Under the pieces are notes generated by a model. The model worked only from the letters and a program-made list of their open reading frames with translations. It searched no databases and was not told the origin of the DNA. Below are positions 1 through 64,000 of a DNA stretch of 64,000 nt, piece by piece (the first letter of the stretch is position 1; each line of letters starts with the position of its first letter). Made by a program: the position numbers and the translations under genes. The stretch is from an uncultured Alphaproteobacteria bacterium. GTDB lineage: Bacteria > Pseudomonadota > Alphaproteobacteria > RF32 > CAG-239. Location of the stretch: the NCBI GenBank assembly GCA_944393215.1, contig CALXZL010000006.1:1-64000 (forward strand), in the 5' to 3' direction.

Positions 1-20
1 GGGCGGTCAAGCTGGCTCCA
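1..20. repeat. Direct repeat, copy 1 (20 bp)
   Basis: The first 20 bases of the window recur exactly at 112-131, so the period is 111 bp. The unit contains GGCGGTCAAGCTGGCTCC. It lies downstream of the minus-strand tRNA-Ala pair. The first copy is cut by the window edge, so more copies may lie to the left. Its function is unknown. Confidence 0.75.
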
Positions 21-111
21 TTTAATTTTTTGAGAATAAGGCACAGAAAGTTCCGCCAAGAAAGGGGAAAGCATCGCGGTTTTAAGGCACGGACAGAGAG
101 GCAATCAGGTA

Positions 112-131
112 GGGCGGTCAAGCTGGCTCCA
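112..131. repeat. Direct repeat, copy 2 (20 bp)
   Basis: This is an exact copy of bases 1-20, ending 8 bp before the encoded CCA end of the minus-strand tRNA-Ala(CGC). The DNA between the copies (21-111) has no convincing ORF. It could be part of an array or of a processed RNA 3' region. Confidence 0.75.
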
Positions 132-139
132 GCTTGAAG

Positions 140-215
140 TGGTGGAGCTAAGGAGGATCGAACTCCTGACCTATTGATTGCGAACCAATCGCTCTCCCAA
201 CTGAGCTATAGCCCC
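140..215 (-). tRNA. tRNA-Ala (anticodon CGC)
   Basis: The minus strand folds into a full 76-nt cloverleaf with a 7-bp acceptor stem (one G-U), D-arm GCTC/GAGC, anticodon loop TTCGCAA and a T-arm with loop TTCGATC. CCA is encoded at 140-142. Anticodon CGC reads the alanine codon GCG. It lies downstream of a second tRNA-Ala and probably shares its promoter at 361-389. Confidence 0.9.
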
Positions 216-272
216 ACGACAGATGATAGAAAAAAACACCGCACAAAGGAGCAAAAGGCGGTGTTTATAAAA

Positions 273-348
<76 letters not shown>

Positions 349-360
349 AAGAACAAGAGC

Positions 361-389
361 AATATAAAAAAACTTTTTTAATGTGTCAA
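361..389 (-). promoter_or_regulatory. Sigma70-type promoter of the tRNA-Ala pair
   Basis: On the minus strand TTGACA (384-389) and TATATT (361-366) are separated by exactly 17 bp, and the -10 ends 12 bp before the first base of tRNA-Ala(GGC). The spacing and near-consensus boxes fit a strong housekeeping promoter. Confidence 0.75.
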
Positions 390-475
390 ACAATTTTTTT
401 ACTTGCGTAAAAGAAGTAGTATTGCTAGCCTGAAACAAATAAACAATAATTATCACTATTAAAAATATTAAGATT

Positions 476-658
476 ATGTCTCAAAAAATTTTAAGAGCAA
501 ATATGCTTTGCTCCTTAGTATTTTTGCTAACAAGTTGTGACGGAGATTTTGTTTGGGTTGACGAACAAAAGACAGTCTTATGCTCAATGCTATTAGCAAT
601 TTTGATTATGTGTATAGGAGGTTTTTGGGGAGTTCTTCACAAAGACCGAAAAGATTAA
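476..658 (+). CDS. Small putative lipoprotein / membrane protein
   Basis: This 60-residue protein is not recognised. It has an N-terminal hydrophobic segment ending in LLTSC, which resembles a lipobox with Cys at about residue 21. A second strongly hydrophobic stretch at about residues 36-53 is followed by a basic tail ending HKDRKD. It may be a lipoprotein with one more membrane helix or a small two-helix membrane protein. The start is uncertain: the ATG at 476 lacks a clear ribosome-binding site and an in-frame ATG follows at codon 10. It is monocistronic and is followed by a strong terminator, which supports it being a real gene. Confidence 0.55.
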   Translation: MSQKILRANMLCSLVFLLTSCDGDFVWVDEQKTVLCSMLLAILIMCIGGFWGVLHKDRKD

Positions 659-663
659 AAAGA

Positions 664-700
664 AGGGTTCTGCTTTTTTATAAAAGCCAGAACCTTTTTT
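664..700 (+). terminator. Rho-independent terminator
   Basis: The arms GGTTCTG and CAGAACC, with an inner A/T-rich stem, are followed by six T residues. It ends the small gene at 476-658 and overlaps the 3' end of the convergent GNAT gene. Confidence 0.8.
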
Positions 701-1160
701 ATGAAGCTTTATTTATAAAAGGACTTTTTGCACCCTTCATCCAACCCATGATTAATTCTTTGGTTTGTGTGGATTCGTCATATTTTTCCGCCAAAATTTT
801 GAAATCATTTTTTTGATAAAAGTTTATTGCCGGCTGGTTGAGGGCATAAACCTTAAGGTTAAGAGAAGATTTTTGCTTGCGAGCATAATCCAAAAGCTTA
901 GTACCGATATTTTGCCGCTGGTAACGAGAATCAACAAAAAGCGCACCGACAAAATTATCAAGAAGAATGGAGATAAAACCTTTGAGCTGATGCTTGTCTT
1001 CAAAAACAAAAGTTTCAGCCTGCGGCAGATAGTTGTTTTTCACCTCGTCAAAATGCTTTTGCCAATAAACGGGTGCAATAAAGGCATGAGCTTTGGTGTT
1101 AGATTCGAGCCAAATCTGCATAATTTTATCAATATCGGAAGCTTTTGCTTTTCTAATCAT
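699..1160 (-). CDS. GNAT-family N-acetyltransferase
   Basis: This 153-residue protein has the GNAT fold pattern: an N-terminal MIRKAKASDIDKI start, a beta-4 strand (GALFVDSRYQ) and the acetyl-CoA loop RQNIGTKLLDYA at about residues 82-93. It ends with the strand and helix pattern LKVYALNQPAINFYQKNDF, where the NxxAxxFYxxxGF region is typical of RimI-like members. Such enzymes move acetyl from acetyl-CoA to an amine; the substrate cannot be read from sequence. The ATG overlaps the parE stop codon (TGATG), so the gene is probably translationally coupled to parE. Confidence 0.85.
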   Translation of the reverse strand: MIRKAKASDIDKIMQIWLESNTKAHAFIAPVYWQKHFDEVKNNYLPQAETFVFEDKHQLKGFISILLDNFVGALFVDSRYQRQNIGTKLLDYARKQKSSLNLKVYALNQPAINFYQKNDFKILAEKYDESTQTKELIMGWMKGAKSPFINKAS

Positions 1161-3154
1161 CAGATATCCAAATCATCAACAAATTTTGCACGTTCGATAA
1201 TAAATTTGAAACGCGTTTCCGGATTCTTACCCATCAGGCGTTCTACTTGACGGCGTGTTTCAAAAGCCTCTTCTTTGCCTTCTTCGGTGTTGGTCGAAGG
1301 AATAAGAACTTTGAGGAGCATACGATTCTTTTTATCCATGGTGGTTTCTTTGAGCTGTTGCGCGCTCATTTCGCCCAAACCTTTGAAGCGGCTGATATCG
1401 GGCTTTTGGTTGCCTTTGACCACTTTTTTGAGGATTCGCTCTTTATCATCATCATCCAAAGCATAGTAGTTTTGGTTGCCGACCACGATTTTATAAAGCG
1501 GAGGGGTAGCAATAAAGAGATGCCCGTTTTCAATGAGCTTGGGCATTTGTTGATAGAAAAACGTCATCAGAAGGGAGGCAATATGCGCGCCGTCCACATC
1601 GGCATCGGTCATGATGATGATTTTTTCATAACGCAAATTTTCTTCTTTATAGTTATCTTTGGTACCGCAACCAAGAGCCTCGCACATATCTTTGATTTCT
1701 TGGTTTTGCATAATTTTATCAAGAGAGGCGCTGGCAACGTTCAAAATTTTTCCGCGCAGAGGGAGAATGGCTTGCGTAAAGCGATCGCGTCCTTGTTTAG
1801 CGGAACCACCGGCGGAATCTCCCTCAACGATGAAAATTTCCGTACCTTCGGCAGCGGCTTGCGAACAATCGGCAAGTTTTCCCGGCAGACGGAGTTTTTT
1901 GGTCGGGGTTTTGCGATTTTGGACTTTTTCTTCTTTTTTCTTTTTGCGTGCATCGGCACGGTCAATCACATATTCCAAGAGGGCATTGGCATTTTCGGTA
2001 TCGGATGTGAGCCAGTGGTCAAAAGAGTCTTTAACGGCTTGTTCAACGAGGCGAACGGCTTTGTTAGAGGTAAGCTTATCTTTGGTCTGTCCTTGAAATT
2101 GCGGATCGCGGATGAAAACCGAAAGCATGATTGAAGCATCGCTCAAAAAGTCTTCGGCAGTGATGGCAGCGGCTTTTTTAACATTTGCCATTTCGCCATA
2201 TTCCTTGAGACCGCGTAAAAGCGCGGCTTTGAAACCGGTTTCGTGTGTGCCGCCTTGGGGGGTAATAACGGTGTTGCAGTAAGAGTTGCAAAAACCGTTT
2301 TCATCTTCGGTCCAAGTGATAGCCCACTCGACCTTACCTTCATCGTTGGCAAGATCGGCTTCACCGGAGAACATGGTGCGGTTGATAGTGGCACGAGCCC
2401 CGATTTGATAATTTAAGAAATCACGCAGACCGTTCGGAAAGTGCAGTTCCATCTCGGGCGGTGTCATATCGCCGTCGGTCAAAATTTCAGGTGCGCATTT
2501 CCAGTTAATGTGGATTCCCTTGAAGAGAAAAGCCTTAGAGCGTGCCATACGATAGATTCGGTTTGGTTGCAAATTGGAAGTAACGCCGAAAATTTCCGGA
2601 TCCGGTTTGAAGGTAATGGAGGTTCCGCGACGATTCGGCGCATTACCGACAAGTTCAAGCGGCGTAATCGGTTTGCCTTTAGAATATTCTTGACGATAAA
2701 GCTTTTTATCGCGGGCAATTTCCACCACCAGTTTTTCAGAAAGAGCATTGACGACTGAAAGCCCGACGCCGTGCAACCCGCCGGAAACTTTATAAGCGCC
2801 GCCGCCGAATTTGCCGCCGGAGTGAAGCATGGTCATAATCACTTCGAGAGCGGACATATTCGGATATTTGGGGTGAGGATCAACCGGGATACCGCGTCCG
2901 TTATCAGTAATGGTAATGGAATAATCGGCATGGAGCGAAACTTCAATTTTGTTAGCAAAACCGGCAACGGCCTCATCCATGGAGTTATCCAAAATTTCCG
3001 CCACGAGGTGGTGCAAGGCTGTTTCATCCGTGCCGCCGATATACATACCCGGGCGGTGTCTGACCGGTTCAAGCCCCTCCAAAACTTCAATGCTTTGGGC
3101 ACTGTATTCTTGCATTAAATTGGTAACAGCATTATTTTCAAATAAATCGCTCAT
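1160..3154 (-). CDS. parE: DNA topoisomerase IV subunit B (ParE)
   Basis: This 664-residue type IIA topoisomerase ATPase subunit pairs with ParC to decatenate daughter chromosomes. An N-terminal GHKL ATPase domain is visible (RPGMYIGG, the EILDNSMDEA ATP-binding helix, GGLHGVGLSVVNALS). A transducer domain follows, then a TOPRIM domain with VEGDSAGGSAKQ near residue 441 and the metal-binding DADVDGAHI near 514. Its length and the form RLPGKLADCS fit ParE; GyrB is usually about 800 residues. Residual doubt between ParE and GyrB can be settled by phylogeny. The downstream GNAT gene overlaps its stop codon. Confidence 0.9.
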   Translation of the reverse strand: MSDLFENNAVTNLMQEYSAQSIEVLEGLEPVRHRPGMYIGGTDETALHHLVAEILDNSMDEAVAGFANKIEVSLHADYSITITDNGRGIPVDPHPKYPNMSALEVIMTMLHSGGKFGGGAYKVSGGLHGVGLSVVNALSEKLVVEIARDKKLYRQEYSKGKPITPLELVGNAPNRRGTSITFKPDPEIFGVTSNLQPNRIYRMARSKAFLFKGIHINWKCAPEILTDGDMTPPEMELHFPNGLRDFLNYQIGARATINRTMFSGEADLANDEGKVEWAITWTEDENGFCNSYCNTVITPQGGTHETGFKAALLRGLKEYGEMANVKKAAAITAEDFLSDASIMLSVFIRDPQFQGQTKDKLTSNKAVRLVEQAVKDSFDHWLTSDTENANALLEYVIDRADARKKKKEEKVQNRKTPTKKLRLPGKLADCSQAAAEGTEIFIVEGDSAGGSAKQGRDRFTQAILPLRGKILNVASASLDKIMQNQEIKDMCEALGCGTKDNYKEENLRYEKIIIMTDADVDGAHIASLLMTFFYQQMPKLIENGHLFIATPPLYKIVVGNQNYYALDDDDKERILKKVVKGNQKPDISRFKGLGEMSAQQLKETTMDKKNRMLLKVLIPSTNTEEGKEEAFETRRQVERLMGKNPETRFKFIIERAKFVDDLDI

Positions 3155-3330
3155 CTTATCCTCAAAAATTCAAAAACTAGAGGCAAGATAGCGCAAACCC
3201 CTACGAAAATCAAGACTTAAGCGCAAAATACAAACAAAAAAAGGTAAAAACAAATCGATTTTTACTTGACATTTGAGGGTTAAATTTGCTTTTCTGAAAT
3301 TAGGGTAAATTTACCCGAGTACCTTGTTAA

Positions 3331-3552
3331 AAGGTGCGGAGCTGTCAGAGGCTTTTATCCTACGTCGGTGTGGATATTCACCGAAAGATTGACGTATCTA
3401 TATACATAAATAGATATGTCCTTCAACATATCCCCAATCAAACGGTTGGGGAGCCGCAACGTATGTCCAGAGACGCAAGTCTTAAAGGTTGCGGGGTCAT
3501 TGCGTAGGATGATTTCTGAACTCTCCGACCACCTTTGATAAGGTGGTTTTTT
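3331..3552 (+). ncRNA. Large structured RNA ending in a terminator (candidate leader/switch or ncRNA)
   Basis: This stretch has no gene but very ordered pairing. Nested outer helices are AAGGTG/CACCTT with CGGAG/CTCCG (3331-3341 with 3523-3535), TCAGA/TCTGA (3345-3349 with 3515-3519) and ATCCTACG/CGTAGGAT (3357-3364 with 3503-3510). Inside sit four hairpins: 3367-3382, 3391-3420, 3432-3451 and 3454-3494, the last carrying AGAC-GCAA-GTCT. A terminator, CCACCTT-TGAT-AAGGTGG plus T6, lies at 3529-3552. The outer helix and the terminator compete for the same CACCTT, as in an attenuator. A -35-like TTGACA is at 3266-3271. The glycosyltransferase start is only 24 bp downstream. No known RNA family was recognised. 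Confidence 0.7.
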
Positions 3553-3575
3553 GTTATAAAGACATAGGAGGAAGG

Positions 3576-4367
3576 ATGACTACGCAATCCGAAATCTCCG
3601 TTATCATTCCGGTTTATAATGCCTCAGAACATTTGGCGGAATGTTTGGAGAGTTTATTAAAACAAACCTATGCCGACTTTGAAGCAATATGTGTCAATGA
3701 CGGCTCAACCGACAACAGTTCGGAAATTCTAAATTATTATCAGAACAAAGACAAAAGACTAAAGGTTTTCAATCAAGAAAATCAGGGCACGGCAAAAGCG
3801 CGCGAGCAGGGTATTAAAAATGCATGCGGAAAATGGATAGTTTATGTTGATGCCGATGATTATGTAGCGGCAGACTATTTGCAAAAATTGTACGACCGCG
3901 CCCAAAAAGAAAAAGCCGACGCGGTTTTCTGCTACTATTATGAAGATTTTGAAGGAAAACTTAAAAAGCATAAAAAGAAAATCAGAAATATCAAAATCGC
4001 CGAATTAGGAAGGTTTCCGTATGTTACCGGTGCATGCAAAATCATCAAAAAAGAGTTTTTTGAAAAGGTGATTTTTGCATCAAATTGCAGCTTTGGGGAA
4101 GACAGCTCAATTTCTTTGCAAATCGCTTTGCAAAAACCCAAAATCAGCATTTTGCCGGAATATTTATATTTTTATCGCCGGCATTTGGGCTCGGTTGTTT
4201 TGCAAAAAAATAATATTTATTGCCAAATTCCGTCGCTTTTGCAAGGCTATGCCGCGGTTGAAAATTTTTGCGTGAAGCAAAATATTTTTACGCCGTCGTT
4301 GAAGGAATATCTGCGAGATAAAATGAGTACCCAAATCAGAAAACTGATTTTGGAGGCAAGCCGATGA
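3576..4367 (+). CDS. Family 2 glycosyltransferase
   Basis: A 263-residue GT-A fold glycosyltransferase, probably cytoplasmic and acting in surface polysaccharide or glycolipid synthesis. It starts SEISVIIPVYNASEHLAECL, has NDGSTDNS for nucleotide-sugar binding near residue 41, and the metal-binding DADD motif in VYVDADDYV near residue 90. The ATG at 3576 is chosen because AGGAGG lies 4 bp upstream; an upstream in-frame start at 3543 falls inside the terminator hairpin. It overlaps the next gene by ATGA and lies directly after the structured RNA, which may regulate it. Donor and acceptor sugars are unknown. Confidence 0.88.
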   Translation: MTTQSEISVIIPVYNASEHLAECLESLLKQTYADFEAICVNDGSTDNSSEILNYYQNKDKRLKVFNQENQGTAKAREQGIKNACGKWIVYVDADDYVAADYLQKLYDRAQKEKADAVFCYYYEDFEGKLKKHKKKIRNIKIAELGRFPYVTGACKIIKKEFFEKVIFASNCSFGEDSSISLQIALQKPKISILPEYLYFYRRHLGSVVLQKNNIYCQIPSLLQGYAAVENFCVKQNIFTPSLKEYLRDKMSTQIRKLILEASR

Positions 4368-5182
4368 TAAAAGTCCATTATTGTAATATTTCTAATTTCG
4401 GAGATGCCATGAACCCGATTTTGTTGGAACGTTTATTAGGGGAAAAATGTGTTTTTGCCAGTAAGTACAGAGCCGATATCATTGGTATGGGAAGTATATT
4501 AACAAGATTGTGTCGCTCGCGCTGGGATGCTAAAATCAAAAATATTTTTGCGCGTCCGTCGGTGGTTTGGACATCAGGTTTTATTAAAGAAGTGAAATAT
4601 AAAGAAACATTTCGTAAAAATTTGCATTTTGCCGCCTTGCGAGGAAAAATTTCTTTGGAAAGAGTAGAAAAAATTATCGGAAAAAAACTAGATATTCCCC
4701 TCGGCGACGGAGGATTGCTGTTTTCAAAATTGTTGGCAAAAGTGCCGGAAAAGCAATACGCCGTCGGTATTGTACCACATGCGGTAGATTTTAAAAATCC
4801 GCAGATAAAAAAACTGACGGAAGTTTTGCCGAAGAACCTTTTGATAGATGTCCGGCAAGAGCCGATGCAAGTTTTGAAACAAATTGCCTCATGCGATTTT
4901 GTCATCTCTTCCGCCATGCATGGATTGATTGCCGCCGATTCGCTCGGCATTCCGAATAAGTGGATAGAGGTTTCGGACAAAGTTGTCGGAAAGGGGTATA
5001 AATTTCGCGATTATTATTCGGTTTTTAAGGATTATAAACAGCAAGTTTATCGGCTTGATGAACAAAACGGCATAAACCAAAAGCAAATCAAAGCTTGGCA
5101 AGATGAATATGGCTTAAAATTATCAGAAGTAGAGATGTTAGCGCAAAAGTTGTATTTAGCCTTAAAAAATATGAAGATTTAA
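4364..5182 (+). CDS. Polysaccharide pyruvyl transferase family protein
   Basis: This 272-residue protein resembles the CsaB/ExoV polysaccharide pyruvyl transferase family, which adds pyruvate ketals from phosphoenolpyruvate to sugars. Visible features are the opening HYCNISNFGDAMNP, the GMGSIL loop, and the C-terminal SSAMHGLIAADSLGIP, where the SxxxHGxI motif is the family signature. It overlaps the glycosyltransferase by 4 bp (ATGA), implying one two-gene operon that builds a pyruvylated or related surface glycan. It could instead be a GT-B-like relative with another activity; the sugar substrate is unknown. Confidence 0.75.
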   Translation: MIKVHYCNISNFGDAMNPILLERLLGEKCVFASKYRADIIGMGSILTRLCRSRWDAKIKNIFARPSVVWTSGFIKEVKYKETFRKNLHFAALRGKISLERVEKIIGKKLDIPLGDGGLLFSKLLAKVPEKQYAVGIVPHAVDFKNPQIKKLTEVLPKNLLIDVRQEPMQVLKQIASCDFVISSAMHGLIAADSLGIPNKWIEVSDKVVGKGYKFRDYYSVFKDYKQQVYRLDEQNGINQKQIKAWQDEYGLKLSEVEMLAQKLYLALKNMKI

Positions 5183-5230
5183 GCAAAAAACTCTTGCATT
5201 TATAAACAGATAGTATAAAAGAGTCACCGA

Positions 5231-5357
5231 AAAGGGTGCATGGTGCGCCCTTATAACTCACACGCAAGCTGCGGGGGCTGCTTTTTAAGCCTCACTCCGG
5301 TGTTGATTGGTCAACCAAAGAGCTTGCGGAGGTTTAACCGGAAAAAGGAAAAATAAA
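5231..5357 (+). promoter_or_regulatory. Structured 5' leader of rpsB
   Basis: The untranslated region before rpsB is highly structured. There is an 8-bp hairpin AAGGGTGC/GCGCCCTT (5232-5252). A perfect 8-bp long-range helix CGCAAGCT/AGCTTGCG (5263-5270 with 5321-5328) encloses a GGGGCT/AGCCTC stem and a GTTGA-TTGG-TCAAC hairpin (5302-5315). S2 autoregulation through the rpsB leader is known in other proteobacteria, so this is a plausible ribosomal-protein leader. The specific fold was not matched to a known family. Confidence 0.6.
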
Positions 5358-5358
5358 T

Positions 5359-6153
5359 ATGTCACTTCCGACTTTTACAATGCGTCAGATGATTGAAGCT
5401 GGCGTACATTTCGGACACCACGCTCGTCGTTGGAACCCGAAAATGGCTCCGTTTATTTACGGAAAAAAAGATAACGTTCATATCATTGACTTGCAAAAAA
5501 CTTACCCGATGCTCTACACCGCATTGAACGCAGCTCGTGAAATTGCTGCCAACGGCGGTAAAGTATTGTTTGTCGGCACCAAGAGACAAGCTCAAGACAT
5601 CATCAAAGAAAATGCTGAACGTTGCGGTCAATATTATGTCAATCACCGTTGGTTAGGCGGTATGTTGACAAACTGGAAAACCGTATACAAATCAATTTCT
5701 CGTTTGGCAAAGCTCAATGAAATGTCAGAAAAGAACGCTTATGAAGGCTACACCAAAAAAGAAATCTTGAACTTGAAAAAAGAACAAGAAAAATTAAATG
5801 CCGAATTGGGCGGTATCATGAACATGGGCGGACAACCGGACTTGTTGTTTGTTATTGATACGCCGAAAGAAAGCTTGGCAATTAAAGAAGCTAAGAAATT
5901 GGGCATTCCGGTAATTGGTATTTGCGATACCAATGCAGATCCTTATGCCGTTGACTATGCTGTTCCGGGTAACGATGATGCCATCCGCGCCATTCAATTC
6001 TACTCTGAACTCGTATCAAGCGCAGTATTAGACGGTATGCAAGCCGAAATCGCTGCTCAAGGCGTTAAAGTAGAAGAAATGGTTGAAGCAGCCGCTGAAA
6101 AAGCTCCGAAAAAAAGAGCTTCTAAAAAAGCCGCAAAAACTGAAGAAGAATAA
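5359..6153 (+). CDS. rpsB: 30S ribosomal protein S2
   Basis: This 264-residue ribosomal protein S2 binds the head-body junction of the 30S subunit and is needed to load S1. Family signatures are clear: [20 protein letters not shown] at residues 8-27, [13 protein letters not shown] near residue 93, and the [20 protein letters not shown] and [12 protein letters not shown] region. The C-terminal 40 residues are an Ala/Lys/Glu-rich tail. It sits upstream of tsf in the conserved rpsB-tsf order, with a structured leader before it and a GC-rich hairpin after it. Confidence 0.98.
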
Positions 6154-6192
6154 TTTATAAATATCTTTAAGTTTATAAATTTTATCAAAAAC

Positions 6193-6228
6193 GCGGCGGT
6201 GTTTTAGAAATTGCTAAGATGCCGCCGC
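6193..6228 (+). promoter_or_regulatory. rpsB-tsf intergenic hairpin
   Basis: GCGGCGG (6193-6199) pairs with CCGCCGC (6222-6228) around a 22-nt loop and no T-run follows. In this AT-rich genome the GC-only arms stand out. It probably acts as an RNA stabiliser or partial attenuator that sets the rpsB:tsf ratio. Confidence 0.6.
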
Positions 6229-6258
6229 ACTCAAAATTATCTTAAGAGGATTTTATTC

Positions 6259-7185
6259 ATGACAAATATTACAGCCGCTATGGTAAAAGAACTGCGCGAA
6301 AGCACAAGCGCAGGTATGTTGGACTGCAAAAAAGCCTTGACCGAATGCAACGGAGATATGGAAGCCGCTGTTGACTGGTTGCGCAAAAAAGGTTTGGCTT
6401 CAGCTGCTAAAAAAGCCAGCCGTATTGCTGCCGAAGGTTTGGTCGCCGTTGCTGTTGAAGGTAACAAAGGTGCCGTTGTTGAAGTTAACTCCGAAACCGA
6501 CTTTGTTGCCAAGAACGAACTTTTCCAAGAATATGTTGCCGATGCTGCTAAAGTTGCATTAATGAACAATGGCGAAATCTGCGATATGAAAACTTTCCAA
6601 TGCCCGAAAGTAAACAAATCTTTTGAAGAACGCTTGACCGACTTGATTGCTAAAATCGGTGAAAATATGAATTTGCGTCGTGCCGCCGTTTTGGAAGTTA
6701 AAGACGGTGTTGTCGCATCTTATATTCACAACGCAGCAGGTCCGAACATTGGTAAAATCGGCGTTTTGGTTGCTTTGGAATCAAATGGAGATAAAGCCAA
6801 ATTAGCTGAGCTCGGCAAACACATTGCCATGCACGTTGCCGCATCTGCGCCGTTGTTCCAAACCATTGCCGATGTTGATCCGGCTGCGGTTGAACACGAA
6901 AAATCAATTTTTGCCGAACAAGCTGCTGCAACAGGCAAACCGGCAAACATCATTGAGAAGATGGTTGAAGGACGTGTTCGCAAATACTATGATGAAGTTG
7001 TTTTGGAAGAACAAGCCTATATTATGGATCCGGACAAGAAGGTTAAACAAGTCATTGCCGATGCAGCTAAAGAACTCGGCTCTGATATTGTTTTGAAGGG
7101 TTATATTTGCTATCGTTTGGGCGAAGGTTTGCAAAAGAAGGAAGAAGATTTTGCTGCCGAAGTTGCCGCTCAACTAAGCAAATAA
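6259..7185 (+). CDS. tsf: Elongation factor Ts
   Basis: This 308-residue factor exchanges GDP for GTP on EF-Tu. The N-terminal UBA-like domain has the signature VKELRESTSAGMLDCKKAL. The core contains SETDFVAKNELF, whose TDFVAKN contacts the EF-Tu nucleotide site, followed by the two-subdomain core and a C-terminal dimerisation segment. The ATG at 6259 follows AAGAGGA; the longer in-frame start at 6211 lies inside the intergenic hairpin and is rejected. It follows rpsB and ends at a strong terminator. Confidence 0.98.
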   Translation: MTNITAAMVKELRESTSAGMLDCKKALTECNGDMEAAVDWLRKKGLASAAKKASRIAAEGLVAVAVEGNKGAVVEVNSETDFVAKNELFQEYVADAAKVALMNNGEICDMKTFQCPKVNKSFEERLTDLIAKIGENMNLRRAAVLEVKDGVVASYIHNAAGPNIGKIGVLVALESNGDKAKLAELGKHIAMHVAASAPLFQTIADVDPAAVEHEKSIFAEQAAATGKPANIIEKMVEGRVRKYYDEVVLEEQAYIMDPDKKVKQVIADAAKELGSDIVLKGYICYRLGEGLQKKEEDFAAEVAAQLSK

Positions 7186-7214
7186 GCTTATCTCAAAGAT
7201 GTTTTTCAGACACC

Positions 7215-7242
7215 AAGCACCCCGCAAGGGGTGCTTTTTTTT
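7215..7242 (+). terminator. Rho-independent terminator of rpsB-tsf
   Basis: A perfect 8-bp stem AGCACCCC/GGGGTGCT with a GCAA tetraloop is followed by a T-run. It lies about 30 bp after the tsf stop codon. Confidence 0.93.
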
Positions 7243-7272
7243 ATTTTTCATAAATATGTAACAGAATAGGCT

Positions 7273-7301
7273 TTGACTAAGAACAGAAAATCTGTTATTT
7301 T
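7273..7301 (+). promoter_or_regulatory. Sigma70-type promoter of the 7330 lipoprotein
   Basis: TTGACT (7273-7278) and TATTTT (7296-7301) are separated by 17 bp. The next ATG is 28 bp downstream. The apparent TTG start at 7273 of a longer reading frame is this -35 box, so that longer start is rejected. Confidence 0.65.
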
Positions 7302-7329
7302 TAAAACGGAAAACTATAATTTATATATT

Positions 7330-7794
7330 ATGAGACAAAAAAATTATTTCATCATCATTTTGGCACTCAGTGCAATGGTGATGAGCTTAAGCTCTTGCGG
7401 GAGCCTTGGTAATTATATCGGAAGCGGCACGCTTGCTGGCGTAGCTTCTGATTATTTAATCGGAGCAACCGGTCAACGCGGTGGCCTGATTGGTAATATG
7501 ATTGAAGGGGCCGCCGGCTCATGGTACGACGATACATCTCGTACGACCATCACCGTAACGGCGCGACCAAACTGGTACACCGTTACCGACCGCAACGGCG
7601 TATCAAACGCCTATTATCTTGAGCCTCTGAACGAGGCTGTAAAATGCTTGCCGGGCGGTGCAGCCTTGCAAGTATTGTCGGCATCATCCTGCCGACCAAC
7701 ATTTAGAAAAAGGGATGAAAGATTAGGATGGCTCATCCCGACAAACAAAGGCATATACCAAATTATAAATGGTAAATATGCCAAAATAGAGTAA
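7330..7794 (+). CDS. Putative lipoprotein with glycine-zipper-like N-terminus
   Basis: This 154-residue exported protein is not assigned to a named family. Its lipoprotein signal peptide is ILALSAMVMSLSSCGS, with lipidated Cys at about residue 23. A Gly-rich segment follows (NYIGSGTLAGVASDYLIGATG, residues about 27-47), like the glycine-zipper regions of small outer-membrane lipoproteins. The C-terminal part is strand-rich and holds two Cys (KCLPGG and SSCRPT) that could form a disulfide. The signal peptide is almost identical to that of the lipoprotein at 14175-14561, pointing to a paralogous family. It is monocistronic with its own promoter and terminator. Confidence 0.7.
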   Translation: MRQKNYFIIILALSAMVMSLSSCGSLGNYIGSGTLAGVASDYLIGATGQRGGLIGNMIEGAAGSWYDDTSRTTITVTARPNWYTVTDRNGVSNAYYLEPLNEAVKCLPGGAALQVLSASSCRPTFRKRDERLGWLIPTNKGIYQIINGKYAKIE

Positions 7795-7797
7795 GTA

Positions 7798-7834
7798 AAA
7801 AGCCCTCAAGTTCGGATAGAACTTCAGGGCTTTC
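7798..7834. terminator. Bidirectional terminator
   Basis: AAAGCCCT-C-AAGTTC and GAACTT-C-AGGGCTTT form a long stem between the convergent lipoprotein gene and rquA, with A/T-rich sequence on both sides. Confidence 0.8.
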
Positions 7835-7849
7835 CGCTTTTTTTAAGGC

Positions 7850-8566
7850 TTACGGTTGATAAGGAACAAAAGGCTTTTCATCGGCAAATTCATCACTAAA
7901 TTTTTTCTGAATCACTACTTTTTGATAAAATCCGCCGAAATATAATGTTTTTTTCCAAATATATTTGCTTTTATCCTTAACAAAAGTTTCAAGACCTTTG
8001 TCCCATAAAATTTCGGCAAAGGGCTGATAGAGGCGATTAAAAGATTTTACAAAAAAGCGAAGAGGATGCCAAATTTTGGGTTTGTGATAATCAATAATCA
8101 CGACTTTTCCGCCTTCTTTGATGCTGTCCAAAGCCGCTTGAATAATTTTAGCTTTTTGCCGATGAGGAACTTCATGAAGAAGCATATATAAAATCACCAC
8201 ATCATAATTTTTTTTCAAAGGAATATTGGCATTTTGCTGAACGTAGCGGATTTGCGGAAATAAGCGGTCAAATTTTTCTTTGCAACGTTTGAGTTGAATA
8301 TGGCTGATATCTAAGATATCATAAATTCCGTAGATGCCGATTTTGGAAGCAGTTTCTTCCATTTGGCGACCAAAAGTGCAACCGAGTTGTAAGGCTTTGC
8401 AAGAAGTATAAACTTCCTTCAAGAGGGAGGTTATGAGCTTTTTGTTGTTCCCGAAGGTAAGACAAGTTTGCACCCAATTTTTATCAAAAAAAGCACAAAG
8501 CTTGGGTTTATTATAAAAATCACCGTAAAGTTCTTTAAGATAGAGAGGGATTCTTTTTCCAGCCAT
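7850..8566 (-). CDS. rquA: Rhodoquinone biosynthesis methyltransferase-like protein RquA
   Basis: This 238-residue protein matches RquA, the SAM-binding-fold enzyme that converts ubiquinone to rhodoquinone by replacing a methoxy group with an amino group. Seen here: an N-terminal LYLKELYGDFYN segment, the atypical SAM-motif LQLGCTFGRQ in place of a canonical DxGxGxG loop, LYMLLHEVPHRQK, and the diagnostic block IIDYHKPKIWHPLRFF near residue 158. Rhodoquinone carries electrons to fumarate in anaerobic respiration, so the organism is probably capable of fumarate respiration without oxygen. It is last in a five-gene operon after rsmE, a response regulator and an Hpt protein. Confidence 0.85.
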   Translation of the reverse strand: MAGKRIPLYLKELYGDFYNKPKLCAFFDKNWVQTCLTFGNNKKLITSLLKEVYTSCKALQLGCTFGRQMEETASKIGIYGIYDILDISHIQLKRCKEKFDRLFPQIRYVQQNANIPLKKNYDVVILYMLLHEVPHRQKAKIIQAALDSIKEGGKVVIIDYHKPKIWHPLRFFVKSFNRLYQPFAEILWDKGLETFVKDKSKYIWKKTLYFGGFYQKVVIQKKFSDEFADEKPFVPYQP

Positions 8567-8571
8567 AATCT

Positions 8572-8898
8572 TTATCCTGCCAATTTTTGTTCCACATCCA
8601 AAATACTTTTTTTCAAAATTTCACGCACTTTTTCTGCTTCTTGAGAGGAAATTGCGCCAAACTCAATAACGTTTTCTTCCATTTGCGTGCAAATATCGGT
8701 AAATTCAACCATATCAAAAACCAAAGCATAAGCTCTGAGATTATGAAAGCAGATTTGCTGTTTTTCTGCCTCTTCATTTTCAATATTGTTAAGATATTTA
8801 TGAGCTTCGGAAATAAACTCAAGCCAGAGGCTCTGCATTTTCGCCGAGCCGAAAATACGACGATATTCCTCCATATTTAAATTTTCTTGCTTATCCAT
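8572..8898 (-). CDS. Histidine phosphotransfer (Hpt) domain protein
   Basis: A 108-residue all-helical protein with an Hpt-like core. The sequence CFHNLRAYALVFDMVEF has the pattern HxLRxxAxxF, with the candidate phospho-accepting His near residue 51; DICTQMEENV follows, as in the second core helix of Hpt domains. The start ATG overlaps the response-regulator stop (ATGGATAA), implying translational coupling. It would pass phosphate between a sensor kinase and the neighbouring response regulator; no kinase is encoded nearby. A gene without the His and acting only as a scaffold is a weaker alternative. Confidence 0.7.
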   Translation of the reverse strand: MDKQENLNMEEYRRIFGSAKMQSLWLEFISEAHKYLNNIENEEAEKQQICFHNLRAYALVFDMVEFTDICTQMEENVIEFGAISSQEAEKVREILKKSILDVEQKLAG

Positions 8899-9556
8899 TT
8901 TTACTGATGAGTCCTTTTTTTGTAGCTTCAACCACGGCACCGGTTCGATTATAAACGTTTAAAATTTTCAAAATGGCCGTTACGTGCAATTTCACCGTTC
9001 CTTCGGTGAGACCGAGTTCGTGTGCAATAATTTTATTAGAACAGCCTTTTGCCATCAGTTTTAACACATCAATCTGTCTGGGAGTGAGAGAAATCTTGTG
9101 GTCTTTATTTTCAAATTCAGAGCCGATTTGTTCCAATACCGGAAATTGGTTTGAAATTTGATTGTTTAAGAGTTCGGGAGGAATATAAGCCCCGCCGGAA
9201 AGCACCAAACGCACGGCGCTCATAATCACGGCATTGGAAGAAGTTTTGGGAATATATCCTGCTGCCCCGATATCAATGGTTTTTTGCACGATTTCTTTAT
9301 CAAAAACGGCAGAAAGGATGACGATAGGCGTATCGGGAAGTTTCTCATGCATATGTTTAATAGCATTCAGCCAGTTTACTCCCGACATTGCCAAATCAGT
9401 CACGATTAAATCAAAATCATGCCGCTGTTCAAGAATATCAAATATTTCAGTATAATTATGAGCTAAAGTAATTTTGATATCTTTGTCCAAATCGGAAAGG
9501 ATTAACTCGAGCCCCTTCAAAAACAGTTCATGATCATCAGCAATTAATATTTTCAT
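8891..9556 (-). CDS. LuxR/NarL-family response regulator
   Basis: This 221-residue transcription regulator has an N-terminal receiver domain (MKILIADDHELF with the acidic pair, LIVTDLAMSG with the phosphorylated Asp near residue 54, VILSAV, and GYIPKT with the conserved Lys). A C-terminal LuxR helix-turn-helix follows (LTPRQIDVLKLMAKGCSN and TEGTVKLHVTAILKIL). The ATG at 9556 starts exactly at the receiver fold; an upstream in-frame start overlapping rsmE is rejected. It is in an operon with an Hpt protein and rquA, so control of anaerobic respiration is possible but unproven. Confidence 0.92.
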   Translation of the reverse strand: MKILIADDHELFLKGLELILSDLDKDIKITLAHNYTEIFDILEQRHDFDLIVTDLAMSGVNWLNAIKHMHEKLPDTPIVILSAVFDKEIVQKTIDIGAAGYIPKTSSNAVIMSAVRLVLSGGAYIPPELLNNQISNQFPVLEQIGSEFENKDHKISLTPRQIDVLKLMAKGCSNKIIAHELGLTEGTVKLHVTAILKILNVYNRTGAVVEATKKGLISKNG

Positions 9557-9573
9557 ACAATTTCTCCCGGTTT

Positions 9574-10308
9574 TCACTTCCAATCGCCACAAATAGCTTG
9601 CCAACAAGATAATGCGGCATGAACGGCGGTTTCCGCTCTTAAGATTCTTTCTCCCAAGGAAACGGCTTTAGCAAAATTTTTCTGCCGCAAGAGCTGTAAT
9701 TCTTCATCGGAAAATCCCCCTTCGGGACCGACTAAAATTGCAGCTTTTGCAGTTGATGCATTTTTAAAAACAGTTTGAATATCTCCACCATTTCCTGTTT
9801 CATCCATAAAATATAGAATACGATCTTGCGACCAAGTTTCCAAGATTTTTTCCAAAGATTGAGGATCAGAAATTTGAGGAACATCCAATCTTCGGCATTG
9901 TTCGCAGGCTTCAATAACTTGAGCTTCATATCTTTCGGTTTTGATACGTTCCGTAATGGTTCTTTTTGTAAGGGTAGGTATAATTTTAGAAACACCGAGT
10001 TCGGTTGCCCCGGCAATAATAAAATCGGTTTTGTCTTTTTTTACCGGAGCAAACAGGAGCCACAAATCGGGACAATATTTCATATCCCGAACTTTTTGCA
10101 AAATTTTAACGGTGCAATTTTTTTTGGAGAGAGACACGATTTTTCCGACATATTCACCGTTTTGCCCGTCAAAAACTTTGATTTCATCGCCAATTTTCAG
10201 TCGCAAAACATTTAACAAATAATGAGACTGAGCATCATTGGGCAACCACTCAATATCTGCGGATAGCGGTGTTGCGGAAAACAATCTTATTTTAATATTT
10301 TTACTCAT
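9574..10308 (-). CDS. rsmE: 16S rRNA (uracil-1498 N3) methyltransferase
   Basis: This 244-residue SPOUT-class enzyme methylates U1498 in helix 44 of 16S rRNA with S-adenosylmethionine. Signatures are HYLLNVLRLKIGDEI in the N-terminal PUA-like part, KTDFIIAGATELGVSKI, the trefoil-knot SAM loop LVGPEGGFSDEE near residue 191, and SLGERILRAETA near residue 217. Length is normal for RsmE. The start codon overlaps the stop of the upstream secreted-protein gene (ATGA). Confidence 0.95.
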   Translation of the reverse strand: MSKNIKIRLFSATPLSADIEWLPNDAQSHYLLNVLRLKIGDEIKVFDGQNGEYVGKIVSLSKKNCTVKILQKVRDMKYCPDLWLLFAPVKKDKTDFIIAGATELGVSKIIPTLTKRTITERIKTERYEAQVIEACEQCRRLDVPQISDPQSLEKILETWSQDRILYFMDETGNGGDIQTVFKNASTAKAAILVGPEGGFSDEELQLLRQKNFAKAVSLGERILRAETAVHAALSCWQAICGDWK

Positions 10309-10958
10309 TTATCATCTACCAACAGCGTCATTTTTTTACTGAAAATAACGCGATATTTTTTATCTTTGATTGAAATATTGTCAAGGAACAAGCGCGTATT
10401 TCCGGAGGCAACCGCCTGAATTATAACAATTCGTTTTTGTCCGGTAACACGATTAACGGTAATTTTCCCGATTTTTTCATCCAAATCGATGCTCCAAATT
10501 GTATCGGGAGTTTCCTCCAAATTAAGCTGTATGGTTGAGCCTTTAGTCACACCGAGCCTTTGCGGAATATTTTCCTGTTCAATGGTAATGTGTCCGGAAA
10601 AAGTTTTAAAAAGTTTTTTTGCATATTTTTTCGAATATCCATATCCGGCATCAGGATTTTGTTTTGTGCGATATTTCTTTTTTTTCTTTACGGTAGTTGT
10701 TTTTGAAGAGCTTTTCTCCTGCTCTTGAGAAGAAGTTTCTTGTTGTTGTGCCGAAGATGTATTTGTATCAGAGGTTTTTTTTGTTACGGAAGAATTGTTA
10801 TGTTTAACGGAAGAGCTTTTGTTTGCTTTAGCGGAAGAAGTTCTGTGAGAGACAAAAATATCATTACTTAAAGCATTTCCGGCAGATTGTAAGACGGCAG
10901 CGGAAACGGGAGCTGTAAACAAACATGATACAACAAAGCAGAATATAAAATTTCTCAT
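10305..10958 (-). CDS. Secreted Ser/Lys-rich protein with a C-terminal beta domain
   Basis: A 217-residue exported protein of unknown function. The signal peptide is MRNFIFCFVVSCLFTAPVSA, cleaved near residue 20. Residues about 40-115 are low-complexity, rich in Ser, Thr, Lys and Gln. Residues about 120-217 form a strand-rich domain (GSTIQLNLEETPDTIWSIDL, VIIQAVASGNTRLFLDNI) whose pattern vaguely recalls chagasin-like inhibitors or pilus/secretin-associated beta domains; this is a weak analogy. ATG at 10958 is preferred over two upstream TTG codons. It is the first gene of the rsmE-rquA operon. Confidence 0.65.
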   Translation of the reverse strand: MRNFIFCFVVSCLFTAPVSAAVLQSAGNALSNDIFVSHRTSSAKANKSSSVKHNNSSVTKKTSDTNTSSAQQQETSSQEQEKSSSKTTTVKKKKKYRTKQNPDAGYGYSKKYAKKLFKTFSGHITIEQENIPQRLGVTKGSTIQLNLEETPDTIWSIDLDEKIGKITVNRVTGQKRIVIIQAVASGNTRLFLDNISIKDKKYRVIFSKKMTLLVDDK

Positions 10959-11070
10959 CAACAACCAACCTTATACATAAAATAAAAACCCTTTCTACAT
11001 TATGCTGGAAATTATAAAAAATATAAAGTAAACTTTTCGTTACAAATCAGATTTTTTGAAAGAAATGATA

Positions 11071-11733
11071 ATGATAATCACAATTGACGGACCTGCAGCA
11101 GCAGGAAAAGGCACTTTAGCAAAGAATTTATCTCAAAAATACAATTATGCATATTTTGATACGGGCATGGTTTATCGAGCAGTCGGTTTGGAGATGTATC
11201 TGCAAGGGAAGGATTTATCGGATCAGGATTCGGCATTAAAAATTGCTCAAAATTTAACGTTTGAGCACATGCATGAATTAGCCCAAAATCCGGACTTTCG
11301 CTCGGCATTGGGCGGAAAAAACGCATCAATCGTGTCGGCATATCCGGAAGTTCGTGCCGCATTATTAAAAATGCAACAGGATTTTGCGACTGCGCCGGTT
11401 TTTGCAGATGGCACACCGGCACAAGGAGTGATTTATGACGGGCGCGATACCGGTACGGTTGTATGTCCGCATGCTGATGTCAAATTTTTCATCACGGCAT
11501 CGGCAGAGGTAAGAGCGGAGAGAAGATACAAAGAATTTTTGCAAAAGGGCATGAAAGCCGATTATGAAGAAGTTTTAGCCGAAGTTAAGGCAAGAGATGA
11601 AAGAGATGCCAATCGAGCCACGGCACCGATGAAGCCGGCTGCAGATGCCATAATTTTTGATACATCAAATTTGAATATTAACGAAGTAACCGAAAAAGCA
11701 TGTGAGGTAATAGATGAAAAACAAAAGCGTTAA
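11071..11733 (+). CDS. cmk: Cytidylate kinase
   Basis: This 220-residue P-loop kinase phosphorylates CMP and dCMP using ATP. The sequence opens MIITIDGPAAAGKGTLAKNL, with Walker A GPAAAGKGT. It then shows FDTGMVYRAVGL, the catalytic YDGRDTGTVVCPHADVKFF segment and the lid RDERDANRATAPMKPA, all diagnostic of Cmk. ATG 11071 is chosen for family-typical length and a GAAAG motif 8 bp upstream; ATG 11065 is an alternative. The cmk then rpsA order is common in proteobacteria; here an ankyrin gene is inserted between them. Confidence 0.95.
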   Translation: MIITIDGPAAAGKGTLAKNLSQKYNYAYFDTGMVYRAVGLEMYLQGKDLSDQDSALKIAQNLTFEHMHELAQNPDFRSALGGKNASIVSAYPEVRAALLKMQQDFATAPVFADGTPAQGVIYDGRDTGTVVCPHADVKFFITASAEVRAERRYKEFLQKGMKADYEEVLAEVKARDERDANRATAPMKPAADAIIFDTSNLNINEVTEKACEVIDEKQKR

Positions 11734-12256
11734 ATATCTGATAGCAACGGTTATATTAGCCGGTATAATAGTCGGAGCTTTTTTCCTATATAATTCCAAA
11801 TCAGATTTTGAGATGACGGAACCTAAAGACATGTCATCAAAAATATCCTCGTTACGCGAAGCAATATCCTTAAACAACATAGATGCGGTTGAATTTTTGG
11901 TAAAGAAAGGCGTAGATATAGAAATTCCGTTTGACACGTCAGAGGAAAAACAAGACAACGGGTTTACGGCATTAGGCTGGGCAATATTCAGCAATCGACC
12001 GGAAATAGCCATGTATTTAATCAATCACGGAGCCGATGTCAAAGCAGAAGTACCGTTGGGAAGCTCTATGTTGTTTTGGGCAATTACGTATAATATGGAA
12101 GACGTTGCTCGAGAAATAATAGATAAAGGCGGGGATATCTATCCTCACAACGGCTACAATCCGGCGCTTCATGCTGCGGTACAAGGGCAAAATAACATTG
12201 TTTTGATGCTTGAAGCCAAAGGAGTGAAGGCGGAAGATCATCACGGAGAAGAATAA
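11714..12256 (+). CDS. Membrane-anchored ankyrin-repeat protein
   Basis: A 180-residue protein with one N-terminal transmembrane helix (YLIATVILAGIIVGAFFLY, residues 8-26) and about four ankyrin-type repeats facing the periplasm: LREAISLNNIDAVEFLVKKG, FTALGWAIFSNRPEIAMYLI, MLFWAITYNMEDVAREIIDK and PALHAAVQGQNNIVLMLEAK. Ankyrin repeats mediate protein binding; the partner is unknown. It overlaps the 3' end of cmk by 20 bp in another frame, so it is probably coupled to cmk expression. A host-directed role is possible for secreted ankyrins, but the membrane anchor argues for an envelope role here. Confidence 0.8.
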   Translation: MKNKSVKYLIATVILAGIIVGAFFLYNSKSDFEMTEPKDMSSKISSLREAISLNNIDAVEFLVKKGVDIEIPFDTSEEKQDNGFTALGWAIFSNRPEIAMYLINHGADVKAEVPLGSSMLFWAITYNMEDVAREIIDKGGDIYPHNGYNPALHAAVQGQNNIVLMLEAKGVKAEDHHGEE

Positions 12257-12318
12257 AAAGCTCAACAGCTGTAAAAAAAACTTGAAAAATAAGAATTTAC
12301 GTATATAAAAGAAACACG

Positions 12319-12346
12319 AAAAGCCTTAGGGTGCGCTAAGGCTTTT
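12319..12346 (+). promoter_or_regulatory. Hairpin in the rpsA leader
   Basis: A perfect 11-bp stem AAAAGCCTTAG/CTAAGGCTTTT (12319-12329 with 12336-12346) lies 76 bp before the rpsA start. The right arm ends in only four T residues, so it is either a weak terminator for cmk and the ankyrin gene or a leader attenuator for rpsA. Confidence 0.65.
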
Positions 12347-12421
12347 GGTATAAATTAACCCCGCACAAGTCCGCCCGCATTTTTTTATTTTGGGTTGGCA
12401 TTTTTTGAAATTAAATATTTA

Positions 12422-14104
12422 ATGACAAATACAGAATTCCAAATTCCTGAAACAAATGAAAACTTTGAAGCTTTGTTGAACGAACAATTCGGCTCTCAGG
12501 GCATCACAGGTTCAGTTGTTAAAGGTACAATTATCCGCGTAACACCTGATTTTGCAACCGTTGATGTTGGTTTGAAATCAGAAGGTCGTATTCCGCTTCG
12601 CGAATTTGGTCAAAATGCCGAATTAAAAGTCGGAGACCAAGTAGAAGTATATGTTGACCGTTATGAAGACAAAGACGGCAACATTGTTCTTTCTCGTGAA
12701 AAAGCTCGTCGTGAAGAAGCTTGGCATGATTTGGAAAAATGCCTCAATAGCGGTGAAAGAGTTAACGGTGTTATCTTTGGTCGCGTTAAAGGCGGCTTCA
12801 CTGTTGACCTCAACGGCGCAGTTGCATTTTTGCCCGGTTCACAAATTGATATTCGCCCGATTCGCGATATCACACCTTTAATGGGCATTTCTCAACCGTT
12901 CCAAATTTTGAAAATGGATAAAGTTCGCGGCAATATCGTTGTTTCTCGTCGTGTTGTTTTGGAAGAAACACGCGCCGAAGCTCGTGCCGAACTCATCAAT
13001 GACCTCAAAGAAGGTTCCGTTCTGGATGGTGTTGTTAAAAACATCACCGATTACGGTGCATTCATTGATTTGGGTGGTGTTGACGGTTTGTTGCACGTTA
13101 CCGACATTTCTTGGAAACGTATCAATCACCCTGCAGAAGTTTTATCTGTTGGTCAAACGGTTAAAGTACAAGTTATCAAATTCAACGAAGACAACCAACG
13201 CATTTCTTTGGGTATGAAACAGCTTGAATCTGATCCTTGGGCAGGTGTTGAAGAAAAATACAAAGTTGGTGAAATTTACAAAGGTAAAGTTACCAACATC
13301 ACCGATTATGGTGCATTTGTTGAGTTGGAAGACGGTATCGAAGGTTTGGTACACGTATCTGAAATAAGCTGGACTCGTAAGAACGTACACCCGGGCAAAA
13401 TCGTTTCTACTTCTCAAGAAGTTGAAGTTAAGGTTTTGGAAGTTGATGCAGACAAACGTCGTATCTCTTTGGGTATCAAACAATGCACACCGAACCCATG
13501 GGCTGCTTATGTTGAAGAGCATCCGGTTGGTTCCGTAATTGAAGGCAAAATCAAAAACATTACCGAATTTGGTTTGTTTGTTGGTTTGTCCGATGAAATT
13601 GACGGTATGATTCACTTGAGCGATATCTCTTGGGATAAAGCCGGTGAAGAAGCCGTTAAAGATTATACCAAAGGTCAAGACATTGAAGCCAAAATCATTG
13701 ATGTAGATGTTGAAAAAGAACGCATCTCTTTAGGAATCAAACAGCTGAGCGAAAACACTGTTGCCGCTGCTTTAGAAAACATCAAAAAAGGTGATGTTGT
13801 TAAAGCCAAAGTTGTTGCTAAAGATGAAAAAGGTGTTACCGTTGAAGTAAACGGTGTCAACGCTACCATCAAAAAAGCCGATTTGTCTCGTGAAAAAGCC
13901 GGACAAAACCCGGACAACTTCAATGAAGGTGATGAGGTTGAAGCAAAAGTAACTTCCGTTGATAAAAAGAACAACAAGCTTGGTCTTTCTATCAAAGCTT
14001 TGGAGGTTGAAGAAGAGAAGAAAGCTTTGGAAGAATATACATCAGCTTCCAGCGGTTCTTCTTTGGGTGATGTTTTGGGCGAAGCTTTGAAAAAGAACGC
14101 TTAA
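12422..14104 (+). CDS. rpsA: 30S ribosomal protein S1
   Basis: This 560-residue protein has six S1 (OB-fold) repeats and helps the 30S subunit bind mRNA with weak ribosome-binding sites. Repeats are recognised by KNITDYGAFIDLGGVDGLLH, NITDYGAFVELEDGIEGLVH, NITEFGLFVGLSDEIDGMIH and more divergent copies at both ends, including a degenerate last domain (VVAKDEKGVTVEVNGVNATI). The length matches E. coli S1. ATG 12422 (MTNTEFQIPE) is chosen over an upstream TTG. Like other S1 genes it lacks a strong Shine-Dalgarno sequence. Confidence 0.97.
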   Translation: MTNTEFQIPETNENFEALLNEQFGSQGITGSVVKGTIIRVTPDFATVDVGLKSEGRIPLREFGQNAELKVGDQVEVYVDRYEDKDGNIVLSREKARREEAWHDLEKCLNSGERVNGVIFGRVKGGFTVDLNGAVAFLPGSQIDIRPIRDITPLMGISQPFQILKMDKVRGNIVVSRRVVLEETRAEARAELINDLKEGSVLDGVVKNITDYGAFIDLGGVDGLLHVTDISWKRINHPAEVLSVGQTVKVQVIKFNEDNQRISLGMKQLESDPWAGVEEKYKVGEIYKGKVTNITDYGAFVELEDGIEGLVHVSEISWTRKNVHPGKIVSTSQEVEVKVLEVDADKRRISLGIKQCTPNPWAAYVEEHPVGSVIEGKIKNITEFGLFVGLSDEIDGMIHLSDISWDKAGEEAVKDYTKGQDIEAKIIDVDVEKERISLGIKQLSENTVAAALENIKKGDVVKAKVVAKDEKGVTVEVNGVNATIKKADLSREKAGQNPDNFNEGDEVEAKVTSVDKKNNKLGLSIKALEVEEEKKALEEYTSASSGSSLGDVLGEALKKNA

Positions 14105-14125
14105 TTTTCACCAAAGCATGAAAAC

Positions 14126-14163
14126 AAAAAAGTTCTCAGGGTAAAACCTGAGAACTTTTTTTA
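14126..14163. terminator. Bidirectional terminator after rpsA
   Basis: AGTTCTCAGG (14131-14140) pairs perfectly with CCTGAGAACT (14147-14156), flanked by A-run and T-run. It serves rpsA and probably the convergent lipoprotein gene. Confidence 0.9.
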
Positions 14164-14174
14164 TGTTAATCTTT

Positions 14175-14561
14175 CTACGTGGGAGCATATTTCCCACTTT
14201 GGAAGATTAATACCTCTTTAAACTGCCCCCGGCAGTAGACATGCCAACAAAGTTCGTCTTTTGAGGTACTGTAATAGGGCTCATAATATTCTGCCCAACA
14301 GCCCTCGGGGAGACAGTATTCGTAATAATAAAAAGGATCCAAATATTCGATCCAATAGGTATTGGACCGGATATCAATAACTTCATACTCGCCCCATCCG
14401 ATTTCTCGGATGGTGTATCCGTTATTTGACCATGGACCTTCAATCTCTTCTGCTCCATAATATGGAGAATCCATATAGGGAGCAGCGTATGAGCACGAGC
14501 TCATACTCATGACCATTGCACTGAGTGCCAAAATGATCATGAAAAAATTTTTAGCCTTCAT
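14175..14561 (-). CDS. Putative Tyr-rich lipoprotein
   Basis: A 128-residue lipoprotein with signal peptide FFMIILALSAMVMSMSSCS, lipidated Cys at about residue 23. The mature part is unusually rich in Tyr, Trp, Glu and Pro (SYAAPYMDSPYYGAEEIEGP, IEYLDPFYYYEYCLPEGCWA) and contains three further Cys. No family was recognised. The signal peptide is nearly identical to that of the 7330 lipoprotein (ILALSAMVMS-L/M-SSC) while the mature parts differ, and both have a Trp/Tyr-rich strand followed by a CLP motif (KCLPGG and YCLPEG). They are probably diverged paralogues. A promoter lies at 14592-14620. Confidence 0.7.
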   Translation of the reverse strand: MKAKNFFMIILALSAMVMSMSSCSYAAPYMDSPYYGAEEIEGPWSNNGYTIREIGWGEYEVIDIRSNTYWIEYLDPFYYYEYCLPEGCWAEYYEPYYSTSKDELCWHVYCRGQFKEVLIFQSGKYAPT

Positions 14562-14591
14562 AATTTAAAATTAATATTTGTTACAAGATAA

Positions 14592-14620
14592 AACATATCA
14601 TTTTTTTGTCTATCTGTCAA
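14592..14620 (-). promoter_or_regulatory. Sigma70-type promoter of the 14175 lipoprotein
   Basis: On the minus strand TTGACA (14615-14620) and TATGTT (14592-14597) are separated by exactly 17 bp, 31 bp before the ATG. Confidence 0.75.
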
Positions 14621-14640
14621 AAAGTTTTTTGTTACAAAAA

Positions 14641-14665
14641 AAAGACTCTCCAAAAGAGAGTCTTT
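14641..14665 (-). terminator. Rho-independent terminator
   Basis: AAAGACTCTC and GAGAGTCTTT form a 10-bp perfect stem with a 5-nt loop, followed on the minus strand by a T-run. It ends the 14678-15469 gene. Confidence 0.9.
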
Positions 14666-14677
14666 CTAAAAATTAAG

Positions 14678-15469
14678 TTAGCGCCGCGTTCTTGTTTCTC
14701 TATGCGTCTGACGAGCAGAGGCAGAAGAAGAACGATTTGTTCGCGAACTTTGCTTAGGACGATACTCGGAACGCCTTTGCGTAACCTGTTTTTTGACGGT
14801 AGCTGGAGAAGAGCGATATGTTTGTCCGCTTTCTCGATAAGAGGTTCTTCGGTTACGATCCGGTGACGGGCTGTTACGATAGACAGGCTTACTTACAGGC
14901 TTACTTTCTCGATAAGTCCTAACATTACGATAATCTCTTCTGTGTCGATAGTCTCGGGCATAAACAGGACGAGGATAAGGTTTAGGAGCTCGATAATGAG
15001 GTCTCGGTCGATATTTCCAAAAATGCCAATTATAGAAATTCAATCGATGTCGATGAGCAACATCGTATCTATAGGCATAGTAGCACGGAGCAGCACTTAA
15101 GCGCACCAAACGTCCGTCCGGATACAAAAAATAATTGATAAGATTAGCAACAATATACCAACCTAGCGAGCCATTATGATAATAAGGGCGATAGGAGGCA
15201 ATTCGGCATCTCCACAATCGTTCATAATAACCACGGTCAAAATACCGTAGTGTACGAACAAACCGATTGGCACCGTCAATAATCAGATACAAATTATTAG
15301 TGGCAGCCAAAATAGATGTTCCGGCAAGATGCCATTGTTCGCCGGTCAAATCAATCTCCGGATCGATGACATATTCATACGAGGCGTCCCCATAGGCATC
15401 ATCGTAATACTGAGCTGAGGCGGTCACTCCCACCAGGAGCAACAAAGCCAAAAGGACAAGTTTTTTCAT
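14678..15469 (-). CDS. Secreted, extremely basic Arg/Tyr-rich protein
   Basis: A 263-residue exported protein not recognised as any family. The signal peptide is MKKLVLLALLLLVGVTASA, cleaved before QYYDD. Residues about 30-135 form a conserved-looking domain with many aromatic residues (LTGEQWHLAGTSILAATNNL, LGWYIVANLINYFLYPDGRL). From about residue 140 the chain is low complexity and very basic (Arg, Tyr, Pro, Ser, His), for example RDYRHRRDYRNVRTYR. Such a tail could bind LPS, peptidoglycan or nucleic acid; this is inference. The alternating Arg/Tyr tail and the clean QYY cleavage site look unlike neighbouring genes, and similar signal peptides are common in Bacteroidota. Confidence 0.7.
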   Translation of the reverse strand: MKKLVLLALLLLVGVTASAQYYDDAYGDASYEYVIDPEIDLTGEQWHLAGTSILAATNNLYLIIDGANRFVRTLRYFDRGYYERLWRCRIASYRPYYHNGSLGWYIVANLINYFLYPDGRLVRLSAAPCYYAYRYDVAHRHRLNFYNWHFWKYRPRPHYRAPKPYPRPVYARDYRHRRDYRNVRTYRESKPVSKPVYRNSPSPDRNRRTSYRESGQTYRSSPATVKKQVTQRRSEYRPKQSSRTNRSSSASARQTHRETRTRR

Positions 15470-15517
15470 AATAAAAAGGGATTAAAAATTGAATAATCTA
15501 ATATCTAATGCCCTTAA

Positions 15518-15546
15518 AAGATATAAAATTTTTGTCCTTTTGTCAA
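15518..15546 (-). promoter_or_regulatory. Sigma70-type promoter of the 14678 gene
   Basis: On the minus strand TTGACA (15541-15546) and TATCTT (15518-15523) have a 17-bp spacer. It lies immediately after the stop of the upstream ELM1-like gene, so the Arg-rich protein has its own transcript. Confidence 0.75.
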
Positions 15547-15547
15547 A

Positions 15548-16531
15548 CTATTTAAGCATTTCTTTAATTTTATCAGCAGCTTCTTCAGCAACATTGAGGC
15601 ATTTTCCCCCTTGAAACTCTAATTTTTTGGGAGAAATGGCGGGAACGGCATAGCCATTATCATAAAGAGATTGTACAAACCGCATTTGCTTTGGTGTAAG
15701 CCACTCAAAACCGGTATAAATATAAACGGGTTTCCCTGTACCGCAGGCATCACAAGCCATTGAAACGGAATCTCCGGAGACGATAATATTATCGGCGCAA
15801 GCCAAATAGCCCATATAAGGATTTTCCTTTTCTTCTCCCCACAGATAAGTATAAGCGGGAACGTCTTTAAGAATATTCATAATTCGATCGCGAGCTTGAG
15901 AACCGGTGCGACGAGAGTCGGTAATCAAAATAGAACCGCCGATTTCATTTTTAAGTTTAAGAACTTCATTGGCAAAACCTTCGGCATTACCCATGGTCAA
16001 AGGTTTGCCCTTTACGGCACCGCCGACAATGACAACCGTCCATGGATGAGGCAAATCGGCAAAAATCTTCTCCCATTTGTCTTTAGCTTCCTTCATGGTT
16101 TTAATATTTGTTCGTGTCGGAGAACCGATAGTGTAAACAATATTGGAAGAATATGCCTTGGATTTATCATGTTCGGGCACAAAAATAAGATCAAAATCCT
16201 TCAAATGAGAGCCGGGGCCGGGGTGTAAAATTTGGACGATTTTGGTTTTGCCTTTAGATTGTTTTTTTATCCAGCGAGCCACGGAAGCGGTGCGTCGTGA
16301 GGCGGCAAGAACCAAATCGGGAAAAGGAGCTTTTAAATTTTGTTTAGATTCTGAGGTCAAACCGATAAGAGATGCTCCTTTAAGCCAGTTGGGGAGTTTT
16401 GCCCACAAAGTATAAGCAATTTGTTTTTCAACGATATCAAATTCTTGGTCAGAAAAATGTTGCAAAACACCGCGAACGGCATTAGCACTGCCGACGCGAG
16501 AATCAAATAAAGCCCAGATAGTTTTTTTCAT
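15548..16531 (-). CDS. ELM1-family (mitochondrial fission ELM1-like) protein
   Basis: A 327-residue member of the ELM1/DUF1022 family, common in Alphaproteobacteria and related to plant ELM1, with a GT-B glycosyltransferase-like fold. Visible features: an opening WALFDSRVGSANAVRGVL, PDLVLAASRRTASVARWI, VQILHPGPG, the second-domain start VVIVGGAVKGKP, ILITDSRRTG, and SGDSVSMACDACGTGKPVYI, which resembles a nucleotide-sugar binding C-terminal site. The bacterial function is unknown; a role in envelope glycan metabolism is inferred from the fold. It appears monocistronic. Confidence 0.88.
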   Translation of the reverse strand: MKKTIWALFDSRVGSANAVRGVLQHFSDQEFDIVEKQIAYTLWAKLPNWLKGASLIGLTSESKQNLKAPFPDLVLAASRRTASVARWIKKQSKGKTKIVQILHPGPGSHLKDFDLIFVPEHDKSKAYSSNIVYTIGSPTRTNIKTMKEAKDKWEKIFADLPHPWTVVIVGGAVKGKPLTMGNAEGFANEVLKLKNEIGGSILITDSRRTGSQARDRIMNILKDVPAYTYLWGEEKENPYMGYLACADNIIVSGDSVSMACDACGTGKPVYIYTGFEWLTPKQMRFVQSLYDNGYAVPAISPKKLEFQGGKCLNVAEEAADKIKEMLK

Positions 16532-16625
16532 GTTTGATAACTCTAAAAAATTAATAGTAAAAAGATTATATAAACACTAATATTACATATAATAAATTAA
16601 TACAATCATTTTATTGGAGAAAAGC

Positions 16626-16931
16626 ATGCGTTTGACAACATTAATGATATTTTTTGGTCTGGTCATATTTTCAACAGGAGCGCAAGCTCAATATTCCTCA
16701 ACCAAAAATGCTCAATATTTAGCAACCATAAAAGCTGTGGCAAATTATAAAATCAATGATGAAGAAGAGTTCAGAAATGTGGAAAAATTGCGTCAAGATG
16801 CACGTTTTAATGAAAAGCTGCAAACAATGTTGAACAAACTGCAAAATTCTAAAACCAAAAACAGTGACAATAAGAGAATTTTAAAAATATTGGAAGATGC
16901 CGGTAAAGAAATTTACGATATCTTAAAATAA
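16626..16931 (+). CDS. Small secreted helical protein
   Basis: A 101-residue exported protein of unknown function. The signal peptide is MRLTTLMIFFGLVIFSTGAQA, cleaved before QYSS. The mature 80 residues are predicted helical and charged (NDEEEFRNVEKLRQDARFNE). ATG 16626 is chosen because GGAGAAA lies 5 bp upstream; a TTG at 16614 is rejected because it overlaps that site. It is followed closely by two more small genes, so all three may be co-transcribed. Confidence 0.7.
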   Translation: MRLTTLMIFFGLVIFSTGAQAQYSSTKNAQYLATIKAVANYKINDEEEFRNVEKLRQDARFNEKLQTMLNKLQNSKTKNSDNKRILKILEDAGKEIYDILK

Positions 16932-16974
16932 AGCGGCTAGAATAGGCTATTATAAATATTTGGGAGATAAACCA

Positions 16975-17142
16975 ATGTTTAATGCGGAAGAAAGTTTAAA
17001 ACACCTCAAAGCAATGCGCCTTTCCGTCATTATGATGAAAGACGGTCAGACGGTTGAAGGAATACCGGCACTGGAACTGGAAGAAGAAAAAAAAGACGAA
17101 CGGTTGATAATAAAAAATCAGCAGAAAGAGAAAAATGCATGA
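16975..17142 (+). CDS. Small cytoplasmic protein of unknown function
   Basis: A 55-residue protein starting MFNAEESLKHLKAMRLSVIM with a Glu/Lys-rich C-terminus. There is no signal peptide or membrane segment. ATG 16975 has GGGAGA 9 bp upstream; the TTG at 16960 is within that site. Its stop overlaps the next gene by ATGA, which supports translation of both. The order of small exported protein, this protein, then lipoprotein suggests an accessory operon, but no function can be read. Confidence 0.6.
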   Translation: MFNAEESLKHLKAMRLSVIMMKDGQTVEGIPALELEEEKKDERLIIKNQQKEKNA

Positions 17143-17456
17143 TAAAAAGATTTTTGACTTGTACCCTTCTTTTGATGCTGAGTGCATGTACCTATTTTTC
17201 TGAATTAAAAGATAAATTTTCATCGCCGCAAGCTCCGGTCCTAACGTCTGCGGACTATGCCGATTATGCAAAAAATGTCAGTATAGCCGGGCAGGGAGAA
17301 AATTATATTATATATGAATACAAAAATATTCGAGTAGACGATTTAGCCGTTTTGGCAGCACTGTATTGTCATGAACAAAACAACAGTCGAGCCTATTTGG
17401 AAAATATCACCCTCTATCATAACAACGCCAGACGAGCAAAATTTATGTGCCGATAG
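17139..17456 (+). CDS. Small lipoprotein
   Basis: A 105-residue lipoprotein of unknown function. The signal peptide is FLTCTLLLMLSACTY with lipidated Cys near residue 17. The mature part has a strand-rich core (GQGENYIIYEYKNIRVDDLA) and two Cys, in ALYCHEQNN and the last residues KFMCR, that could form a disulfide. The ATG overlaps the upstream gene's stop (ATGA), indicating coupling. Confidence 0.72.
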   Translation: MIKRFLTCTLLLMLSACTYFSELKDKFSSPQAPVLTSADYADYAKNVSIAGQGENYIIYEYKNIRVDDLAVLAALYCHEQNNSRAYLENITLYHNNARRAKFMCR

Positions 17457-17534
17457 GGTGTCCCTTGCAAAAGATTTGGGAACTGCCTATATACAATAAA
17501 TAAAAGAACAATATTAAAGAAGTGGCGTAAACAA

Positions 17535-18470
17535 ATGAGCAAAAATTTATATCATATCTTGGGAATAAGCAAAGATGCAACAGAGGCAGAGATAAAATCC
17601 GCCTATAGAAAATTAGCCCGCAAATATCACCCTGACGTTAATAAAGACAATAAAGAAGCCGCGGATAAATTCAAAGAAATATCCTGCGCGTATGACATAT
17701 TGGGAAATAAGGAAAAACGTCAGAAATATGATAATAATGAAATAGATGATGAAGGCAAGCCGACTGGTTTCGGAGCCGGATTCGGAGGCTCCGGCGGAGG
17801 CAATTATTATAATTATTCTACCGGCGGCAATCCGTTCGGAAACGGAGCGCAAGGCTTTGATTTTTCTTCCATATTTGGAGAAGACATATTTTCGCAGTTT
17901 TCCGGAGGACAGCAATCGCGCGGTTTTTCGGGCTTTGGTTCAAGTGCGCGCAGACCTCGTAAAGGAGAAGATATTTCATATTCCATGAGGGTAGACTTTT
18001 TAAGCGCGGCTCAAGGTGCGGAGAAAAAAGTTAATATCGGAGGTAAGAATATTAACGTCAAAATTCCGGCAGGAACAACGGATGGACAAACTTTGCGCCT
18101 GAAAGGTTTAGGACAACCGAGTTTTAACGGCGGAGAAAACGGAGATGTCTTAATTACGATAAATGTAGATAAACATCCCTATTTTGAAGCACAAGGTTTG
18201 GACATACATTTGGAGTTGCCAATCAGCTTTAAAGAAGCGGTGTTAGGCGGAAAAATAATTGTACCGACCATAAGCGGAAAAGTAAACGTGAATATTCCGC
18301 CCTATTCAACCAGCGGAGAAAAATTACGCCTTAAAGGCAAAGGAATAAAAAATAAAAACGGCGTTGGTGATGAAATCATCACCTTAAAAGTTGTTACCCC
18401 TAAGATAAAAAACGAGAATTTGGAAAAAGCTTTGTCAACCATGAGCGATGAAACAATCCGGAGTTTTTAA
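17535..18470 (+). CDS. DnaJ-like co-chaperone (CbpA type, no zinc finger)
   Basis: A 311-residue class B J-domain protein that stimulates the DnaK ATPase. The N-terminal J domain (residues 4-70) has the catalytic HPD in [14 protein letters not shown] long Gly/Phe-rich linker (about 78-140) follows, then two beta-sandwich substrate-binding domains with [20 protein letters not shown] and LRLKGKGI. The four CxxCxGxG repeats of true DnaJ are absent, so this is CbpA-like. The stop codon overlaps the next start (TAATG), coupling it to a DUF1349 gene. Confidence 0.93.
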
Positions 18471-19039
18471 TGCTGCTAGATTCGTTAAAAGATTTTGAAT
18501 GGTATAACGAGCCCGAAGATGTTTATTTTATGGAAACAGGGATGTCTGTTGTCAGCAAAAGCAAAACAGATTTTTGGCAAAGCAAAGGACATAAGTTTCA
18601 AAAAGATGATGGACATTTCTTTTACACGGAAAGTAAAGGAGATTTTCGTCTGATAATCAAATGGCGCTTGGAAGAGCCGTCCGATTTTTTTTGTCAGAGC
18701 GGCATAATGTTGCGAACGGATTCGCAAAATTGGTTTAAGTTCAGTCTGATGTCGGAAAACAAAGAACAAGCCAAATTAGGCAGCAGTCTGACCATATCTG
18801 GCAGTTCTGATTGGGCAGTGATAGATTTACCCAACCCGGTCAGAGAAATATGGTATAAGCTGGTCAGAAATCAGGATGATTATATTGCCTATTATTCATT
18901 AGACGGCAAAAAATATAGTCAGCACAGATTACTTTATTTGCCGAGTGAACAAGGCAAAGTCAAAGTTGGGGCATATATAGCTTCCCCACAGATAAAAGAT
19001 TTTGAAGCCTGTCTTGAAATTTTAGACATGGGAGTATAA
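18470..19039 (+). CDS. DUF1349-family protein (concanavalin-like fold)
   Basis: A 189-residue cytoplasmic protein of the DUF1349 family, a beta-sandwich fold related to regulatory domains of glycosidases. Seen: FEWYNEPEDVYF, FWQSKGHKFQKDDGHFF, the conserved LIIKWRLEEPSDFFCQSGIM and the SDWAVIDLP / GKVKVGAYIASP strands. Family members probably bind sugars or small ligands; the function is unproven. It is translationally coupled to the DnaJ-like gene (TAATG) and lies just upstream of a sugar transporter, which fits a carbohydrate link but does not prove it. Confidence 0.8.
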   Translation: MLLDSLKDFEWYNEPEDVYFMETGMSVVSKSKTDFWQSKGHKFQKDDGHFFYTESKGDFRLIIKWRLEEPSDFFCQSGIMLRTDSQNWFKFSLMSENKEQAKLGSSLTISGSSDWAVIDLPNPVREIWYKLVRNQDDYIAYYSLDGKKYSQHRLLYLPSEQGKVKVGAYIASPQIKDFEACLEILDMGV

Positions 19040-19073
19040 GATAATACAAAATCAACACAAGAAGGAGAAAATT

Positions 19074-20480
19074 ATGACAACGGCAACCTACAACACCACC
19101 AAGGTGATAAAAATCAAACATTTTTGGCTTTATGTGATTGCCGTTGTGGCATCGTTAGGCGGTTTATTATCAGGTTTTGACACCGGTGTCATTTCGGGAG
19201 CTTTGCTCTATATAAATGAAACATGGGCTATGAGTGCATGGGAGCAGGGCTGGATTGTGAGTTCAGCAATTGTCGGTGCCGTGATAGGTGCCGCCATGAA
19301 CGGTTCTTTGTCAGATATTTACGGACGCAAAAAAATCATTGTGGCAACGGGTATTATCTTTGCGGTAGGCTCCATTTTATGTGGCTATGCCCATACCCCG
19401 ATGGTTTTGATTCTATCTCGCGGTTTAATTGGTTTGGCAGTTGGTATGGTCAACTTTGTGGTTCCGATGTATTTATCCGAGATTGCACCGCAAAAAATTA
19501 GAGGAATGCTGGTTTCCTTATATCAGTTAGCCATTACCGGCGGAATTTTGTTTTCATACCTCATTAACCGTATTTTTGCCAATACGGAATATAACTGGCG
19601 CTGGATGGTTGGAGCAGGCTTGATACCTGCAATTATATTATTGATAGGCATCAGCTTTTTGGGGGATACGCCGCGCTGGTTAATCAGCAAACAAAGAGAC
19701 AAAGAAGCCAAAGAAATTTTCAAAAAAATCAATCCGGATGATGATGCTGAAGCTCACGTTAAAGAAATCAGAGCAACATTGCAAAGCGCAGAAAATTCAG
19801 GCAAAAAACACGTTTTCCAAAAATGGATGTTAATGCCGGTTTTTGTCGGTGTCGGGATGATGTTTATGCAAATCTGCACCGGAATTAATACCATTATTTT
19901 TTACACCACCACCATATTCAAAATGGCAGGATTTGCCGATAACATCAGTGCCATTTATGCGACCATTGGTGTCGGTGCGGTCAATTTCTTAATGACATTT
20001 GTTGCCATTTTCTTTACCGATAAATGGGGCAGAAAGCCATTGTTGTATATTGGATTATGGGGAATTTTAATCGCCTTGTTGTCTTTAGGCGCATCCTTCC
20101 ACTTTGCCTCGGTTTTAGGAGATAATTTGAAATGGGTAGCCGTAGGTAGCGTAATTTTATACATCATGTGCTTTGCCATGAGCTTAGGACCGATTGGTTG
20201 GATAATGGTATCGGAAGTTTTGCCGTTGCAAATTCGCGGATTCGCTATGAGTGTTTGTACCGTGGCTAACTTCGGTTTTAACTTTATTGTGGTTTTGAGC
20301 TTTTTACCGTTGGTCAATCATATCGGCGAAGCATACACCTTCTGGATTTTTGCCGGTATAGCGGTTTTGAGTTTGTTGTTTACCTATTATCTGGTACCCG
20401 AAACCAAAGGTATTTCATTAGAGAAGATAGAAAAGAACTGGCGTGAGCATATTCCCGCCCGCGAGTTTGGTAAAAACTAA
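19074..20480 (+). CDS. MFS sugar porter (sugar:H+ symporter)
   Basis: A 468-residue, 12-helix inner-membrane transporter of the sugar porter family (XylE/GalP/GLUT-like). Signatures are GFDTGVISGALLYI in helix 1, GSLSDIYGRKKI in the loop after helix 2, GMVNFVVPMYLSEIAPQKIRG, DTPRWLISKQR in the central loop, TDKWGRKPLLYIG and the terminal PETKGISLEKIE motif. Glucose, galactose, xylose or related sugars are likely substrates; specificity is not readable. GAAGGAGA precedes the ATG. Its stop overlaps the next gene (TAATG). Confidence 0.94.
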   Translation: MTTATYNTTKVIKIKHFWLYVIAVVASLGGLLSGFDTGVISGALLYINETWAMSAWEQGWIVSSAIVGAVIGAAMNGSLSDIYGRKKIIVATGIIFAVGSILCGYAHTPMVLILSRGLIGLAVGMVNFVVPMYLSEIAPQKIRGMLVSLYQLAITGGILFSYLINRIFANTEYNWRWMVGAGLIPAIILLIGISFLGDTPRWLISKQRDKEAKEIFKKINPDDDAEAHVKEIRATLQSAENSGKKHVFQKWMLMPVFVGVGMMFMQICTGINTIIFYTTTIFKMAGFADNISAIYATIGVGAVNFLMTFVAIFFTDKWGRKPLLYIGLWGILIALLSLGASFHFASVLGDNLKWVAVGSVILYIMCFAMSLGPIGWIMVSEVLPLQIRGFAMSVCTVANFGFNFIVVLSFLPLVNHIGEAYTFWIFAGIAVLSLLFTYYLVPETKGISLEKIEKNWREHIPAREFGKN

Positions 20481-21004
20481 TGAAGATATTAATAATCGGA
20501 CCGCTGGGTGCCGGTAAATCTTCGTTAGCCTATGCCATAAATAAGAAATATAAACTTCCGCGGCTGAATTTGGATGAAATCTGCCGTCGTCCGGCAGATG
20601 GCAGTTATTATCCGCGGGAAGAACAATTTGCCAAATTGGATTCTTTTTTGCAAAAACACTCTGATTGGGTGGCAGAAGGATGTCAGCGTTATTTATACGA
20701 GAAAATGACACCGGATTTAATTGTTGATATGCGTATAAATCGCTTGGTGGCGATGTGGCGTTTTACTTTAAGATTTATCAAAGCCAAGAAGCTGATAGGT
20801 AAGGAGATAGATAAAGATTTACCTGTTCAAGCTTATCACTACCGCAAAATAACTTTTACCAAAATCAGAGATTATGATGTTACCGGACAAGAAATAAATG
20901 CCGAAATAAAAGAATTTATGAAAGATAACAAGATAAAAACAATCAAATGCAAGGGCTATAAAGATTATCCTAAAGTTTTTGCCGAGATTGAAAAGGAAAA
21001 ATAA
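20480..21004 (+). CDS. P-loop kinase, adenylate-kinase-related (topology modulation / FlaR-like)
   Basis: A 174-residue P-loop NTPase starting MKILIIGPLGAGKSSLAYAI, with Walker A GPLGAGKSS. It resembles proteins annotated as DNA topology modulation or FlaR-like kinases: LPRLNLDEICRRPADGSYY, SDWVAEGCQRYLYE, and an Arg-rich helix MWRFTLRFI. These are thought to be small-molecule kinases; the substrate is unknown. The start overlaps the sugar porter stop (TAATG), so it may be linked to carbohydrate metabolism. A strong terminator follows. Confidence 0.8.
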   Translation: MKILIIGPLGAGKSSLAYAINKKYKLPRLNLDEICRRPADGSYYPREEQFAKLDSFLQKHSDWVAEGCQRYLYEKMTPDLIVDMRINRLVAMWRFTLRFIKAKKLIGKEIDKDLPVQAYHYRKITFTKIRDYDVTGQEINAEIKEFMKDNKIKTIKCKGYKDYPKVFAEIEKEK

Positions 21005-21006
21005 AA

Positions 21007-21046
21007 GAAAAACCCCGTAAAACCGTAAAAGTTTTCGGGGTTTTTT
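21007..21046 (+). terminator. Rho-independent terminator
   Basis: AAAACCCCG-TAAAAC pairs with GTTTT-CGGGGTTTT and is followed by T residues; it ends the sugar porter / kinase operon. Confidence 0.88.
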
Positions 21047-21073
21047 AGATTTAAAAAATCACTACCAAGAAGA

Positions 21074-21259
21074 TTATTCTTCAGCCGTTTCGGTCGAAGG
21101 ATCATCTTGCATCTTGTTTTTCTTCAGCAGTTTCTTTGCTTCATCAGCCACTTGAAAAGCAAGTGCTTTGAGGGCTTCGCGCTTAACATAAGCCAAAACA
21201 CCGCCTCCGACAACAATCAAACCACCGACTGTCAAACCAATAATAGTACTCTTTTTCAT
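21074..21259 (-). CDS. Small single-helix membrane protein
   Basis: A 61-residue protein with one N-terminal transmembrane helix, IIGLTVGGLIVVGGGVLAYV, then an amphipathic Ala/Lys-rich helix (KREALKALAFQVADEAKKLL) and an acidic tail. This resembles small YtxH-like membrane proteins but is too short for firm assignment. The gene is monocistronic. Confidence 0.6.
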   Translation of the reverse strand: MKKSTIIGLTVGGLIVVGGGVLAYVKREALKALAFQVADEAKKLLKKNKMQDDPSTETAEE

Positions 21260-21360
21260 GATTTTAAATTTTTAAAAGGTGAAACAATAAGTTAATAAAA
21301 ATAGTTAAGTGAAAAAGAAAATAGCACTTTTTTGATGAAAGTAAAGAGCAAAAATAAAAA

Positions 21361-21402
21361 AAACACTCGTGAAAGGGTGTCTTTATAAAAAAATGGCGGA
21401 TA
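21361..21402. repeat. Duplicated tRNA-Ser 3' end plus terminator (degraded copy)
   Basis: This 42-bp stretch repeats 21537-21579 with only one substitution and one missing base. On the minus strand it reads as the last bases of a tRNA-Ser (TATCCGCCA) and then a terminator hairpin with T-run. No full tRNA precedes this copy. The DNA from 21403 to 21536 holds inverted GC-rich segments (GGCTCGGCTTCGCTCGCC) and one isolated T-arm-like hairpin, GTGAG-TTCGAAC-CTCAC, near 21500. It looks like the remains of a second tRNA gene that was disrupted by an insertion. The rest of the gene-free region 21260-21770 holds only the intact tRNA-Ser. Confidence 0.65.
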
Positions 21403-21536
21403 AAGCTCGATTGGCTCGGCTTCGCTCGCCTCCTTTGTCCGCTGGCAAGCCATCGGCATACTCCCGTCTGCCTGCGGACTGCAGGTCAAACTCACGCCCC
21501 GTGAGTTCGAACCTCACCAGTGCCTTGAATACAAAA

Positions 21537-21579
21537 AAACACCCGTGAAAGGGTGTCTTTATAAAAGAAATGGCGGATA
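21537..21579 (-). terminator. tRNA-Ser terminator (repeat copy 2)
   Basis: On the minus strand ACACCC-TTTCAC-GGGTGT is followed by seven or more T residues, directly downstream of the tRNA-Ser CCA end, which is part of the 43-bp repeat shared with 21361-21402. Confidence 0.8.
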
Positions 21580-21661
21580 GAGTGAGATTCGAACTCACGG
21601 TACGCTTTAGACGTACACACGATTTCCAATCGTGCGCCTTCGACCACTCGGCCATCTATCC
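21571..21661 (-). tRNA. tRNA-Ser (anticodon GGA)
   Basis: A 91-nt class II tRNA has acceptor GGATAGA/TCTATCC, discriminator G, encoded CCA (21571-21573), anticodon stem CACGA/TCGTG with loop TTGGAAA (anticodon GGA, codons UCC/UCU), a long variable arm (TGTACG...CGTACC) and T-loop TTCGAAT. Confidence 0.95.
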
Positions 21662-21770
21662 AGAGACAACGACAATTAAGCATATTTGATTTTGAAAAGC
21701 AAGAAAATAATTACAACTTTACTAAAAAATATTATTCATATATCTTATCAACGCAAAAAGGATATTTTCA

Positions 21771-22835
21771 ATGACCAATTACATATCGTCAATTTCAGTT
21801 TTTGAACAAAACGGGCAAGCTTATACCTTATCGTGGCAAAAAAACAACTTGCCGCAAAGCCTTGCTTATGAAATTGAAGATGAATATGGTCGTATTATCA
21901 AAGGGAACATTGAGACATCCAAAGATTTCATATTACCTAAATTAGGCGTGGGATATTATCATTTACGTTTGCAAACCAAAGATGACAAACAAGACAGCTT
22001 GATAATTATTGCACCGCAAAAAGCTTATACGTCACAAACAACAATAGAACTGCAAACGCCGATAAACTCTTTAAAACAACTAAGACAAGTATTGCAAGAA
22101 AAAACAGATTTGCATTATTTCTTCCCTTTTCCGCGGTATGCCGATTTAGCGGCAATCTACCGCTTGGGATTATTTTCAGAAAATAATAATGCCGATGTTT
22201 CTGAATATGCTTTATTCTTAGCCTTAAAAAAACAATACAAAATCAATCGCAATTTTCAAGATTGGTGCAATCGATGTTATGATTTTAACAAAATCAATTC
22301 TTATAAATGCAAAGAATTTGCACACCAAAATCAAAAAAAAATCAAACAGGCGGCAGGAATAATCTCTGAAGTGGAAGCTTATTTACAAAAGAGCAAGAAG
22401 TATCTCCGCCGACAAAATCGAAAAATAATATCATATCCTTCCATGCTGACGGCAGCCGATTATCAAAGTTTTGAAGGTTGGCAAAATAAGAAAATGCTTT
22501 TAAGTAAGCCTTGTCAAAAAAATAAAAATTATGTCCCGTACGATTCGCAAATATTAGCGGAGAATTTTTATCAGCCGATAATAGAAAAAATAAGAAATGC
22601 CATGTTGGGAGCAGATGTTTTGATGATAGAAGATTATGATTGTTTGGAACAAAACATTTGCGAAAATTTCCCTTTTCCGGAGAAGAGGGAAAAATATGAT
22701 ACGAGCGTTTTGTTAGCAATTTTAAAAATAGAAAGTCGCCGCAACCAATGTATGATTACGGCAGCGACGACCGGAGAAATTTCTTCGGACTTTTTAATGC
22801 AAAGTCAAAGGTCGGGAATAATTTTCATCAAATAG
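21771..22835 (+). CDS. Shrunken 4-alpha-glucanotransferase-like protein (probable pseudoenzyme)
   Basis: A 354-residue protein that appears to be a strongly reduced relative of MalQ (GH77). The N-terminal beta-domain signature is present as LPKLGVGYYHLRLQ near residue 63. The C-terminal part aligns with the MalQ core: FYQPIIEKIRNAMLGADVLM, then LLAILKIESRRNQCMITAAT. In MalQ those places read ...ADALRIDH and ...ESxR...GEDLG, which carry the nucleophile Asp and acid/base Glu. Here they read VLMIEDYD and ITAATTGE, so both catalytic motifs are altered. MalQ of this architecture is usually about 700 residues, so half the barrel is missing. The frame is intact, suggesting a non-catalytic role. It overlaps the convergent sugar kinase by 8 bp. 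Confidence 0.6.
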   Translation: MTNYISSISVFEQNGQAYTLSWQKNNLPQSLAYEIEDEYGRIIKGNIETSKDFILPKLGVGYYHLRLQTKDDKQDSLIIIAPQKAYTSQTTIELQTPINSLKQLRQVLQEKTDLHYFFPFPRYADLAAIYRLGLFSENNNADVSEYALFLALKKQYKINRNFQDWCNRCYDFNKINSYKCKEFAHQNQKKIKQAAGIISEVEAYLQKSKKYLRRQNRKIISYPSMLTAADYQSFEGWQNKKMLLSKPCQKNKNYVPYDSQILAENFYQPIIEKIRNAMLGADVLMIEDYDCLEQNICENFPFPEKREKYDTSVLLAILKIESRRNQCMITAATTGEISSDFLMQSQRSGIIFIK

Positions 22836-23715
22836 AATTTCTGATTTCTTCAATTTTTTTACGATTATATTTGGGCCAAGCTCCGGCTTTAGTGCAAACA
22901 AAGGCAGCAACAGCAACGGCGTCTTTATGAGCCTCCAACTGAGGTTTTCCGTTGAGGACGGATTGAATAAACGTTGCGGCAAAAGCATCTCCGGCACCAA
23001 TGGTATCGGCAACTTTGACTTTGGGCGTTTCAATTAAAGTACAATCATCGGGAGCATAAATAACACTATATTTATCACCCACGGTATAGATAAGATATTT
23101 AAGGTTATATTCTTGTAAAAGTTTGTCGCAAACTTTTTCGTCCGTTGCTTTAAGAGAGAAAAGTTGTCTTAAAATAGCGAGTTCCACATCATTAATTTTG
23201 AAAACGTTAGATTTTTTAAGCAATTCCTCAATCAATTCTTTAGAAAAGAAATCTTGTCGTAAATTAATGTCAAAAACTTTGAGGGCATCGTTCGGAGCGG
23301 CATCAATCAAAGATAAAATACCTTCTTTAGATTTGTTTGAACGCAGAGCCAAGGTGCCAAAACAAATCACATTACATTTTTTTGCAACATCCAAAGCATC
23401 CGGAGTTACTTCAATATCATCCCAAGCCACATTTTCAATAATTTTGTAGGTAGGAATACCATTTTCGAGTTCAACTTCAACCGTGCTTGTCGGGAAGTTA
23501 GATTCGCGGACGATATATTTAATTTTATTTTTTTCGAGTTCGGAAATAATTTCTGCCCCTAATCGGTCATTTCCGATTTGAGAAATGGCATAGCCGTCAG
23601 CACCGGCTTGAGAGGCATGATATACAAAATTGACGGGTGCGCCGCCGACACGTTTGCCGGAAGGGAGCATATCCCACAAAATTTCACCAATTCCGATAAT
23701 GATATTTTTTTTCAT
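22828..23715 (-). CDS. PfkB-family sugar kinase (fructokinase-like)
   Basis: A 295-residue ribokinase-fold kinase that probably phosphorylates fructose or a related sugar with ATP. Visible: IIGIGEILWDMLPSGKRVGG with the substrate-binding GGAPVNFVYH (GG then AxN), DINLRQDFF, INDVELAIL, and the PfkB signature DTIGAGDAFAATFIQ with catalytic Asp near residue 243. The opening GEILWDMLP and the AWPKY segment near the C-terminus resemble bacterial fructokinases. Its 3' end overlaps the MalQ-like gene by 8 bp. Confidence 0.9.
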   Translation of the reverse strand: MKKNIIIGIGEILWDMLPSGKRVGGAPVNFVYHASQAGADGYAISQIGNDRLGAEIISELEKNKIKYIVRESNFPTSTVEVELENGIPTYKIIENVAWDDIEVTPDALDVAKKCNVICFGTLALRSNKSKEGILSLIDAAPNDALKVFDINLRQDFFSKELIEELLKKSNVFKINDVELAILRQLFSLKATDEKVCDKLLQEYNLKYLIYTVGDKYSVIYAPDDCTLIETPKVKVADTIGAGDAFAATFIQSVLNGKPQLEAHKDAVAVAAFVCTKAGAWPKYNRKKIEEIRNSI

Positions 23716-23823
23716 CTTTCCCTCGATAATAGTTTGAAAATATTTTAGGAAAGATAATTTAAATAAAGATTAAGAGAACAAAAAATTAGAATAGTCCTCT
23801 TTCGCTGAGAAATTTGAAAAATT

Positions 23824-23900
23824 TGGCGTCCCCGAGAGGACTCGAACCTCCTACCCACAGTTTAGGAAACTGTTGCTCTATCCTGATGAGCTACGGGGAC
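23824..23900 (-). tRNA. tRNA-Arg (anticodon CCT)
   Basis: A 77-nt cloverleaf has acceptor GTCCCCG/CGGGGAC, anticodon loop TTCCTAA (anticodon CCT, codon AGG), T-loop TTCGAGT, discriminator G and encoded CCA (23824-23826). Confidence 0.95.
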
Positions 23901-24008
23901 ATGCCGTTAATTTTATAATTTTTTTTCAGATTAATTTCAAGAAATAAAGTAGAAATTAATCAATTTGCAATTATATTAGAAAAAATAAAATAGCTTAAGG
24001 AAGATTCT

Positions 24009-25154
24009 ATGGATAAAAAACTATGCTTGCTCGTTGCCTCTTATCTGGTTTTGACAATTTCTCCTTTGCAAGCAAAGCAGTTTAAATATGAGAATTGGAC
24101 CTTAACTGCCGGAGCACAAGCAAAAGTTTTGTATGGCTATAATTCTTTTTCCCAAAAATATGATTCCGTTAATGATAAAGATGAAACCTATACTTCCCTG
24201 AACTTAAATTTTTCTGCGGCATACAATTTTAACCAAGATTATCAATTAGCTGTGTATTATTTGCCCGATTCAAGCGGAACGGAATATCTCAAAAGTTATG
24301 ACGGAAGTGAGTGGGATCATCAAATATATGGAGCATTAATCACTCCATACGGACAAATTCAAGTTGGAATGAATTATAATGTAGCCTATCAAATGTATGT
24401 AGGTGCTCCGTCAATAGGTCCATTAGGTGTAAATGACAGTGGTATAACAGATTTTCTGGATAATCCAAACTGGGATAGAATAGGAGGGAAAGTTGCCTTT
24501 TATCCAACCTTGGATTCCACCAGAATGGATACGGATAATATTGCTCCGAAATTTTCATATTTAAGTCCGATTTATAAGGGTACGCAATTTGGTTTTTCTT
24601 ATATGCCTTCTGCCTATAATCGTGAAGGATTATTAAATGGATATGCGCCTTATTATGATAAAGAAGCTTATGTGGCAGCCTTGAGCAATCAACATCAATT
24701 TGGTGAATTTAACCTGTCAACATATGTTGGCTATGGTTTTTATGTAGATGATCATCAAGATATGAGTGTGGGAGCAAGTCTAGCATATAAAAACTGGACT
24801 TTGGGAGGTTCCTACAGACAAACGGAAGCAGATAGTGACAATCCGATAAATCAAAAAATAAGTACCAGCCGAGAGCCGCTGTATTATGATGGCTTTCGAG
24901 ACGGGCGAGTCTGGAATATCGGTTTGAGTTATACATATGAGAACTTTAGTACCGGTGTCAGCTATTTTGAATCAATAGCCGAAAAAAGCGATAATCGTGA
25001 CCAGTTTGTACAATGGGCAAACCAATATCAGGTAGATGATTACTGGACATTATATGCAGCCATAGGCTATGTTCGCTTTGAAGGATTGCGAGGAACAGCC
25101 GCCGATAGTAATGAAGGTTGTAGTTTTATAACCGGCGTCGGATTTAATATCTAA
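24009..25154 (+). CDS. Outer-membrane porin
   Basis: A 381-residue beta-barrel porin. The signal peptide is KLCLLVASYLVLTISPLQA, cleaved near residue 22. The mature chain alternates amphipathic strands with aromatic residues and acidic turns (TLTAGAQAKVLYGYNSFSQK, YGQIQVGMNYNVAYQMYVGA), as in Gram-negative trimeric porins of Alphaproteobacteria, and ends GVGFNI. The PFGxxxxG-like loop YGQIQVGMNYNVAY marks the region before loop L3. It would allow passive uptake of small solutes. It is monocistronic with a terminator; solute preference is unknown. Confidence 0.88.
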   Translation: MDKKLCLLVASYLVLTISPLQAKQFKYENWTLTAGAQAKVLYGYNSFSQKYDSVNDKDETYTSLNLNFSAAYNFNQDYQLAVYYLPDSSGTEYLKSYDGSEWDHQIYGALITPYGQIQVGMNYNVAYQMYVGAPSIGPLGVNDSGITDFLDNPNWDRIGGKVAFYPTLDSTRMDTDNIAPKFSYLSPIYKGTQFGFSYMPSAYNREGLLNGYAPYYDKEAYVAALSNQHQFGEFNLSTYVGYGFYVDDHQDMSVGASLAYKNWTLGGSYRQTEADSDNPINQKISTSREPLYYDGFRDGRVWNIGLSYTYENFSTGVSYFESIAEKSDNRDQFVQWANQYQVDDYWTLYAAIGYVRFEGLRGTAADSNEGCSFITGVGFNI

Positions 25155-25156
25155 AC

Positions 25157-25189
25157 AAAAAAATCCCTGTCAAGAGGCAGGGATTTTTT
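25157..25189. terminator. Terminator between the porin and M20 peptidase genes
   Basis: AAATCCCTG (25161-25169) pairs with CAGGGATTT (25178-25186), flanked by A-run and T-run, so it may work in both directions. Confidence 0.88.
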
Positions 25190-25202
25190 GAGCAAGTTGC
25201 GT

Positions 25203-26315
25203 TTATTGCAAATCTTGAGCTAATTTGTTCAAAAATTTGATTTGTGTATCGGCAATTTTTTCAACACTGTCAATTTCCACATATTCGCCTTCGGCATGCA
25301 TGCCTTCTCCGGAGCCGGAATGCATAATAACAACGGAACCACGAACGGCAAAAGCTCTTGAATCGGTAGCGCCGCCGATATGTTCAAATTCTAAAGCGTG
25401 ACCGAGAGCTTGTTCGGCAAAATGTTTATAGTCCAAAATAAAGGGATTATTTTCATCCATCACCACCGGCGTGCTTTCGGAAGAAATTTTGTATGTAGCC
25501 CCTTGAACCATGCATTTATCCAAATTGTGTTTTAAGTTTTCCACGGTGGAATTTTCGGTTAAGCGGAAATCTAAAACCGCCTCGGCATGACGAGCAATCA
25601 CATTACTGACTTCACCGCCCTGCATAATGGCAACATGCACGGTATCAATCCACTTATCTTGAGGATTAACGCCGCCTTTGGAGTAGTAAGGATAAATCTG
25701 ACGAATATTACGTAAGGTTTCCATCAAAATTTCGTTAGCATCGATTCCTTCCCAAGGAGTAGAACCATGAGCAGCTTGACCGTCTGCCATAATTTTAACA
25801 AAAACCGGATTTTTGCATTTAGAAACAATTTTGTTAATATCGCCGCCGACATCATTATCCAAAACAATTTTAGCTTTGAGATTCGGATGTGCCTCCATAA
25901 AGGCATGAGTGCTTTTTGAGCCTTTTTCTTCATCGGTAGAAAGAATAACCGCAAATTTGAGCGGAAGTTTGTTTTTAAGAACATGTTCCAAAGAATTAAG
26001 AGCTACGGCGGCAAAAGACTTCATATCCAAAGAACCGCGCCCATAAAGTTTGCCGTCTTTTATAACGGGAGAAAACATATCATCCGTTGCCGGAACAACA
26101 TCCAGATGTCCCAAACAAACCACATCATAGTTATCGGCTTCTACATTTGCCAAAAACAAAACGGGAGAGGCATTATCAAAATGATAGATTCCGCCTTTGA
26201 CCTCCAAACCGTTAAAGAGCGATTTTGCATATTCCAAACATTTTTCAATTTCTTCGGTATTTCCGGTTTCGGTTCTGAAGCGCATTAAGTTTTGCGCAAT
26301 ATCAATAACGTTCAT
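25203..26315 (-). CDS. M20-family metallopeptidase (ArgE/DapE-like)
   Basis: A 370-residue zinc-dependent amidohydrolase. Metal ligands are visible in order: CLGHLDVVPA (His), GRGSLDMKS (bridging Asp), STDEEKGS (catalytic Glu pair), DNDVGGD and the C-terminal HSGSGEGMHAEGEYV (His). The insertion domain has VAIMQGGEVSNVIARHAEAV, typical of ArgE/DapE and dipeptidases. ATG 26315 is preferred, with AAAGG 9 bp upstream; the ATG at 26324 is too close to it. Whether it is N-acetylornithine deacetylase, succinyl-diaminopimelate desuccinylase or a dipeptidase cannot be decided. Confidence 0.88.
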   Translation of the reverse strand: MNVIDIAQNLMRFRTETGNTEEIEKCLEYAKSLFNGLEVKGGIYHFDNASPVLFLANVEADNYDVVCLGHLDVVPATDDMFSPVIKDGKLYGRGSLDMKSFAAVALNSLEHVLKNKLPLKFAVILSTDEEKGSKSTHAFMEAHPNLKAKIVLDNDVGGDINKIVSKCKNPVFVKIMADGQAAHGSTPWEGIDANEILMETLRNIRQIYPYYSKGGVNPQDKWIDTVHVAIMQGGEVSNVIARHAEAVLDFRLTENSTVENLKHNLDKCMVQGATYKISSESTPVVMDENNPFILDYKHFAEQALGHALEFEHIGGATDSRAFAVRGSVVIMHSGSGEGMHAEGEYVEIDSVEKIADTQIKFLNKLAQDLQ

Positions 26316-26412
26316 AATTTTCATCCTTTATCTGTCAGTTTTTTACGTTTTCTTCACTATATTAAGAGATAATATATCAAAGAACATAAGAAAAGATTAA
26401 AGGGAGAAAAAA

Positions 26413-26919
26413 ATGAAGGCAGCAGTACTTGCGCTTATGGGGTTATGGATGTCAATTTCAAGCGCTTTAGCTCAAGCTCTTCCTGATGAGGGAGAAAGCG
26501 GCTTGACGCTTCCACGCTTTGCTTCATTACGCTCAAACCATATTAATGCCCGTTCCGGTCCGGGAGCCAGATATCCGATAGAGTGGGTATACATGCAAAA
26601 AAACGCACCGGTACAAATCATTGCCGAATTTGAATTATGGAGAAAGATAAAAGATTGGCAAGGCTCGGAAAGCTGGATGCACAAATCTATGTTAACCGGA
26701 AAACGAACGGTAAAAGTGATAACTCCGGGAGAAAATAATATTTATGACAAAGCCGATTATCAATCTAAAATCATTGCTAAAGTTGAAGATGAAGTTGTCG
26801 GAGAAATTATAAAATGTCCTTCGGAAGGTTCATTTTGCCTGATAAAATTTGAGTCGATAGAAGGATGGGTTCCCAAAAATAATTTATTTGGTGTTTTTGC
26901 CGATGAAAATATAGAATAA
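26413..26919 (+). CDS. Exported protein with two bacterial SH3 domains
   Basis: A 168-residue periplasmic protein. Signal peptide MKAAVLALMGLWMSISSALA is cleaved near residue 20. The first SH3b domain (about residues 36-97) includes SNHINARSGPGARYPIEWVY and WLHK-like SWMHKSML; the second (about 98-160) includes NIYDKADYQSKIIAKVEDEV and GWVPKNNLFG. The family is widespread in Alphaproteobacteria (SH3-like, DUF1058 type) and is thought to bind cell-wall components. Function in this organism is unknown. Confidence 0.85.
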   Translation: MKAAVLALMGLWMSISSALAQALPDEGESGLTLPRFASLRSNHINARSGPGARYPIEWVYMQKNAPVQIIAEFELWRKIKDWQGSESWMHKSMLTGKRTVKVITPGENNIYDKADYQSKIIAKVEDEVVGEIIKCPSEGSFCLIKFESIEGWVPKNNLFGVFADENIE

Positions 26920-26920
26920 C

Positions 26921-26950
26921 AAAAAAGCTCTGATTAATCAGAGCTTTTTT
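26921..26950. terminator. Bidirectional terminator
   Basis: AAAAAAGCTCTGA and TCAGAGCTTTTTT form a perfect 13-bp palindromic stem between the convergent SH3-protein and histidine-phosphatase-like genes. Confidence 0.93.
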
Positions 26951-26975
26951 CATTTTAGAATTTTCTCAATTTTGT

Positions 26976-27581
26976 TTAAGACAGCTTTTCAACAAAACTA
27001 TATCCGCCTTCATCGCGAACAATGTGGATCACATCGCAATGTTTTATTGGCAGATTTTCAACACCTAAAGCCGAAACCAATGTTTTGATAACACCGGCAT
27101 GGGTTACGATTCCGATACGCCAATTTTCAGACAGCACTTTATCTTTTTGATAATTGAAGATATCGTCCAAGAGCGGAAAAATGCGTTCCAAGACATCCCA
27201 GCCGCTTTCCCCTTCTTCAAAACAGTTATCTAAATGCTGCACTTGCGGATTCAACCACAATTCCATTTCTTTAGGATAATTCTGCTTGAGATAAGAAAGA
27301 GAGTGTCCTCCGGCAATTCCATAATCGACATTGCGGAGCGCCGAAGTGGGATAAATCGGGGTATCACACCTCATGGAAATGAGCATAGCCGTCTGTTTGC
27401 TTCGATTAGAGATACCGCAATACAGTCGTTCCATTTGCAAATCTTCCAGCGTTTCAGCCATGTCTTTAACACGGATTTTGCCTTCCTGAGAGAGGTAACC
27501 GTCATAACCTTTACTTGGCAAAATATTATGAGCTTCCTCACTGCTTTGCCCGACACAAATAATATAAAAATTTGTTTTCAT
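26976..27581 (-). CDS. Histidine-phosphatase-superfamily protein lacking the catalytic RHG
   Basis: A 201-residue relative of phosphoglycerate mutase-like phosphatases. The fold is suggested by LSQEGKIRVKDMAETL, LYCGISNRSKQTAMLI (the SxxxRxxQTA block), the YGIAGGHSLSYL loop, and IGIVTHAGVIKTLV, which keeps the second active-site His. The N-terminal block that should read RHGxT instead reads CVGQSS, so the phosphorylated His and its Arg partner are missing. It is probably a catalytically dead or repurposed member, binding phospho-ligands or proteins. Frame and length are normal, which argues against simple decay. It is followed by a terminator. Confidence 0.72.
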   Translation of the reverse strand: MKTNFYIICVGQSSEEAHNILPSKGYDGYLSQEGKIRVKDMAETLEDLQMERLYCGISNRSKQTAMLISMRCDTPIYPTSALRNVDYGIAGGHSLSYLKQNYPKEMELWLNPQVQHLDNCFEEGESGWDVLERIFPLLDDIFNYQKDKVLSENWRIGIVTHAGVIKTLVSALGVENLPIKHCDVIHIVRDEGGYSFVEKLS

Positions 27582-27651
27582 GATAAAAAAATATTTAAAA
27601 TTAATAATTCACGTTTGCGCTCTTATAACATTTCTCCTCTATTATTGCAAT

Positions 27652-27678
27652 AAAAAAGCTCTCTTCCGAGAGCTTTTT
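27652..27678 (-). terminator. Rho-independent terminator
   Basis: AAAAAGCTCTC-TTCC-GAGAGCTTTTT ends the flavoprotein gene that stops at 27683 on the minus strand. Confidence 0.9.
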
Positions 27679-27682
27679 AGAA

Positions 27683-29071
27683 TTATTTGCCGTTTTTGAT
27701 CCGATCCAACAACTCCTTAACCGAAGGAATTCCGCTACGATAAAGAGGATCAGTCGCAAAACGATAAACTTGGTGTCCGGCAAAGAGCAAATTGTCTTTA
27801 ATGCTACCGCCGTGGCTGATATCATAAAGTGTTTTATGAATACAATAAGAACGCGGATCAGGTATTTTTCCTGTTGTACCATTGGCTTGAGACCAAGTAG
27901 AAAATTGGCATTGAGAAAGACAACCAACGCAGTTTGCGCGGTCAAGTTTCATTTGTTTCCAATCTTCGGGCGTCATGAAAACAACGGTATTATCCGGAGT
28001 TTCTTTGATTTCGGTTAAACCGGCGGCAATTTGCTTTTGGGCTTTATCCACGTCCTCAGCTTTAATATAATAAGTTTTTGTTTCGCTGATTTTGAGCGGA
28101 GCGGAAAATTCTTCATTTTGCGATTCGCTGAAAACAATCTCTCCGTCTTTGCGATCCATCAATTTTTCCAAAAAAGTATTTTTAATGGCAGAAGAGAAGA
28201 AGCCTGTCGGGCTGAATTTTTGCAAAATGACATCGCCTTTTTTAAGTTGAAGCATCAATTTTTTCCAGGCATCGGAGATGGGGCTTTCCTGGGTAATCAT
28301 AGGACGAGTTCCAAATTGGAAGGCAATTTTACCGATATCGGGATTATTAATATAATCATCCCACTCATCAAGATTCCAAACACCGCCAGCCATAATGATA
28401 GGCAAATCATTAAGCCCGAGATTATTTAAAGTTTTTCTGAGTTCAACCAAACGTTCATAAGGAGATTGAGGTTTAGTCGGATCTTCGGCATTAGAAAGTC
28501 CGTTATGTCCGCCGGCAAGCCAGGGATCTTCATATACAACGCCGCCCAAAAAATCTTTGAAATTAGCATAAGCGCGTTTCCACAAGATTTGAAAAGCACG
28601 AGCGGAAGATACAATCGGATAGTAATAAACACCGAAACGGGAAGCAATTTCACCTAATTTATAAGGCAAACCGGCGCCACAGGTGATTCCGTGGATCAAA
28701 CCTTTAGCTTTTTCCAAGACACCGTTAAGAATCTGTTCGGAACCGCCAAGTTCCCAAAGCATATTCATATGAATTCTGCCGTTACCTCCGGAAATTTCGT
28801 GAGCAATCTGAGCTTGAGCGATTCCGCCTTTAATAGATTGTTCAATCATTTCCTGATGACGTTCTCTACGGTCTTTTTTCAGATATTTTTCCAAAATAAC
28901 CTGACCATTTTCATCATAATAATCAGGACTGACACCGGAGAAAGTTCCGACACAATTTTCATGAGCCCAAGCTCCTGAACTTCTTCCGTCAGAACCATTT
29001 ATTCCTTTTCCCCCTTCAATCAAGGGGAAAACTTCTTTTCCGGAAATCAAAATCGGATTAAGACTTTTCAA
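27683..29071 (-). CDS. Nitronate monooxygenase-family FMN flavoprotein
   Basis: A 462-residue TIM-barrel flavoprotein of the NMO/FabK/2-nitropropane dioxygenase superfamily. Seen: GISxx-like entry GKGINGSDGRSSGAWA, LIHGITCGAGLPYKLG, AGGHNGLSN (FMN phosphate region near residue 197), PIIMAGGVWNLDEW and IAFQFGTRPMIT, all core family elements. A C-terminal extension of about 130 residues carries a Cys cluster, ANCVGCLSQCQ then SYCIHKTL, which could bind iron-sulfur or zinc. The substrate is unknown. A very similar long form occurs in several bacteria annotated as nitronate monooxygenase, without a proven reaction. Confidence 0.82.
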   Translation of the reverse strand: MKSLNPILISGKEVFPLIEGGKGINGSDGRSSGAWAHENCVGTFSGVSPDYYDENGQVILEKYLKKDRRERHQEMIEQSIKGGIAQAQIAHEISGGNGRIHMNMLWELGGSEQILNGVLEKAKGLIHGITCGAGLPYKLGEIASRFGVYYYPIVSSARAFQILWKRAYANFKDFLGGVVYEDPWLAGGHNGLSNAEDPTKPQSPYERLVELRKTLNNLGLNDLPIIMAGGVWNLDEWDDYINNPDIGKIAFQFGTRPMITQESPISDAWKKLMLQLKKGDVILQKFSPTGFFSSAIKNTFLEKLMDRKDGEIVFSESQNEEFSAPLKISETKTYYIKAEDVDKAQKQIAAGLTEIKETPDNTVVFMTPEDWKQMKLDRANCVGCLSQCQFSTWSQANGTTGKIPDPRSYCIHKTLYDISHGGSIKDNLLFAGHQVYRFATDPLYRSGIPSVKELLDRIKNGK

Positions 29072-29174
29072 AATATTTATCCTTTTAACAATTCATTTTA
29101 CCTGCGAAGCAAGATAACATAAAAAATTTTTATTGTAGAGAAAAAAATTAAGCTTACCCTAAATTTTTAGAGAT

Positions 29175-30647
29175 TTATTGTTTAGGCAAAGCCAATTCGA
29201 GCAAATTTTGCGGAATATCATTAATGGAAACCAGAGCAATAATGATGCAAATAAGGGCATAGACTTGAATCATCTGCATCATCCCCCGATTCTTTAAGAC
29301 CGGCAAAAAGCCATGATATTTTTCAATCGCCCAATTAATGGCAAGCATGAGCAAAGTAACAAAAATAGCTTGAATACCGAGACCTACGGATAAAATTTGT
29401 TCCGATAACGGAGCCAATAATTTATATAAAAAAGTAAAAAAGAGCATATAAACGGTTAAAACGGCATAAGAAACAATTTGCATTTTGTGGGCAAAAGCCA
29501 GTTTTTTCAGTTTATTTTGTTGCATATGCTCCGTTGTCAAGGAATTGACATCCAAACCGCGGATCATTTCAGGAGTTTCTTTTTGTTTTTTGATATTTGA
29601 AAGTTTATGGTAGAATTTATTTTCCACCATGCACAGACCGCAACCTTTAGCCGTAAAAAAGACATGATTTTTATCTTTTTTGCAAATTTTAAGATTATGC
29701 ATAAGCTTCCAAAGATGCTCCTGCCATTCTTGAGCCGTAGGACGATTTCCGCTTTTGGTAAAAGCGCGTTCAAACATTTCGAGTGTATCTTTGTCAAAAT
29801 ATTCATGAATACTATAAGGATGAGGCGCTTGATAAGTATCGGGCCACAATCCGTAAGCATAATGAAATTGTTCGATTCGGTCTTGGATAGTCAGCATAGG
29901 CTCGTCTTTTTTTCTGGGCGTTCCTGAAAAAGGATGAATCCCGTTATTTAAGAGGCGAAAGATAATCACGGCAAGGGCAAATTTATCTTGCTCTTCTCCC
30001 ATTTCTTCACAATTTTGTTCCATCCCTTCCGGGTATATATATTCTTCGCTGACAAATTCGGCAGGATAGCGTCCGAATTCACCTTTAATCGAGAATCCGT
30101 CGCAATCGACCATGGCAACCATCATATTATTTTTATATACGGAAACATTGGAAGGTTTTAAATCCACAATATAATGTTCGCATTTATGCAGAGCCGCCAC
30201 CATGGAGGCAAGGTTATACGCGGCAAAAATACGATAAGCATAACTTTCGGGTAGATTTAACTTTTTTCGTATGGCTTTTTGCATCAAATGGTCGAGAGAA
30301 ACGGCATCGCTCATTTTAATAAAAGGCATAAGATAGCCGACACAAAAACCGTTTTCATCTTCTAAAAGAGCTTCGGGCCAAGCAATTTGTACATAATTAA
30401 TTCCGTCAATAACGGCGTCGGGAAAATGAGGCCGATTAAGAAGCATGGCTTCTAACTTTTGCCGATTGGTAGAACTTTTGCTTTTAGAGTGAAAAATTTT
30501 AACAACCTGATTAGGATTATCGGCATTAAGATATATTTTGCCGGCGGCACCGCCTTTATGAATTAACTCACCCAAGCGGATTTTTTCAAAATGTCCGTCA
30601 CCGAAAATAGCATTAAATTCATTAACCTCAAGTTCCATATTATCCAT
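29175..30647 (-). CDS. Membrane-anchored Ser/Thr kinase of a TerY-P-type triad
   Basis: A 490-residue kinase. The N-terminal kinase domain shows a Gly-rich loop (HKGGAAGKIYLN), VVKIFH with the ATP Lys near residue 50, the catalytic loop HYIVDLKPSNVSVY (D and N present; HRD is replaced by IVD) near residue 160, and the metal-binding VDCDGFSI in place of DFG. Residues about 322-350 hold C-KKDKNHVF-GCGLC, a zinc-ribbon-like motif. Three transmembrane helices end the chain (ILSVGLGIQAIFVTLLMLAI in the middle). Kinase, PP2C phosphatase and vWA protein together match the TerY-P triad known from comparative genomics. It lies 3 bp after the PP2C gene. Confidence 0.85.
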   Translation of the reverse strand: MDNMELEVNEFNAIFGDGHFEKIRLGELIHKGGAAGKIYLNADNPNQVVKIFHSKSKSSTNRQKLEAMLLNRPHFPDAVIDGINYVQIAWPEALLEDENGFCVGYLMPFIKMSDAVSLDHLMQKAIRKKLNLPESYAYRIFAAYNLASMVAALHKCEHYIVDLKPSNVSVYKNNMMVAMVDCDGFSIKGEFGRYPAEFVSEEYIYPEGMEQNCEEMGEEQDKFALAVIIFRLLNNGIHPFSGTPRKKDEPMLTIQDRIEQFHYAYGLWPDTYQAPHPYSIHEYFDKDTLEMFERAFTKSGNRPTAQEWQEHLWKLMHNLKICKKDKNHVFFTAKGCGLCMVENKFYHKLSNIKKQKETPEMIRGLDVNSLTTEHMQQNKLKKLAFAHKMQIVSYAVLTVYMLFFTFLYKLLAPLSEQILSVGLGIQAIFVTLLMLAINWAIEKYHGFLPVLKNRGMMQMIQVYALICIIIALVSINDIPQNLLELALPKQ

Positions 30648-30650
30648 AAT

Positions 30651-31397
30651 TTACAACCTTGCCCATAAAAGAGTTTTATCATCGGAATTCAACCGTTTGG
30701 CTTTAGCATTATTGAGAGTATTCATTAAAGCGCGACGAGCTTTTTCATGGTTTTTTTCTTGCATAAAGAAATTATGAATCGGCAAAAGAAATTGCTTTTC
30801 AATATTTCTGAAATCAGCAGAAAAAGAAAAATTAGTCAATCCGTCGGTCATCAGAAAAATAGCATCCGCTTTATCAAACGGAGTAAAACGCAGGTTTTCG
30901 AGCCAATTTTCTTGGGTGTAAAAAAAAGTTTCGCACGAAAAAGCTCCATTAGCGGGAGGAGAGGCAATAAAGTCATTAACATTTTCCTCACAAAGGGCAA
31001 GAGCCGCACCGTCTCCGATATGAAAGAAAATGCCTTTTTTCTTATAACATACAACCCCGACAACGGTTGCGGAGAAATCCATCATGCTTTTGGAACAATG
31101 CGTTTTGTTAAGGCGGTGTCGCAAAACTTTTGCCCGAGCAATTTCAATGGCATTTCGAACCGATTCCTGAATATTTTTGAAAGAAGAATTTTTCAATAAG
31201 TCAATGAGCGTATTGCAAACAATTTTTGCACCGATTTTGCCGAATTTAGCGGAGCCTGCGCCGTCAGAAACAACGGCAACAAAATTTTTTCCGCGAGAAA
31301 AATGCCGACAAAAATCTTGACAGGGAATATTTTTATTATGATGAAGCGGTCCCTGAATTGTGGCAGCAATAACTTTAACATTATTAATTTTCTTCAT
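30651..31397 (-). CDS. PP2C-family protein phosphatase of the triad
   Basis: A 248-residue PP2C-type Ser/Thr phosphatase, expected to oppose the neighbouring kinase. Metal-binding motifs are visible: VAVVSDGAGSAKFGKIGAKI (D and G of motif II), HIGDGAALALC, and LMTDGLTNFS (second metal Asp). IPCQDFCRHF near residue 20 matches the first PP2C motif, with QD conserved. ATG 31397 (MKKINNVKVI) is chosen; a longer start lies well inside the vWA gene. It overlaps the vWA gene by 14 bp and precedes the kinase by 3 bp. Confidence 0.88.
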   Translation of the reverse strand: MKKINNVKVIAATIQGPLHHNKNIPCQDFCRHFSRGKNFVAVVSDGAGSAKFGKIGAKIVCNTLIDLLKNSSFKNIQESVRNAIEIARAKVLRHRLNKTHCSKSMMDFSATVVGVVCYKKKGIFFHIGDGAALALCEENVNDFIASPPANGAFSCETFFYTQENWLENLRFTPFDKADAIFLMTDGLTNFSFSADFRNIEKQFLLPIHNFFMQEKNHEKARRALMNTLNNAKAKRLNSDDKTLLWARL

Positions 31398-32073
31398 CCC
31401 AATCTCCGGTATCTTCGAGAAAATCAGGCACATTGGGCGCTGCTTTTGAAATACAGGATACCGAACGACTGAGCCACAGGAAAAATTCGGTAAACTTGAG
31501 TCCGGTTAGCCTTTTGGGAGACAAAGTAGAAAATTTAGCCAATTTTTCCAAATTAGCATCTTGAGTCCCGACGGCATGAATAACAACTTTTTTATTTTGT
31601 TGCGCATAACGACATTTTTCAGCAACAATTTCCCAATCATAGTCGGTTGGTTCCCCGTCACTGATAAGAAAGATCCAAGGTCTTTTGGAGGTAATACCAC
31701 AACTATCATAGAGACATTTTTGCTCTTCAATCTTCTGTAAAGCAAGTTCCATGGCTTTTCCGAGAGGAGTTAAACCGCCGGCTTCCATGGTCGGTGCCGA
31801 AAAATTCATGGCATCGGTCCAATCGGAAGAAACGGTAGTTTCATCTTTGCCGAAAGCCTTAATAATTAAGAGCTGAACGCGAGAGCTGGCATCGATATCC
31901 TCTTTAAGTTCTTTTTCAAGAGCTTTAAGACCGGCATTAAGCTGTTTAATCGGTTCGCCGCGCATGGAGCCGGAACAATCTAAGACCAAGACGCAAGGTG
32001 TCCGTTCATTGGCATTATCGGCAAATTCGACATAAGGAATCATTTCATCAATAAAATCATTATCGGCAACCAT
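31384..32073 (-). CDS. TerY-like von Willebrand factor A protein
   Basis: A 229-residue cytoplasmic vWA protein. The MIDAS metal site is intact: VLVLDCSGSMRGEPIKQLNA (DxSxS near residue 30), the threonine in AGGLTPLGKA, and LISDGEPTDYDWE with the last Asp. TerY-like proteins pair with PP2C and kinase partners, and the gene order here is vWA-PP2C-kinase. GGAGAA precedes the ATG. The triad is found near tellurite/stress loci in other genomes, but no ter gene is visible here. Confidence 0.87.
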   Translation of the reverse strand: MVADNDFIDEMIPYVEFADNANERTPCVLVLDCSGSMRGEPIKQLNAGLKALEKELKEDIDASSRVQLLIIKAFGKDETTVSSDWTDAMNFSAPTMEAGGLTPLGKAMELALQKIEEQKCLYDSCGITSKRPWIFLISDGEPTDYDWEIVAEKCRYAQQNKKVVIHAVGTQDANLEKLAKFSTLSPKRLTGLKFTEFFLWLSRSVSCISKAAPNVPDFLEDTGDWDEEN

Positions 32074-32087
32074 GAACTTCTCCTAAC

Positions 32088-32222
32088 TTAATGACGCGGG
32101 TAAGAGTGCGGGTAACCACTTCCTTCAAGGGGAGAAGGAGAAGAAACTTTACCACAGGCAGAAATACCGAACACGCAGGCAACTAAAAACATAACTATCA
32201 ACAATTTACGAAAAAAAATCAT
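32088..32222 (-). CDS. Short lipoprotein at the head of the triad operon (LptM-like)
   Basis: A 44-residue lipoprotein reading MIFFRKLLIVMFLVACVFGI then SACGKVSSPSP, with lipobox ISAC and lipidated Cys at residue 23. The tail PLEGSGYPHSYPRH resembles the Pro/Tyr tails of very short LptM/YifL-type lipoproteins of Proteobacteria, which assist LPS translocon assembly. The resemblance is weak because the GxKGPL core is replaced by GKVSSPSPL. The stop is 14 bp before the vWA gene start, so it may be the first gene of the vWA-PP2C-kinase operon. Confidence 0.6.
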   Translation of the reverse strand: MIFFRKLLIVMFLVACVFGISACGKVSSPSPLEGSGYPHSYPRH

Positions 32223-32310
32223 TATCCACCTTACCATTTTTATCTTTTATTTATATATTAAACATATACTCTTAAATAGAACTTAATCAAAACCAAAAAA
32301 GAAGTTATTA

Positions 32311-32838
32311 ATGAAAAAATATATTTTAATTTTTTTATCAGCTTTTTTGTTCAGTCTGAGTGTCAGTGCACGAGATAAGGCTGTAAACATATATGAAGTT
32401 CCGCGTGAGATGCCGCAAAGAGAAATCTTCAATGAATTTGGTCATAAAATTAAATTGGACTCATTCAAAGGAGAATTTGTGCTGTTGATGGTATGGTCAC
32501 GCAACTGTACGCCCTGTGTAAAAGAATTGAAAAATATAAATGGCTTTGTAAATAAGACACGAGAAGATAAAATAAGAGTAGTGATGTTATCTCCGAATAC
32601 GGAGTGGAATACGTTGGAAGAGCAACGATATTTTGTAAATAAATTCGGCGGTTCTGATTTAGAGCTTTATACGGACAAAGACGGAAAATTAGCAGAAGAT
32701 TTAGGAATATTTACCTCTCCGCACACGGTGTTGATAGATACCAAAGGTCAAGAGATTGGTCGGATTCGCGGTGCAGCGGAGTGGGATGACGATAAAATAA
32801 TAGAATATATAAGAAATTTAAAGGAACAACACGGATAA
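32311..32838 (+). CDS. Exported TlpA-like thioredoxin-family protein
   Basis: A 175-residue periplasmic thioredoxin-fold protein. The signal peptide is MKKYILIFLSAFLFSLSVSA. The redox motif CTPC is in VWSRNCTPCVKELKNI near residue 70, and the cis-Pro loop is FTSPHTVLIDTKGQEIGRIR. The AhpC/TSA-TlpA type reduces disulfides, for example in cytochrome c or envelope protein maturation. It precedes gpt by 3 bp, so the two form an operon. Confidence 0.88.
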   Translation: MKKYILIFLSAFLFSLSVSARDKAVNIYEVPREMPQREIFNEFGHKIKLDSFKGEFVLLMVWSRNCTPCVKELKNINGFVNKTREDKIRVVMLSPNTEWNTLEEQRYFVNKFGGSDLELYTDKDGKLAEDLGIFTSPHTVLIDTKGQEIGRIRGAAEWDDDKIIEYIRNLKEQHG

Positions 32839-32841
32839 ACC

Positions 32842-33273
32842 ATGACAGAAAAGATATATATAAGTTGGGAAGAATTTCATCAAGATACCAAAGATTTATG
32901 CCAAAAGATAAAAGCAACGGGAAAATATAATAAAATCATCGCCGTCAGTCGCGGCGGATTAATTCCGGCAGGCATCATCGCTTATGAGTTGGATATCAGA
33001 AATAATGAAGCCATAAATTTTTCCAGTTATGATAATGATGAGCAACGAAAAACTCAAGATATAGAATTTGCGGCGGAAGTAGGAAATGTTGATGAAAACA
33101 CGCTGATAATTGACGATTTGGCGGATTCGGGGCAAACCTTCCAAATCCTGCGGCAACATTATCCGCAAGCTCGCTTCGTTACGGTATATGCCAAAGAACC
33201 AGGCGCTAAGCAAGTAGATATCTACGCTAAAGATATACCTAATAAATGGATAGTATTTCCCTGGGATATTTAA
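32842..33273 (+). CDS. gpt: Xanthine-guanine phosphoribosyltransferase
   Basis: A 143-residue type I phosphoribosyltransferase closely resembling E. coli Gpt, which salvages guanine and xanthine to GMP and XMP. Aligned signatures: YISWEEFHQDTKDLCQKIKA, KIIAVSRGGLIPAGIIAYEL, INFSSYDND, the PRPP loop LIIDDLADSGQT near residue 92, FVTVYAKEPGAKQVDIY, and the end KWIVFPWDI. It follows the TlpA-like gene and is terminated by a convergent hairpin. Confidence 0.94.
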   Translation: MTEKIYISWEEFHQDTKDLCQKIKATGKYNKIIAVSRGGLIPAGIIAYELDIRNNEAINFSSYDNDEQRKTQDIEFAAEVGNVDENTLIIDDLADSGQTFQILRQHYPQARFVTVYAKEPGAKQVDIYAKDIPNKWIVFPWDI

Positions 33274-33279
33274 AAATAA

Positions 33280-33306
33280 AAAACAGCTTTTTTAAGAAGC
33301 TGTTTT
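33280..33306. terminator. Bidirectional terminator
   Basis: AAAACAGCTT and AAGCTGTTTT flank a 7-nt loop, between gpt and the convergent pilus ATPase gene. Confidence 0.88.
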
Positions 33307-33315
33307 TTATAAAGG

Positions 33316-34281
33316 TTAAGATAAATCGGGAAATAAGCTCATGCCTTTGCGCATACGCGTCATTTGCGTTTCAATGGATGTTGCCAAATTAAGATTTCCG
33401 GTCTTAATAATGCCTCGAACCTGATCACCTTTGGTGGTATCAGGATTAGCAAACAAGTAGTTAATCAAGGGACGTTTTTCTTCCACGCCAACCAAAGTTT
33501 GATGCAAAACACCAAGTATACCGCGAGAAAAGAGGTCATAAGCCAAATCTTCACTCATAGAGGTTGAAGAAGCATATTTCACAACAGAATTGATGGCATC
33601 TGTAATATTATTAGCATGAATACTTGAAAGAACCAAATGTCCGGAAGTAGCGGCACGCAAAACTTGGCTTGCGGTTTCGGGGGTTCTGATTTCTCCCACA
33701 AGAATAAATCTTGGTTTAGAACGAAGAGCCGATTTTAAAGAATCTCCCCAATTATCATTAAAAGGCTGCGTTTGTTTACACAAACCCAAACCACCCTTCA
33801 TCGATTTATAAATTCCGTCAAGAGGCATTTCGGAAGGATCTTCAATCGTATAAGCAAATCCGCCTTCCATAGTCAAATATTCTTTAAGCAAAGCGGAAAT
33901 AGCCGTTGTTTTACCGGCGCCGGTCGGACCGGACCAAAGAATTAAGCCACAGGCATTGCTAAGGGAAAGAAGATGTCTGGTCAGCTCCCGTGGAAAATTG
34001 AGTGCGGCAATCGGCGGAACTTTTTCAGGCATTTTTCTGCAACAATATTGCACTCCGTAAATGGTAACGGAACGCTCAATACGATAAAAAATATTTTCAT
34101 AAAGAACGGAATAGCTCGGATTATCTCCATCCCAAGTTTCTTCTAACAGGGTATAAAACACATCCATATCTTCAGGCTTAATAATAGCCAATCCGTTTTC
34201 GGTTCGCCCATCAGGCACAAAAAAAGTTTTTTCGGGGGTAATATAAAGATCGGAAAAGCGAATAGTATTGAGTTTAACCAT
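33316..34281 (-). CDS. PilT/DotB-like secretion ATPase of the pilus locus
   Basis: A 321-residue hexameric ATPase of the PilT/VirB11/DotB superfamily. Walker A is LWSGPTGAGKTTAISALL near residues 115-132; the Asp box is TIEDPSEMP; Walker B is PRFILVGEIRTPETAS; the His box is HLVLSSIHANNIT. It is the second ATPase of the pilus cluster and could power pilus retraction like PilT, or a secretion step like DotB/TraJ. It lies beyond the terminator of the prepilin gene, so it is probably expressed separately or by readthrough. R64-type loci usually encode a different protein called PilT (a transglycosylase), so no gene symbol is given. Confidence 0.85.
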   Translation of the reverse strand: MVKLNTIRFSDLYITPEKTFFVPDGRTENGLAIIKPEDMDVFYTLLEETWDGDNPSYSVLYENIFYRIERSVTIYGVQYCCRKMPEKVPPIAALNFPRELTRHLLSLSNACGLILWSGPTGAGKTTAISALLKEYLTMEGGFAYTIEDPSEMPLDGIYKSMKGGLGLCKQTQPFNDNWGDSLKSALRSKPRFILVGEIRTPETASQVLRAATSGHLVLSSIHANNITDAINSVVKYASSTSMSEDLAYDLFSRGILGVLHQTLVGVEEKRPLINYLFANPDTTKGDQVRGIIKTGNLNLATSIETQMTRMRKGMSLFPDLS

Positions 34282-34370
34282 TATAAAATTTCCAAATAAA
34301 AAAGTAAATCTATGGAATCAATCATAAAAAAATTCGGTAAAAAAAGAGTAAATCATAAAAAAATGCCAAC

Positions 34371-34403
34371 AAAAAAGCTCTGATTTTATCATCAGAGCTT
34401 TTT
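34371..34403 (-). terminator. Terminator after the prepilin gene
   Basis: GCTCTGA (34377-34383) pairs with TCAGAGC (34392-34398), extended by A-run and T-run. It ends the minus-strand pilus transcript after the prepilin gene and before the PilT-like ATPase gene. Confidence 0.9.
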
Positions 34404-34418
34404 GACAAACTTAGGAAA

Positions 34419-34970
34419 TTAATAGTATTCCCAAGTAATGGAGTTAGCCGAATCCGTTTGATCACAATCTTTAACGGCAACAGTAGCTCTGATAGGTAAG
34501 TCAGACTGATCATAATCGGAATCATTAATAAGCATGCTGACCAAACCTTCAGTACCCCAGTCAGAAGAAGCCAAACTGGTGCAAGTTTCACGTCCCAGAC
34601 CGGCAAAAGTGATTGTAAAATGCTGAGCATTGTTTGTAGCTTCGGAAATGGTAACGGCACCGGAAAAAGCATTAACAATCTTGCCATCAGTTGCCGCCAA
34701 ACCGCTCGGCAACATATCTGCCGGAACAATATTTAACATAACGGCGGTAGAATTGCTCAATTCCTTATAGCTTGATGAACCGGAAAAAGCCGTACGAATA
34801 TTAATCAACAACATAGATAATTGATCTTGAGCTTTAGTCAATTTATATTTAGCCATAGCTTTTGAATATCCGGAAATACCACCAACGGACAAAACGCCGA
34901 TAATTGCAAGCACGCCAAGCATTTCTACCATTGAACGACCGGATTGTTCTATTTTATTTAATATTTTCAT
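34419..34970 (-). CDS. pilS: Type IVb prepilin (PilS-like)
   Basis: A 183-residue prepilin, the likely major pilus subunit. A short leader, MKILNKIEQSG, ends at a prepilin peptidase site, SG|RSMVEMLGVLAIIGVL, with the critical Glu at mature +5 and a long hydrophobic helix. The C-terminal domain contains a Cys pair (RETCTSL and VKDCDQT) consistent with the D-region disulfide of type IVb pilins. ATG 34970 has GGAGGGA just upstream; a GTG at 34982 is within this site and is rejected. No prepilin peptidase gene (pilU/pilD) is in the window. Confidence 0.9.
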   Translation of the reverse strand: MKILNKIEQSGRSMVEMLGVLAIIGVLSVGGISGYSKAMAKYKLTKAQDQLSMLLINIRTAFSGSSSYKELSNSTAVMLNIVPADMLPSGLAATDGKIVNAFSGAVTISEATNNAQHFTITFAGLGRETCTSLASSDWGTEGLVSMLINDSDYDQSDLPIRATVAVKDCDQTDSANSITWEYY

Positions 34971-35063
34971 GTATCCCTCCACAAATCAGTATTTTGATCA
35001 TATAATAATTATATAAGATTAAAAAAATATAAACAAGATTGGCAATAGATATATAACTTTAGT

Positions 35064-35624
35064 CTATAAGTAGATATTCCAAAGCAAATCATTATTTTCT
35101 TTACAAGCCTTCTGCGCATTTTGTTTATTTATCGGAAGCGAATTTGCGCTTCCCCAAGAAAACAAAAGAGTTGTATCATTAATAATACTGACAGAATCAA
35201 TAGAAAGCATTGTTTTTTCAGAAAAAGGATATGTTGCCAATTCAACGCACTCATCATAATTAAGATTTTTATAAACGATGGCAAAAGTAGGGCTTCCGGG
35301 CATAACGGTATTTCCAAGCACATCAGCTCCCAACAGAACATCCTTATTCAAACTGTTTCTGATTTGTCTGCCATTTAACATGTTGGAAGGAATAATATGA
35401 TTTATAATGGAAGAATAAGTGTTTAATCCCCAAGCGTTAGGTTTATTTTTATAAAAATTTCGCACTTGATTAATAAGTAAATTGACTTGCTCTCCGGCAA
35501 GTGTGATTTTAGAATCTGTTTTAATCAAACAAAATACGCCCCAAGCCAGAACTAAGATAGCAAGGGAAGCAAAAGCATAAACTTTATGTTTTTGCAAAGA
35601 AGAAAGTATATTTTTGATATACAT
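35064..35624 (-). CDS. Pilin-like protein with an uncleaved membrane anchor
   Basis: A 186-residue protein with an N-terminal transmembrane helix, VYAFASLAILVLAWGVFCLI (about residues 14-33), then a PilS-like globular part: LLINQVRNFYKNKP, IINHIIPSNMLNG and FAIVYKNLNYDECVELATYP, which echo the neighbouring prepilin (LLINIRTAF, NIVPADMLPSG, FTITFAGLGRETCTSLA). There is no G|xxxxE prepilin peptidase motif, so it should stay anchored and not be polymerised normally. It may cap, prime or regulate the pilus. It sits between the prepilin and PilR genes. The start at 35624 is chosen because upstream in-frame codons lie inside pilR. Confidence 0.72.
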   Translation of the reverse strand: MYIKNILSSLQKHKVYAFASLAILVLAWGVFCLIKTDSKITLAGEQVNLLINQVRNFYKNKPNAWGLNTYSSIINHIIPSNMLNGRQIRNSLNKDVLLGADVLGNTVMPGSPTFAIVYKNLNYDECVELATYPFSEKTMLSIDSVSIINDTTLLFSWGSANSLPINKQNAQKACKENNDLLWNIYL

Positions 35625-35632
35625 TTTTACGA

Positions 35633-36763
35633 CTACGCTCCCATTTGATTGGTAATTTGATCTTGCATGGCAAAAGTCCCCATAACCGCCCAAGCAATAA
35701 CACCGGCAACAGCCAAGATGGCAACCATGTTTAACAAAGATGCTTTTTGTTCAATTAAGTAGACGGATTCGTCAAGCCACTCATTGGCTAAAGATTCCAA
35801 GGCTTCTTCAAAATTATCCAATTCGGAATAAATTTTTAAGTCGGCAATAATTTCACGGTCAGGGAAATCTAATTTAGTTTTCTGCAGAGCAACCCCGAGG
35901 TTATCACCGTTATTAATAAAGACGAGCGTTTTATCAATACGTTCTTTAAGATAGCGCGTAGCGTCACGACGAAGTGCGCGCAAAGCCGTAGAGACCGGGG
36001 TTCCGCCTTTTACCAAAGCAGAAAGAGCCAATAGCCAACTGATGCCGACAAAAACCTTATATAAAGAATACGGCGGCATATTGTCAATCATGGCTCTGAT
36101 TCTGCCTGTCCAAATGCTAATGGTAGAATAAATAATAAGCATGATAACCGGCAAAGCACTAAACGCTACAAGCCAATATTCCTTAATCCACCCGGATAAA
36201 TCAACCAAGTCGCGCGCCATTCCGGTCCATCGGGTATCCGGAGCGGCATCAAGCATGGGTGGCACCATATAAACACCGATACCGTAAATAATCAAAACTG
36301 CCATCATAAACAAAAATGATGGATAAGCGATAGCGCCTATAATCGGGCGCACCATTTTGGTAGAACCTTCGGTCACGCGAATAAGGTTTATCAAAGCACC
36401 TTCCAAGTCGGAAACGTCACCGACGGAGAGCATCAAACGTTCACGGTCGGGAGCCCAGCCTTTAAGCGCATCAGAGAATGGAAGACCGTTGTTTAGGGCT
36501 CTTGCCCAGCAAGCAATGGCAATAGCCATAGGTTCGCCCGGATTTTTTCCTCCGTTACTGACACTATCATGTAACATATCCAAGGCGCTCATTAAAGAGA
36601 AGCGGTTTTTCATCAAGGATGCAATTTTACGATATATTTTTAATCTGGCATCATTAGAAAAATTACAAATCATCTTGGCATAATATTCTTCCACAACGTT
36701 CAACTGACGCATTGCTTTGTGAATAGAATTTGATGTACTTTTCTTTTCGTTTTCTTCTGCCAT
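35633..36763 (-). CDS. pilR: Type IVb pilus inner-membrane platform protein (PilR/GspF family)
   Basis: A 376-residue platform protein of the GspF/PilC family, which couples the cytoplasmic ATPase to pilin insertion. It has two GspF-type helical repeats: the first around RKIASLMKNRFSLMSALDML and VGDVSDLEGALINL, the second around LSALVKGGTPVSTALRALRR and LKIYSELDNFEEALESLANE. Hydrophobic segments are at IGAIAYPSFLFMMAVLIIYG, EYWLVAFSALPVIMLIIYST and ILAVAGVIAWAVMGTF. The order PilQ-PilR-PilS matches the R64/TCP type. It starts 16 bp after pilQ. Confidence 0.9.
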   Translation of the reverse strand: MAEENEKKSTSNSIHKAMRQLNVVEEYYAKMICNFSNDARLKIYRKIASLMKNRFSLMSALDMLHDSVSNGGKNPGEPMAIAIACWARALNNGLPFSDALKGWAPDRERLMLSVGDVSDLEGALINLIRVTEGSTKMVRPIIGAIAYPSFLFMMAVLIIYGIGVYMVPPMLDAAPDTRWTGMARDLVDLSGWIKEYWLVAFSALPVIMLIIYSTISIWTGRIRAMIDNMPPYSLYKVFVGISWLLALSALVKGGTPVSTALRALRRDATRYLKERIDKTLVFINNGDNLGVALQKTKLDFPDREIIADLKIYSELDNFEEALESLANEWLDESVYLIEQKASLLNMVAILAVAGVIAWAVMGTFAMQDQITNQMGA

Positions 36764-36778
36764 ATTAACCTCTCAATC

Positions 36779-38461
36779 TTAATATGCCGGACGCTGATCC
36801 AGTAATCCGCACCAACGTTCCACTTCTTCCAAATCAATATACCCTTTAACCATACGTTCGATAGCGGCATCCTTCATGGTTCTACCGCCCAAGTCACTGG
36901 TCCAATAGTCAATAGCTTTACGCGTTTCTCCTTTGATAATGAGTTCCAAAAAAGTAGCATCCGGCAAAATAATTTCTTGAATACTCATTCGACCTTTAAT
37001 TCCGGTACCGTCACAAAATTTGCATCCGGGACCGCGAATATAAGTATTTTCAATTCCAAAGTCTCCGAGAGCCACTTTTAATCGTTGTACGGAGGGAAGA
37101 TTTAATTGATCTTTAACGGAAATGCGGCAATGCGGACAAAGTTTTCGGAATAAGCGTTGTCCGATAAGCCCTTTAACCAATTCCGGATCTCCGAGTTTAA
37201 AAGTTTCAACGCCCATATCACGCAATCTGGGAATAATTGCCGGAGCCGAGTTTGCGTGCAAAGTTGTCCACATTCCGTGTCCGGATAAGGCGCCCTTAAA
37301 TGTAAGCTGTGCGGCAGAGAGAGAACGAATCTCACCAACCATCATCACATCCGGGTCAGAACGTAATGCAGCAGACAAAGCCTTAGTAAATTGTTCATCT
37401 TTTTCTTCTTCGGTATTAGCGTTTGTCACCGGCATTTGTCGAGCTCCGGGAATAGGATATTCCGGAGGATCTTCCACGGTAATGAGGTTAATTTCATAAT
37501 TTTTCTCTTGCAAAAGTTTAATCATGTTTCTTTGCAAGGTCGTACTTTTACCACTACCCGTCGGTCCGGATACAATGTTAACTCCGGTTGGAACGGAACG
37601 AAGCCTGAAAAACAAATTTTCTTCATATTCGGTCAAGCCCAAAGAAGCCAAATCGCCGGAACCATTAGGATTATCATCGGCGTATAACAAGCGCATAACC
37701 AAATATTGAGAACCGAAAGCAATCGGGTTAAATTGCAAACGAATAGCCAACACATTGTGCGGAAGCATTAATTTACCTTTAGAACCGCGCAAAGGCGTAG
37801 AACCAAGCTTTTGGGCACCTTGGAATTCGTTTTGAGCATAGTTTGAATCGGAAATATCTGCAGAGGCAAAAGCAGCACGAACAAAAGATTCGCCCCAATC
37901 TTTATTATATTCCATTTCAATAGACATCATACCGTTAATACGGAACATGATCTGAGTGCTGTCGGCAACCACAACGTGAATATCCGACACCTTTTTTTCT
38001 GCGGCGCGTGTAATAACATTGACAAAGTCTTTTTGCATTTGCAAAGAAGCTAAGTCTTCGTCACCTTCAATATCCACAGCATTACGTTCGGCATAATTAT
38101 AAATAGCATTTAATTCATTTTGGCTAACATAAACAGGCTTGGCAATCATAAGTTTTTTCTTACGAGCCAGCACTTCAAAACTTAAAACGCGTCCATCAAA
38201 TTTATGATTTTCGGAAACAAGAAAGCTTCCGTCAGAAAACAAAGCTAAAAGTCTTCTGGTATCATCATTAATACTAAGACTTCCGCCGGGGATGGTAAGA
38301 AGTTTTCTTCCGTTTTTAAAATATAATTCCAGTTGTCCCAGAGAACCGGTAATTTCTTCCGTCTTAGCCGTTTCATCTGTAGCGGAATCTGTCTTAGAGT
38401 TTTCTTGTTCGGAAGAAGTTGCCTCTACACGTTCTTCATCATTTTCCATATCGGGCGCCAT
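36779..38461 (-). CDS. pilQ: Type IVb pilus assembly ATPase (PilQ/PilB family)
   Basis: A 560-residue extension ATPase. The C-terminal engine has Walker A VSGPTGSGKSTTLQRNM near residues 297-312, the Asp box TVEDPPEYPIPGARQ, Walker B DVMMVGEIRS, and the His box GMWTTLHANSA. A four-Cys zinc site, CPHC then CKFCDGTGIKGR, is typical of GspE/PilB. The N-terminal 45 residues are acidic and disordered. ATG 38461 is chosen with AGGGTGG upstream, 10 bp after the pilP stop. Confidence 0.93.
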   Translation of the reverse strand: MAPDMENDEERVEATSSEQENSKTDSATDETAKTEEITGSLGQLELYFKNGRKLLTIPGGSLSINDDTRRLLALFSDGSFLVSENHKFDGRVLSFEVLARKKKLMIAKPVYVSQNELNAIYNYAERNAVDIEGDEDLASLQMQKDFVNVITRAAEKKVSDIHVVVADSTQIMFRINGMMSIEMEYNKDWGESFVRAAFASADISDSNYAQNEFQGAQKLGSTPLRGSKGKLMLPHNVLAIRLQFNPIAFGSQYLVMRLLYADDNPNGSGDLASLGLTEYEENLFFRLRSVPTGVNIVSGPTGSGKSTTLQRNMIKLLQEKNYEINLITVEDPPEYPIPGARQMPVTNANTEEEKDEQFTKALSAALRSDPDVMMVGEIRSLSAAQLTFKGALSGHGMWTTLHANSAPAIIPRLRDMGVETFKLGDPELVKGLIGQRLFRKLCPHCRISVKDQLNLPSVQRLKVALGDFGIENTYIRGPGCKFCDGTGIKGRMSIQEIILPDATFLELIIKGETRKAIDYWTSDLGGRTMKDAAIERMVKGYIDLEEVERWCGLLDQRPAY

Positions 38462-38471
38462 GAATACCACC

Positions 38472-39935
38472 CTAACGAATTGTCATTTCCGAAGCCACAC
38501 TAGGTATTCCGGTAGTCATAACGGCAGGAGCAACAGCCTTTTTCTCTTCTTCCGGAGATGAAACTTTAATCTTCAGTTCTTCATTTTGCTCGGGCTCTTT
38601 ATCCAATACGCCGCCGGCTGAAAAGTATAAATAACTTTTAACGCCTTCTTTGTCGGCACGCACATAAGTAGATGAAATTTCATCAATAATATGTCCGCTT
38701 TGTAAAGCAGTGCCAACCTTAACCATAAAAGGAATACCGCTTTCATTAATTAATTTTGCAGCGATTTTGTTCCCTTGCCCTCTGATTTCCATAACAGCAT
38801 ACAGATCACTAAGCTTTGCATTTTTTTCTTCAGCATCTTCTGCAGCATTGGAATTTTCTGCAAAAGGATTTTTCCGATCATTTGCTTCCAAACGGGCATT
38901 AAGGATAGAAATTTGTGTTTGCAAATCAGAAACGGTTTTAGCATAACTGTCACGAACACGAATAGCATCACTGGTAACTTGATCGGCAATTTTGGTTAAT
39001 TGCAAAAAACGACCTTTGAAATCATTGATTAAAGCTTCTCTTTCTTCTTTTAATTTTGCAATTTCTTGAAACATCTCTTCACGAGCAGTAATCATATCTT
39101 GAGATTGCTCCAACATTTTATTTTTATAGTTTTTCAAAATTTTTTCTTGCCGTTCTTGTTCATATGCAATTTCCAAATTTTTTAATTTTTGCTGTTCTTG
39201 CAAAAGCTTACGCTTTTCTTCATTTTCCCAAGCCTGAGCTTTGCGTTTTTTCTCTTCTTGGCGAGCTTTTTCTTCTTCTTTAGCCTTTTCTTGAACAGCT
39301 TTCAGCGATTCAATATCGCTTTTAACCCTCTCTTTTTTGAGCTCCAAATTCAAGATTGCTGTTTGCTTTTCCAAATCTGACATCTGGTTGAAAATAGAAT
39401 CATCAACATCAGAAACAAGCTGCATATCAATACCTTGAGGCGATTTCAACACTGTGGCAGGAGAAGGTTGAGATGTCGCGGATTGTACTTTATTATCCTT
39501 TTTGTCATTTAAAGCCTGAGCCGAAGCCTCTGGAGCTTTTTCGTCTTTTTTAGAATTTTTATTTCCGAGCAATTCAGCGGCAGATTTAACATTTCCTTTA
39601 GCTGCAGATTTTCTTGCCGCCAACAATTCTTTGGCAGATTTAACTCCGGAACTGGGTTTAGCTTGGGGTTGTTGTGCTTTTTTGTTCTTTTTTCCTAATA
39701 TTTCGGCAGCAGATTTCACACCGGTAGTAGATTTTGCCGGAGTAATTACTTTTACATCAGCACTATCATCTCCGAACAATGAAATTTCATCAGGAATTTC
39801 ATTTGCATTATCATCAGCCTTAGCGCTGTCGCTTAAACTGACAACACCTTGAGCAGAGCACACATGAACAAAGCCTAAACTCAAAATCAAAGCCAAGGCT
39901 GACGTGCCCAATATTTTTTTCATATTATAATGCAT
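38472..39935 (-). CDS. pilP: PilP-like pilus protein with long repeat and coiled-coil extension
   Basis: A 487-residue exported protein. The signal peptide is KKILGTSALALILSLGFVHV, ending CSA|QG. Residues about 70-130 contain three copies of a G/N-VKSAxELL motif (GVKSAAEILGKKNK, GVKSAKELLAARK, NVKSAAELLGNKNS). Residues about 190-330 form a charged coiled coil (KEEEKARQEEKKRKAQAWEN and on). The last 150 residues match PilP: VMEIRGQGNKIAAKLINESG and PFMVKVGTALQSGHIIDEIS. PilP of R64 type is only about 150 residues, so 300 residues are added. GAGGGAG 5 bp before ATG 39935 supports that start, overlapping pilO by 11 bp. Confidence 0.82.
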   Translation of the reverse strand: MHYNMKKILGTSALALILSLGFVHVCSAQGVVSLSDSAKADDNANEIPDEISLFGDDSADVKVITPAKSTTGVKSAAEILGKKNKKAQQPQAKPSSGVKSAKELLAARKSAAKGNVKSAAELLGNKNSKKDEKAPEASAQALNDKKDNKVQSATSQPSPATVLKSPQGIDMQLVSDVDDSIFNQMSDLEKQTAILNLELKKERVKSDIESLKAVQEKAKEEEKARQEEKKRKAQAWENEEKRKLLQEQQKLKNLEIAYEQERQEKILKNYKNKMLEQSQDMITAREEMFQEIAKLKEEREALINDFKGRFLQLTKIADQVTSDAIRVRDSYAKTVSDLQTQISILNARLEANDRKNPFAENSNAAEDAEEKNAKLSDLYAVMEIRGQGNKIAAKLINESGIPFMVKVGTALQSGHIIDEISSTYVRADKEGVKSYLYFSAGGVLDKEPEQNEELKIKVSSPEEEKKAVAPAVMTTGIPSVASEMTIR

Positions 39936-41202
39936 AAATTGCTCCCTCATAAGTCCAATCACTACCGTTATAATTAATTACTTTAATATCAAGTCCTGAA
40001 AATTTTGTTAATAAACTGCTCCAAACCAAAGGATTATAAGTTGAAGTAAAACTAAATCCAATATATCGATAAGTATAGCGTTCATCTTCACTTATCGCTT
40101 GAGAAAACGATCCATTATTAAGAGTTATAGTCCCGCCAATACTTTGAAATAAATTATTCAAGGTTTCTCTCAATTTGGGAATGCTCAGCGTTGGAGGAGA
40201 TGAGATAACCTCTATTTTAGGATAATTGATTCCGGCAGCCACACTATTACCGTCATTAGCAAAATTAGCGTAAGAAACCTTAAATTTGGTCTTATCTAAA
40301 GCCATTTTCATCCAAGACATCCGACCAAAAGTTCTGGTCCAAGAAGTTGTTACCCCGTTTTGGGAGCAAGAAAACGTTCCGATATCCCATCCCGGAGGTA
40401 AAATGCTCTTAAATTGACGAATACCTAAAACGCAAGAAGACATAATCTGAGAAGGATTCTTTAGTTTTTCCCAAGGCTTTATTACCGGCGCACGCTCAAC
40501 TTTTTTCACAACCTTAGGCTGGACGGGAACAACAACAGGTCTTTCGACGGGAGTAAACAACAAGGCGTCAATCAAGCTGGAGAGCAACCACAATCCGACA
40601 ACGACGGAAATTCCGACGACCATCAATAACTTAGCGCCGCGTAATCCTTTAATCTTTTGGAGTTTTGCCGTTGTACCGCGTTGCAAAATATGTTCGAGCT
40701 GAATATTTTCAACATCTTCAATATTCCAACTTTCGGGAGCAATTTTCCGTCCCCAATCAGGCACTGCCAACATGGAGGTAAATTGGTTCCTGGCATCTTC
40801 CTCGTTTAAGAAAAGCATATCACCGTCAGAAAGAATAATATCATTTCTGACGCAGGTATACCACCATCCTTCAGGGACTTTAAATACGGCAATAAATGAA
40901 GAGCGGTCAGCCAAAGCCGTTGCTAAAGAAACGGCAGCGGCAACGGTACCGCCTTTATATCCTTCTTGAGAAACGCAAATACCAAACTGAGGCGCTTTTC
41001 CGGGCTTGATACAGTACAAATCGGCTCCTTCCAAAATACCTTCGGAGGCTTCGATAATCTCTGTAATAGGCTCTTCCTGATTTTGTAGAGGCTGCCAAAA
41101 CAGGCTGGTCGCATAAGTCTGACCGGAAACGGTTATATGCGTGCCCCATGTCCGAGCTACGTCATCGGCATTATTATCAGAAATATTTGTGTTATCAAGC
41201 AC
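39925..41202 (-). CDS. pilO: Type IVb pilus assembly protein PilO
   Basis: A 425-residue PilO-type protein (R64 pilus accessory, bitopic). The N-terminal cytoplasmic half has GADLYCIKPGKAPQFGICVS and SSFIAVFKVPEGWWYTCVRN, both family-typical (WYxxVRxGxI). A single transmembrane helix, AKLLMVVGISVVVGLWLLSS, sits near residue 195. The periplasmic half has LKNPSQIMSSCVLGIRQF and LPPGWDIGTFSC with a conserved Cys pair. It starts 14 bp after pilN. Confidence 0.88.
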   Translation of the reverse strand: MLDNTNISDNNADDVARTWGTHITVSGQTYATSLFWQPLQNQEEPITEIIEASEGILEGADLYCIKPGKAPQFGICVSQEGYKGGTVAAAVSLATALADRSSFIAVFKVPEGWWYTCVRNDIILSDGDMLFLNEEDARNQFTSMLAVPDWGRKIAPESWNIEDVENIQLEHILQRGTTAKLQKIKGLRGAKLLMVVGISVVVGLWLLSSLIDALLFTPVERPVVVPVQPKVVKKVERAPVIKPWEKLKNPSQIMSSCVLGIRQFKSILPPGWDIGTFSCSQNGVTTSWTRTFGRMSWMKMALDKTKFKVSYANFANDGNSVAAGINYPKIEVISSPPTLSIPKLRETLNNLFQSIGGTITLNNGSFSQAISEDERYTYRYIGFSFTSTYNPLVWSSLLTKFSGLDIKVINYNGSDWTYEGAIYAL

Positions 41203-41215
41203 TGTTTTTTACCTT

Positions 41216-42835
41216 TTAATAAGTTTTCATTCTTGATTCGGGCGTCAAAGGAGACTCTAACACAATCGGGGTTAAAATAATCACTAAGAGGCTTCGATCT
41301 TTGGTTGCAACGGCAGTACCGCCGAGTAAAGAGTTATCAGCAGAGCCGACACCGGTCTTTTTAGCTTCACTTTCAACACGTTCATAACCACTGAGGATCA
41401 AAGATTCACCTGATTTCAGAGCCACTTCCTGGGTGAAACCGCGAGTTTCAATAATCGGGTTCTGAATATATTCACCGGAGGCAGGCTGCGTTGGATCTTC
41501 GTTGGTTTGTAAGTAAACTTTTTCCAAAGAGATCAAATCAGACAATGTTAAGTTAAACATCATTAACAAACGACCATGCTCCATAATACGCGGCAACACG
41601 TTAAGTGTAAAACCGGTTTCAATTTCTTCGGTTTCTGTAGAAATATCATAATCCGAACCGGAATCAGAACTTCCTGAGTTAGTCTTTGTAATTTCGGAAA
41701 TATAATTTTCTTTACGTGTAACCTGAATCGGGGCGGGTTTATTATTCAAAGTTGTAACCGTACCGCTGGTAACCAAAGTCGTATTATTCTTTTCGGACAG
41801 AGCTTGAATAAAGGAGGTGACGCTCCAATTTCCAGGCGTAATTGTCATATTGATATTTTTCTCAATTTCTTCAGACAATCCAGAAGGACTGGATATGCTC
41901 AAGGATGACTTTCCGTCATTAAAACCGGCAGACAAGTCTAAGCCATATTGATCGGAATCTGATAACGTCACTTGCAAAACTTTTACGCTGATGGCAACCT
42001 GACGGGACAAACGATTATTTTGTTCATTAATATAGACAGCCACCTTTTTAATTTCGATAGGTGTACCGGTTAAAGTAACGGTTCCGTTTACGGAATCAAC
42101 GCTGAGCTTAGAATCTTTACCAATCATGGATTCGATAGCTTTTTGCATATTAGTCCATAATTCAAGTTCTGCCCCAGATTTTAATGTTGCCGAAGCATTT
42201 CCGCTTTCTCCGGATGATTCTCCTCCCATATTAACTTGCAAAGAAGGCTTTGTCGGCAAGCTATATACGGTAAAGGTTCTAGTCTCATATCTATAAAAGA
42301 ACAATTCGTCTTTATCATATTTCCACCATAGTCCGAAACGGGAAGATATTTCATTTAAGAGCCCGCTCAAAGGTCCTTTGTAAGAAACCAACATTTTATC
42401 CGGCTCAGCCCAATCACTATTAATAGTTTCAGGATCAGGCTTATTAGATCTCGCAACCTCCATCATATTTTCTTCCAAATGGTTGGCAAACCGAACTTTA
42501 ATGGAAGTAATTTTATTGATCATATCTCCGATTTCGTATAAGGATATCGGACGATTACTGACTAATGTAATTCCGTCTTTAGCTTCCAAATAACTGGGCA
42601 AAGGTTGACCATTGTATTCGATTTCGGACTTATCACCGAGCCAAATATCATTTTTAACGCGAACAACATCTTCCGGAGCGGCTTTAGTTGGCATTTTTGA
42701 TTTTTCGTTTAATTCGGTCGCCGTTTTAACTTCATGTTCAATTTCAGCATCAAGTTGGGTAGACAAAGAGCAAGCAGCAATAATTGCCGTAGCGGATAAC
42801 CCCAAAGCAATTTTCAAATAATTATTCATAAGCAT
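41216..42835 (-). CDS. pilN: Type IVb pilus secretin lipoprotein (PilN)
   Basis: A 539-residue outer-membrane secretin that forms the pilus exit pore. The lipoprotein signal is LKIALGLSATAIIAACSLST, lipidated Cys near residue 19. An N-terminal region with TLVSNRPISLYEIGDMINKI and YKGPLSGLLNEISSRFGLWW (N0/N1-like) is followed by the secretin core: VSIKVLQVTL, NTTLVTSGTVTTLNNKPAPI, ETGFTLNVLPRIMEHGRLLM and VALKSGESLILSGYERVESE. ATG 42835 is chosen with GGAGG 6 bp upstream, overlapping pilL by 14 bp. Confidence 0.92.
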   Translation of the reverse strand: MLMNNYLKIALGLSATAIIAACSLSTQLDAEIEHEVKTATELNEKSKMPTKAAPEDVVRVKNDIWLGDKSEIEYNGQPLPSYLEAKDGITLVSNRPISLYEIGDMINKITSIKVRFANHLEENMMEVARSNKPDPETINSDWAEPDKMLVSYKGPLSGLLNEISSRFGLWWKYDKDELFFYRYETRTFTVYSLPTKPSLQVNMGGESSGESGNASATLKSGAELELWTNMQKAIESMIGKDSKLSVDSVNGTVTLTGTPIEIKKVAVYINEQNNRLSRQVAISVKVLQVTLSDSDQYGLDLSAGFNDGKSSLSISSPSGLSEEIEKNINMTITPGNWSVTSFIQALSEKNNTTLVTSGTVTTLNNKPAPIQVTRKENYISEITKTNSGSSDSGSDYDISTETEEIETGFTLNVLPRIMEHGRLLMMFNLTLSDLISLEKVYLQTNEDPTQPASGEYIQNPIIETRGFTQEVALKSGESLILSGYERVESEAKKTGVGSADNSLLGGTAVATKDRSLLVIILTPIVLESPLTPESRMKTY

Positions 42836-43487
42836 TTTCATCCTCCAATGTCTCCACAACCAATACACGGTTTCCTTTATAGAAAGTAGCAATCGGTGCC
42901 GGTTTTGCACGGGCAAACGCACGGATTAAAGCCGAACTGACATCGGCAAACCGTCCGCGGAACATTGCACCAGCGGTTAAAGTATAATTGCGGTTCGTAT
43001 TCCAAACCAATCTCCATCCGGCACGATCACTCCATTCGGTCAACAGAGTTTTGAGAGTTTTTCCTTCTTCTGCCAACCAATCTTCAACCGGATCTTCGGT
43101 AAGATTTTCATCATTTTGACTTCCTTGAGCACCTTGAGCCTCTTCCGTCTCTGTCATTTGAACGGTTTCTTCATAATCTATGACCTCATCTTCGATTGTC
43201 GGAGGAATGGATGACGATAAGTTACTCCCGGCGCCGCCTTGAACAATAAGCTGATCCCGAGGAGTTCTTTCTCCATACTCTTTATAATCGGCAGCCACTT
43301 CGGTGTAGTCAACAAAATCATTGCTTACGGGAGGTGTGTTCTGAATGGCATCCTGTGTCGTATTAACCTGAGCTGTAGAAGAAGCCGCAGGGGTTTGATT
43401 TGTCTTATTCAGAGGTGTAAAAACAGAACATCCTGATAATATAATGCAACAAGATAAAAACATAAATAGACGTTGTTTTTTGTTCAT
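42822..43487 (-). CDS. pilL: PilL/TcpQ-like pilus lipoprotein
   Basis: A 221-residue lipoprotein with signal LFMFLSCCIILSGCSVF (lipidated Cys near residue 20), a disordered acidic middle and a C-terminal TcpQ/PilL domain: WLAEEGKTLKTLLTEWSDRA, GWRLVWNTNRNYTLTAGAMF, then RFADVSSALIRAFARAKPAP and YKGNRVLVVE. TcpQ-type proteins stabilise and target the secretin. It overlaps pilN by 14 bp, implying coupling. The start at 43487 (MNKKQRLF) excludes ten doubtful upstream residues. Confidence 0.88.
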   Translation of the reverse strand: MNKKQRLFMFLSCCIILSGCSVFTPLNKTNQTPAASSTAQVNTTQDAIQNTPPVSNDFVDYTEVAADYKEYGERTPRDQLIVQGGAGSNLSSSIPPTIEDEVIDYEETVQMTETEEAQGAQGSQNDENLTEDPVEDWLAEEGKTLKTLLTEWSDRAGWRLVWNTNRNYTLTAGAMFRGRFADVSSALIRAFARAKPAPIATFYKGNRVLVVETLEDENAYE

Positions 43488-43575
43488 TTTTAAGGTTCCC
43501 AAGCAATATTTTGTCATAATTTTTTACCTATCATACATACGGAAAAATAAATAATCAAGCGCAAGCAACAACTTA

Positions 43576-45372
43576 TTACCATTGCAAATATCGATTTTTG
43601 TCATTTGTCTGAATATTTGAAATCTCCTTGTTAATTCTAACAGTTCTTAAAATAAAGGAATTTGGTTCCCTGACGGTAAAAACCGTGTTTATTTTTTCAG
43701 GAAGGGCACCTTCATTTATTAAAATATTTTGCAACAAGTTTAGTCGTCTTCTTTGCAAGAGAGGAGAACTTGTGCCGTCAATTCTAATTTCCAAGCCGGT
43801 AGTCGGCTCTTCGGCGGTTTTTTGTGCAAAGGCTTTGATCCAGCGGAGGGTTTGTCCGGAAATTTCTGCGCGATTGGGTTGAAAAGACAATCTGATTTCG
43901 GTCGGCAGAATTTTTGACATCAATTTATTCTGTTTTCTTGAAAAAGCAGAAAAAAGGGAGTTGGTGGATTCTTCTTCGTTTTCATTTACTCCGATTTCAG
44001 GGGTGGTGTCGGAATTTGTTGAAAACAGAGAAGTGATACTATCAAGGATATTGCTGCTTTTCCCATTAGAGTTTTTGTCTTCACGAACAAACTCATCAGA
44101 ATTTGAATCTTGAAGATTGTTTTGTTTGTTTTCCTCTTCTTTTCGAATTAATCCTTTGGCTTCTAATTCTTCTTTAATTTCTTGATTCTTTGGAGATGAA
44201 ATAAGCTGAGGTGTTAAATTTTCATCATTTAAAATATCTTCCGGTATGGGAATAAGGAGGTTATCAACGGTTTTTGATGCCAGTAAAACTTCATCATTAG
44301 AAGGAGTGGCATCTTTTTTTAAAAAAAGTTTGTCAACCTCTTTATCGCTCAGATTAAATTTTTTGTCATCTTGCAACATCTGATTTTTAGGAAAGCTTTT
44401 ACCTTTTGCAACCAACCAGGGATCATCATCTGGACGCTTGTCTTTCATGCTTTGCCAAGTGCGGGTTTCTGCGCTTTTTTGTGTTTGTGTTGAAATATTT
44501 TTATTTGTCATGCTGCGGATGGGAACATTTTGAGAATTCAGCGCAACTTGATTGGATGTGGCGTCAAGGGAGGTCTTTACTTTTGCATCGGCAAAAAGCT
44601 TTTCTGAAGAGCTTTCTAACGGAATAAGCATTAAAGGAGGATTTTGTTCTTGTACTTTGTCATCTTTTTTCAAATCAGAAGAAAACCTATCTGCAACTGC
44701 TTGTTCGGGGTTTAGCTGCGCAACTTGATGAGCCTTTTTTTCAAAATTAATATCTTCTTTGCTTTTAGGATTATTGTCGGTTAGGGGCAGAGGTTCGTCC
44801 TGCTTCTGAAGTTTTGCCGGAGTTAAAGAGGCAATATCTCTTTGTTGGTGAGAAGAAGCAATTTGATTTGTCTTTTCAGGGGTGTAAATCGGTTTTTTAT
44901 CAATTTTCTCAATAACAAGAGGAATATCCGCAGAAATATCTGTTGATATGGAAGCCTTATTATCCGCAACCGTAGATAGTTGTGAAATATCCTTATCTTC
45001 TTTTTGAACTGCGGAATTTAGAGCAACAACCTTCTCGTTAAGAGGAGCAATTTCTAAAGGCAAAGCCGGAGTGTCTGCAGAAACAATATCTTTGGTAGAT
45101 TCAATAATCGGAATATTGATATCTGGAGCAGAAGAAACTTCAGGTTTGCTGATTGACATATCGGATAAAATAATTTTTTTAGTAGGAACGGCTACGGTTT
45201 TAATAGGGGATATATCGTTGTTTTTTATAAATAAAACAACGTTTTTATTTGATATTTTGAGAGGGGATTTTTCTTCTTGAGAGGCATCAAAAAATGCTCT
45301 GTTTAATGTAAAAATAACAAACAGAGAAAAAACAAAGCTGTAAACAAAAGTTTTAAAAGCCGTTTTTTTCAT
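43576..45372 (-). CDS. Large envelope-spanning protein with an OmpA-like C-terminus
   Basis: A 598-residue protein at the head of the pilus operon. The N-terminus MKKTAFKTFVYSFVFSLFVI is a signal anchor or signal peptide. Residues about 30-480 are low complexity, rich in Asp, Lys, Ser, Pro and Ile, and predicted disordered. The last 110 residues resemble a divergent OmpA/MotB peptidoglycan-binding domain: IRLSFQPNRAEISGQTLRWI, LEIRIDGTSSPLLQRRRLNL and LQNILINEGALPEKI, matching the pattern of strand, helix, G-x-D-like, R-x-x-L. It could connect the pilus or secretion system to the cell wall. The frame continues upstream to 45516 but ATG 45372 gives a normal N-terminus. No function is proven. 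Confidence 0.7.
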   Translation of the reverse strand: MKKTAFKTFVYSFVFSLFVIFTLNRAFFDASQEEKSPLKISNKNVVLFIKNNDISPIKTVAVPTKKIILSDMSISKPEVSSAPDINIPIIESTKDIVSADTPALPLEIAPLNEKVVALNSAVQKEDKDISQLSTVADNKASISTDISADIPLVIEKIDKKPIYTPEKTNQIASSHQQRDIASLTPAKLQKQDEPLPLTDNNPKSKEDINFEKKAHQVAQLNPEQAVADRFSSDLKKDDKVQEQNPPLMLIPLESSSEKLFADAKVKTSLDATSNQVALNSQNVPIRSMTNKNISTQTQKSAETRTWQSMKDKRPDDDPWLVAKGKSFPKNQMLQDDKKFNLSDKEVDKLFLKKDATPSNDEVLLASKTVDNLLIPIPEDILNDENLTPQLISSPKNQEIKEELEAKGLIRKEEENKQNNLQDSNSDEFVREDKNSNGKSSNILDSITSLFSTNSDTTPEIGVNENEEESTNSLFSAFSRKQNKLMSKILPTEIRLSFQPNRAEISGQTLRWIKAFAQKTAEEPTTGLEIRIDGTSSPLLQRRRLNLLQNILINEGALPEKINTVFTVREPNSFILRTVRINKEISNIQTNDKNRYLQW

Positions 45373-45673
45373 AAAATAACCCCTCAAAAAAGTAGATAAA
45401 TCAAAATGCGACTCTTGGCAAGAAGTTAAAAAAAAATGATAAAAAGTTGTGGATTCTTTTAAATTAAAAGCATAGAGGAATAAAAGAGAAAAACATAAAA
45501 AAAATAACAAAAACAAAAATATAAACTGTGAATTTTTTGTTACGAGAAAAAAATCTGCCTGTAAACAATATGTTAACTCTTTTCGTGTAATAACAAAAAT
45601 GCTGGAAAAAAAAGAAAAATTTAGTTATGCTATAAAGAGAATAGTATAATTGAATTAAACAAGGAGAAAAAAT
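45373..45673. promoter_or_regulatory. Divergent intergenic region between the pilus and VirB loci
   Basis: About 300 bp of very AT-rich DNA with no supported ORF. A perfect -10-like TATAAT (45645-45650) lies 24 bp before the first VirB2-like start, with only a weak -35. An imperfect palindrome, GTAAAC-AATAT-GTTAAC (near 45559-45575), sits mid-region and could be an operator. Both flanking operons must be transcribed from here. Confidence 0.5.
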
Positions 45674-46021
45674 ATGCGTTTTATAAAGAAAAATCTTTGC
45701 ACAATTTTGTGTTTGGCACTTTTTGTTGTTCTCGGAACAACAGATGCCGCATTTGCACAAGCCGTAGACTTGGTAGATACAGCTCAAAACAAAGCCATTG
45801 CCGTATTTAAGGCAGTAAAGAGCATCATCTTTATTGTTGGTGGTTTTGGTTTGGTTGTATTGGCATTTATGGCAATTTTCGGAAAGTTAGACTGGAAGAA
45901 ATTTTCTATGTTAGCCGTAGGTTTGGCAATTTTGGCAGCAGCAGGATCAATCGTAGACTACGCTACAGGTGATAGTGAAGGTACTGCATTGGGTGATACA
46001 TTCAGCAATTCTGCACAATAA
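45674..46021 (+). CDS. VirB2-like pilin 1
   Basis: A 115-residue protein of the VirB2/TrbC pilin class. Signal peptide LCTILCLALFVVLGTTDAAF ends AFA|QAVD. Two hydrophobic segments follow: IIFIVGGFGLVVLAFMAIFG and FSMLAVGLAILAAAGSIVDY. They are joined by the short polar loop KLDWKK, as in VirB2 pilins that assemble in the inner membrane. It shares the core R/K-x-I/L-IFIxxGFG-x16-FGK-xxWK with the next two proteins. AAGGAG precedes the ATG. VirB2 forms the T4SS pilus; which paralogue does so here is unknown. Confidence 0.82.
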   Translation: MRFIKKNLCTILCLALFVVLGTTDAAFAQAVDLVDTAQNKAIAVFKAVKSIIFIVGGFGLVVLAFMAIFGKLDWKKFSMLAVGLAILAAAGSIVDYATGDSEGTALGDTFSNSAQ

Positions 46022-46043
46022 TATAATAATACAAAATAACATC

Positions 46044-46095
46044 AAGGAGGCTGGTCATGGAAAATTTAATTTTAAATTTGATATGCAGCCTCCTT
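46044..46095 (+). promoter_or_regulatory. Hairpin masking a perfect Shine-Dalgarno sequence
   Basis: AAGGAGGCT (46044-46052) pairs perfectly with AGCCTCCTT (46087-46095). The loop carries a second palindrome, AAATTTAA-TT-TTAAATTT. The AAGGAGG in the left arm is an ideal ribosome-binding site 6 bp before an ATG at 46057, in frame with VirB2-like gene 2. Formation of the hairpin would hide it, suggesting translational or stability control between pilins 1 and 2. Confidence 0.6.
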
Positions 46096-46128
46096 ATTGT
46101 TAACTATTATATAAGAAGAGAGAGACAA

Positions 46129-46473
46129 ATGGAAAAGCTGTACATAAGAGTAAAGAAAATGAGTCGATTGGTAATATTATCACTGATATTTTCTTCAGTC
46201 TTATTTATAGCGCCGTCATATGCGGCAGAGGCGAGCCTATTTGGCGATTTAACGGCGAAGGGTATAGAAATATTTACGGGAATGCGTGATATTATCTATG
46301 TTGTTGCCGGGTTTGGTATTATAGGTGTGGCAATTGGCGGATTTTTCGGGAATATTAACTGGAAATGGCTGGGTGCCATAGTTATAGGTTTAATGGTAAT
46401 TGGTTTAACGGGAGGAATCTTGACCTATATAGGTGGTAGTGATGCTCCTGCAATATCAGATACCTTAAAATAA
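46129..46473 (+). CDS. VirB2-like pilin 2
   Basis: A 114-residue VirB2-like protein. The signal peptide, MSRLVILSLIFSSVLFIAPS (from codon 11), is followed by YAA|EAS. The pilin core is RDIIYVVAGFGIIGVAIGGF, then FGNINWKWLG, then IVIGLMVIGLTGGILTYIGG, matching pilins 1 and 3 in spacing. Start choice is open: ATG 46129 has AGAGAG upstream and gives a normal signal peptide; ATG 46057 has a perfect Shine-Dalgarno sequence inside the hairpin and would add 24 residues (ILNLICSLLIVNYYI...). Confidence 0.78.
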   Translation: MEKLYIRVKKMSRLVILSLIFSSVLFIAPSYAAEASLFGDLTAKGIEIFTGMRDIIYVVAGFGIIGVAIGGFFGNINWKWLGAIVIGLMVIGLTGGILTYIGGSDAPAISDTLK

Positions 46474-46494
46474 TGTAAAAGAAGGAGAAAAGCA

Positions 46495-48825
46495 ATGAAG
46501 CATAGTGGAAAAATAGTACTTTTGTTTTCGTTTTGTTGCTTGGCTCTTATTTTTATGAGCGGAGACGCATATGCTGCCGATGTTTTGCAAACGGTTAGGG
46601 ATAAAGCAGCATCATTTATAAAAAGTTTACGCCCGTTAATTTTTATTTTGGCAGGCTTTGGCTTAATAGGTTTTGCCTTCGGTGCAATTTTTGGAAAAAT
46701 AAGCTGGAAGTGGTTTGCCCATATTGCTATCGGGTTGTTTTTGGTTGCCAATGTCGGATTATTTATTGACTATTTTGCCACGAGAAGCGGTGCGGCAGGA
46801 CAATATGCCCAAGATTTGGGATATGGAAAATATTTAGATGCATCGGGAGGATATACACCCACCGATGGTTCTCCGTCAGATCCGCAATCGCAGAAGACGC
46901 CGAGCGAGAGTGGAGATGGTCAAGACAATAGCAGTAGTGAAAATGCAGATTCCACATGTGTACCGGGAACAGGAACGGGTTGCGAAAAAAATTATTTTGA
47001 AAATGTTAATGAAGATTTATTGGATCCCTCTAAAGATATGGCAATGCAAAATTGTACACTTAGGGGTGGAAAATGGAATTCTTCGAGTTCGTCGTGCGAG
47101 TATGAGGCTCTGAATTCTCCGATAAGCATACCAGGTATTAATAACAACACCAACAATACGACTAATAACAACACCAACAATACGACTAATAACAACACGT
47201 CAAATGTTCCTTCCGGAGAACAAATGAATTCTTTGGCTCAAAAAGCGCAAGATCAATACAATTCAAATGGAAAGATTGATATGAATCAGCTTTTGCGAGA
47301 TGAGATAGCTGCCGGAAATATGACGCCGGAACAAGCGGCTCAGGCAGGAGCGATATTTACCGAAGTTGCAAATGCCACAGGTGGTGATGTTGGCAAAGCC
47401 ATTGAAGACGTATTGAGGGGATCGCAGGAGCAGATGGAAGAAGAAAAAGAAAAGGCTAATGAAAATCAATCAGCTGATATGACAGCTTCGGGCTCTTCAT
47501 CCGATTCTTCAGTATCGGCAAACCAAGATATAATCGATGGAAGTGGTGTTCCGAGCGAAAACCAGGCTTCAGAGGTTAGTGATTTGTTCAATCAACTTTC
47601 AAGCGGGGAATCAGGAACAGCACCGGCTACTGAAAATAGCGGAACAGATACTCCGTCAAATGAACCTAAGCAAAATCAGACGGATACGGAACAACAAAAA
47701 TGCACTGCAAATAATGGATATTGGGATGGTGAAAAATGCATAACATCATCCGCAGGCGTTGATATGAGCAAAATAAAAGAAGTTATCACTGTGAATGGTA
47801 GACAGACGGGAGTTACAGAAAATGGACGTTATGTCGATTTAGCAACCGGTGAAGAAGATACCTTTATGGATTTAATAGATGCTGATGGTAATGAGTGGCT
47901 GTATAATAAGGAAACGCAAGAATATTTTAATCCGAAAACAGGAGAAACAACAACGGCAGAAATGCTGAGAGCTGAGGGACCAGTTTATGATGCGGATCAG
48001 TATAAAGAAAATCAAGAAAAAAGAGCTTGCATGCTTAAATTTTCTAAGGGATATAGCTGGGTTAACGGAAAATGTTTGACTCCGGAAGAGACAGCAGAAA
48101 AAGAGGCTCAGGAACAGAAAGAAAAAGAAGAAAAAACGAAGAAATATTGTAAAGAAGGACAAGAATATATTGGCGAAGGTGATATGACAGGACCTATCTG
48201 TGTGGATACAGAAGAAACAAAAGCAAAGAAAAAAGCAGAGCAAGAGGAAGCTAGGAAAAAAGCAGAACAAGAGGAAGCTAGGAAAAAAGCAGAACAAGAG
48301 GAAGCAGAAGATGACGCTCCATTAGAAGATGAAGCGATGACAGAGGTAGATTGTAGATCTTTAGAATTAGAATGTAAAAATAAATATGCAGCGGCCTTAG
48401 AAGCATGTGATGCAGGAACAGAACGAATGACTCAAAAGGAATGGTGTCAAAAAAACCCAAGCAAATGTGCGTATGAAAATAGGGAATATGACAATATGGC
48501 TAAAAAACCAAAGGATGCGGAAGATTATAATAAATATATAGAGGAAATGTATGAAGAGAAGCGTAGATGTGAAGAGGCAAGATTAGATACATGTCATTTT
48601 GATAGAACACCATCTGAAGAGACATACTGCGAAAGATATCCAAGCCGCTGTACAGAAGTAAAAACAGGCTCAACTCAAGATTCAGGAATGTATCCGACAG
48701 GGGAAGGTAAGAATGACTATAGAGCTTATGTTATGGAAGTAGCTCAAAATAAAAAGAATCTTGAAAAATGTAAGGAAGCAGCTGGGGATGCTGCAGATAA
48801 ATGCTATGCTGCTTGCTCTAAATAA
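46495..48825 (+). CDS. VirB2-like pilin fused to a long Cys-rich repetitive tail
   Basis: A 776-residue protein. Residues 1-115 are a VirB2-like pilin unit: signal LFSFCCLALIFMSGDAYA, LRPLIFILAGFGLIGFAFGA, FGKISWKWF and AIGLFLVANVGLFIDYFATR. The remaining ~660 residues have no known domain. They hold an Asn/Thr repeat (47140-47199), three short Cys motifs of form C-x5-9-G-x-W-x5-C (CTLRGGKWNSSSSSC, CTANNGYWDGEKC, CMLKFSKGYSWVNGKC), a KKAEQEEAR repeat (48229-48304) and about ten more Cys near the C-terminus. Perhaps it is a pilus-tip or surface adhesin subunit; this is inference. AAGGAGA precedes the ATG and a strong terminator follows. Confidence 0.75.
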   Translation: MKHSGKIVLLFSFCCLALIFMSGDAYAADVLQTVRDKAASFIKSLRPLIFILAGFGLIGFAFGAIFGKISWKWFAHIAIGLFLVANVGLFIDYFATRSGAAGQYAQDLGYGKYLDASGGYTPTDGSPSDPQSQKTPSESGDGQDNSSSENADSTCVPGTGTGCEKNYFENVNEDLLDPSKDMAMQNCTLRGGKWNSSSSSCEYEALNSPISIPGINNNTNNTTNNNTNNTTNNNTSNVPSGEQMNSLAQKAQDQYNSNGKIDMNQLLRDEIAAGNMTPEQAAQAGAIFTEVANATGGDVGKAIEDVLRGSQEQMEEEKEKANENQSADMTASGSSSDSSVSANQDIIDGSGVPSENQASEVSDLFNQLSSGESGTAPATENSGTDTPSNEPKQNQTDTEQQKCTANNGYWDGEKCITSSAGVDMSKIKEVITVNGRQTGVTENGRYVDLATGEEDTFMDLIDADGNEWLYNKETQEYFNPKTGETTTAEMLRAEGPVYDADQYKENQEKRACMLKFSKGYSWVNGKCLTPEETAEKEAQEQKEKEEKTKKYCKEGQEYIGEGDMTGPICVDTEETKAKKKAEQEEARKKAEQEEARKKAEQEEAEDDAPLEDEAMTEVDCRSLELECKNKYAAALEACDAGTERMTQKEWCQKNPSKCAYENREYDNMAKKPKDAEDYNKYIEEMYEEKRRCEEARLDTCHFDRTPSEETYCERYPSRCTEVKTGSTQDSGMYPTGEGKNDYRAYVMEVAQNKKNLEKCKEAAGDAADKCYAACSK
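47140..47199 (+). repeat. 24-bp tandem repeat (Asn/Thr)
   Basis: Two exact 24-bp units (47140-47163 and 47164-47187) and a half unit follow each other. Each starts AATAACAACACC and encodes an eight-residue Asn/Thr-rich segment inside the long-tailed pilin protein. Confidence 0.9.
48229..48304 (+). repeat. 27-bp tandem repeat (KKAEQEEAR)
   Basis: Two near-exact 27-bp units (48229-48255, 48256-48282) and a partial third encode KKAEQEEAR repeats in the tail of the 776-residue protein; near identity suggests recent slippage. Confidence 0.9.
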
Positions 48826-48853
48826 TAGAACAATACGTTAACGCATTATTCAT

Positions 48854-48893
48854 AAAAAAAAGATACACTCTTACCATGAGTGTATCTTTTTTT
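48854..48893 (+). terminator. Rho-independent terminator after the VirB2-like cluster
   Basis: AGATACACTC (48861-48870) and GAGTGTATCT (48878-48887) form a perfect 10-bp stem with a 7-nt loop, with A-run before and T-run after. The three VirB2-like genes are therefore separated from the VirB3 operon. Confidence 0.92.
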
Positions 48894-48992
48894 GATTCGC
48901 TTTGTTTGTGACAAAAGAAGATGTTTTTGTTGCCAACGAAAGAGTAAAAAGATATCATAAAAACAAATGGAAAAATGTTGAGGGTTTAAAGC

Positions 48993-49283
48993 ATGAGAGA
49001 AATGATTCTTAAAGCAGTAGCAAATCCTCCCAAAATATTATGGGGGCCGTTTTTGCCGGTGTTGCTTAATATCGGCTTGCAATTTCCCATAATGTTTATG
49101 GCGATAGGTGTGCTGAATATGAACCCGCTGTTTTTTTTGGTGAGTATTTTGATAATGCATTTGGTCATTATATCTTTAGGCTTAAAAGAGCCTCATCTTT
49201 CCACCATGCTTCAGGCTTATGGTCAAACATATAAGCCGACAACCAATCTATACAAAGCAAAGGGGATGAAATTTGCACCCTAG
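48993..49283 (+). CDS. virB3: VirB3-like T4SS inner-membrane protein
   Basis: A 96-residue protein of the VirB3/TrbD type. The N-terminal VANPPKILWGPFLPVLLNIG holds the conserved xPxxxxGxP-like segment. Two membrane helices follow: FLPVLLNIGLQFPIMFMAIG and LFFLVSILIMHLVIISLGLK. The tail is KEPHLSTMLQAYGQTY, as VirB3 proteins carry a 'DP/EPH' motif there. It directly precedes VirB4, and the next gene starts inside its last codons (11 bp overlap), matching the VirB3-VirB4 order. GAGGG lies 9 bp before the ATG. Confidence 0.85.
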   Translation: MREMILKAVANPPKILWGPFLPVLLNIGLQFPIMFMAIGVLNMNPLFFLVSILIMHLVIISLGLKEPHLSTMLQAYGQTYKPTTNLYKAKGMKFAP

Positions 49284-51705
49284 TACCGATTTTTTTGATA
49301 TATTTGTGCAAGGATTATCGAGCGTTGAAGTAATGGTCGCTTTTATCGGCTTTATTTCAGCGGCGGCATTTGCCGGCTTTTGGGCAACCAAATTCGGACA
49401 TTTGGTTTTGCCGCAACCTCGAGAATCACGAGTGTCAGACTTTTTGCCGTTTAATAAAATGTTATCAGACGGCATTACAATCAAATGCTATAATAATTCA
49501 TTGGTCAGGGTATTCAAAGTAGAAGGTGTGGATTTGGCTTTTGCCAATGAAGAAAAAGTATTATCCATGCATGAAGCGCGCAAATCATGGATAGACGGGA
49601 TGTCTGATTTGCAGGTAACATGTCGAGTTATTACGTTACGCGAGAGAATACCGCTGGAAGAAGATGCCGGAGATTTCGGCAATCAGCTATTGGAACAAGT
49701 ATCGCAAGTCTGGGCACACAATATCGACAGAGTTTTTTCCAATACACACTACATAATATTGTCGGTTCCGGATCGACAAGATGCCTTAAAAGATTTAAAC
49801 TATGCATCGCAAGCTTTGTTGGCAACCTTAAATGATTATGGCGTCAAAACCATGTATGAAACACCGGACAGCCCGGCAACAGATAGCCCTTTATATGTAT
49901 TTTCCAGAATATGCAGCCCGATTTCTAAGCCCATGCCGAAGATCAGAAATTCGGAAGGGGCAATGCTTAATCAAATGTTGACGGCAGATCACATCCACTT
50001 TACCGGAGAAAACGGAATAATCCGGTTTTTCTCGGGGGATCAAGAGTGCTTCGAAATAACTATGGGAATACGAACGTCCGGAGACTATATGGATGAAGCC
50101 ATGATAGCCTCTTTATTGGCAATAGACTGCGAGTTAACATTGCTCCATAATATAAAACCGATATTTCGCTCTCATGCCCGAGCTTTGTTGATGCAACAAC
50201 AAAAAATGGCGGGAATAACCAGTTTTTCTCCGGAAGTTATAGAACAATATAGTGTGGCATTATCTTCGATTGAAGATAGTGATGCCAACTATCAAGCCTT
50301 AACCGAATATGCCATGTCGGTAATAATTCGCGGTCAGAGTATTGACGAGGTTGAATTTGGAGAAAGCGAAGTCCAAAGAATATGCCGTTTATTCAGTGTA
50401 ACGCCGGTAAGAGAAGGCTGGGTTTGTGAAGCCACGTTTTTTAATCAGTTCCCGACCTATGATACTTATCCTCGGACATATAGATATTTGTCTCGTGTTG
50501 TTGCTACCGCCATATGTTTTGATAAGCCGTCTGAAGGTTTCAGTAAATCCGACTGGGGAAAAGGAGCCATCAGCATATTCAGAACGACCTCGGGTTCACC
50601 CTATCGTTTCCAATTTCACGTATCTTCGGAAGAAGCTGCCGTTGCGCACTGTTGTATTATCGGACCGACCGGACAAGGTAAAACAACCTTGCTGACATTT
50701 TTGGCAGGACAAGCCATGCGCCACCATGATCTAAAAGTGTTTTTCTTTGATAGACACCGAGGTGCAGAAATCTTTACCAGGTCAATCGGCGGGGCATACA
50801 TCGGTTTTGACGGCGATGAAAAAAATGTGTCCTTAAACCCGTTTGACTGCGAAAATATTCCCAATAACAGAGCCTTTTTACGTCGCTGGTTAAAAGCAAT
50901 CACCATGGTTGATGATGCTTTGGCAGAAAAAGAGATAGCCCGAGCCGTAACCACGGCATTTGATTATCTTCGTCCGGAAGAAAGAATTATGAAAAATTTA
51001 TATAAGAGCTGTTTTTCACCGACGGGAAACATGCGCCGCGAGTTGTTCAAGTGGGTTAATCCGGATCAATACGGTAATATTTTCAATGCCGATACGGATA
51101 GTTTGGACTTAAAAAGCAAACGATTTATGGCATTTGACTTTACCCATATTTTTGAAGATGAAACTCTGGCTCCGGCAGTAATCAGCTACATTATGCACCG
51201 AATTATGTCAGAAACCGGAGATGCCGGTATTCCTGCCTTGATTATGATAGATGAAACAGCGCCGATGTTAAAACACCCGATGTTTAGAGATTATTTCATC
51301 ATTGGCTTGCAAGAAGGACGTAAAAAAAGACAAGCTTACTTATGTGCGTTTCAACAGCCAAGCATTATAGATAAATTAGGCGTCGGTGAAGTTATTCGCG
51401 GACAATGTCAAACCGTGTTATTTTTCCGCAATCCTCAAGCCCAGCTTGAAGATTATGCCAACTGGAATTTAACGCAAAGTGAGCTCGATTTCATATTTGG
51501 TCGAAGCTATCGCGATTTCCCGTACGCAATTTTATTATCTCGCCCGGCAACCGGAGAATCAGTGATATTAGATGTCGATTTGAGCGGATTAGGCGTATAT
51601 CTGAAGCTGTATAATTCGGGCAGAAAAAATGTTTTATTGGTTGAAGAATTAATAAAAGAATATGGTGAAGACAACTTTGTTACAAAATATTTAAATATTG
51701 CGTAA
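49273..51705 (+). CDS. virB4: VirB4 T4SS ATPase
   Basis: An 810-residue T4SS motor ATPase of the VirB4/TrbE/CagE family. The N-terminal half has SDFLPFNKMLSDGITIKCYN and the CagE-like region; Walker A is IIGPTGQGKTTLLTFLAGQA near residue 460; then FFDRHRGAEIFTRSIGGAYI and SLNPFD; Walker B is ALIMIDETAPMLKH near residue 656; AFQQPSIIDKLG and QCQTVLFFRNPQ follow. VirB4 energises pilus assembly and substrate transfer. The TTG start at 49273 has AGGGG 8 bp upstream and overlaps virB3; an ATG at 49333 is the alternative. Confidence 0.93.
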   Translation: MHPSTDFFDIFVQGLSSVEVMVAFIGFISAAAFAGFWATKFGHLVLPQPRESRVSDFLPFNKMLSDGITIKCYNNSLVRVFKVEGVDLAFANEEKVLSMHEARKSWIDGMSDLQVTCRVITLRERIPLEEDAGDFGNQLLEQVSQVWAHNIDRVFSNTHYIILSVPDRQDALKDLNYASQALLATLNDYGVKTMYETPDSPATDSPLYVFSRICSPISKPMPKIRNSEGAMLNQMLTADHIHFTGENGIIRFFSGDQECFEITMGIRTSGDYMDEAMIASLLAIDCELTLLHNIKPIFRSHARALLMQQQKMAGITSFSPEVIEQYSVALSSIEDSDANYQALTEYAMSVIIRGQSIDEVEFGESEVQRICRLFSVTPVREGWVCEATFFNQFPTYDTYPRTYRYLSRVVATAICFDKPSEGFSKSDWGKGAISIFRTTSGSPYRFQFHVSSEEAAVAHCCIIGPTGQGKTTLLTFLAGQAMRHHDLKVFFFDRHRGAEIFTRSIGGAYIGFDGDEKNVSLNPFDCENIPNNRAFLRRWLKAITMVDDALAEKEIARAVTTAFDYLRPEERIMKNLYKSCFSPTGNMRRELFKWVNPDQYGNIFNADTDSLDLKSKRFMAFDFTHIFEDETLAPAVISYIMHRIMSETGDAGIPALIMIDETAPMLKHPMFRDYFIIGLQEGRKKRQAYLCAFQQPSIIDKLGVGEVIRGQCQTVLFFRNPQAQLEDYANWNLTQSELDFIFGRSYRDFPYAILLSRPATGESVILDVDLSGLGVYLKLYNSGRKNVLLVEELIKEYGEDNFVTKYLNIA

Positions 51706-51783
51706 GAGCAATATTTTAGATTTAATAATAAGAGATTTTTTGGTATACTGAAATTATATCAAATTATTAATCGGAGGTGGAAC

Positions 51784-52740
51784 ATGAGTACATTTCGCAA
51801 AATATTATCAGCACTTTTTATAAGTGTATTTATCATTTCTGTTTCACCGCAGCCGAGTTATGGATTCGGCATTCCGTCCATAGATGTTCAAGGGCTTGTT
51901 CAAGCCGTAAAAAGAGCAATCACTGATGTCCAAAATTCATCCCAATTAGCATGGGCGACCAAAGCTGCCAAAAATGTGCAAGGAGCACTGGGCAAATTTA
52001 ATGAAGCGATGAACGGCTTTATTAAAAATAATATATTGGCGCGTGTTGAAGATTTAAAAAAAGCCAAAGAAAAATATGAAAAGAAATGGGAAGCGGCTAA
52101 AAACAATAAATGGGTTAAAAAAGGTATGGAAGTCGTTGACAAGGTCAAAGAAGGCGTAGAACTTGCCAAACGAGGAAAGGCTCTCTTAGATGAAGCAGAA
52201 GCCATAAAAAAACAAGCAGATCAATTAATCAGTGATGCAAAGGCATCAATAGAAGAAGGTAAAAGATTAATATCTGAAGCAGACAAATTAAAGAATGATG
52301 CGAAAAAGATGGCTTCAGATGCAATAGAATATGCCAGCGAAGGTCCAAAATTGTTGAAGGAAGGAAAAGATTTACTGGCAGAGGCAGAAGACTTGTTTGC
52401 TCAAGCCAAAGCCGTAGCAAATACCAAAAGTAAGGAAGAAGTTGATGCCATGCTTAAAATGGCAGAAGACAAGAAGAAGGAAGCAGAAGATTTAGTGAAA
52501 AAAGGCGAAAAATGGATTAATGATGCCAAGCAATTTGAAAATGAATCTAAAGAACTAGAGAAGAGAGCAAAAAAATTGGTAGACGACGGAGAGGCGCTCC
52601 TTGATAAAGCCGATGAATATAAGAAAAGAGCTGAAAATCTTTATAAACAAGCAGAAGCTTTAATTAAGAAAGGAGAAGCTTTGATGAAAGATGTCGGAAG
52701 TTTTGTAAGCGGAAATAAAGATAAAGAAGAGAAAAAATAG
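51784..52740 (+). CDS. Exported LEA-like repetitive coiled-coil protein
   Basis: A 318-residue exported protein of unknown function. Signal peptide ILSALFISVFIISVSPQPSYG ends near residue 27. From about residue 100 the chain is nearly all helix with degenerate 11-residue periodicity and recurring A-E/D-x-L-x-K-x-A-x motifs (KGEKWINDAKQFENESKELE, KALLDEAEAIKKQADQLISD, AENLYKQAEALIKKGEALMK). This resembles LEA-type or apolipoprotein-like amphipathic helices, which would lie along a membrane or form long rods. It is the first of a block of coiled-coil proteins between virB4 and virB8. GGAGGT precedes the ATG. Not recognised as a T4SS component. Confidence 0.72.
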   Translation: MSTFRKILSALFISVFIISVSPQPSYGFGIPSIDVQGLVQAVKRAITDVQNSSQLAWATKAAKNVQGALGKFNEAMNGFIKNNILARVEDLKKAKEKYEKKWEAAKNNKWVKKGMEVVDKVKEGVELAKRGKALLDEAEAIKKQADQLISDAKASIEEGKRLISEADKLKNDAKKMASDAIEYASEGPKLLKEGKDLLAEAEDLFAQAKAVANTKSKEEVDAMLKMAEDKKKEAEDLVKKGEKWINDAKQFENESKELEKRAKKLVDDGEALLDKADEYKKRAENLYKQAEALIKKGEALMKDVGSFVSGNKDKEEKK

Positions 52741-52751
52741 GAGGATAAAAA

Positions 52752-53771
52752 ATGAGTAAAATGACAAGAATAAAACTTCTGAAAAGCAGTTTATATGGCA
52801 TATTTTTCTCTTCTCTGCTTGTAAGCAGCGGATATGCCGCTACAATAGCCGAATTACAGGCACGGGCAGCTAAACTTGAAACGGAAGTTTCATCGGTAGG
52901 GAAGCAAAGTCAACAAATTGAGGAACAATTAAACAAAATAGAAGAAGAATATCAAGAAGAGATATCCATAGCTAAAGAAAATCCGCAAGGAGTAGATGCC
53001 TATGATGCTAAAATTGCTGCAGCAAAAGCTAAAAAAGAACAAACGCAAAAGGCTGAAGTAAAAGAAGAGACAGTAGAAGAAACAATAAAAGAAGAAACAG
53101 AAAAAGCTACACCGTCATCGCCAAAGGAAAAGGTTGTTCCATATCCATTGGAAAGAAATCCACGTTATGTTGCGCCAAAAAACACAACTCGTGGAAGAAG
53201 ACCATTTACCAAAAGTGATAATGATTATTTAAAATCAGAAATACACTATGCACAAAGAAACGGCACAGAAGAATTGTCTTTTGCAAAAGAAGAAGCAGTA
53301 CAAGCCTATGTCGGAACAACCGAAGAAAATGTTTTTGTCTTTTCTGATAATTTAGCCAATTATTGTAAATTTGATACGACCAGTTTGGATAAAATGACAG
53401 AGTGTCTGAACAGTATCCTCTCGAAAAGAGCTGAAGGTACGCAAAGTGCCAAAGGGCAAATGAACGAGCTGTTTCAAGAATCATTAATAGATACCACAAC
53501 ACATGCCATAGCAGATGCGGCAAGGTTTAAAAATGATTCGTCAGGATATGAAAAAGATGTATTATTACCATTGCAGGAAAAATCATCAAAAGCTACGGAT
53601 GAAAGGGGAGATATAGAAGTATTAACTTTAACGGAAATGGAAGCATTGAAGTTAAAGAATAAGTTATTGCAGATATATGCCACGCAGTTAGGTTTAGATG
53701 CGTTCAGAGATTTTGGCACATTTGAAGTCAATAACAGAGATTTAACCAACATTGATGAAGAAACAGAATAA
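52752..53771 (+). CDS. Exported coiled-coil protein of the T4SS block
   Basis: A 339-residue exported protein, unknown family. Signal peptide LKSSLYGIFFSSLLVSSGYA ends near residue 29. Residues about 30-70 are a coiled coil (ELQARAAKLETEVSSVGKQS, QIEEQLNKIEEEYQEEI); residues about 95-130 are Glu/Lys-rich and disordered. Residues about 145-300 are mixed helical (KSDNDYLKSEIHYAQRNGTE, a CKFDTTSLDKMTECLNSIL stretch with two Cys). It begins 11 bp after the previous gene with GAGG upstream, so it is in the same operon. Confidence 0.7.
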   Translation: MSKMTRIKLLKSSLYGIFFSSLLVSSGYAATIAELQARAAKLETEVSSVGKQSQQIEEQLNKIEEEYQEEISIAKENPQGVDAYDAKIAAAKAKKEQTQKAEVKEETVEETIKEETEKATPSSPKEKVVPYPLERNPRYVAPKNTTRGRRPFTKSDNDYLKSEIHYAQRNGTEELSFAKEEAVQAYVGTTEENVFVFSDNLANYCKFDTTSLDKMTECLNSILSKRAEGTQSAKGQMNELFQESLIDTTTHAIADAARFKNDSSGYEKDVLLPLQEKSSKATDERGDIEVLTLTEMEALKLKNKLLQIYATQLGLDAFRDFGTFEVNNRDLTNIDEETE

Positions 53772-53798
53772 CAGAGCGGATGGAAAAGGGAGAAAATC

Positions 53799-54524
53799 AT
53801 GAAGACCTCCTTTAAAATAGTATTAATGATTATATTTACCGGAAGTTTAACGATTTCTTCCGCACATGCCTTTTTTCCGATACCAGTTCCGCTAATCGGA
53901 ACCGATATAGCAAATAATGCTGCCGATTTAGTCGAAAATTTAAATGCCATTGGGGAACAGGTTGAACAAGTAGAAGCGACAATCCAGAAAACAATAGAAG
54001 AAGTAAAATCGGGTAGTTTTGGTTTTGATGCGATCAAAAGTTATACCGAGACATTAAAAAAGATAGATGTATCGAGATTGATTCCCAAAACCCAAGCTCC
54101 ATCAAAATTAGCAGAAAATATAAATGATCCGGATAAAGCCTCAGCGGCGGTAGAAGAGGTATATTTGAGCAGTTTTTCCGAAGAAGGCAATCATATGGAA
54201 CAAGCAAAGAAAAACCGCCAAAAACAGATAGAATTATTACAAATGAACGTTTCTGCAATGTATGCACATGCCTTGGCAACGCGCGTCAATTTAGCGCAGG
54301 AAAGAGAATTACCGGAAACAACACTGGAAAGTGAAAACACGCGAGAAATAATACAAGGTAATCGAGCCATGGCAGAAAAGATAGTCAAAAGGTTAAATGA
54401 TATTGTCTTTATGGAATCACAAATTAATGAATATAAAGCAACACAAATAATGACAAAGATTACTTTAGATTCGCAAACGGCGGCAGAAAGACAAGCCTCC
54501 TCAACGCAAGGAGATAATCAATGA
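53799..54524 (+). CDS. VirB5-like exported T4SS protein
   Basis: A 241-residue protein with a VirB5-like layout. The signal peptide SFKIVLMIIFTGSLTISSAHA is followed by FFPIPVPLIGTDIANNAADL. Long helices come next: VENLNAIGEQVEQVEATIQK, MEQAKKNRQKQIELLQMNVS and VFMESQINEYKATQIMTKIT. VirB5 proteins begin with such a GIPVxD-like segment, then paired helices, and end with a Gln/Ala-rich helix; they are minor pilus-tip components. The similarity is in pattern, not strong identity. It is coupled to the next gene by ATGA. Confidence 0.55.
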   Translation: MKTSFKIVLMIIFTGSLTISSAHAFFPIPVPLIGTDIANNAADLVENLNAIGEQVEQVEATIQKTIEEVKSGSFGFDAIKSYTETLKKIDVSRLIPKTQAPSKLAENINDPDKASAAVEEVYLSSFSEEGNHMEQAKKNRQKQIELLQMNVSAMYAHALATRVNLAQERELPETTLESENTREIIQGNRAMAEKIVKRLNDIVFMESQINEYKATQIMTKITLDSQTAAERQASSTQGDNQ

Positions 54525-55693
54525 GAAGAATATTAAGTGCATTGATTTTGAGTATATTTATTACGTTGGGGACAACAGCGCCCGCATCGGCATGGCTTTT
54601 GATGAAATTGTCAAACATGGCGGAAGATGTTACGACAACGGTAACAAAGATAGGAAAAAAAGCACAAAACTTATTGGACAAAGCAGGAAACTGGACGGTT
54701 GTCAAGACAATAGGAAAAGGTTTTGCCGAAGCACGTACCTGGATAAAAAATAATGTCAGCAAATTAAAATCATTTGCAGATGAAGTAAAAGCAGACGTAG
54801 ATGCATATAAGAAAATATATGAGGAAAGCAAAAAAATCTATGATGAAAACATGGGTGGTTATTTGAAGGTAGCCGCAGACATAAAAGCACTGCAAGCCAG
54901 TTATGATTCAATACAGTTAAAAATAAAAGAAGTAGAAACCTCGTTTAAGGCACAGATTGAAGCCCAAAAAACAACAATTTCGGGGCAAATTGACGCCTGT
55001 ACTGAAAATATGTCAAATTTGAAAAAATTGATTGATGAAAATTCAATCGATAAAGAAGCCTATGAAAAAGAATATAATCAGTGGAATGAGAAACAAAAAC
55101 AATTAGTTAAGCAAATAGATGATTTGGATGTGGTTGCTCAAAAGGAACTGGATTCAATGCTCAACACATATAAAAATGAATTATCAACAGTAAAATCACA
55201 GCTGAGCCAGCTCAAGGCCGATTTAAGCAAATTGGCAGGTCTGTCGGATGAAGAACAAAGTGATGAAGATGCACTGTTAAATACGGCAAATTTATATTTT
55301 CTGCAATATGACGAAGAATTAAGCCCCAAGCGTCAAGATGCGATAAGATATAATCGATTAAAAGAGAGAAGAGAAAGCATAATAAACGGCTATAGTAAAG
55401 CGCTGTCAAAAATTCCGGAGTATGTAACCAAAGATGATGAAACGGAAGATTTGGGGTATAACGGATCCACTATGGATACAACGGCGGGAGCCTGGGGTGT
55501 TGCGGCACAATTACAGATAGACAACGTAAAAGCATTGAGTACGCTGGCACACTTATTGGTCTATGATTTAAAACGCCAAACAGCGGTAGAAATGTCTAAT
55601 TTAACTTTTTATAAGTTGCAGAAGGAACAAAAGAATATAGCGGAATTTACACTGGATGATTATGTTTATAAAAAGAAAGGAGGTAATAAATAA
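54521..55693 (+). CDS. Exported coiled-coil protein of the T4SS block
   Basis: A 390-residue exported protein without a recognised family. Signal peptide ILSALILSIFITLGTTAPASA ends near residue 23. The mature chain is mainly helical with a long coiled coil from about residue 70 to 250: VKADVDAYKKIYEESKKIYD, SYDSIQLKIKEVETSFKAQI, LKKLIDENSIDKEAYEKEYN and LSTVKSQLSQLKADLSKLAG. The end MSNLTFYKLQKEQKNIAEFT follows a region with aromatic residues. It overlaps both neighbours (ATGA before, TAATG after), so the block is one tightly coupled operon. Confidence 0.7.
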   Translation: MRRILSALILSIFITLGTTAPASAWLLMKLSNMAEDVTTTVTKIGKKAQNLLDKAGNWTVVKTIGKGFAEARTWIKNNVSKLKSFADEVKADVDAYKKIYEESKKIYDENMGGYLKVAADIKALQASYDSIQLKIKEVETSFKAQIEAQKTTISGQIDACTENMSNLKKLIDENSIDKEAYEKEYNQWNEKQKQLVKQIDDLDVVAQKELDSMLNTYKNELSTVKSQLSQLKADLSKLAGLSDEEQSDEDALLNTANLYFLQYDEELSPKRQDAIRYNRLKERRESIINGYSKALSKIPEYVTKDDETEDLGYNGSTMDTTAGAWGVAAQLQIDNVKALSTLAHLLVYDLKRQTAVEMSNLTFYKLQKEQKNIAEFTLDDYVYKKKGGNK

Positions 55694-56355
55694 TGAAAAA
55701 AATATATATAAAAATAATTATCTTCTTTGGCTTAATCATATCATTGGGTATTATTTCTCATCCCAAAGACGCCGTAGCCTTTATTGATCCGGGAAGTTTA
55801 ACGACGCAAGTACCGAATACGGTAGCATCCGTTGCCAATAAAGTGACAACATATGCCAATAAAGCCATAAAAATGACCTTACAGGCATACAAATCGATAG
55901 AAGATTTCTTTAAGAATTTATTCAGCCGTAAAAAGACTAAAATACCGGGTACCAAGAAAATAAAGAAGAGTAAAGTCGCCGATATAACGGATGAGGAGTC
56001 AATAAGAAACGCCTTTCCAAAGTTATTTTTCCGTTATCCGTCCAATGAGCCGGATGATCAGCTTGGTTACAAGCATGAAGGGCAAGAGTTTTTTGAAGAT
56101 ACAATGATAGAAGCCTTCACGGCAGTAAGAGAATTAGAAAAAAAGCTGACGGAAATTGACACGCAAATAGTAGAAGCGGAAGAAAAATATACACAAGCAG
56201 ATGATTTAAATGGCGGATTATATAATAAATATATGATATCAGCCACAACGGATCAGATTTTAATAATTATACAAGAACTTGTAGCCATAAAGTCACAGAT
56301 GACGGCGGCATATGCGGTTCACGGAGAAGTCGAACCGTTGTATATAGAAGAATAA
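55693..56355 (+). CDS. Exported protein of the T4SS block
   Basis: A 220-residue exported protein of unknown family. Signal peptide IKIIIFFGLIISLGIISHPK precedes DAVAFIDPGS. The mature N-terminus TTQVPNTVASVANKVTTYAN is followed by a basic linker FSRKKTKIPGTKKIKKSKV, then ITDEESIRNAFPKLFFRYPS and a helical end. It may act near VirB4 or VirB8 in the periplasm, but no motif proves this. AAAGGAGG precedes the start, which overlaps the previous stop. Confidence 0.65.
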   Translation: MKKIYIKIIIFFGLIISLGIISHPKDAVAFIDPGSLTTQVPNTVASVANKVTTYANKAIKMTLQAYKSIEDFFKNLFSRKKTKIPGTKKIKKSKVADITDEESIRNAFPKLFFRYPSNEPDDQLGYKHEGQEFFEDTMIEAFTAVRELEKKLTEIDTQIVEAEEKYTQADDLNGGLYNKYMISATTDQILIIIQELVAIKSQMTAAYAVHGEVEPLYIEE

Positions 56356-56376
56356 ATATTATTTGGGAGAATGATC

Positions 56377-59300
56377 ATGAAGGAGCTTAAAAGGATAAAA
56401 GTTATACAACAAGCCATCAGTTTGTTTATAGCCGGTTTTTTTGCCTGCGGAGCATCAGCACAAGAGAGTTATTCTCCTTTTTACAGCGGCGCCGAAAACA
56501 GCAAGACATCTGCGCAACAAAGCACGTCAAGTGCCCCCAAAATGAGCAGTATTCTAAACATAGAAGACTCTCAGCCGACACAAGAGACGCACCCGTTTTC
56601 CGGTTCAGAAGAAACAATGGAGGAGTTAGATAAGTTAGAGCCCATTAATACAAATTTAAAAGCAGCGGTAGATGCGCATAATTTGATAAACAGATTGAGA
56701 GGTTATAAGAATATTCAGAAACAATACAATAACATGGTAAAATTACATGATCGCTCAGTCGAATTATTACAAAATTCGGAACAATGCACCATAGATTATA
56801 TGAGCAGATATTTTAAAGATCCGATAAAAGTTTGGTCGGGACGAGACATGAGTGCCACTCCGCAAAATCATGATCTGAGACAAGGTCTTTCCGCATGGGC
56901 GGTAGCAATGTTTGAAACAGCAAAATCGGCAGAGGTATCTCCGATAGATATAGATGATGTAGTCAGCGTAGATTTACAAACAAAAGATACGGTAGATGAA
57001 GACGGTAATGTTTTGGAAGTAGAGTCAACAATCAACAGCAGTACCAGCACGGTTGGTATTGAAGTTGCGGAAATGGGAGAAGAAAATAATCTTGAAACCA
57101 TAGGAGCCCAAAGTACAAAACAAGTTGAGAATTTAGATGCCCAAACCGGAGGGGTATACTTCAAAGAGCCCAGCCGACAAGAAGAATTAGAAGCCGAAGA
57201 TCGAAAAACCGATTTAATGACCAAAGATATAGGTGCCGAAGTTGCTATATGGATGGCAGATTATTTAGCCGGCTATACAACAAGTCAAGGTCCGGAGTGG
57301 AACGGAGGAGATTTGGGCGGAGTCAAACAAAGATTTCCGGTATGGACGGATCAGAAAACATTTTATGGTCAATATTTGATAAGAAAATACAAACATATAA
57401 AGCAGTATATAAAAGATTACAGAGTTCCGGAAGACGTAAGAAAAAGAATAGCGGATAAGGTTTTTGAACGTCAGGAAGAATATATGGATGAAGCGGAAAA
57501 ACAAATAACACAGGCAGCTGTTAATGCCCGTTTGACGGCGCTTGGAATTTATAATCAAGAGACGGCACAAACGCAAAAGAAATATGAAGAAACATCCACA
57601 ACAATCGAAGAAGAGCGAGATAAAACAACAAAACAACTCGACAAAGAATTAAAAGAAACTGTAGCGGTATATAACGCAGAGCAAGCGGAAGGAAACCAAA
57701 AACGCGATCAATATATGGAGCAAATAAGCGACATAAATACGGAAAACAGCAACTTATCACAAGAAATAAATGAATTAAAACAAGAAGTGAGCAATTATGA
57801 TACCTTGTTGGCGGACAGTGAGTTGACGGAAGAACAACGGACCGAATATGAAGAATTAAAAGCCGGGGTTCAAACCGAAATCAGCAATACGGAAGCCAAA
57901 ATACAAAGTCAAATTTCCGAAAGAGATAATTTACAAAAATTATATGATGAACAAACGGCATATGTCGCCCAAAAGCAACAAGAAAAGGCAGATTTTGAAA
58001 GTGATATTCAAACGAAAAAAGGTCAGGTCAATGATAAAGCGGCATATGAACAACAGGTTGCCTTAAATGAATATAATGCAAAGATAGCAAAGATAGAAAA
58101 AGAATATAAGGAAAAAATAGAAAGGATAGATGCCGCTGAAGTAGCCGCTAAAGCGACAATAGGAAGCAAGTCCATGGTAACGGCACAACAAATTATCGGA
58201 CAAACGGATTTGATAATAGAAGATGCCAAGCAGATTGCCTATGACAATACGGATAAGACTTTAGCGGCATTGAGAGCGCTGGGGGATGATTTGTATAGAG
58301 GACAAGCTCAAGCAACCATAGCATCATACCATCAGGCATTAATAGATACATTAAAAGGAAAAGAGGCTAATGTTGCCGGATTGGGATTAGAAGCAGCCGA
58401 TGCAAAAGTCAGAGATATAACCAATTTTAACGTAGACATAGTCATCAGCTCTTACATGGATGCGCAAATGCGAGAAATGTATTTAAGTAATTATCGCAAT
58501 TCCGTGCATAATACCACAATATTGCTGAGAATTCCGCTGTTTGATAAAATGCTGGAAGGCGTTTACACGGGAGTAGACAGTCAATATTTTGTAGGCTTGC
58601 ATCCGAAGGAGGGAGATTTTGCAGCCCCCAAAGCATTGCCTGATTATAATCTTCCGCCTTTAAGAGAATATGTAAGATTGGATTATATAGATTTGCAAAA
58701 TATAGGAAAAGACACGCCTAAAATGGAAGTAGGTAGATATAAGACCATAACGCTTCCGCTGGGAGGAACCAGGCGAGTATGGGAGAAGACGGAAAGCTTG
58801 CCGATTTCAATCATAGATAAAGAAAAATTCTTATCTTATGGAGGCAAGATACCGGAAATCTGGAAATTAATGTTGAAAGATAAAGCTTTTGTAGATAGCG
58901 AGTTTTATTTGACGGCAGATATGGATACGGAACCGGACGGAACCACACCGACGGAATATAATCCGTTGCAACTCGGTGCAGAAATGTCAACATTATACCG
59001 AGGAGGAGTATATCCTTGCGTATTAAAAAATATCAAAAGTGATAAAGGAACATGTACGGCATCCGGAGTAATTGATAACGGAACCGGGGTGGTAGATGTT
59101 GCCATAATAGATAAGGGCAAGACCAATTCTAATGAATATTTCATGAGCTTAAGTTTTGTTAAGGGAGAGAGACGGACACAATTATTGTCACAAGGTTTGC
59201 CGACCTGCCAAGAAGTATCAGCCAAATGCAAAACCAGGATAGGCATAACGGAAAATGGTATCGGGATAGTATCATCACCTTATTTAACCTTATTAAATAA

Positions 59301-60060
59301 GGACGATGAAAGCGGAAATACATCAACTTCATTTGTAACGGAAGGTGAGTCGAGCGAATTAGGTAGTATAATAAATGTCTATAGCGGAAAAATGTTATCA
59401 GACGGAAGCTATGTTCAGAGAGCCTTTGGCTATAGTCCGTACATGCAATCGGTAGTTAATTACGGAATACGTATGGAAGAACGTGGACAACAAGATGATG
59501 CGGAAAAATTAAATGCCGCGGAGCAACAAAATGATGACATATATGTCCGAGCTCAATATAATAACAATCAGGTTGGAGATTTTCTGGATCACGTTGAACT
59601 TGAACAAAATTATCAACAAGCTCTGGATGAGCTAGAAGAACAGGTCAAAGAAACCAAAGAAGAACTATATAGTAGTTTAAAAGAATTTGGCTTTGAACCG
59701 AGTGCAGATTTTGATATATCGAAAACAGAAGATTATGATTTAGCGGTTAAACAGTTAAAAACAGCGAAGGAAAACTATATGAACACAGCCAAAGGGGGAA
59801 TAGATAGCATTGAACCCGGAGATTCGGAAGTATTGTCAGATAGTAAAAATTCGTATCAGAGAATATATCAAGGTTTGCTGTTAGATAATGAAGCCGTTGT
59901 ATCGATGACGATGGATGTAGATAATTTATCGGACTTTTCTGAGCAAATTAAAACGGCAACAACCAATAATACGGTAGGAGATGAATATGAGAAAAATGCC
60001 GATGAGGACTTTGAAGAAACTTTAAGGTCAATGAAACCGGCATATTGTGCGGCATATTAG
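56377..60060 (+). CDS. Very large exported coiled-coil protein of the T4SS block
   Basis: A 1,227-residue exported protein, not recognised. Signal peptide IKVIQQAISLFIAGFFACG ends at ASA|QESY. Residues about 75-360 include a helical domain with RDMSATPQNHDLRQGLSAWA and an aromatic, Trp-containing region (IWMADYLAGYTTSQGPEWNG). Residues about 365-600 form a long coiled coil (LKQEVSNYDTLLADSELTEE, IQSQISERDNLQKLYDEQTA). Residues about 600-1010 look globular, with ITNFNVDIVISSYMDAQMRE and DYNLPPLREYVRLDYIDLQN, three or four Cys (YPCVLK, GTCTAS, LPTCQE, AKCKTR). The end is helical. ATG 56377 has GGGAGA 6 bp upstream. It is probably an envelope or surface part of the T4SS; this is inference from operon position. 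Confidence 0.72.
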   Translation: MKELKRIKVIQQAISLFIAGFFACGASAQESYSPFYSGAENSKTSAQQSTSSAPKMSSILNIEDSQPTQETHPFSGSEETMEELDKLEPINTNLKAAVDAHNLINRLRGYKNIQKQYNNMVKLHDRSVELLQNSEQCTIDYMSRYFKDPIKVWSGRDMSATPQNHDLRQGLSAWAVAMFETAKSAEVSPIDIDDVVSVDLQTKDTVDEDGNVLEVESTINSSTSTVGIEVAEMGEENNLETIGAQSTKQVENLDAQTGGVYFKEPSRQEELEAEDRKTDLMTKDIGAEVAIWMADYLAGYTTSQGPEWNGGDLGGVKQRFPVWTDQKTFYGQYLIRKYKHIKQYIKDYRVPEDVRKRIADKVFERQEEYMDEAEKQITQAAVNARLTALGIYNQETAQTQKKYEETSTTIEEERDKTTKQLDKELKETVAVYNAEQAEGNQKRDQYMEQISDINTENSNLSQEINELKQEVSNYDTLLADSELTEEQRTEYEELKAGVQTEISNTEAKIQSQISERDNLQKLYDEQTAYVAQKQQEKADFESDIQTKKGQVNDKAAYEQQVALNEYNAKIAKIEKEYKEKIERIDAAEVAAKATIGSKSMVTAQQIIGQTDLIIEDAKQIAYDNTDKTLAALRALGDDLYRGQAQATIASYHQALIDTLKGKEANVAGLGLEAADAKVRDITNFNVDIVISSYMDAQMREMYLSNYRNSVHNTTILLRIPLFDKMLEGVYTGVDSQYFVGLHPKEGDFAAPKALPDYNLPPLREYVRLDYIDLQNIGKDTPKMEVGRYKTITLPLGGTRRVWEKTESLPISIIDKEKFLSYGGKIPEIWKLMLKDKAFVDSEFYLTADMDTEPDGTTPTEYNPLQLGAEMSTLYRGGVYPCVLKNIKSDKGTCTASGVIDNGTGVVDVAIIDKGKTNSNEYFMSLSFVKGERRTQLLSQGLPTCQEVSAKCKTRIGITENGIGIVSSPYLTLLNKDDESGNTSTSFVTEGESSELGSIINVYSGKMLSDGSYVQRAFGYSPYMQSVVNYGIRMEERGQQDDAEKLNAAEQQNDDIYVRAQYNNNQVGDFLDHVELEQNYQQALDELEEQVKETKEELYSSLKEFGFEPSADFDISKTEDYDLAVKQLKTAKENYMNTAKGGIDSIEPGDSEVLSDSKNSYQRIYQGLLLDNEAVVSMTMDVDNLSDFSEQIKTATTNNTVGDEYEKNADEDFEETLRSMKPAYCAAY

Positions 60061-60080
60061 TTGGGGCTGGAAAGTAAAAA

Positions 60081-60839
60081 ATGAATGAAATAAATTCTCT
60101 GGGGCAAGGAACAAAAATCTTGTCCATAACGGACAAGAATAAAGATGCACATGTCAATTTTCTGAGCAAAGAAGAAAATGAAAAATTATCATTTAAGCTG
60201 GTATATTACATGTGGTTGTCGAGATTGTTCATTTTTTTCAGTACCATATCCCTTCTGGTATTTTTAAGCTCAAGTTTATCTTTATTTCGTCTGGCGCCGT
60301 TGGTGGAGGTAGAACCCTTTTTAATTATTCGACAAGATAATTCGGACAATTTAGTGAGATCAGAACCCATTTCCAATAATATGGCGTCCAAAGATTTATT
60401 ATTGGAAACATTTATCAAACAATATGTAATTTTACGCAATACTGTCATTAGTGATGAAGCAGAAATGAGTAGCCGCTGGCTTCCCGGCGGGATGATAAAT
60501 TTCTTGTCGTCCTGGCCTGTATTTTACCAATTCCGCGACAGCACCTCCAAAATGATGGAAAAGAAGGAATATTATACATTTGTCAGAGAAGTCGAGATTA
60601 TTTCCATTGGAAGGCAAGGCGGTAAAAAGAGTGAAGTTTGGAAGGTGGATTTTAAAACTTATGACTTAAGACCGGGCAATTCAAATACCGGAGGAGCATT
60701 GATAATGAAGGAAAGATATTGGACGGCATCGGTCACCGCAAGATTTTATCCGGAAAGAGTATTTATGGGAAGAAGATTAATCAATCCGATTGGTTTTACG
60801 GTTGTTAGGTATTCACAATCAGAAGTAGAAATATTCTAA
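60081..60839 (+). CDS. virB8: VirB8-like T4SS protein, copy 1
   Basis: A 252-residue bitopic VirB8. One N-terminal transmembrane helix, LFIFFSTISLLVFLSSSLSL, lies at about residues 50-70. The periplasmic domain has the VirB8 opening FRLAPLVEVEPFLIIRQDNS, TFIKQYVILRNTVISDE, and the end YWTASVTARFYP then RRLINPIGFTVVRYS, matching the VirB8 NPxGFxV motif. VirB8 scaffolds the inner-membrane complex. A second copy lies at 61183-61920, with a VirB7-like lipoprotein between them. Confidence 0.87.
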   Translation: MNEINSLGQGTKILSITDKNKDAHVNFLSKEENEKLSFKLVYYMWLSRLFIFFSTISLLVFLSSSLSLFRLAPLVEVEPFLIIRQDNSDNLVRSEPISNNMASKDLLLETFIKQYVILRNTVISDEAEMSSRWLPGGMINFLSSWPVFYQFRDSTSKMMEKKEYYTFVREVEIISIGRQGGKKSEVWKVDFKTYDLRPGNSNTGGALIMKERYWTASVTARFYPERVFMGRRLINPIGFTVVRYSQSEVEIF

Positions 60840-60972
60840 ATAAAAAATCAAAAAAAACATATATACCTGTTGATAAGTTGGGGATTTTATCTGCTTGATA
60901 TTAGACATTTATGTTAAAAGAGTTTAATTGTTAAAATAACAAGAAGAATATTTAAATCAGAGAAAGGCCTTA

Positions 60973-61164
60973 ATGATGAGAAATTCTTATAAACTTTTGA
61001 CATTGTTAACATTGTTTTTATTATCAGGCTGTTTTGGCTCGTATTATGAACCTGAGCCTGTAGGTATAGGTAAAGGTGTAAATGAGTTAAAATTATCTCC
61101 ATGCGCCTGCATGCATATAGAATTACCGAAGACATTGCCGGATTGGTATATTGAAACCATTTAA
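60973..61164 (+). CDS. VirB7-like small lipoprotein
   Basis: A 63-residue lipoprotein with signal YKLLTLLTLFLLSGCFGSYY, lipidated Cys near residue 21. The mature 43 residues contain a Cys pair (SPCACMH) and a Trp-containing tail. Size, lipobox and position between VirB8 copies and just before VirB9 fit VirB7, which caps VirB9 in the outer-membrane core complex. Family sequence identity is too low here to prove it. AAAGG lies upstream of the ATG. Confidence 0.65.
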   Translation: MMRNSYKLLTLLTLFLLSGCFGSYYEPEPVGIGKGVNELKLSPCACMHIELPKTLPDWYIETI

Positions 61165-61182
61165 TTTTTTTGGAAACAAACA

Positions 61183-61920
61183 ATGGTAGAAAGTCTTCAG
61201 GGAAATAACAATGTCGAACAAAGACTAATCGGAAGCAACCAGCCTCGTAGAGCTCCGCAGGCGCAGAGACCGAGGACGGAGAACGTTTTTGTGGCAAATT
61301 TGGCAGAAAAAAGATATTTGTGGACAGCCAGAGCCTTTGCCATAGTTACGGCGATCAGTATATGTTGCAATATAGTTTTAATTTTGGCAATTTTCCAAGT
61401 TATGCCGCTTTTTCGCGTTGAACCCTTTTTGCTCTCGTTTCAAGATAAGGACGAGCAAGTGTTTAATATTGTTCCGCTAAAAAATTTAGAGGATGAAAAA
61501 GCCGTTACCGAAATTTTTGTAAGACAATATGTCTTGTTACGTAGTTCGTTTACATCCAATATTCCGGAAATGGAAGCGCGCTGGATGCCCGGCGGACCGA
61601 TACAGGAAATGTCCTCTCCTGCCGTATATGAAGACTTTCAAAAAAGAACGGCAGTTAAAGCGTTGAGTATAATTAGAAGCAAAGGTTTAACGCGCGCCGT
61701 AAAGATTATATCCGTCAACGAGCTAACAAGAGGATTATGGCAGGTCGAATATGAAACAAGAGATATGTTCCCTGACTCCAGCAAGCCTCAAGTTAATTAC
61801 TGGACAGCTTCATTGAGAATTACCTATAGAGGAAAAACAGTAAAATCGGGAGAGAGATTGAAAAATCCGGTTGGTTTTACGGTAGACAGATATTCATTAA
61901 CCTATAACAAAGTACAATAG
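61183..61920 (+). CDS. VirB8-like T4SS protein, copy 2
   Basis: A 245-residue VirB8 paralogue. The N-terminal ~40 residues are basic and disordered, then FAIVTAISICCNIVLILAIF is the transmembrane helix. The periplasmic domain has MPLFRVEPFLLSFQDKDEQV, IFVRQYVLLRSSFTSNIPEM, RWMPGGPIQEMSS and the ending YWTASLRITYR then ERLKNPVGFTVDRYSL, closely paralleling copy 1. Two VirB8 copies are also known in Rickettsiales T4SSs. This suggests an ancient or adaptive duplication within the secretion locus. It follows the VirB7-like gene by 18 bp. Confidence 0.85.
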   Translation: MVESLQGNNNVEQRLIGSNQPRRAPQAQRPRTENVFVANLAEKRYLWTARAFAIVTAISICCNIVLILAIFQVMPLFRVEPFLLSFQDKDEQVFNIVPLKNLEDEKAVTEIFVRQYVLLRSSFTSNIPEMEARWMPGGPIQEMSSPAVYEDFQKRTAVKALSIIRSKGLTRAVKIISVNELTRGLWQVEYETRDMFPDSSKPQVNYWTASLRITYRGKTVKSGERLKNPVGFTVDRYSLTYNKVQ

Positions 61921-61935
61921 TATAAAAAAGATGGA

Positions 61936-63663
61936 ATGGTGCAAAATATGCTTCACAGAATAAAAATATTTTTTCTCGGATTGTTGGTGCTGACACAAGC
62001 AGGCATAACACATGCCCAAGAAAACAGTCTGGACCAGAGTGCAGACCAAGATCAAGGACAGTATCGTTCCATGGATATGAGTTATGCCGGTTTTGGCTCA
62101 ATCGGTATGATGCAAAGTGCCTGGCTGGATCCCTTGCAAAATTTAGGCGAAGGTCAAACCAAACCGGCATATTCAAAATATTATTGGTCTCCAGATTTGG
62201 TTTTGCCGGTTCGTCTGCGAGAGGGCATGATTACAATGATAAATTTCCCCGATTGGGAAATGGTTGAAGATGTTTATATTGGTGATAATTCAACATTTGA
62301 CGGTCAAATATCCGGACCGAGCACAGTATTGTTGTATCCGAAAAAAGGAGCCAATGTCGGTGTTGATACCAACGTTATCATTTTTGGACGCTCGGGTAAT
62401 CGCTATGTATTTTATGTAAGAAGTGAGGGCGTGAATACCGAGCGTTTGACAAACTCCATTATAGATATAGATGTCATAGGAGCGGAAAGCCCGAGTGGTT
62501 CATCGATAGGAGGTTTTGGAAGTAGTGTGTCGAACGGAGGTAAAGGAGCATCGGGTTATGGTAATAGCAACCCTAAATCTGTAGCGTCAACATACACACG
62601 CCGCAATCAAAAGGATGATTGGCTGAAATCAATACCCGTAGATCCTGAAAAATTTCGCTTTGATATAGAGGTTTATGTCCCCAATCCGGAAGATGTTGTG
62701 ATTGCACCGGAGAGAGTATGGCGGGATGACATATTCACATACATAGATTTGGGAAACAAAGCCATAAATATGACACAGCGCCCGATAGTAACTTTAATAA
62801 ATGAAAAAGTGGAAACGCCGGTTGGCTTTCGTTCTAAAGGACCGAATAACCGATTGATTGTGGTTGAAGCTGTCGGAGATATGGTCTTGAGAAACGGAAA
62901 GCGTATAGTTTGTTTAAAACTGAGACGCTCAGATGCAGCCGGTTTGGAATATGGTGTCTATGCAGATGATGCAGCTCCGGGTTGGGATGTCCCGCCTCCG
63001 CTTAAAAACGGAGATTTGGAAACGGCATTTAGTCCGCAAGCAACGCAAAGCGGAGGAAAAGGCGTATCACCTTATAATATGTCGGGTAGCAATATGCAAG
63101 GAGCAGGAGAAAACGGACAATATATTTATCCGCAATATGGTGTAAATAACGGAACAATGTCGAACATGCTCATCGGAACCGGCGGTGTAAATTCGGGAAC
63201 CGGAATGATGATGATGAACGGAAGTTCCGGTGCCGGGATGATGATGGGCGGAAATATGGGGGTAACGCCGCATCAGGGAGCCGTAGCCGGAGCTTATGAT
63301 TATACAAAAATGCAGAGACTGCCCAATCAAACAATAGCCAACCAAACCAACGGCAATAGCAAATATTTGCAGCAGTTTGGATATGGGAGCGGTTTTGATG
63401 CCAACACCAATATATCAATAGAATTGGGTACGGATGCAGATGTCAGTAAGTTAGAAACGCTTTGGGACGGTTTGAGCCGTAAATATAAATCAGATTTGTC
63501 CGGATATGAACCGTTTTACTCGGTAGATACTCCGGCAGACGGACAAGGAAAAGAACTATTCCATTTAAGAGTAGGTCCGGTAAAAAGTCTGGAAGAAGGA
63601 GATGCTGTATGCTCAAAGCTTGGAAGAAATGGAATATTTTGTAGTGTAGTCAGAACCCAATGA
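61936..63663 (+). CDS. virB9: VirB9 T4SS core protein with a C-terminal SPOR domain
   Basis: A 575-residue protein. The signal peptide is KIFFLGLLVLTQAGITHAQ. The VirB9/CagX N-domain includes LVLPVRLREGMITMINFPDW, VGVDTNVIIFGRSGNRYVFY; a Gly/Ser-rich linker follows (SSIGGFGSSVSNGGKGASGY); the CagX C-domain includes VWRDDIFTYIDLGNKAINMT and NNRLIVVEAVGDMVLRNGKR. A Met/Gly-rich linker (residues about 395-475) then leads to a C-terminal SPOR-like domain at about residues 495-575: IELGTDADVSKLETLWDGLS, LFHLRVGPVKSLEEGDAVC, LGRNGIFCSVV. VirB9 is usually about 290 residues, so the extension is unusual. Confidence 0.85.
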   Translation: MVQNMLHRIKIFFLGLLVLTQAGITHAQENSLDQSADQDQGQYRSMDMSYAGFGSIGMMQSAWLDPLQNLGEGQTKPAYSKYYWSPDLVLPVRLREGMITMINFPDWEMVEDVYIGDNSTFDGQISGPSTVLLYPKKGANVGVDTNVIIFGRSGNRYVFYVRSEGVNTERLTNSIIDIDVIGAESPSGSSIGGFGSSVSNGGKGASGYGNSNPKSVASTYTRRNQKDDWLKSIPVDPEKFRFDIEVYVPNPEDVVIAPERVWRDDIFTYIDLGNKAINMTQRPIVTLINEKVETPVGFRSKGPNNRLIVVEAVGDMVLRNGKRIVCLKLRRSDAAGLEYGVYADDAAPGWDVPPPLKNGDLETAFSPQATQSGGKGVSPYNMSGSNMQGAGENGQYIYPQYGVNNGTMSNMLIGTGGVNSGTGMMMMNGSSGAGMMMGGNMGVTPHQGAVAGAYDYTKMQRLPNQTIANQTNGNSKYLQQFGYGSGFDANTNISIELGTDADVSKLETLWDGLSRKYKSDLSGYEPFYSVDTPADGQGKELFHLRVGPVKSLEEGDAVCSKLGRNGIFCSVVRTQ

Positions 63664-64000
63664 TGGAAAATAACAAAGAAGAACAAGCTCCGCTGACACA
63701 TTCGGAGAATTATGTAAAAAAAACCAACCGCATAATATTAATTGTCGGTATATCTTCGCTTATTATTTTTTTATTGGGTGTAATGCTTCTGATTTCAGAA
63801 GATAACAACACATATGAGTATGAAGAACCCTCATTTACGGATAATGATGATGCCATCAATATCGGAGAAACAAACCCTCTGCTGGATAATAGTATCGAAT
63901 TTCAAACCATAGAAGATATAGGCACGCCGATAACCACAACACCTAATCCGGTGCCCATGGGGCAGGTTGTCCTTGGTACGGATGCTCAAAATGTTTTAAC
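63660..64000 (+). CDS. virB10: VirB10 (5' part, cut by the window edge)
   Basis: The first 113 codons of a VirB10-like protein are present and open to the end of the window. A short cytoplasmic N-terminus (MMENNKEEQAPLTHSENYV) is followed by one transmembrane helix, IILIVGISSLIIFLLGVMLL, then an acidic, Pro- and Asn-containing periplasmic linker, as in VirB10. The start overlaps the virB9 stop (ATGATG). The C-terminal TrbI domain lies outside the window, so the call rests on position after virB9 and on topology. Confidence 0.72.
   Translation, partial: MMENNKEEQAPLTHSENYVKKTNRIILIVGISSLIIFLLGVMLLISEDNNTYEYEEPSFTDNDDAINIGETNPLLDNSIEFQTIEDIGTPITTTPNPVPMGQVVLGTDAQNVL

What the first reader, a model, noticed from the sequence alone, without database searches (positions are those of the whole stretch)
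33316..64000. Complete type IVb pilus locus back-to-back with an elaborated VirB secretion system
The minus-strand genes 33316-45372 form an R64/TCP-type pilus set (PilL, PilN, PilO, PilP, PilQ, PilR, prepilin, PilT-like ATPase). The plus-strand genes 45674-64000 form a VirB set (VirB2 x3, VirB3, VirB4, VirB5-like, VirB8 x2, VirB7-like, VirB9, VirB10). They diverge from one ~300-bp intergenic region. In IncI-type plasmids such a thin pilus accompanies a Dot/Icm-like (type IVB) transfer system. Here the partner is a VirB-type system in an apparent chromosome. This combination may be a contact-dependent delivery or DNA-transfer machine not yet described for this lineage.
Basis: partly seen in the sequence, partly recalled or inferred. 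Interest (0 to 1): 0.92.

Follow-up and report, generated by a model that had tools for sequence, protein, structure and literature searches.

The report
Pilus-linked secretion machine, two-piece VirB10
A group of uncultured, apparently gut-dwelling bacteria carries, side by side, a grappling pilus and a secretion machine whose membrane-spanning tube protein is split into two separately made halves; it probably grips another cell and injects proteins into it.

Summary
A type IVb pilus operon (33316-45372, minus) and a VirB operon (from 45674, plus) diverge from a 301-bp gap. The contig (93,118 bp) goes on to supply VirB10, VirB11 and four VirB6-like genes; VirD4 and a prepilin peptidase lie on other contigs. 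Misassembly is excluded: of 124 genomes of the order with both marker genes (PilN, VirB4), 91 have them on one contig, always within 22.3 kb (88 divergent, 3 tandem). The pilus operon lies beside VirB2 in four further alphaproteobacterial families too. Pilus plus VirB is not new in itself (IncI2 plasmid R721 is typed MPF_T and has pil genes); a lineage-wide chromosomal version without three common relaxase families is. The oddest feature lies past the window: VirB10 is two genes, an inner-membrane-anchored half and a signal-peptide-bearing half, both full of beta-flower repeats, in 12 of 12 genomes read from this family (8 genera); one genome of another family has a single 2,838-residue frame. 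Best reading: a pilus-guided protein injector; substrate and target are unknown. Against me: 18 of 19 genomes lacking both markers keep VirD4, so their joint absence may be assembly dropout, not co-loss.

The parts
33316..34281 (-). second pilus ATPase, PilT/DotB-like, 321 aa
   Evidence: Pfam T2SSE 98.8 bits; best solved relatives are PilT, DotB also matches
34419..34982 (-). type IVb major prepilin; leader ends SG, mature start R-S-M-V-E (read by eye)
   Evidence: Pfam PilS 49.6 and Bundlin 39.7 bits, both over cut-off
35064..35693 (-). minor-pilin-like protein
   Evidence: Pfam Bundlin 22.2 bits, just under its cut-off of 22.3
35633..36763 (-). PilR-like inner-membrane platform (T2SSF)
   Evidence: Pfam 86.5 bits
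36779..38470 (-). PilQ-like assembly ATPase
   Evidence: Pfam T2SSE 223.1 bits
38472..39962 (-). PilP-like coiled-coil protein
   Evidence: position; NCBIfam pilP_fam 17.8 bits, under its cut-off of 34.65
39925..41202 (-). PilO
   Evidence: Pfam PAP_PilO 50.7 bits
41216..42922 (-). PilN secretin
   Evidence: Pfam Secretin 55.5 bits; NCBIfam TIGR02520 264.5 bits against a cut-off of 287.65
42822..43517 (-). PilL/TcpQ protein
   Evidence: Pfam TcpQ 61.2 bits
43576..45372 (-). first gene of the pilus operon, called PilX here, no family hit
   Evidence: no Pfam match in the longer frame, no NCBIfam match; relatives at the same place in 24 of 40 loci
45373..45673 (.). divergent intergenic region; conserved element at 45378-45424 before the pilus operon
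   Evidence: alignment of 6 loci and scan of 40 loci
45674..46021 (+). VirB2 pilin 1
   Evidence: Pfam TrbC 46.4 bits
46057..46473 (+). VirB2 pilin 2
   Evidence: Pfam TrbC 34.9 bits
46495..48825 (+). VirB2-like protein with long C-terminal extension, 776 aa
   Evidence: Pfam TrbC 36.4 bits in residues 6-85
48993..49283 (+). VirB3 candidate
   Evidence: position and size; no Pfam or NCBIfam hit; conserved before VirB4
49273..51705 (+). VirB4 ATPase
   Evidence: Pfam CagE_TrbE_VirB 37.4 bits; NCBIfam TIGR00929 364.3 bits, under cut-off
51784..56355 (+). five coiled-coil-rich, fast-evolving proteins with signal-like N-termini; 53799-54524 is a VirB5 candidate
   Evidence: no family over its cut-off; low identity between genera; helical but low-confidence model
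56371..60060 (+). 1,229-aa core protein of unknown family
   Evidence: no Pfam family over its cut-off; relatives in 34 of 40 loci
60081..60839 (+). VirB8 copy 1
   Evidence: Pfam VirB8 44.3 bits
60973..61164 (+). VirB7-like lipoprotein, 63 aa
   Evidence: lipoprotein signal and position, read by eye; no Pfam hit; conserved
61183..61920 (+). VirB8 copy 2
   Evidence: Pfam VirB8 78.7 bits
61936..63663 (+). VirB9 with C-terminal SPOR domain
   Evidence: Pfam CagX 51.4 and SPOR 22.3 bits
63660..64000 (+). start of the inner-membrane half of VirB10 (gene runs to C6:67697); the signal-peptide half with the TrbI domain follows at C6:67701-72773

Best explanation
The locus is one chromosomal, pilus-assisted type IV secretion apparatus. 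The type IVb pilus captures another cell (inferred from plasmid R64 and TP114 biology). The VirB/VirD4 machine then moves proteins, not plasmid DNA, into it (inferred). Shown: both halves are near-complete and stay near each other across an order and in further families; VirD4, VirB11 and a prepilin peptidase are present; no relaxase of three families was found. Shown: VirB10 is encoded by two genes, one product with an inner-membrane helix, the other with a signal-peptide-like start and the TrbI domain, both built mostly of beta-flower repeats. Inferred: the two halves meet in the periplasm through these repeats and form a long shaft, as DotG and CagY do in one chain.
For: Composition. VirD4 on another contig; 145 of 154 genomes of the order have a match to it, two of them (G077, G132) only a weak one. 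Prepilin peptidase in 7 of 7 genus members. PilN in 128 and VirB4 in 131 of 154 genomes; both in 124, on one contig in 91, always within 22.3 kb, 88 divergent and 3 tandem. Contrast: VirD4 and VirB4 share a contig in 9 genomes by my reading, always 72-174 kb apart (6 computed). VirB2 and PilX are divergent and adjacent in four other families. VirB4 of the pilus-bearing genomes falls in one clade, 100/100. PilN and VirB4 distances track each other, r = 0.88, n = 20. No PF03432, PF08751 or PF03389 in 7 of 7 genomes. Split VirB10 in 12 of 12.
Against: No substrate, effector signal or target cell was identified. Other relaxase families and any oriT were not searched. Eighteen of the 19 genomes lacking PilN and VirB4 keep VirD4, so joint absence may be MAG dropout and says little about functional coupling. 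Linkage and congruent distances also follow from plain vertical inheritance; no housekeeping-gene control was run. In six of 40 loci other genes sit between the halves. No experiment exists.
Confidence: 0.58

Rival explanations
1. A domesticated or cryptic conjugation system: DNA is still moved, by a relaxase type not searched here, and the pilus stabilises mating pairs as proposed for IncI2 plasmid TP114.
For: The three top-ranked plasmid relatives of VirB4 (Microvirga, Erythrobacter, Sphingosinicella) sit in clusters with a MobA/MobL relaxase and VirD4 and join the clade's stem at 90/87 with long branches. In TP114 such a pilus serves conjugation in the gut (passages).
Against: MobA_MobL, Relaxase and TrwC families absent in 7 of 7 genus genomes. 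VirD4 is far from the rest. VirB4 is in 131 of 154 genomes of the order.
Confidence: 0.2
2. A DNA-uptake machine: the pilus collects DNA and a ComB-like T4SS brings it across the outer membrane.
For: The TrbI domain's best solved relative is ComB10, and the ComB10 and VirB10 models score equally (109.6 bits each).
Against: A VirD4 coupling ATPase and a VirB11 point to export; as I recall, ComB systems work without them. Both model scores are far under their cut-offs.
Confidence: 0.06
3. Two independent machines that merely share a neighbourhood and a divergent promoter region: a pilus for attachment and a T4SS with another job.
For: Other genes sit between the halves in six of 40 loci. A few genomes hold only one marker (4 PilN only; 7 VirB4 only, one of them, G132, by a 24-bit fragment). 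No shared protein was found.
Against: Nearness persists through reorientation (3 tandem cases) and in other families, while VirD4 of the same machine is not kept nearby.
Confidence: 0.14

Closest known systems
IncI2 plasmids R721 (typed MPF_T, MOBP) and TP114
   Same: A type IVb pilus operon on the same replicon as a T4SS; R721 typing and pil genes seen; in TP114 the pilus is needed for transfer in the gut (PMC7508951, passages)
   Different: Plasmid-borne and, for R721, with a relaxase and PilV; the present locus lacks the three relaxase families searched, has a distant VirD4, split VirB10 and four VirB6-like genes. I did not see TP114's MPF type or R721's virB genes themselves
Pil operon of E. 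coli plasmid p786605_3 (CP091397); also pYR4 of Yersinia ruckeri (PMC6232867, abstract and outline only)
   Same: p786605_3 has the same order TcpQ, secretin, PilO2, ATPase, T2SSF, second ATPase; pYR4 is reported to hold both pil and tra operons
   Different: Plasmids of enterobacteria; p786605_3 is typed mobilizable only
Helicobacter Cag T4SS (CagY) and Legionella Dot/Icm (DotG)
   Same: VirB10 homologue with a very large repeat region (PMC6520456 and PMC6362355, passages)
   Different: Those are single chains; here two genes, and the repeats match the beta-flower families PF21785 and PF21784
Rickettsiales rvh T4SS
   Same: Two VirB8, several large VirB6-like proteins, scattered gene blocks (rvh features partly recalled; VirB4 duplication: PMC9352585, passages)
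   Different: One VirB4 match in this genome, linked type IVb pilus, split VirB10
MobA/MobL-associated T4SS on plasmids of Microvirga sp. VF16, Erythrobacter aureus, Sphingosinicella sp. BN140058
   Same: Top-ranked plasmid VirB4 matches (35-38% identity) and a similar VirB2-to-VirB11 order
   Different: Have a relaxase, adjacent VirD4, VirB10 of about 530-590 aa, and no pilus operon annotated or matched in the 42 kb viewed

Membership tests
type IVb pilus, R64/TCP/Bfp kind | TcpQ/PilL, PilN secretin, PilO, assembly ATPase, platform protein and PilS prepilin in one operon | tested here: met
   Pfam over cut-off for each; PilN just under its NCBIfam cut-off
type IVb pilus, R64/TCP/Bfp kind | prepilin peptidase in the genome | tested here: met
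   PF01478 in 7 of 7 genus genomes, on contig C1 in G000
R64-type thin pilus | PilV tip adhesin with shufflon | tested here: inconclusive
   not recognised among the operon's genes; not searched genome-wide
VirB/VirD4 (MPF_T-like) T4SS | VirB2, 4, 6, 8, 9, 10, 11 and VirD4 | tested here: met
   of the genes sent to NCBIfam (VirB4, 8, 9, 10, 11, VirD4) none reaches a T4SS cut-off, so it is divergent
VirB/VirD4 (MPF_T-like) T4SS | VirB3, VirB5, VirB7 | tested here: inconclusive
   no hit over a cut-off; candidates by position only; the VirB5 candidate's model has mean pLDDT 55.3
VirB/VirD4 (MPF_T-like) T4SS | VirB10 as one polypeptide | tested here: not met
   two genes in 12 of 12 family genomes in which both could be read; one frame in G214 of another family
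conjugative system | relaxase | tested here: not met
   PF03432, PF08751, PF03389 absent in 7 of 7 genomes; other MOB families not searched
conjugative system | origin of transfer | not tested
   no search made
Rickettsiales rvh T4SS | duplicated VirB4 | tested here: not met
   one VirB4 match in G000
ComB DNA uptake | no VirD4 coupling protein (recalled) | tested here: not met
   VirD4 in G000 and a match in 145 of 154 genomes
protein-delivering T4SS | translocated effectors | not testable with these tools
   needs experiment

The most novel reading that the evidence does not exclude
A whole family of uncultured, apparently gut-dwelling alphaproteobacteria carries a chromosomal pilus-guided injector in which VirB10, elsewhere one chain joining both membranes, is made as two separately exported proteins that rejoin in the periplasm through beta-flower repeats. 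This would show that the covalent inner-to-outer membrane link, which I recall as central to T4SS gating models, is dispensable.
Probability: 0.4. Interest if true: 0.82.

Novelty: new variant of a known kind. Interest (0 to 1): 0.66.

Why it matters
The locus is in most genomes of this uncultured order (VirB4 in 131 of 154), so it is likely central to how these bacteria live, and it gives a testable account (pilus capture, then injection) of their contacts with other cells. The two-gene VirB10 is a natural experiment on whether a T4SS needs one continuous protein from inner to outer membrane. It also ties the beta-flower fold, described in 2023 with no tested function in the passages I saw (PMC10584680), to a secretion shaft.

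Tried and rejected
Rejected: misassembly (the join recurs in many assemblies). Rejected as evidence: joint absence of the halves (Fisher p about 3e-15 in 110 good genomes), because VirD4 persists in 18 of the 19 genomes without both. Rejected: the lipoprotein-like protein at C6:74523-75788 as a secretin relative (hhalign probability 1.3%; no convincing PDB hit). Rejected: VirB10 fission as a sequencing error or frameshift, since the second gene opens with a signal-peptide-like stretch in 12 of 12 and the first gene keeps the same C-terminus in all 11 genomes where it was printed (that of G048 was not printed).

Led nowhere: folding of the VirB5 candidate (mean pLDDT 55.3, not searched further); folding of the C-terminal half of the 1,229-aa protein, never accepted by the busy machine; Rfam at gathering threshold on 30000-64000 (no hit); paper searches without a result; promoter scan (1 site against 1.9 in shuffles). 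No VirB10 match turned up in the stretches taken from six genomes of other families (G231, G265, G282, G381, G552, G560), so the fused state rests on G214 alone.

Not tested: other MOB families, oriT, effector signals, a housekeeping-gene control, and the order's name. RF32 is my guess: PMC8199421 (passage) reports RF32 genomes of 1.59 Mb among Alphaproteobacteria of ruminant guts, and some of my loci bear RGIG names, which I recall as that study's.
Full report
What is there. The window is bases 1-64000 of a 93,118-bp contig (C6) of a 1.72-Mb assembly in 27 contigs. The minus-strand genes 33316-45372 are a type IVb pilus operon; Pfam matches over cut-off are TcpQ, Secretin, PAP_PilO, T2SSE (two genes), T2SSF and PilS. 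The plus-strand genes from 45674 are a VirB operon: three VirB2, VirB4, two VirB8, VirB9 with a SPOR domain, then two giant VirB10 genes (C6:63660-67697 and 67701-72773) and VirB11 (C6:72788-73756). Farther on the minus strand come three genes of unknown family, a 1,024-aa acidic repeat protein, a double-HTH regulator and four VirB6-like genes. Two of the four reach the Pfam TrbL cut-off; the other two are called VirB6-like from their place, hydrophobic stretches read by eye and conserved position. VirD4 is on contig C8, with a weaker paralogue on C4. The prepilin peptidase is on C1.

Is the pairing real and old? Searching genomes of 84,980 species with VirB4 gave 40 loci, all from uncultured or MAG records; six of the 40 titles name a deer or sheep gut, the rest do not tell. 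Of 40, 24 have the TcpQ and PilX genes divergent beside VirB2. One (L025) has pilus genes upstream in tandem. Six have other genes, which by eye look like housekeeping genes, just upstream. Nine have no useful upstream DNA. All 40 of those genomes and the window's own encode PilN somewhere (41 of 41). In 154 genomes of the order (17 genera), PilN is in 128 and VirB4 in 131: both 124, PilN only 4, VirB4 only 7 (one, G132, by a 24-bit fragment), neither 19. Of the 124, 91 have both on one contig: 88 divergent (3.2-22.2 kb apart) and 3 tandem (6.5-15.2 kb); 33 are on different contigs. The six loci with other genes upstream are among the 88, at 13-22 kb, matched by identical PilN coordinates. By contrast VirD4 shares a contig with VirB4 in nine genomes by my reading, at 72-174 kb; six of these were computed (22 hand-picked assemblies), three (G145, G152, G167) I subtracted by hand.

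Beyond the order. In 385 genomes sampled from the class, 38 have PilN at E 1e-25 and 43 have VirB4 at E 1e-40; by hand count 24 have both. Of the 14 genomes outside the window's family with PilN over 350 bits, all 14 have VirB4 at 790 bits or more (G195 in two pieces of 707 and 615). The other way round, of 17 such VirB4 genomes 14 have that PilN, one has a weaker one (G472) and two none at that threshold (G282, G442). VirB2 and PilX lie divergent and adjacent in families f23, f40, f74 and f91; in G560 of f91 VirB4 itself is about 20 kb off. In G549 (f69) PilO, PilQ and PilR matches lie 9-13 kb from VirB4 on the same strand, while its PilN is elsewhere. A VirB4 tree of 43 rows puts the pilus-bearing genomes in one clade of 26 rows (100/100); that clade also holds G282 and G442 (no PilN match) and two genomes with weak PilN (G260, G379). 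MobA/MobL plasmid systems attach at its stem (90/87, long branches), and eight rows without a PilN match form a separate clade (100/99).

A result against my reading. Sixteen of 110 good genomes lack both halves (90 both, 2 and 2 with one). This looked like co-loss. But VirD4, unlinked, is there at full or near-full length in 18 of the 19 genomes without both (G151 alone lacks it). The simplest reading is that the repeat-rich locus failed to assemble or bin. I therefore do not count joint absence as evidence; linkage kept through reorientation and in other families is what remains. The PilN-VirB4 distance correlation (r = 0.88, n = 20; within-half values 0.76-0.89) shows common descent, without a housekeeping control.

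The split VirB10. The first gene encodes an inner-membrane helix and beta-flower repeats (PF21785, PF21784). The second has a candidate start (TTG, GTG or ATG) 2-5 bases after the first gene's stop in 11 of 11 genomes measured, then a signal-peptide-like stretch, more repeats and the TrbI domain. I took the region from other genomes with long contigs: in 12 of 12 genomes of the window's family in which both genes could be read (8 genera) they are separate, and in all 12 the second has the hydrophobic stretch. G144 of this family showed no VirB10 in the 40 kb taken, and G193 (second family of the order) ends inside the first gene. In G214 of family f23 VirB10 is one open frame of 2,838 residues. 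Fission in the window's lineage is thus the likelier direction, from one outgroup genome. Sizes are 1,345 and 1,690 residues here; in G048 the two frames span 2,521 and 1,504 codons. CagY and DotG carry large repeat regions in one chain (PMC6520456, PMC6362355; passages). A search for a split VirB10 (10 of 11 papers listed, titles and abstract starts seen) showed none described; a search joining beta-flower with type IV secretion found no paper. Both cover only the open-licence library.

DNA or protein? Relaxase families PF03432, PF08751 and PF03389 are absent in 7 of 7 genus genomes, while the three top-ranked plasmid relatives of VirB4 have a MobA/MobL gene in the cluster. With a conserved VirD4 this favours protein export. 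Effectors are not identified. One VirB6-like protein carries a VgrG3-like C-terminal domain (87.9 bits), recalled as a cell-wall-cutting domain; I recognised no VirB1. Among the other genomes taken, only G131 shows a trace of that domain.

How it compares. Pilus plus T4SS is known on plasmids: R721 is typed IncI2, MOBP, MPF_T and carries pil genes; TP114 needs its pilus for transfer in the gut (PMC7508951, passages); pYR4 is reported to hold pil and tra operons (PMC6232867, abstract). Among host-associated alphaproteobacteria, some gut-dwelling Hepatincolaceae are reported to have T4SS parts with a virD2 relaxase (PMC11724238, passages), one strain a reduced T4SS without a pilus (PMC9992710, passages), and basal Rickettsiales type 4 pili besides their T4SS (PMC9352585, PMC10847448, passages). 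None of the listings (titles and abstract starts) showed the present locus. What seems new is the chromosomal, order-wide presence, the missing relaxase families and the two-gene VirB10. I rate it a new variant of a known kind.

Regulation. The 301-bp gap has a conserved element at 45378-45424, just before the pilus operon. In five close relatives it differs at 1-2 of 47 positions, in 17 of 40 loci at 9 or fewer; in several others that have PilX (for example L031, L032, L039, L041) it is not recognisable. On the minus strand it reads TTGCCA-17-TATCTA, which could be a promoter; I did not test this, and the promoter scan found nothing beyond chance.

Noticed in passing
window 45378-45424: A 47-base element upstream of the pilus operon differs at 1-2 positions in five close relatives and at 9 or fewer in 17 of 40 loci; no second copy in the stretches of this genome held.
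   Followed up: partly
L003:16835-19951 (C6:80835-83951): A VirB6-like protein carries a VgrG3-like C-terminal domain (87.9 bits) in its N-terminal part; only a trace of it in one of the other genomes viewed.
   Followed up: partly
L050:9227-14795 (C4): A second, weaker VirD4-like protein sits next to a pentapeptide-repeat protein and a protein with a near-cut-off SPOR match; possibly a second coupling protein with a cargo.
   Followed up: no
L003:12508-15582 (C6:76508-79582): A 1,024-residue protein with acidic near-perfect tandem repeats and Lys runs; short matches to it lie near the T4SS in six other genomes.
   Followed up: no
window 56371-60060: A 1,229-residue protein with no family over cut-off is present in 34 of 40 relatives, so it is a core part of unknown role.
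   Followed up: partly
genomes G046, G054, G085 and others of the order: Eighteen of 19 genomes that seem to lack pilus and VirB4 keep VirD4, which suggests assembly or binning loss of the repeat-rich locus.
   Followed up: partly
L141-L143, L145-L148, L150 (G203, G212, G225, G311, G325, G336, G343, G514): A separate clade of VirB4 systems without a PilN match in other alphaproteobacteria with genomes of 1.3-2.0 Mb; G203 has VirD4 and VirB8-11 nearby.
   Followed up: partly
window 46495-48825: The third VirB2-like gene has a long extension after the pilin domain (776 residues in all); in a relative the same gene reaches 1,896 residues (L025).
   Followed up: no
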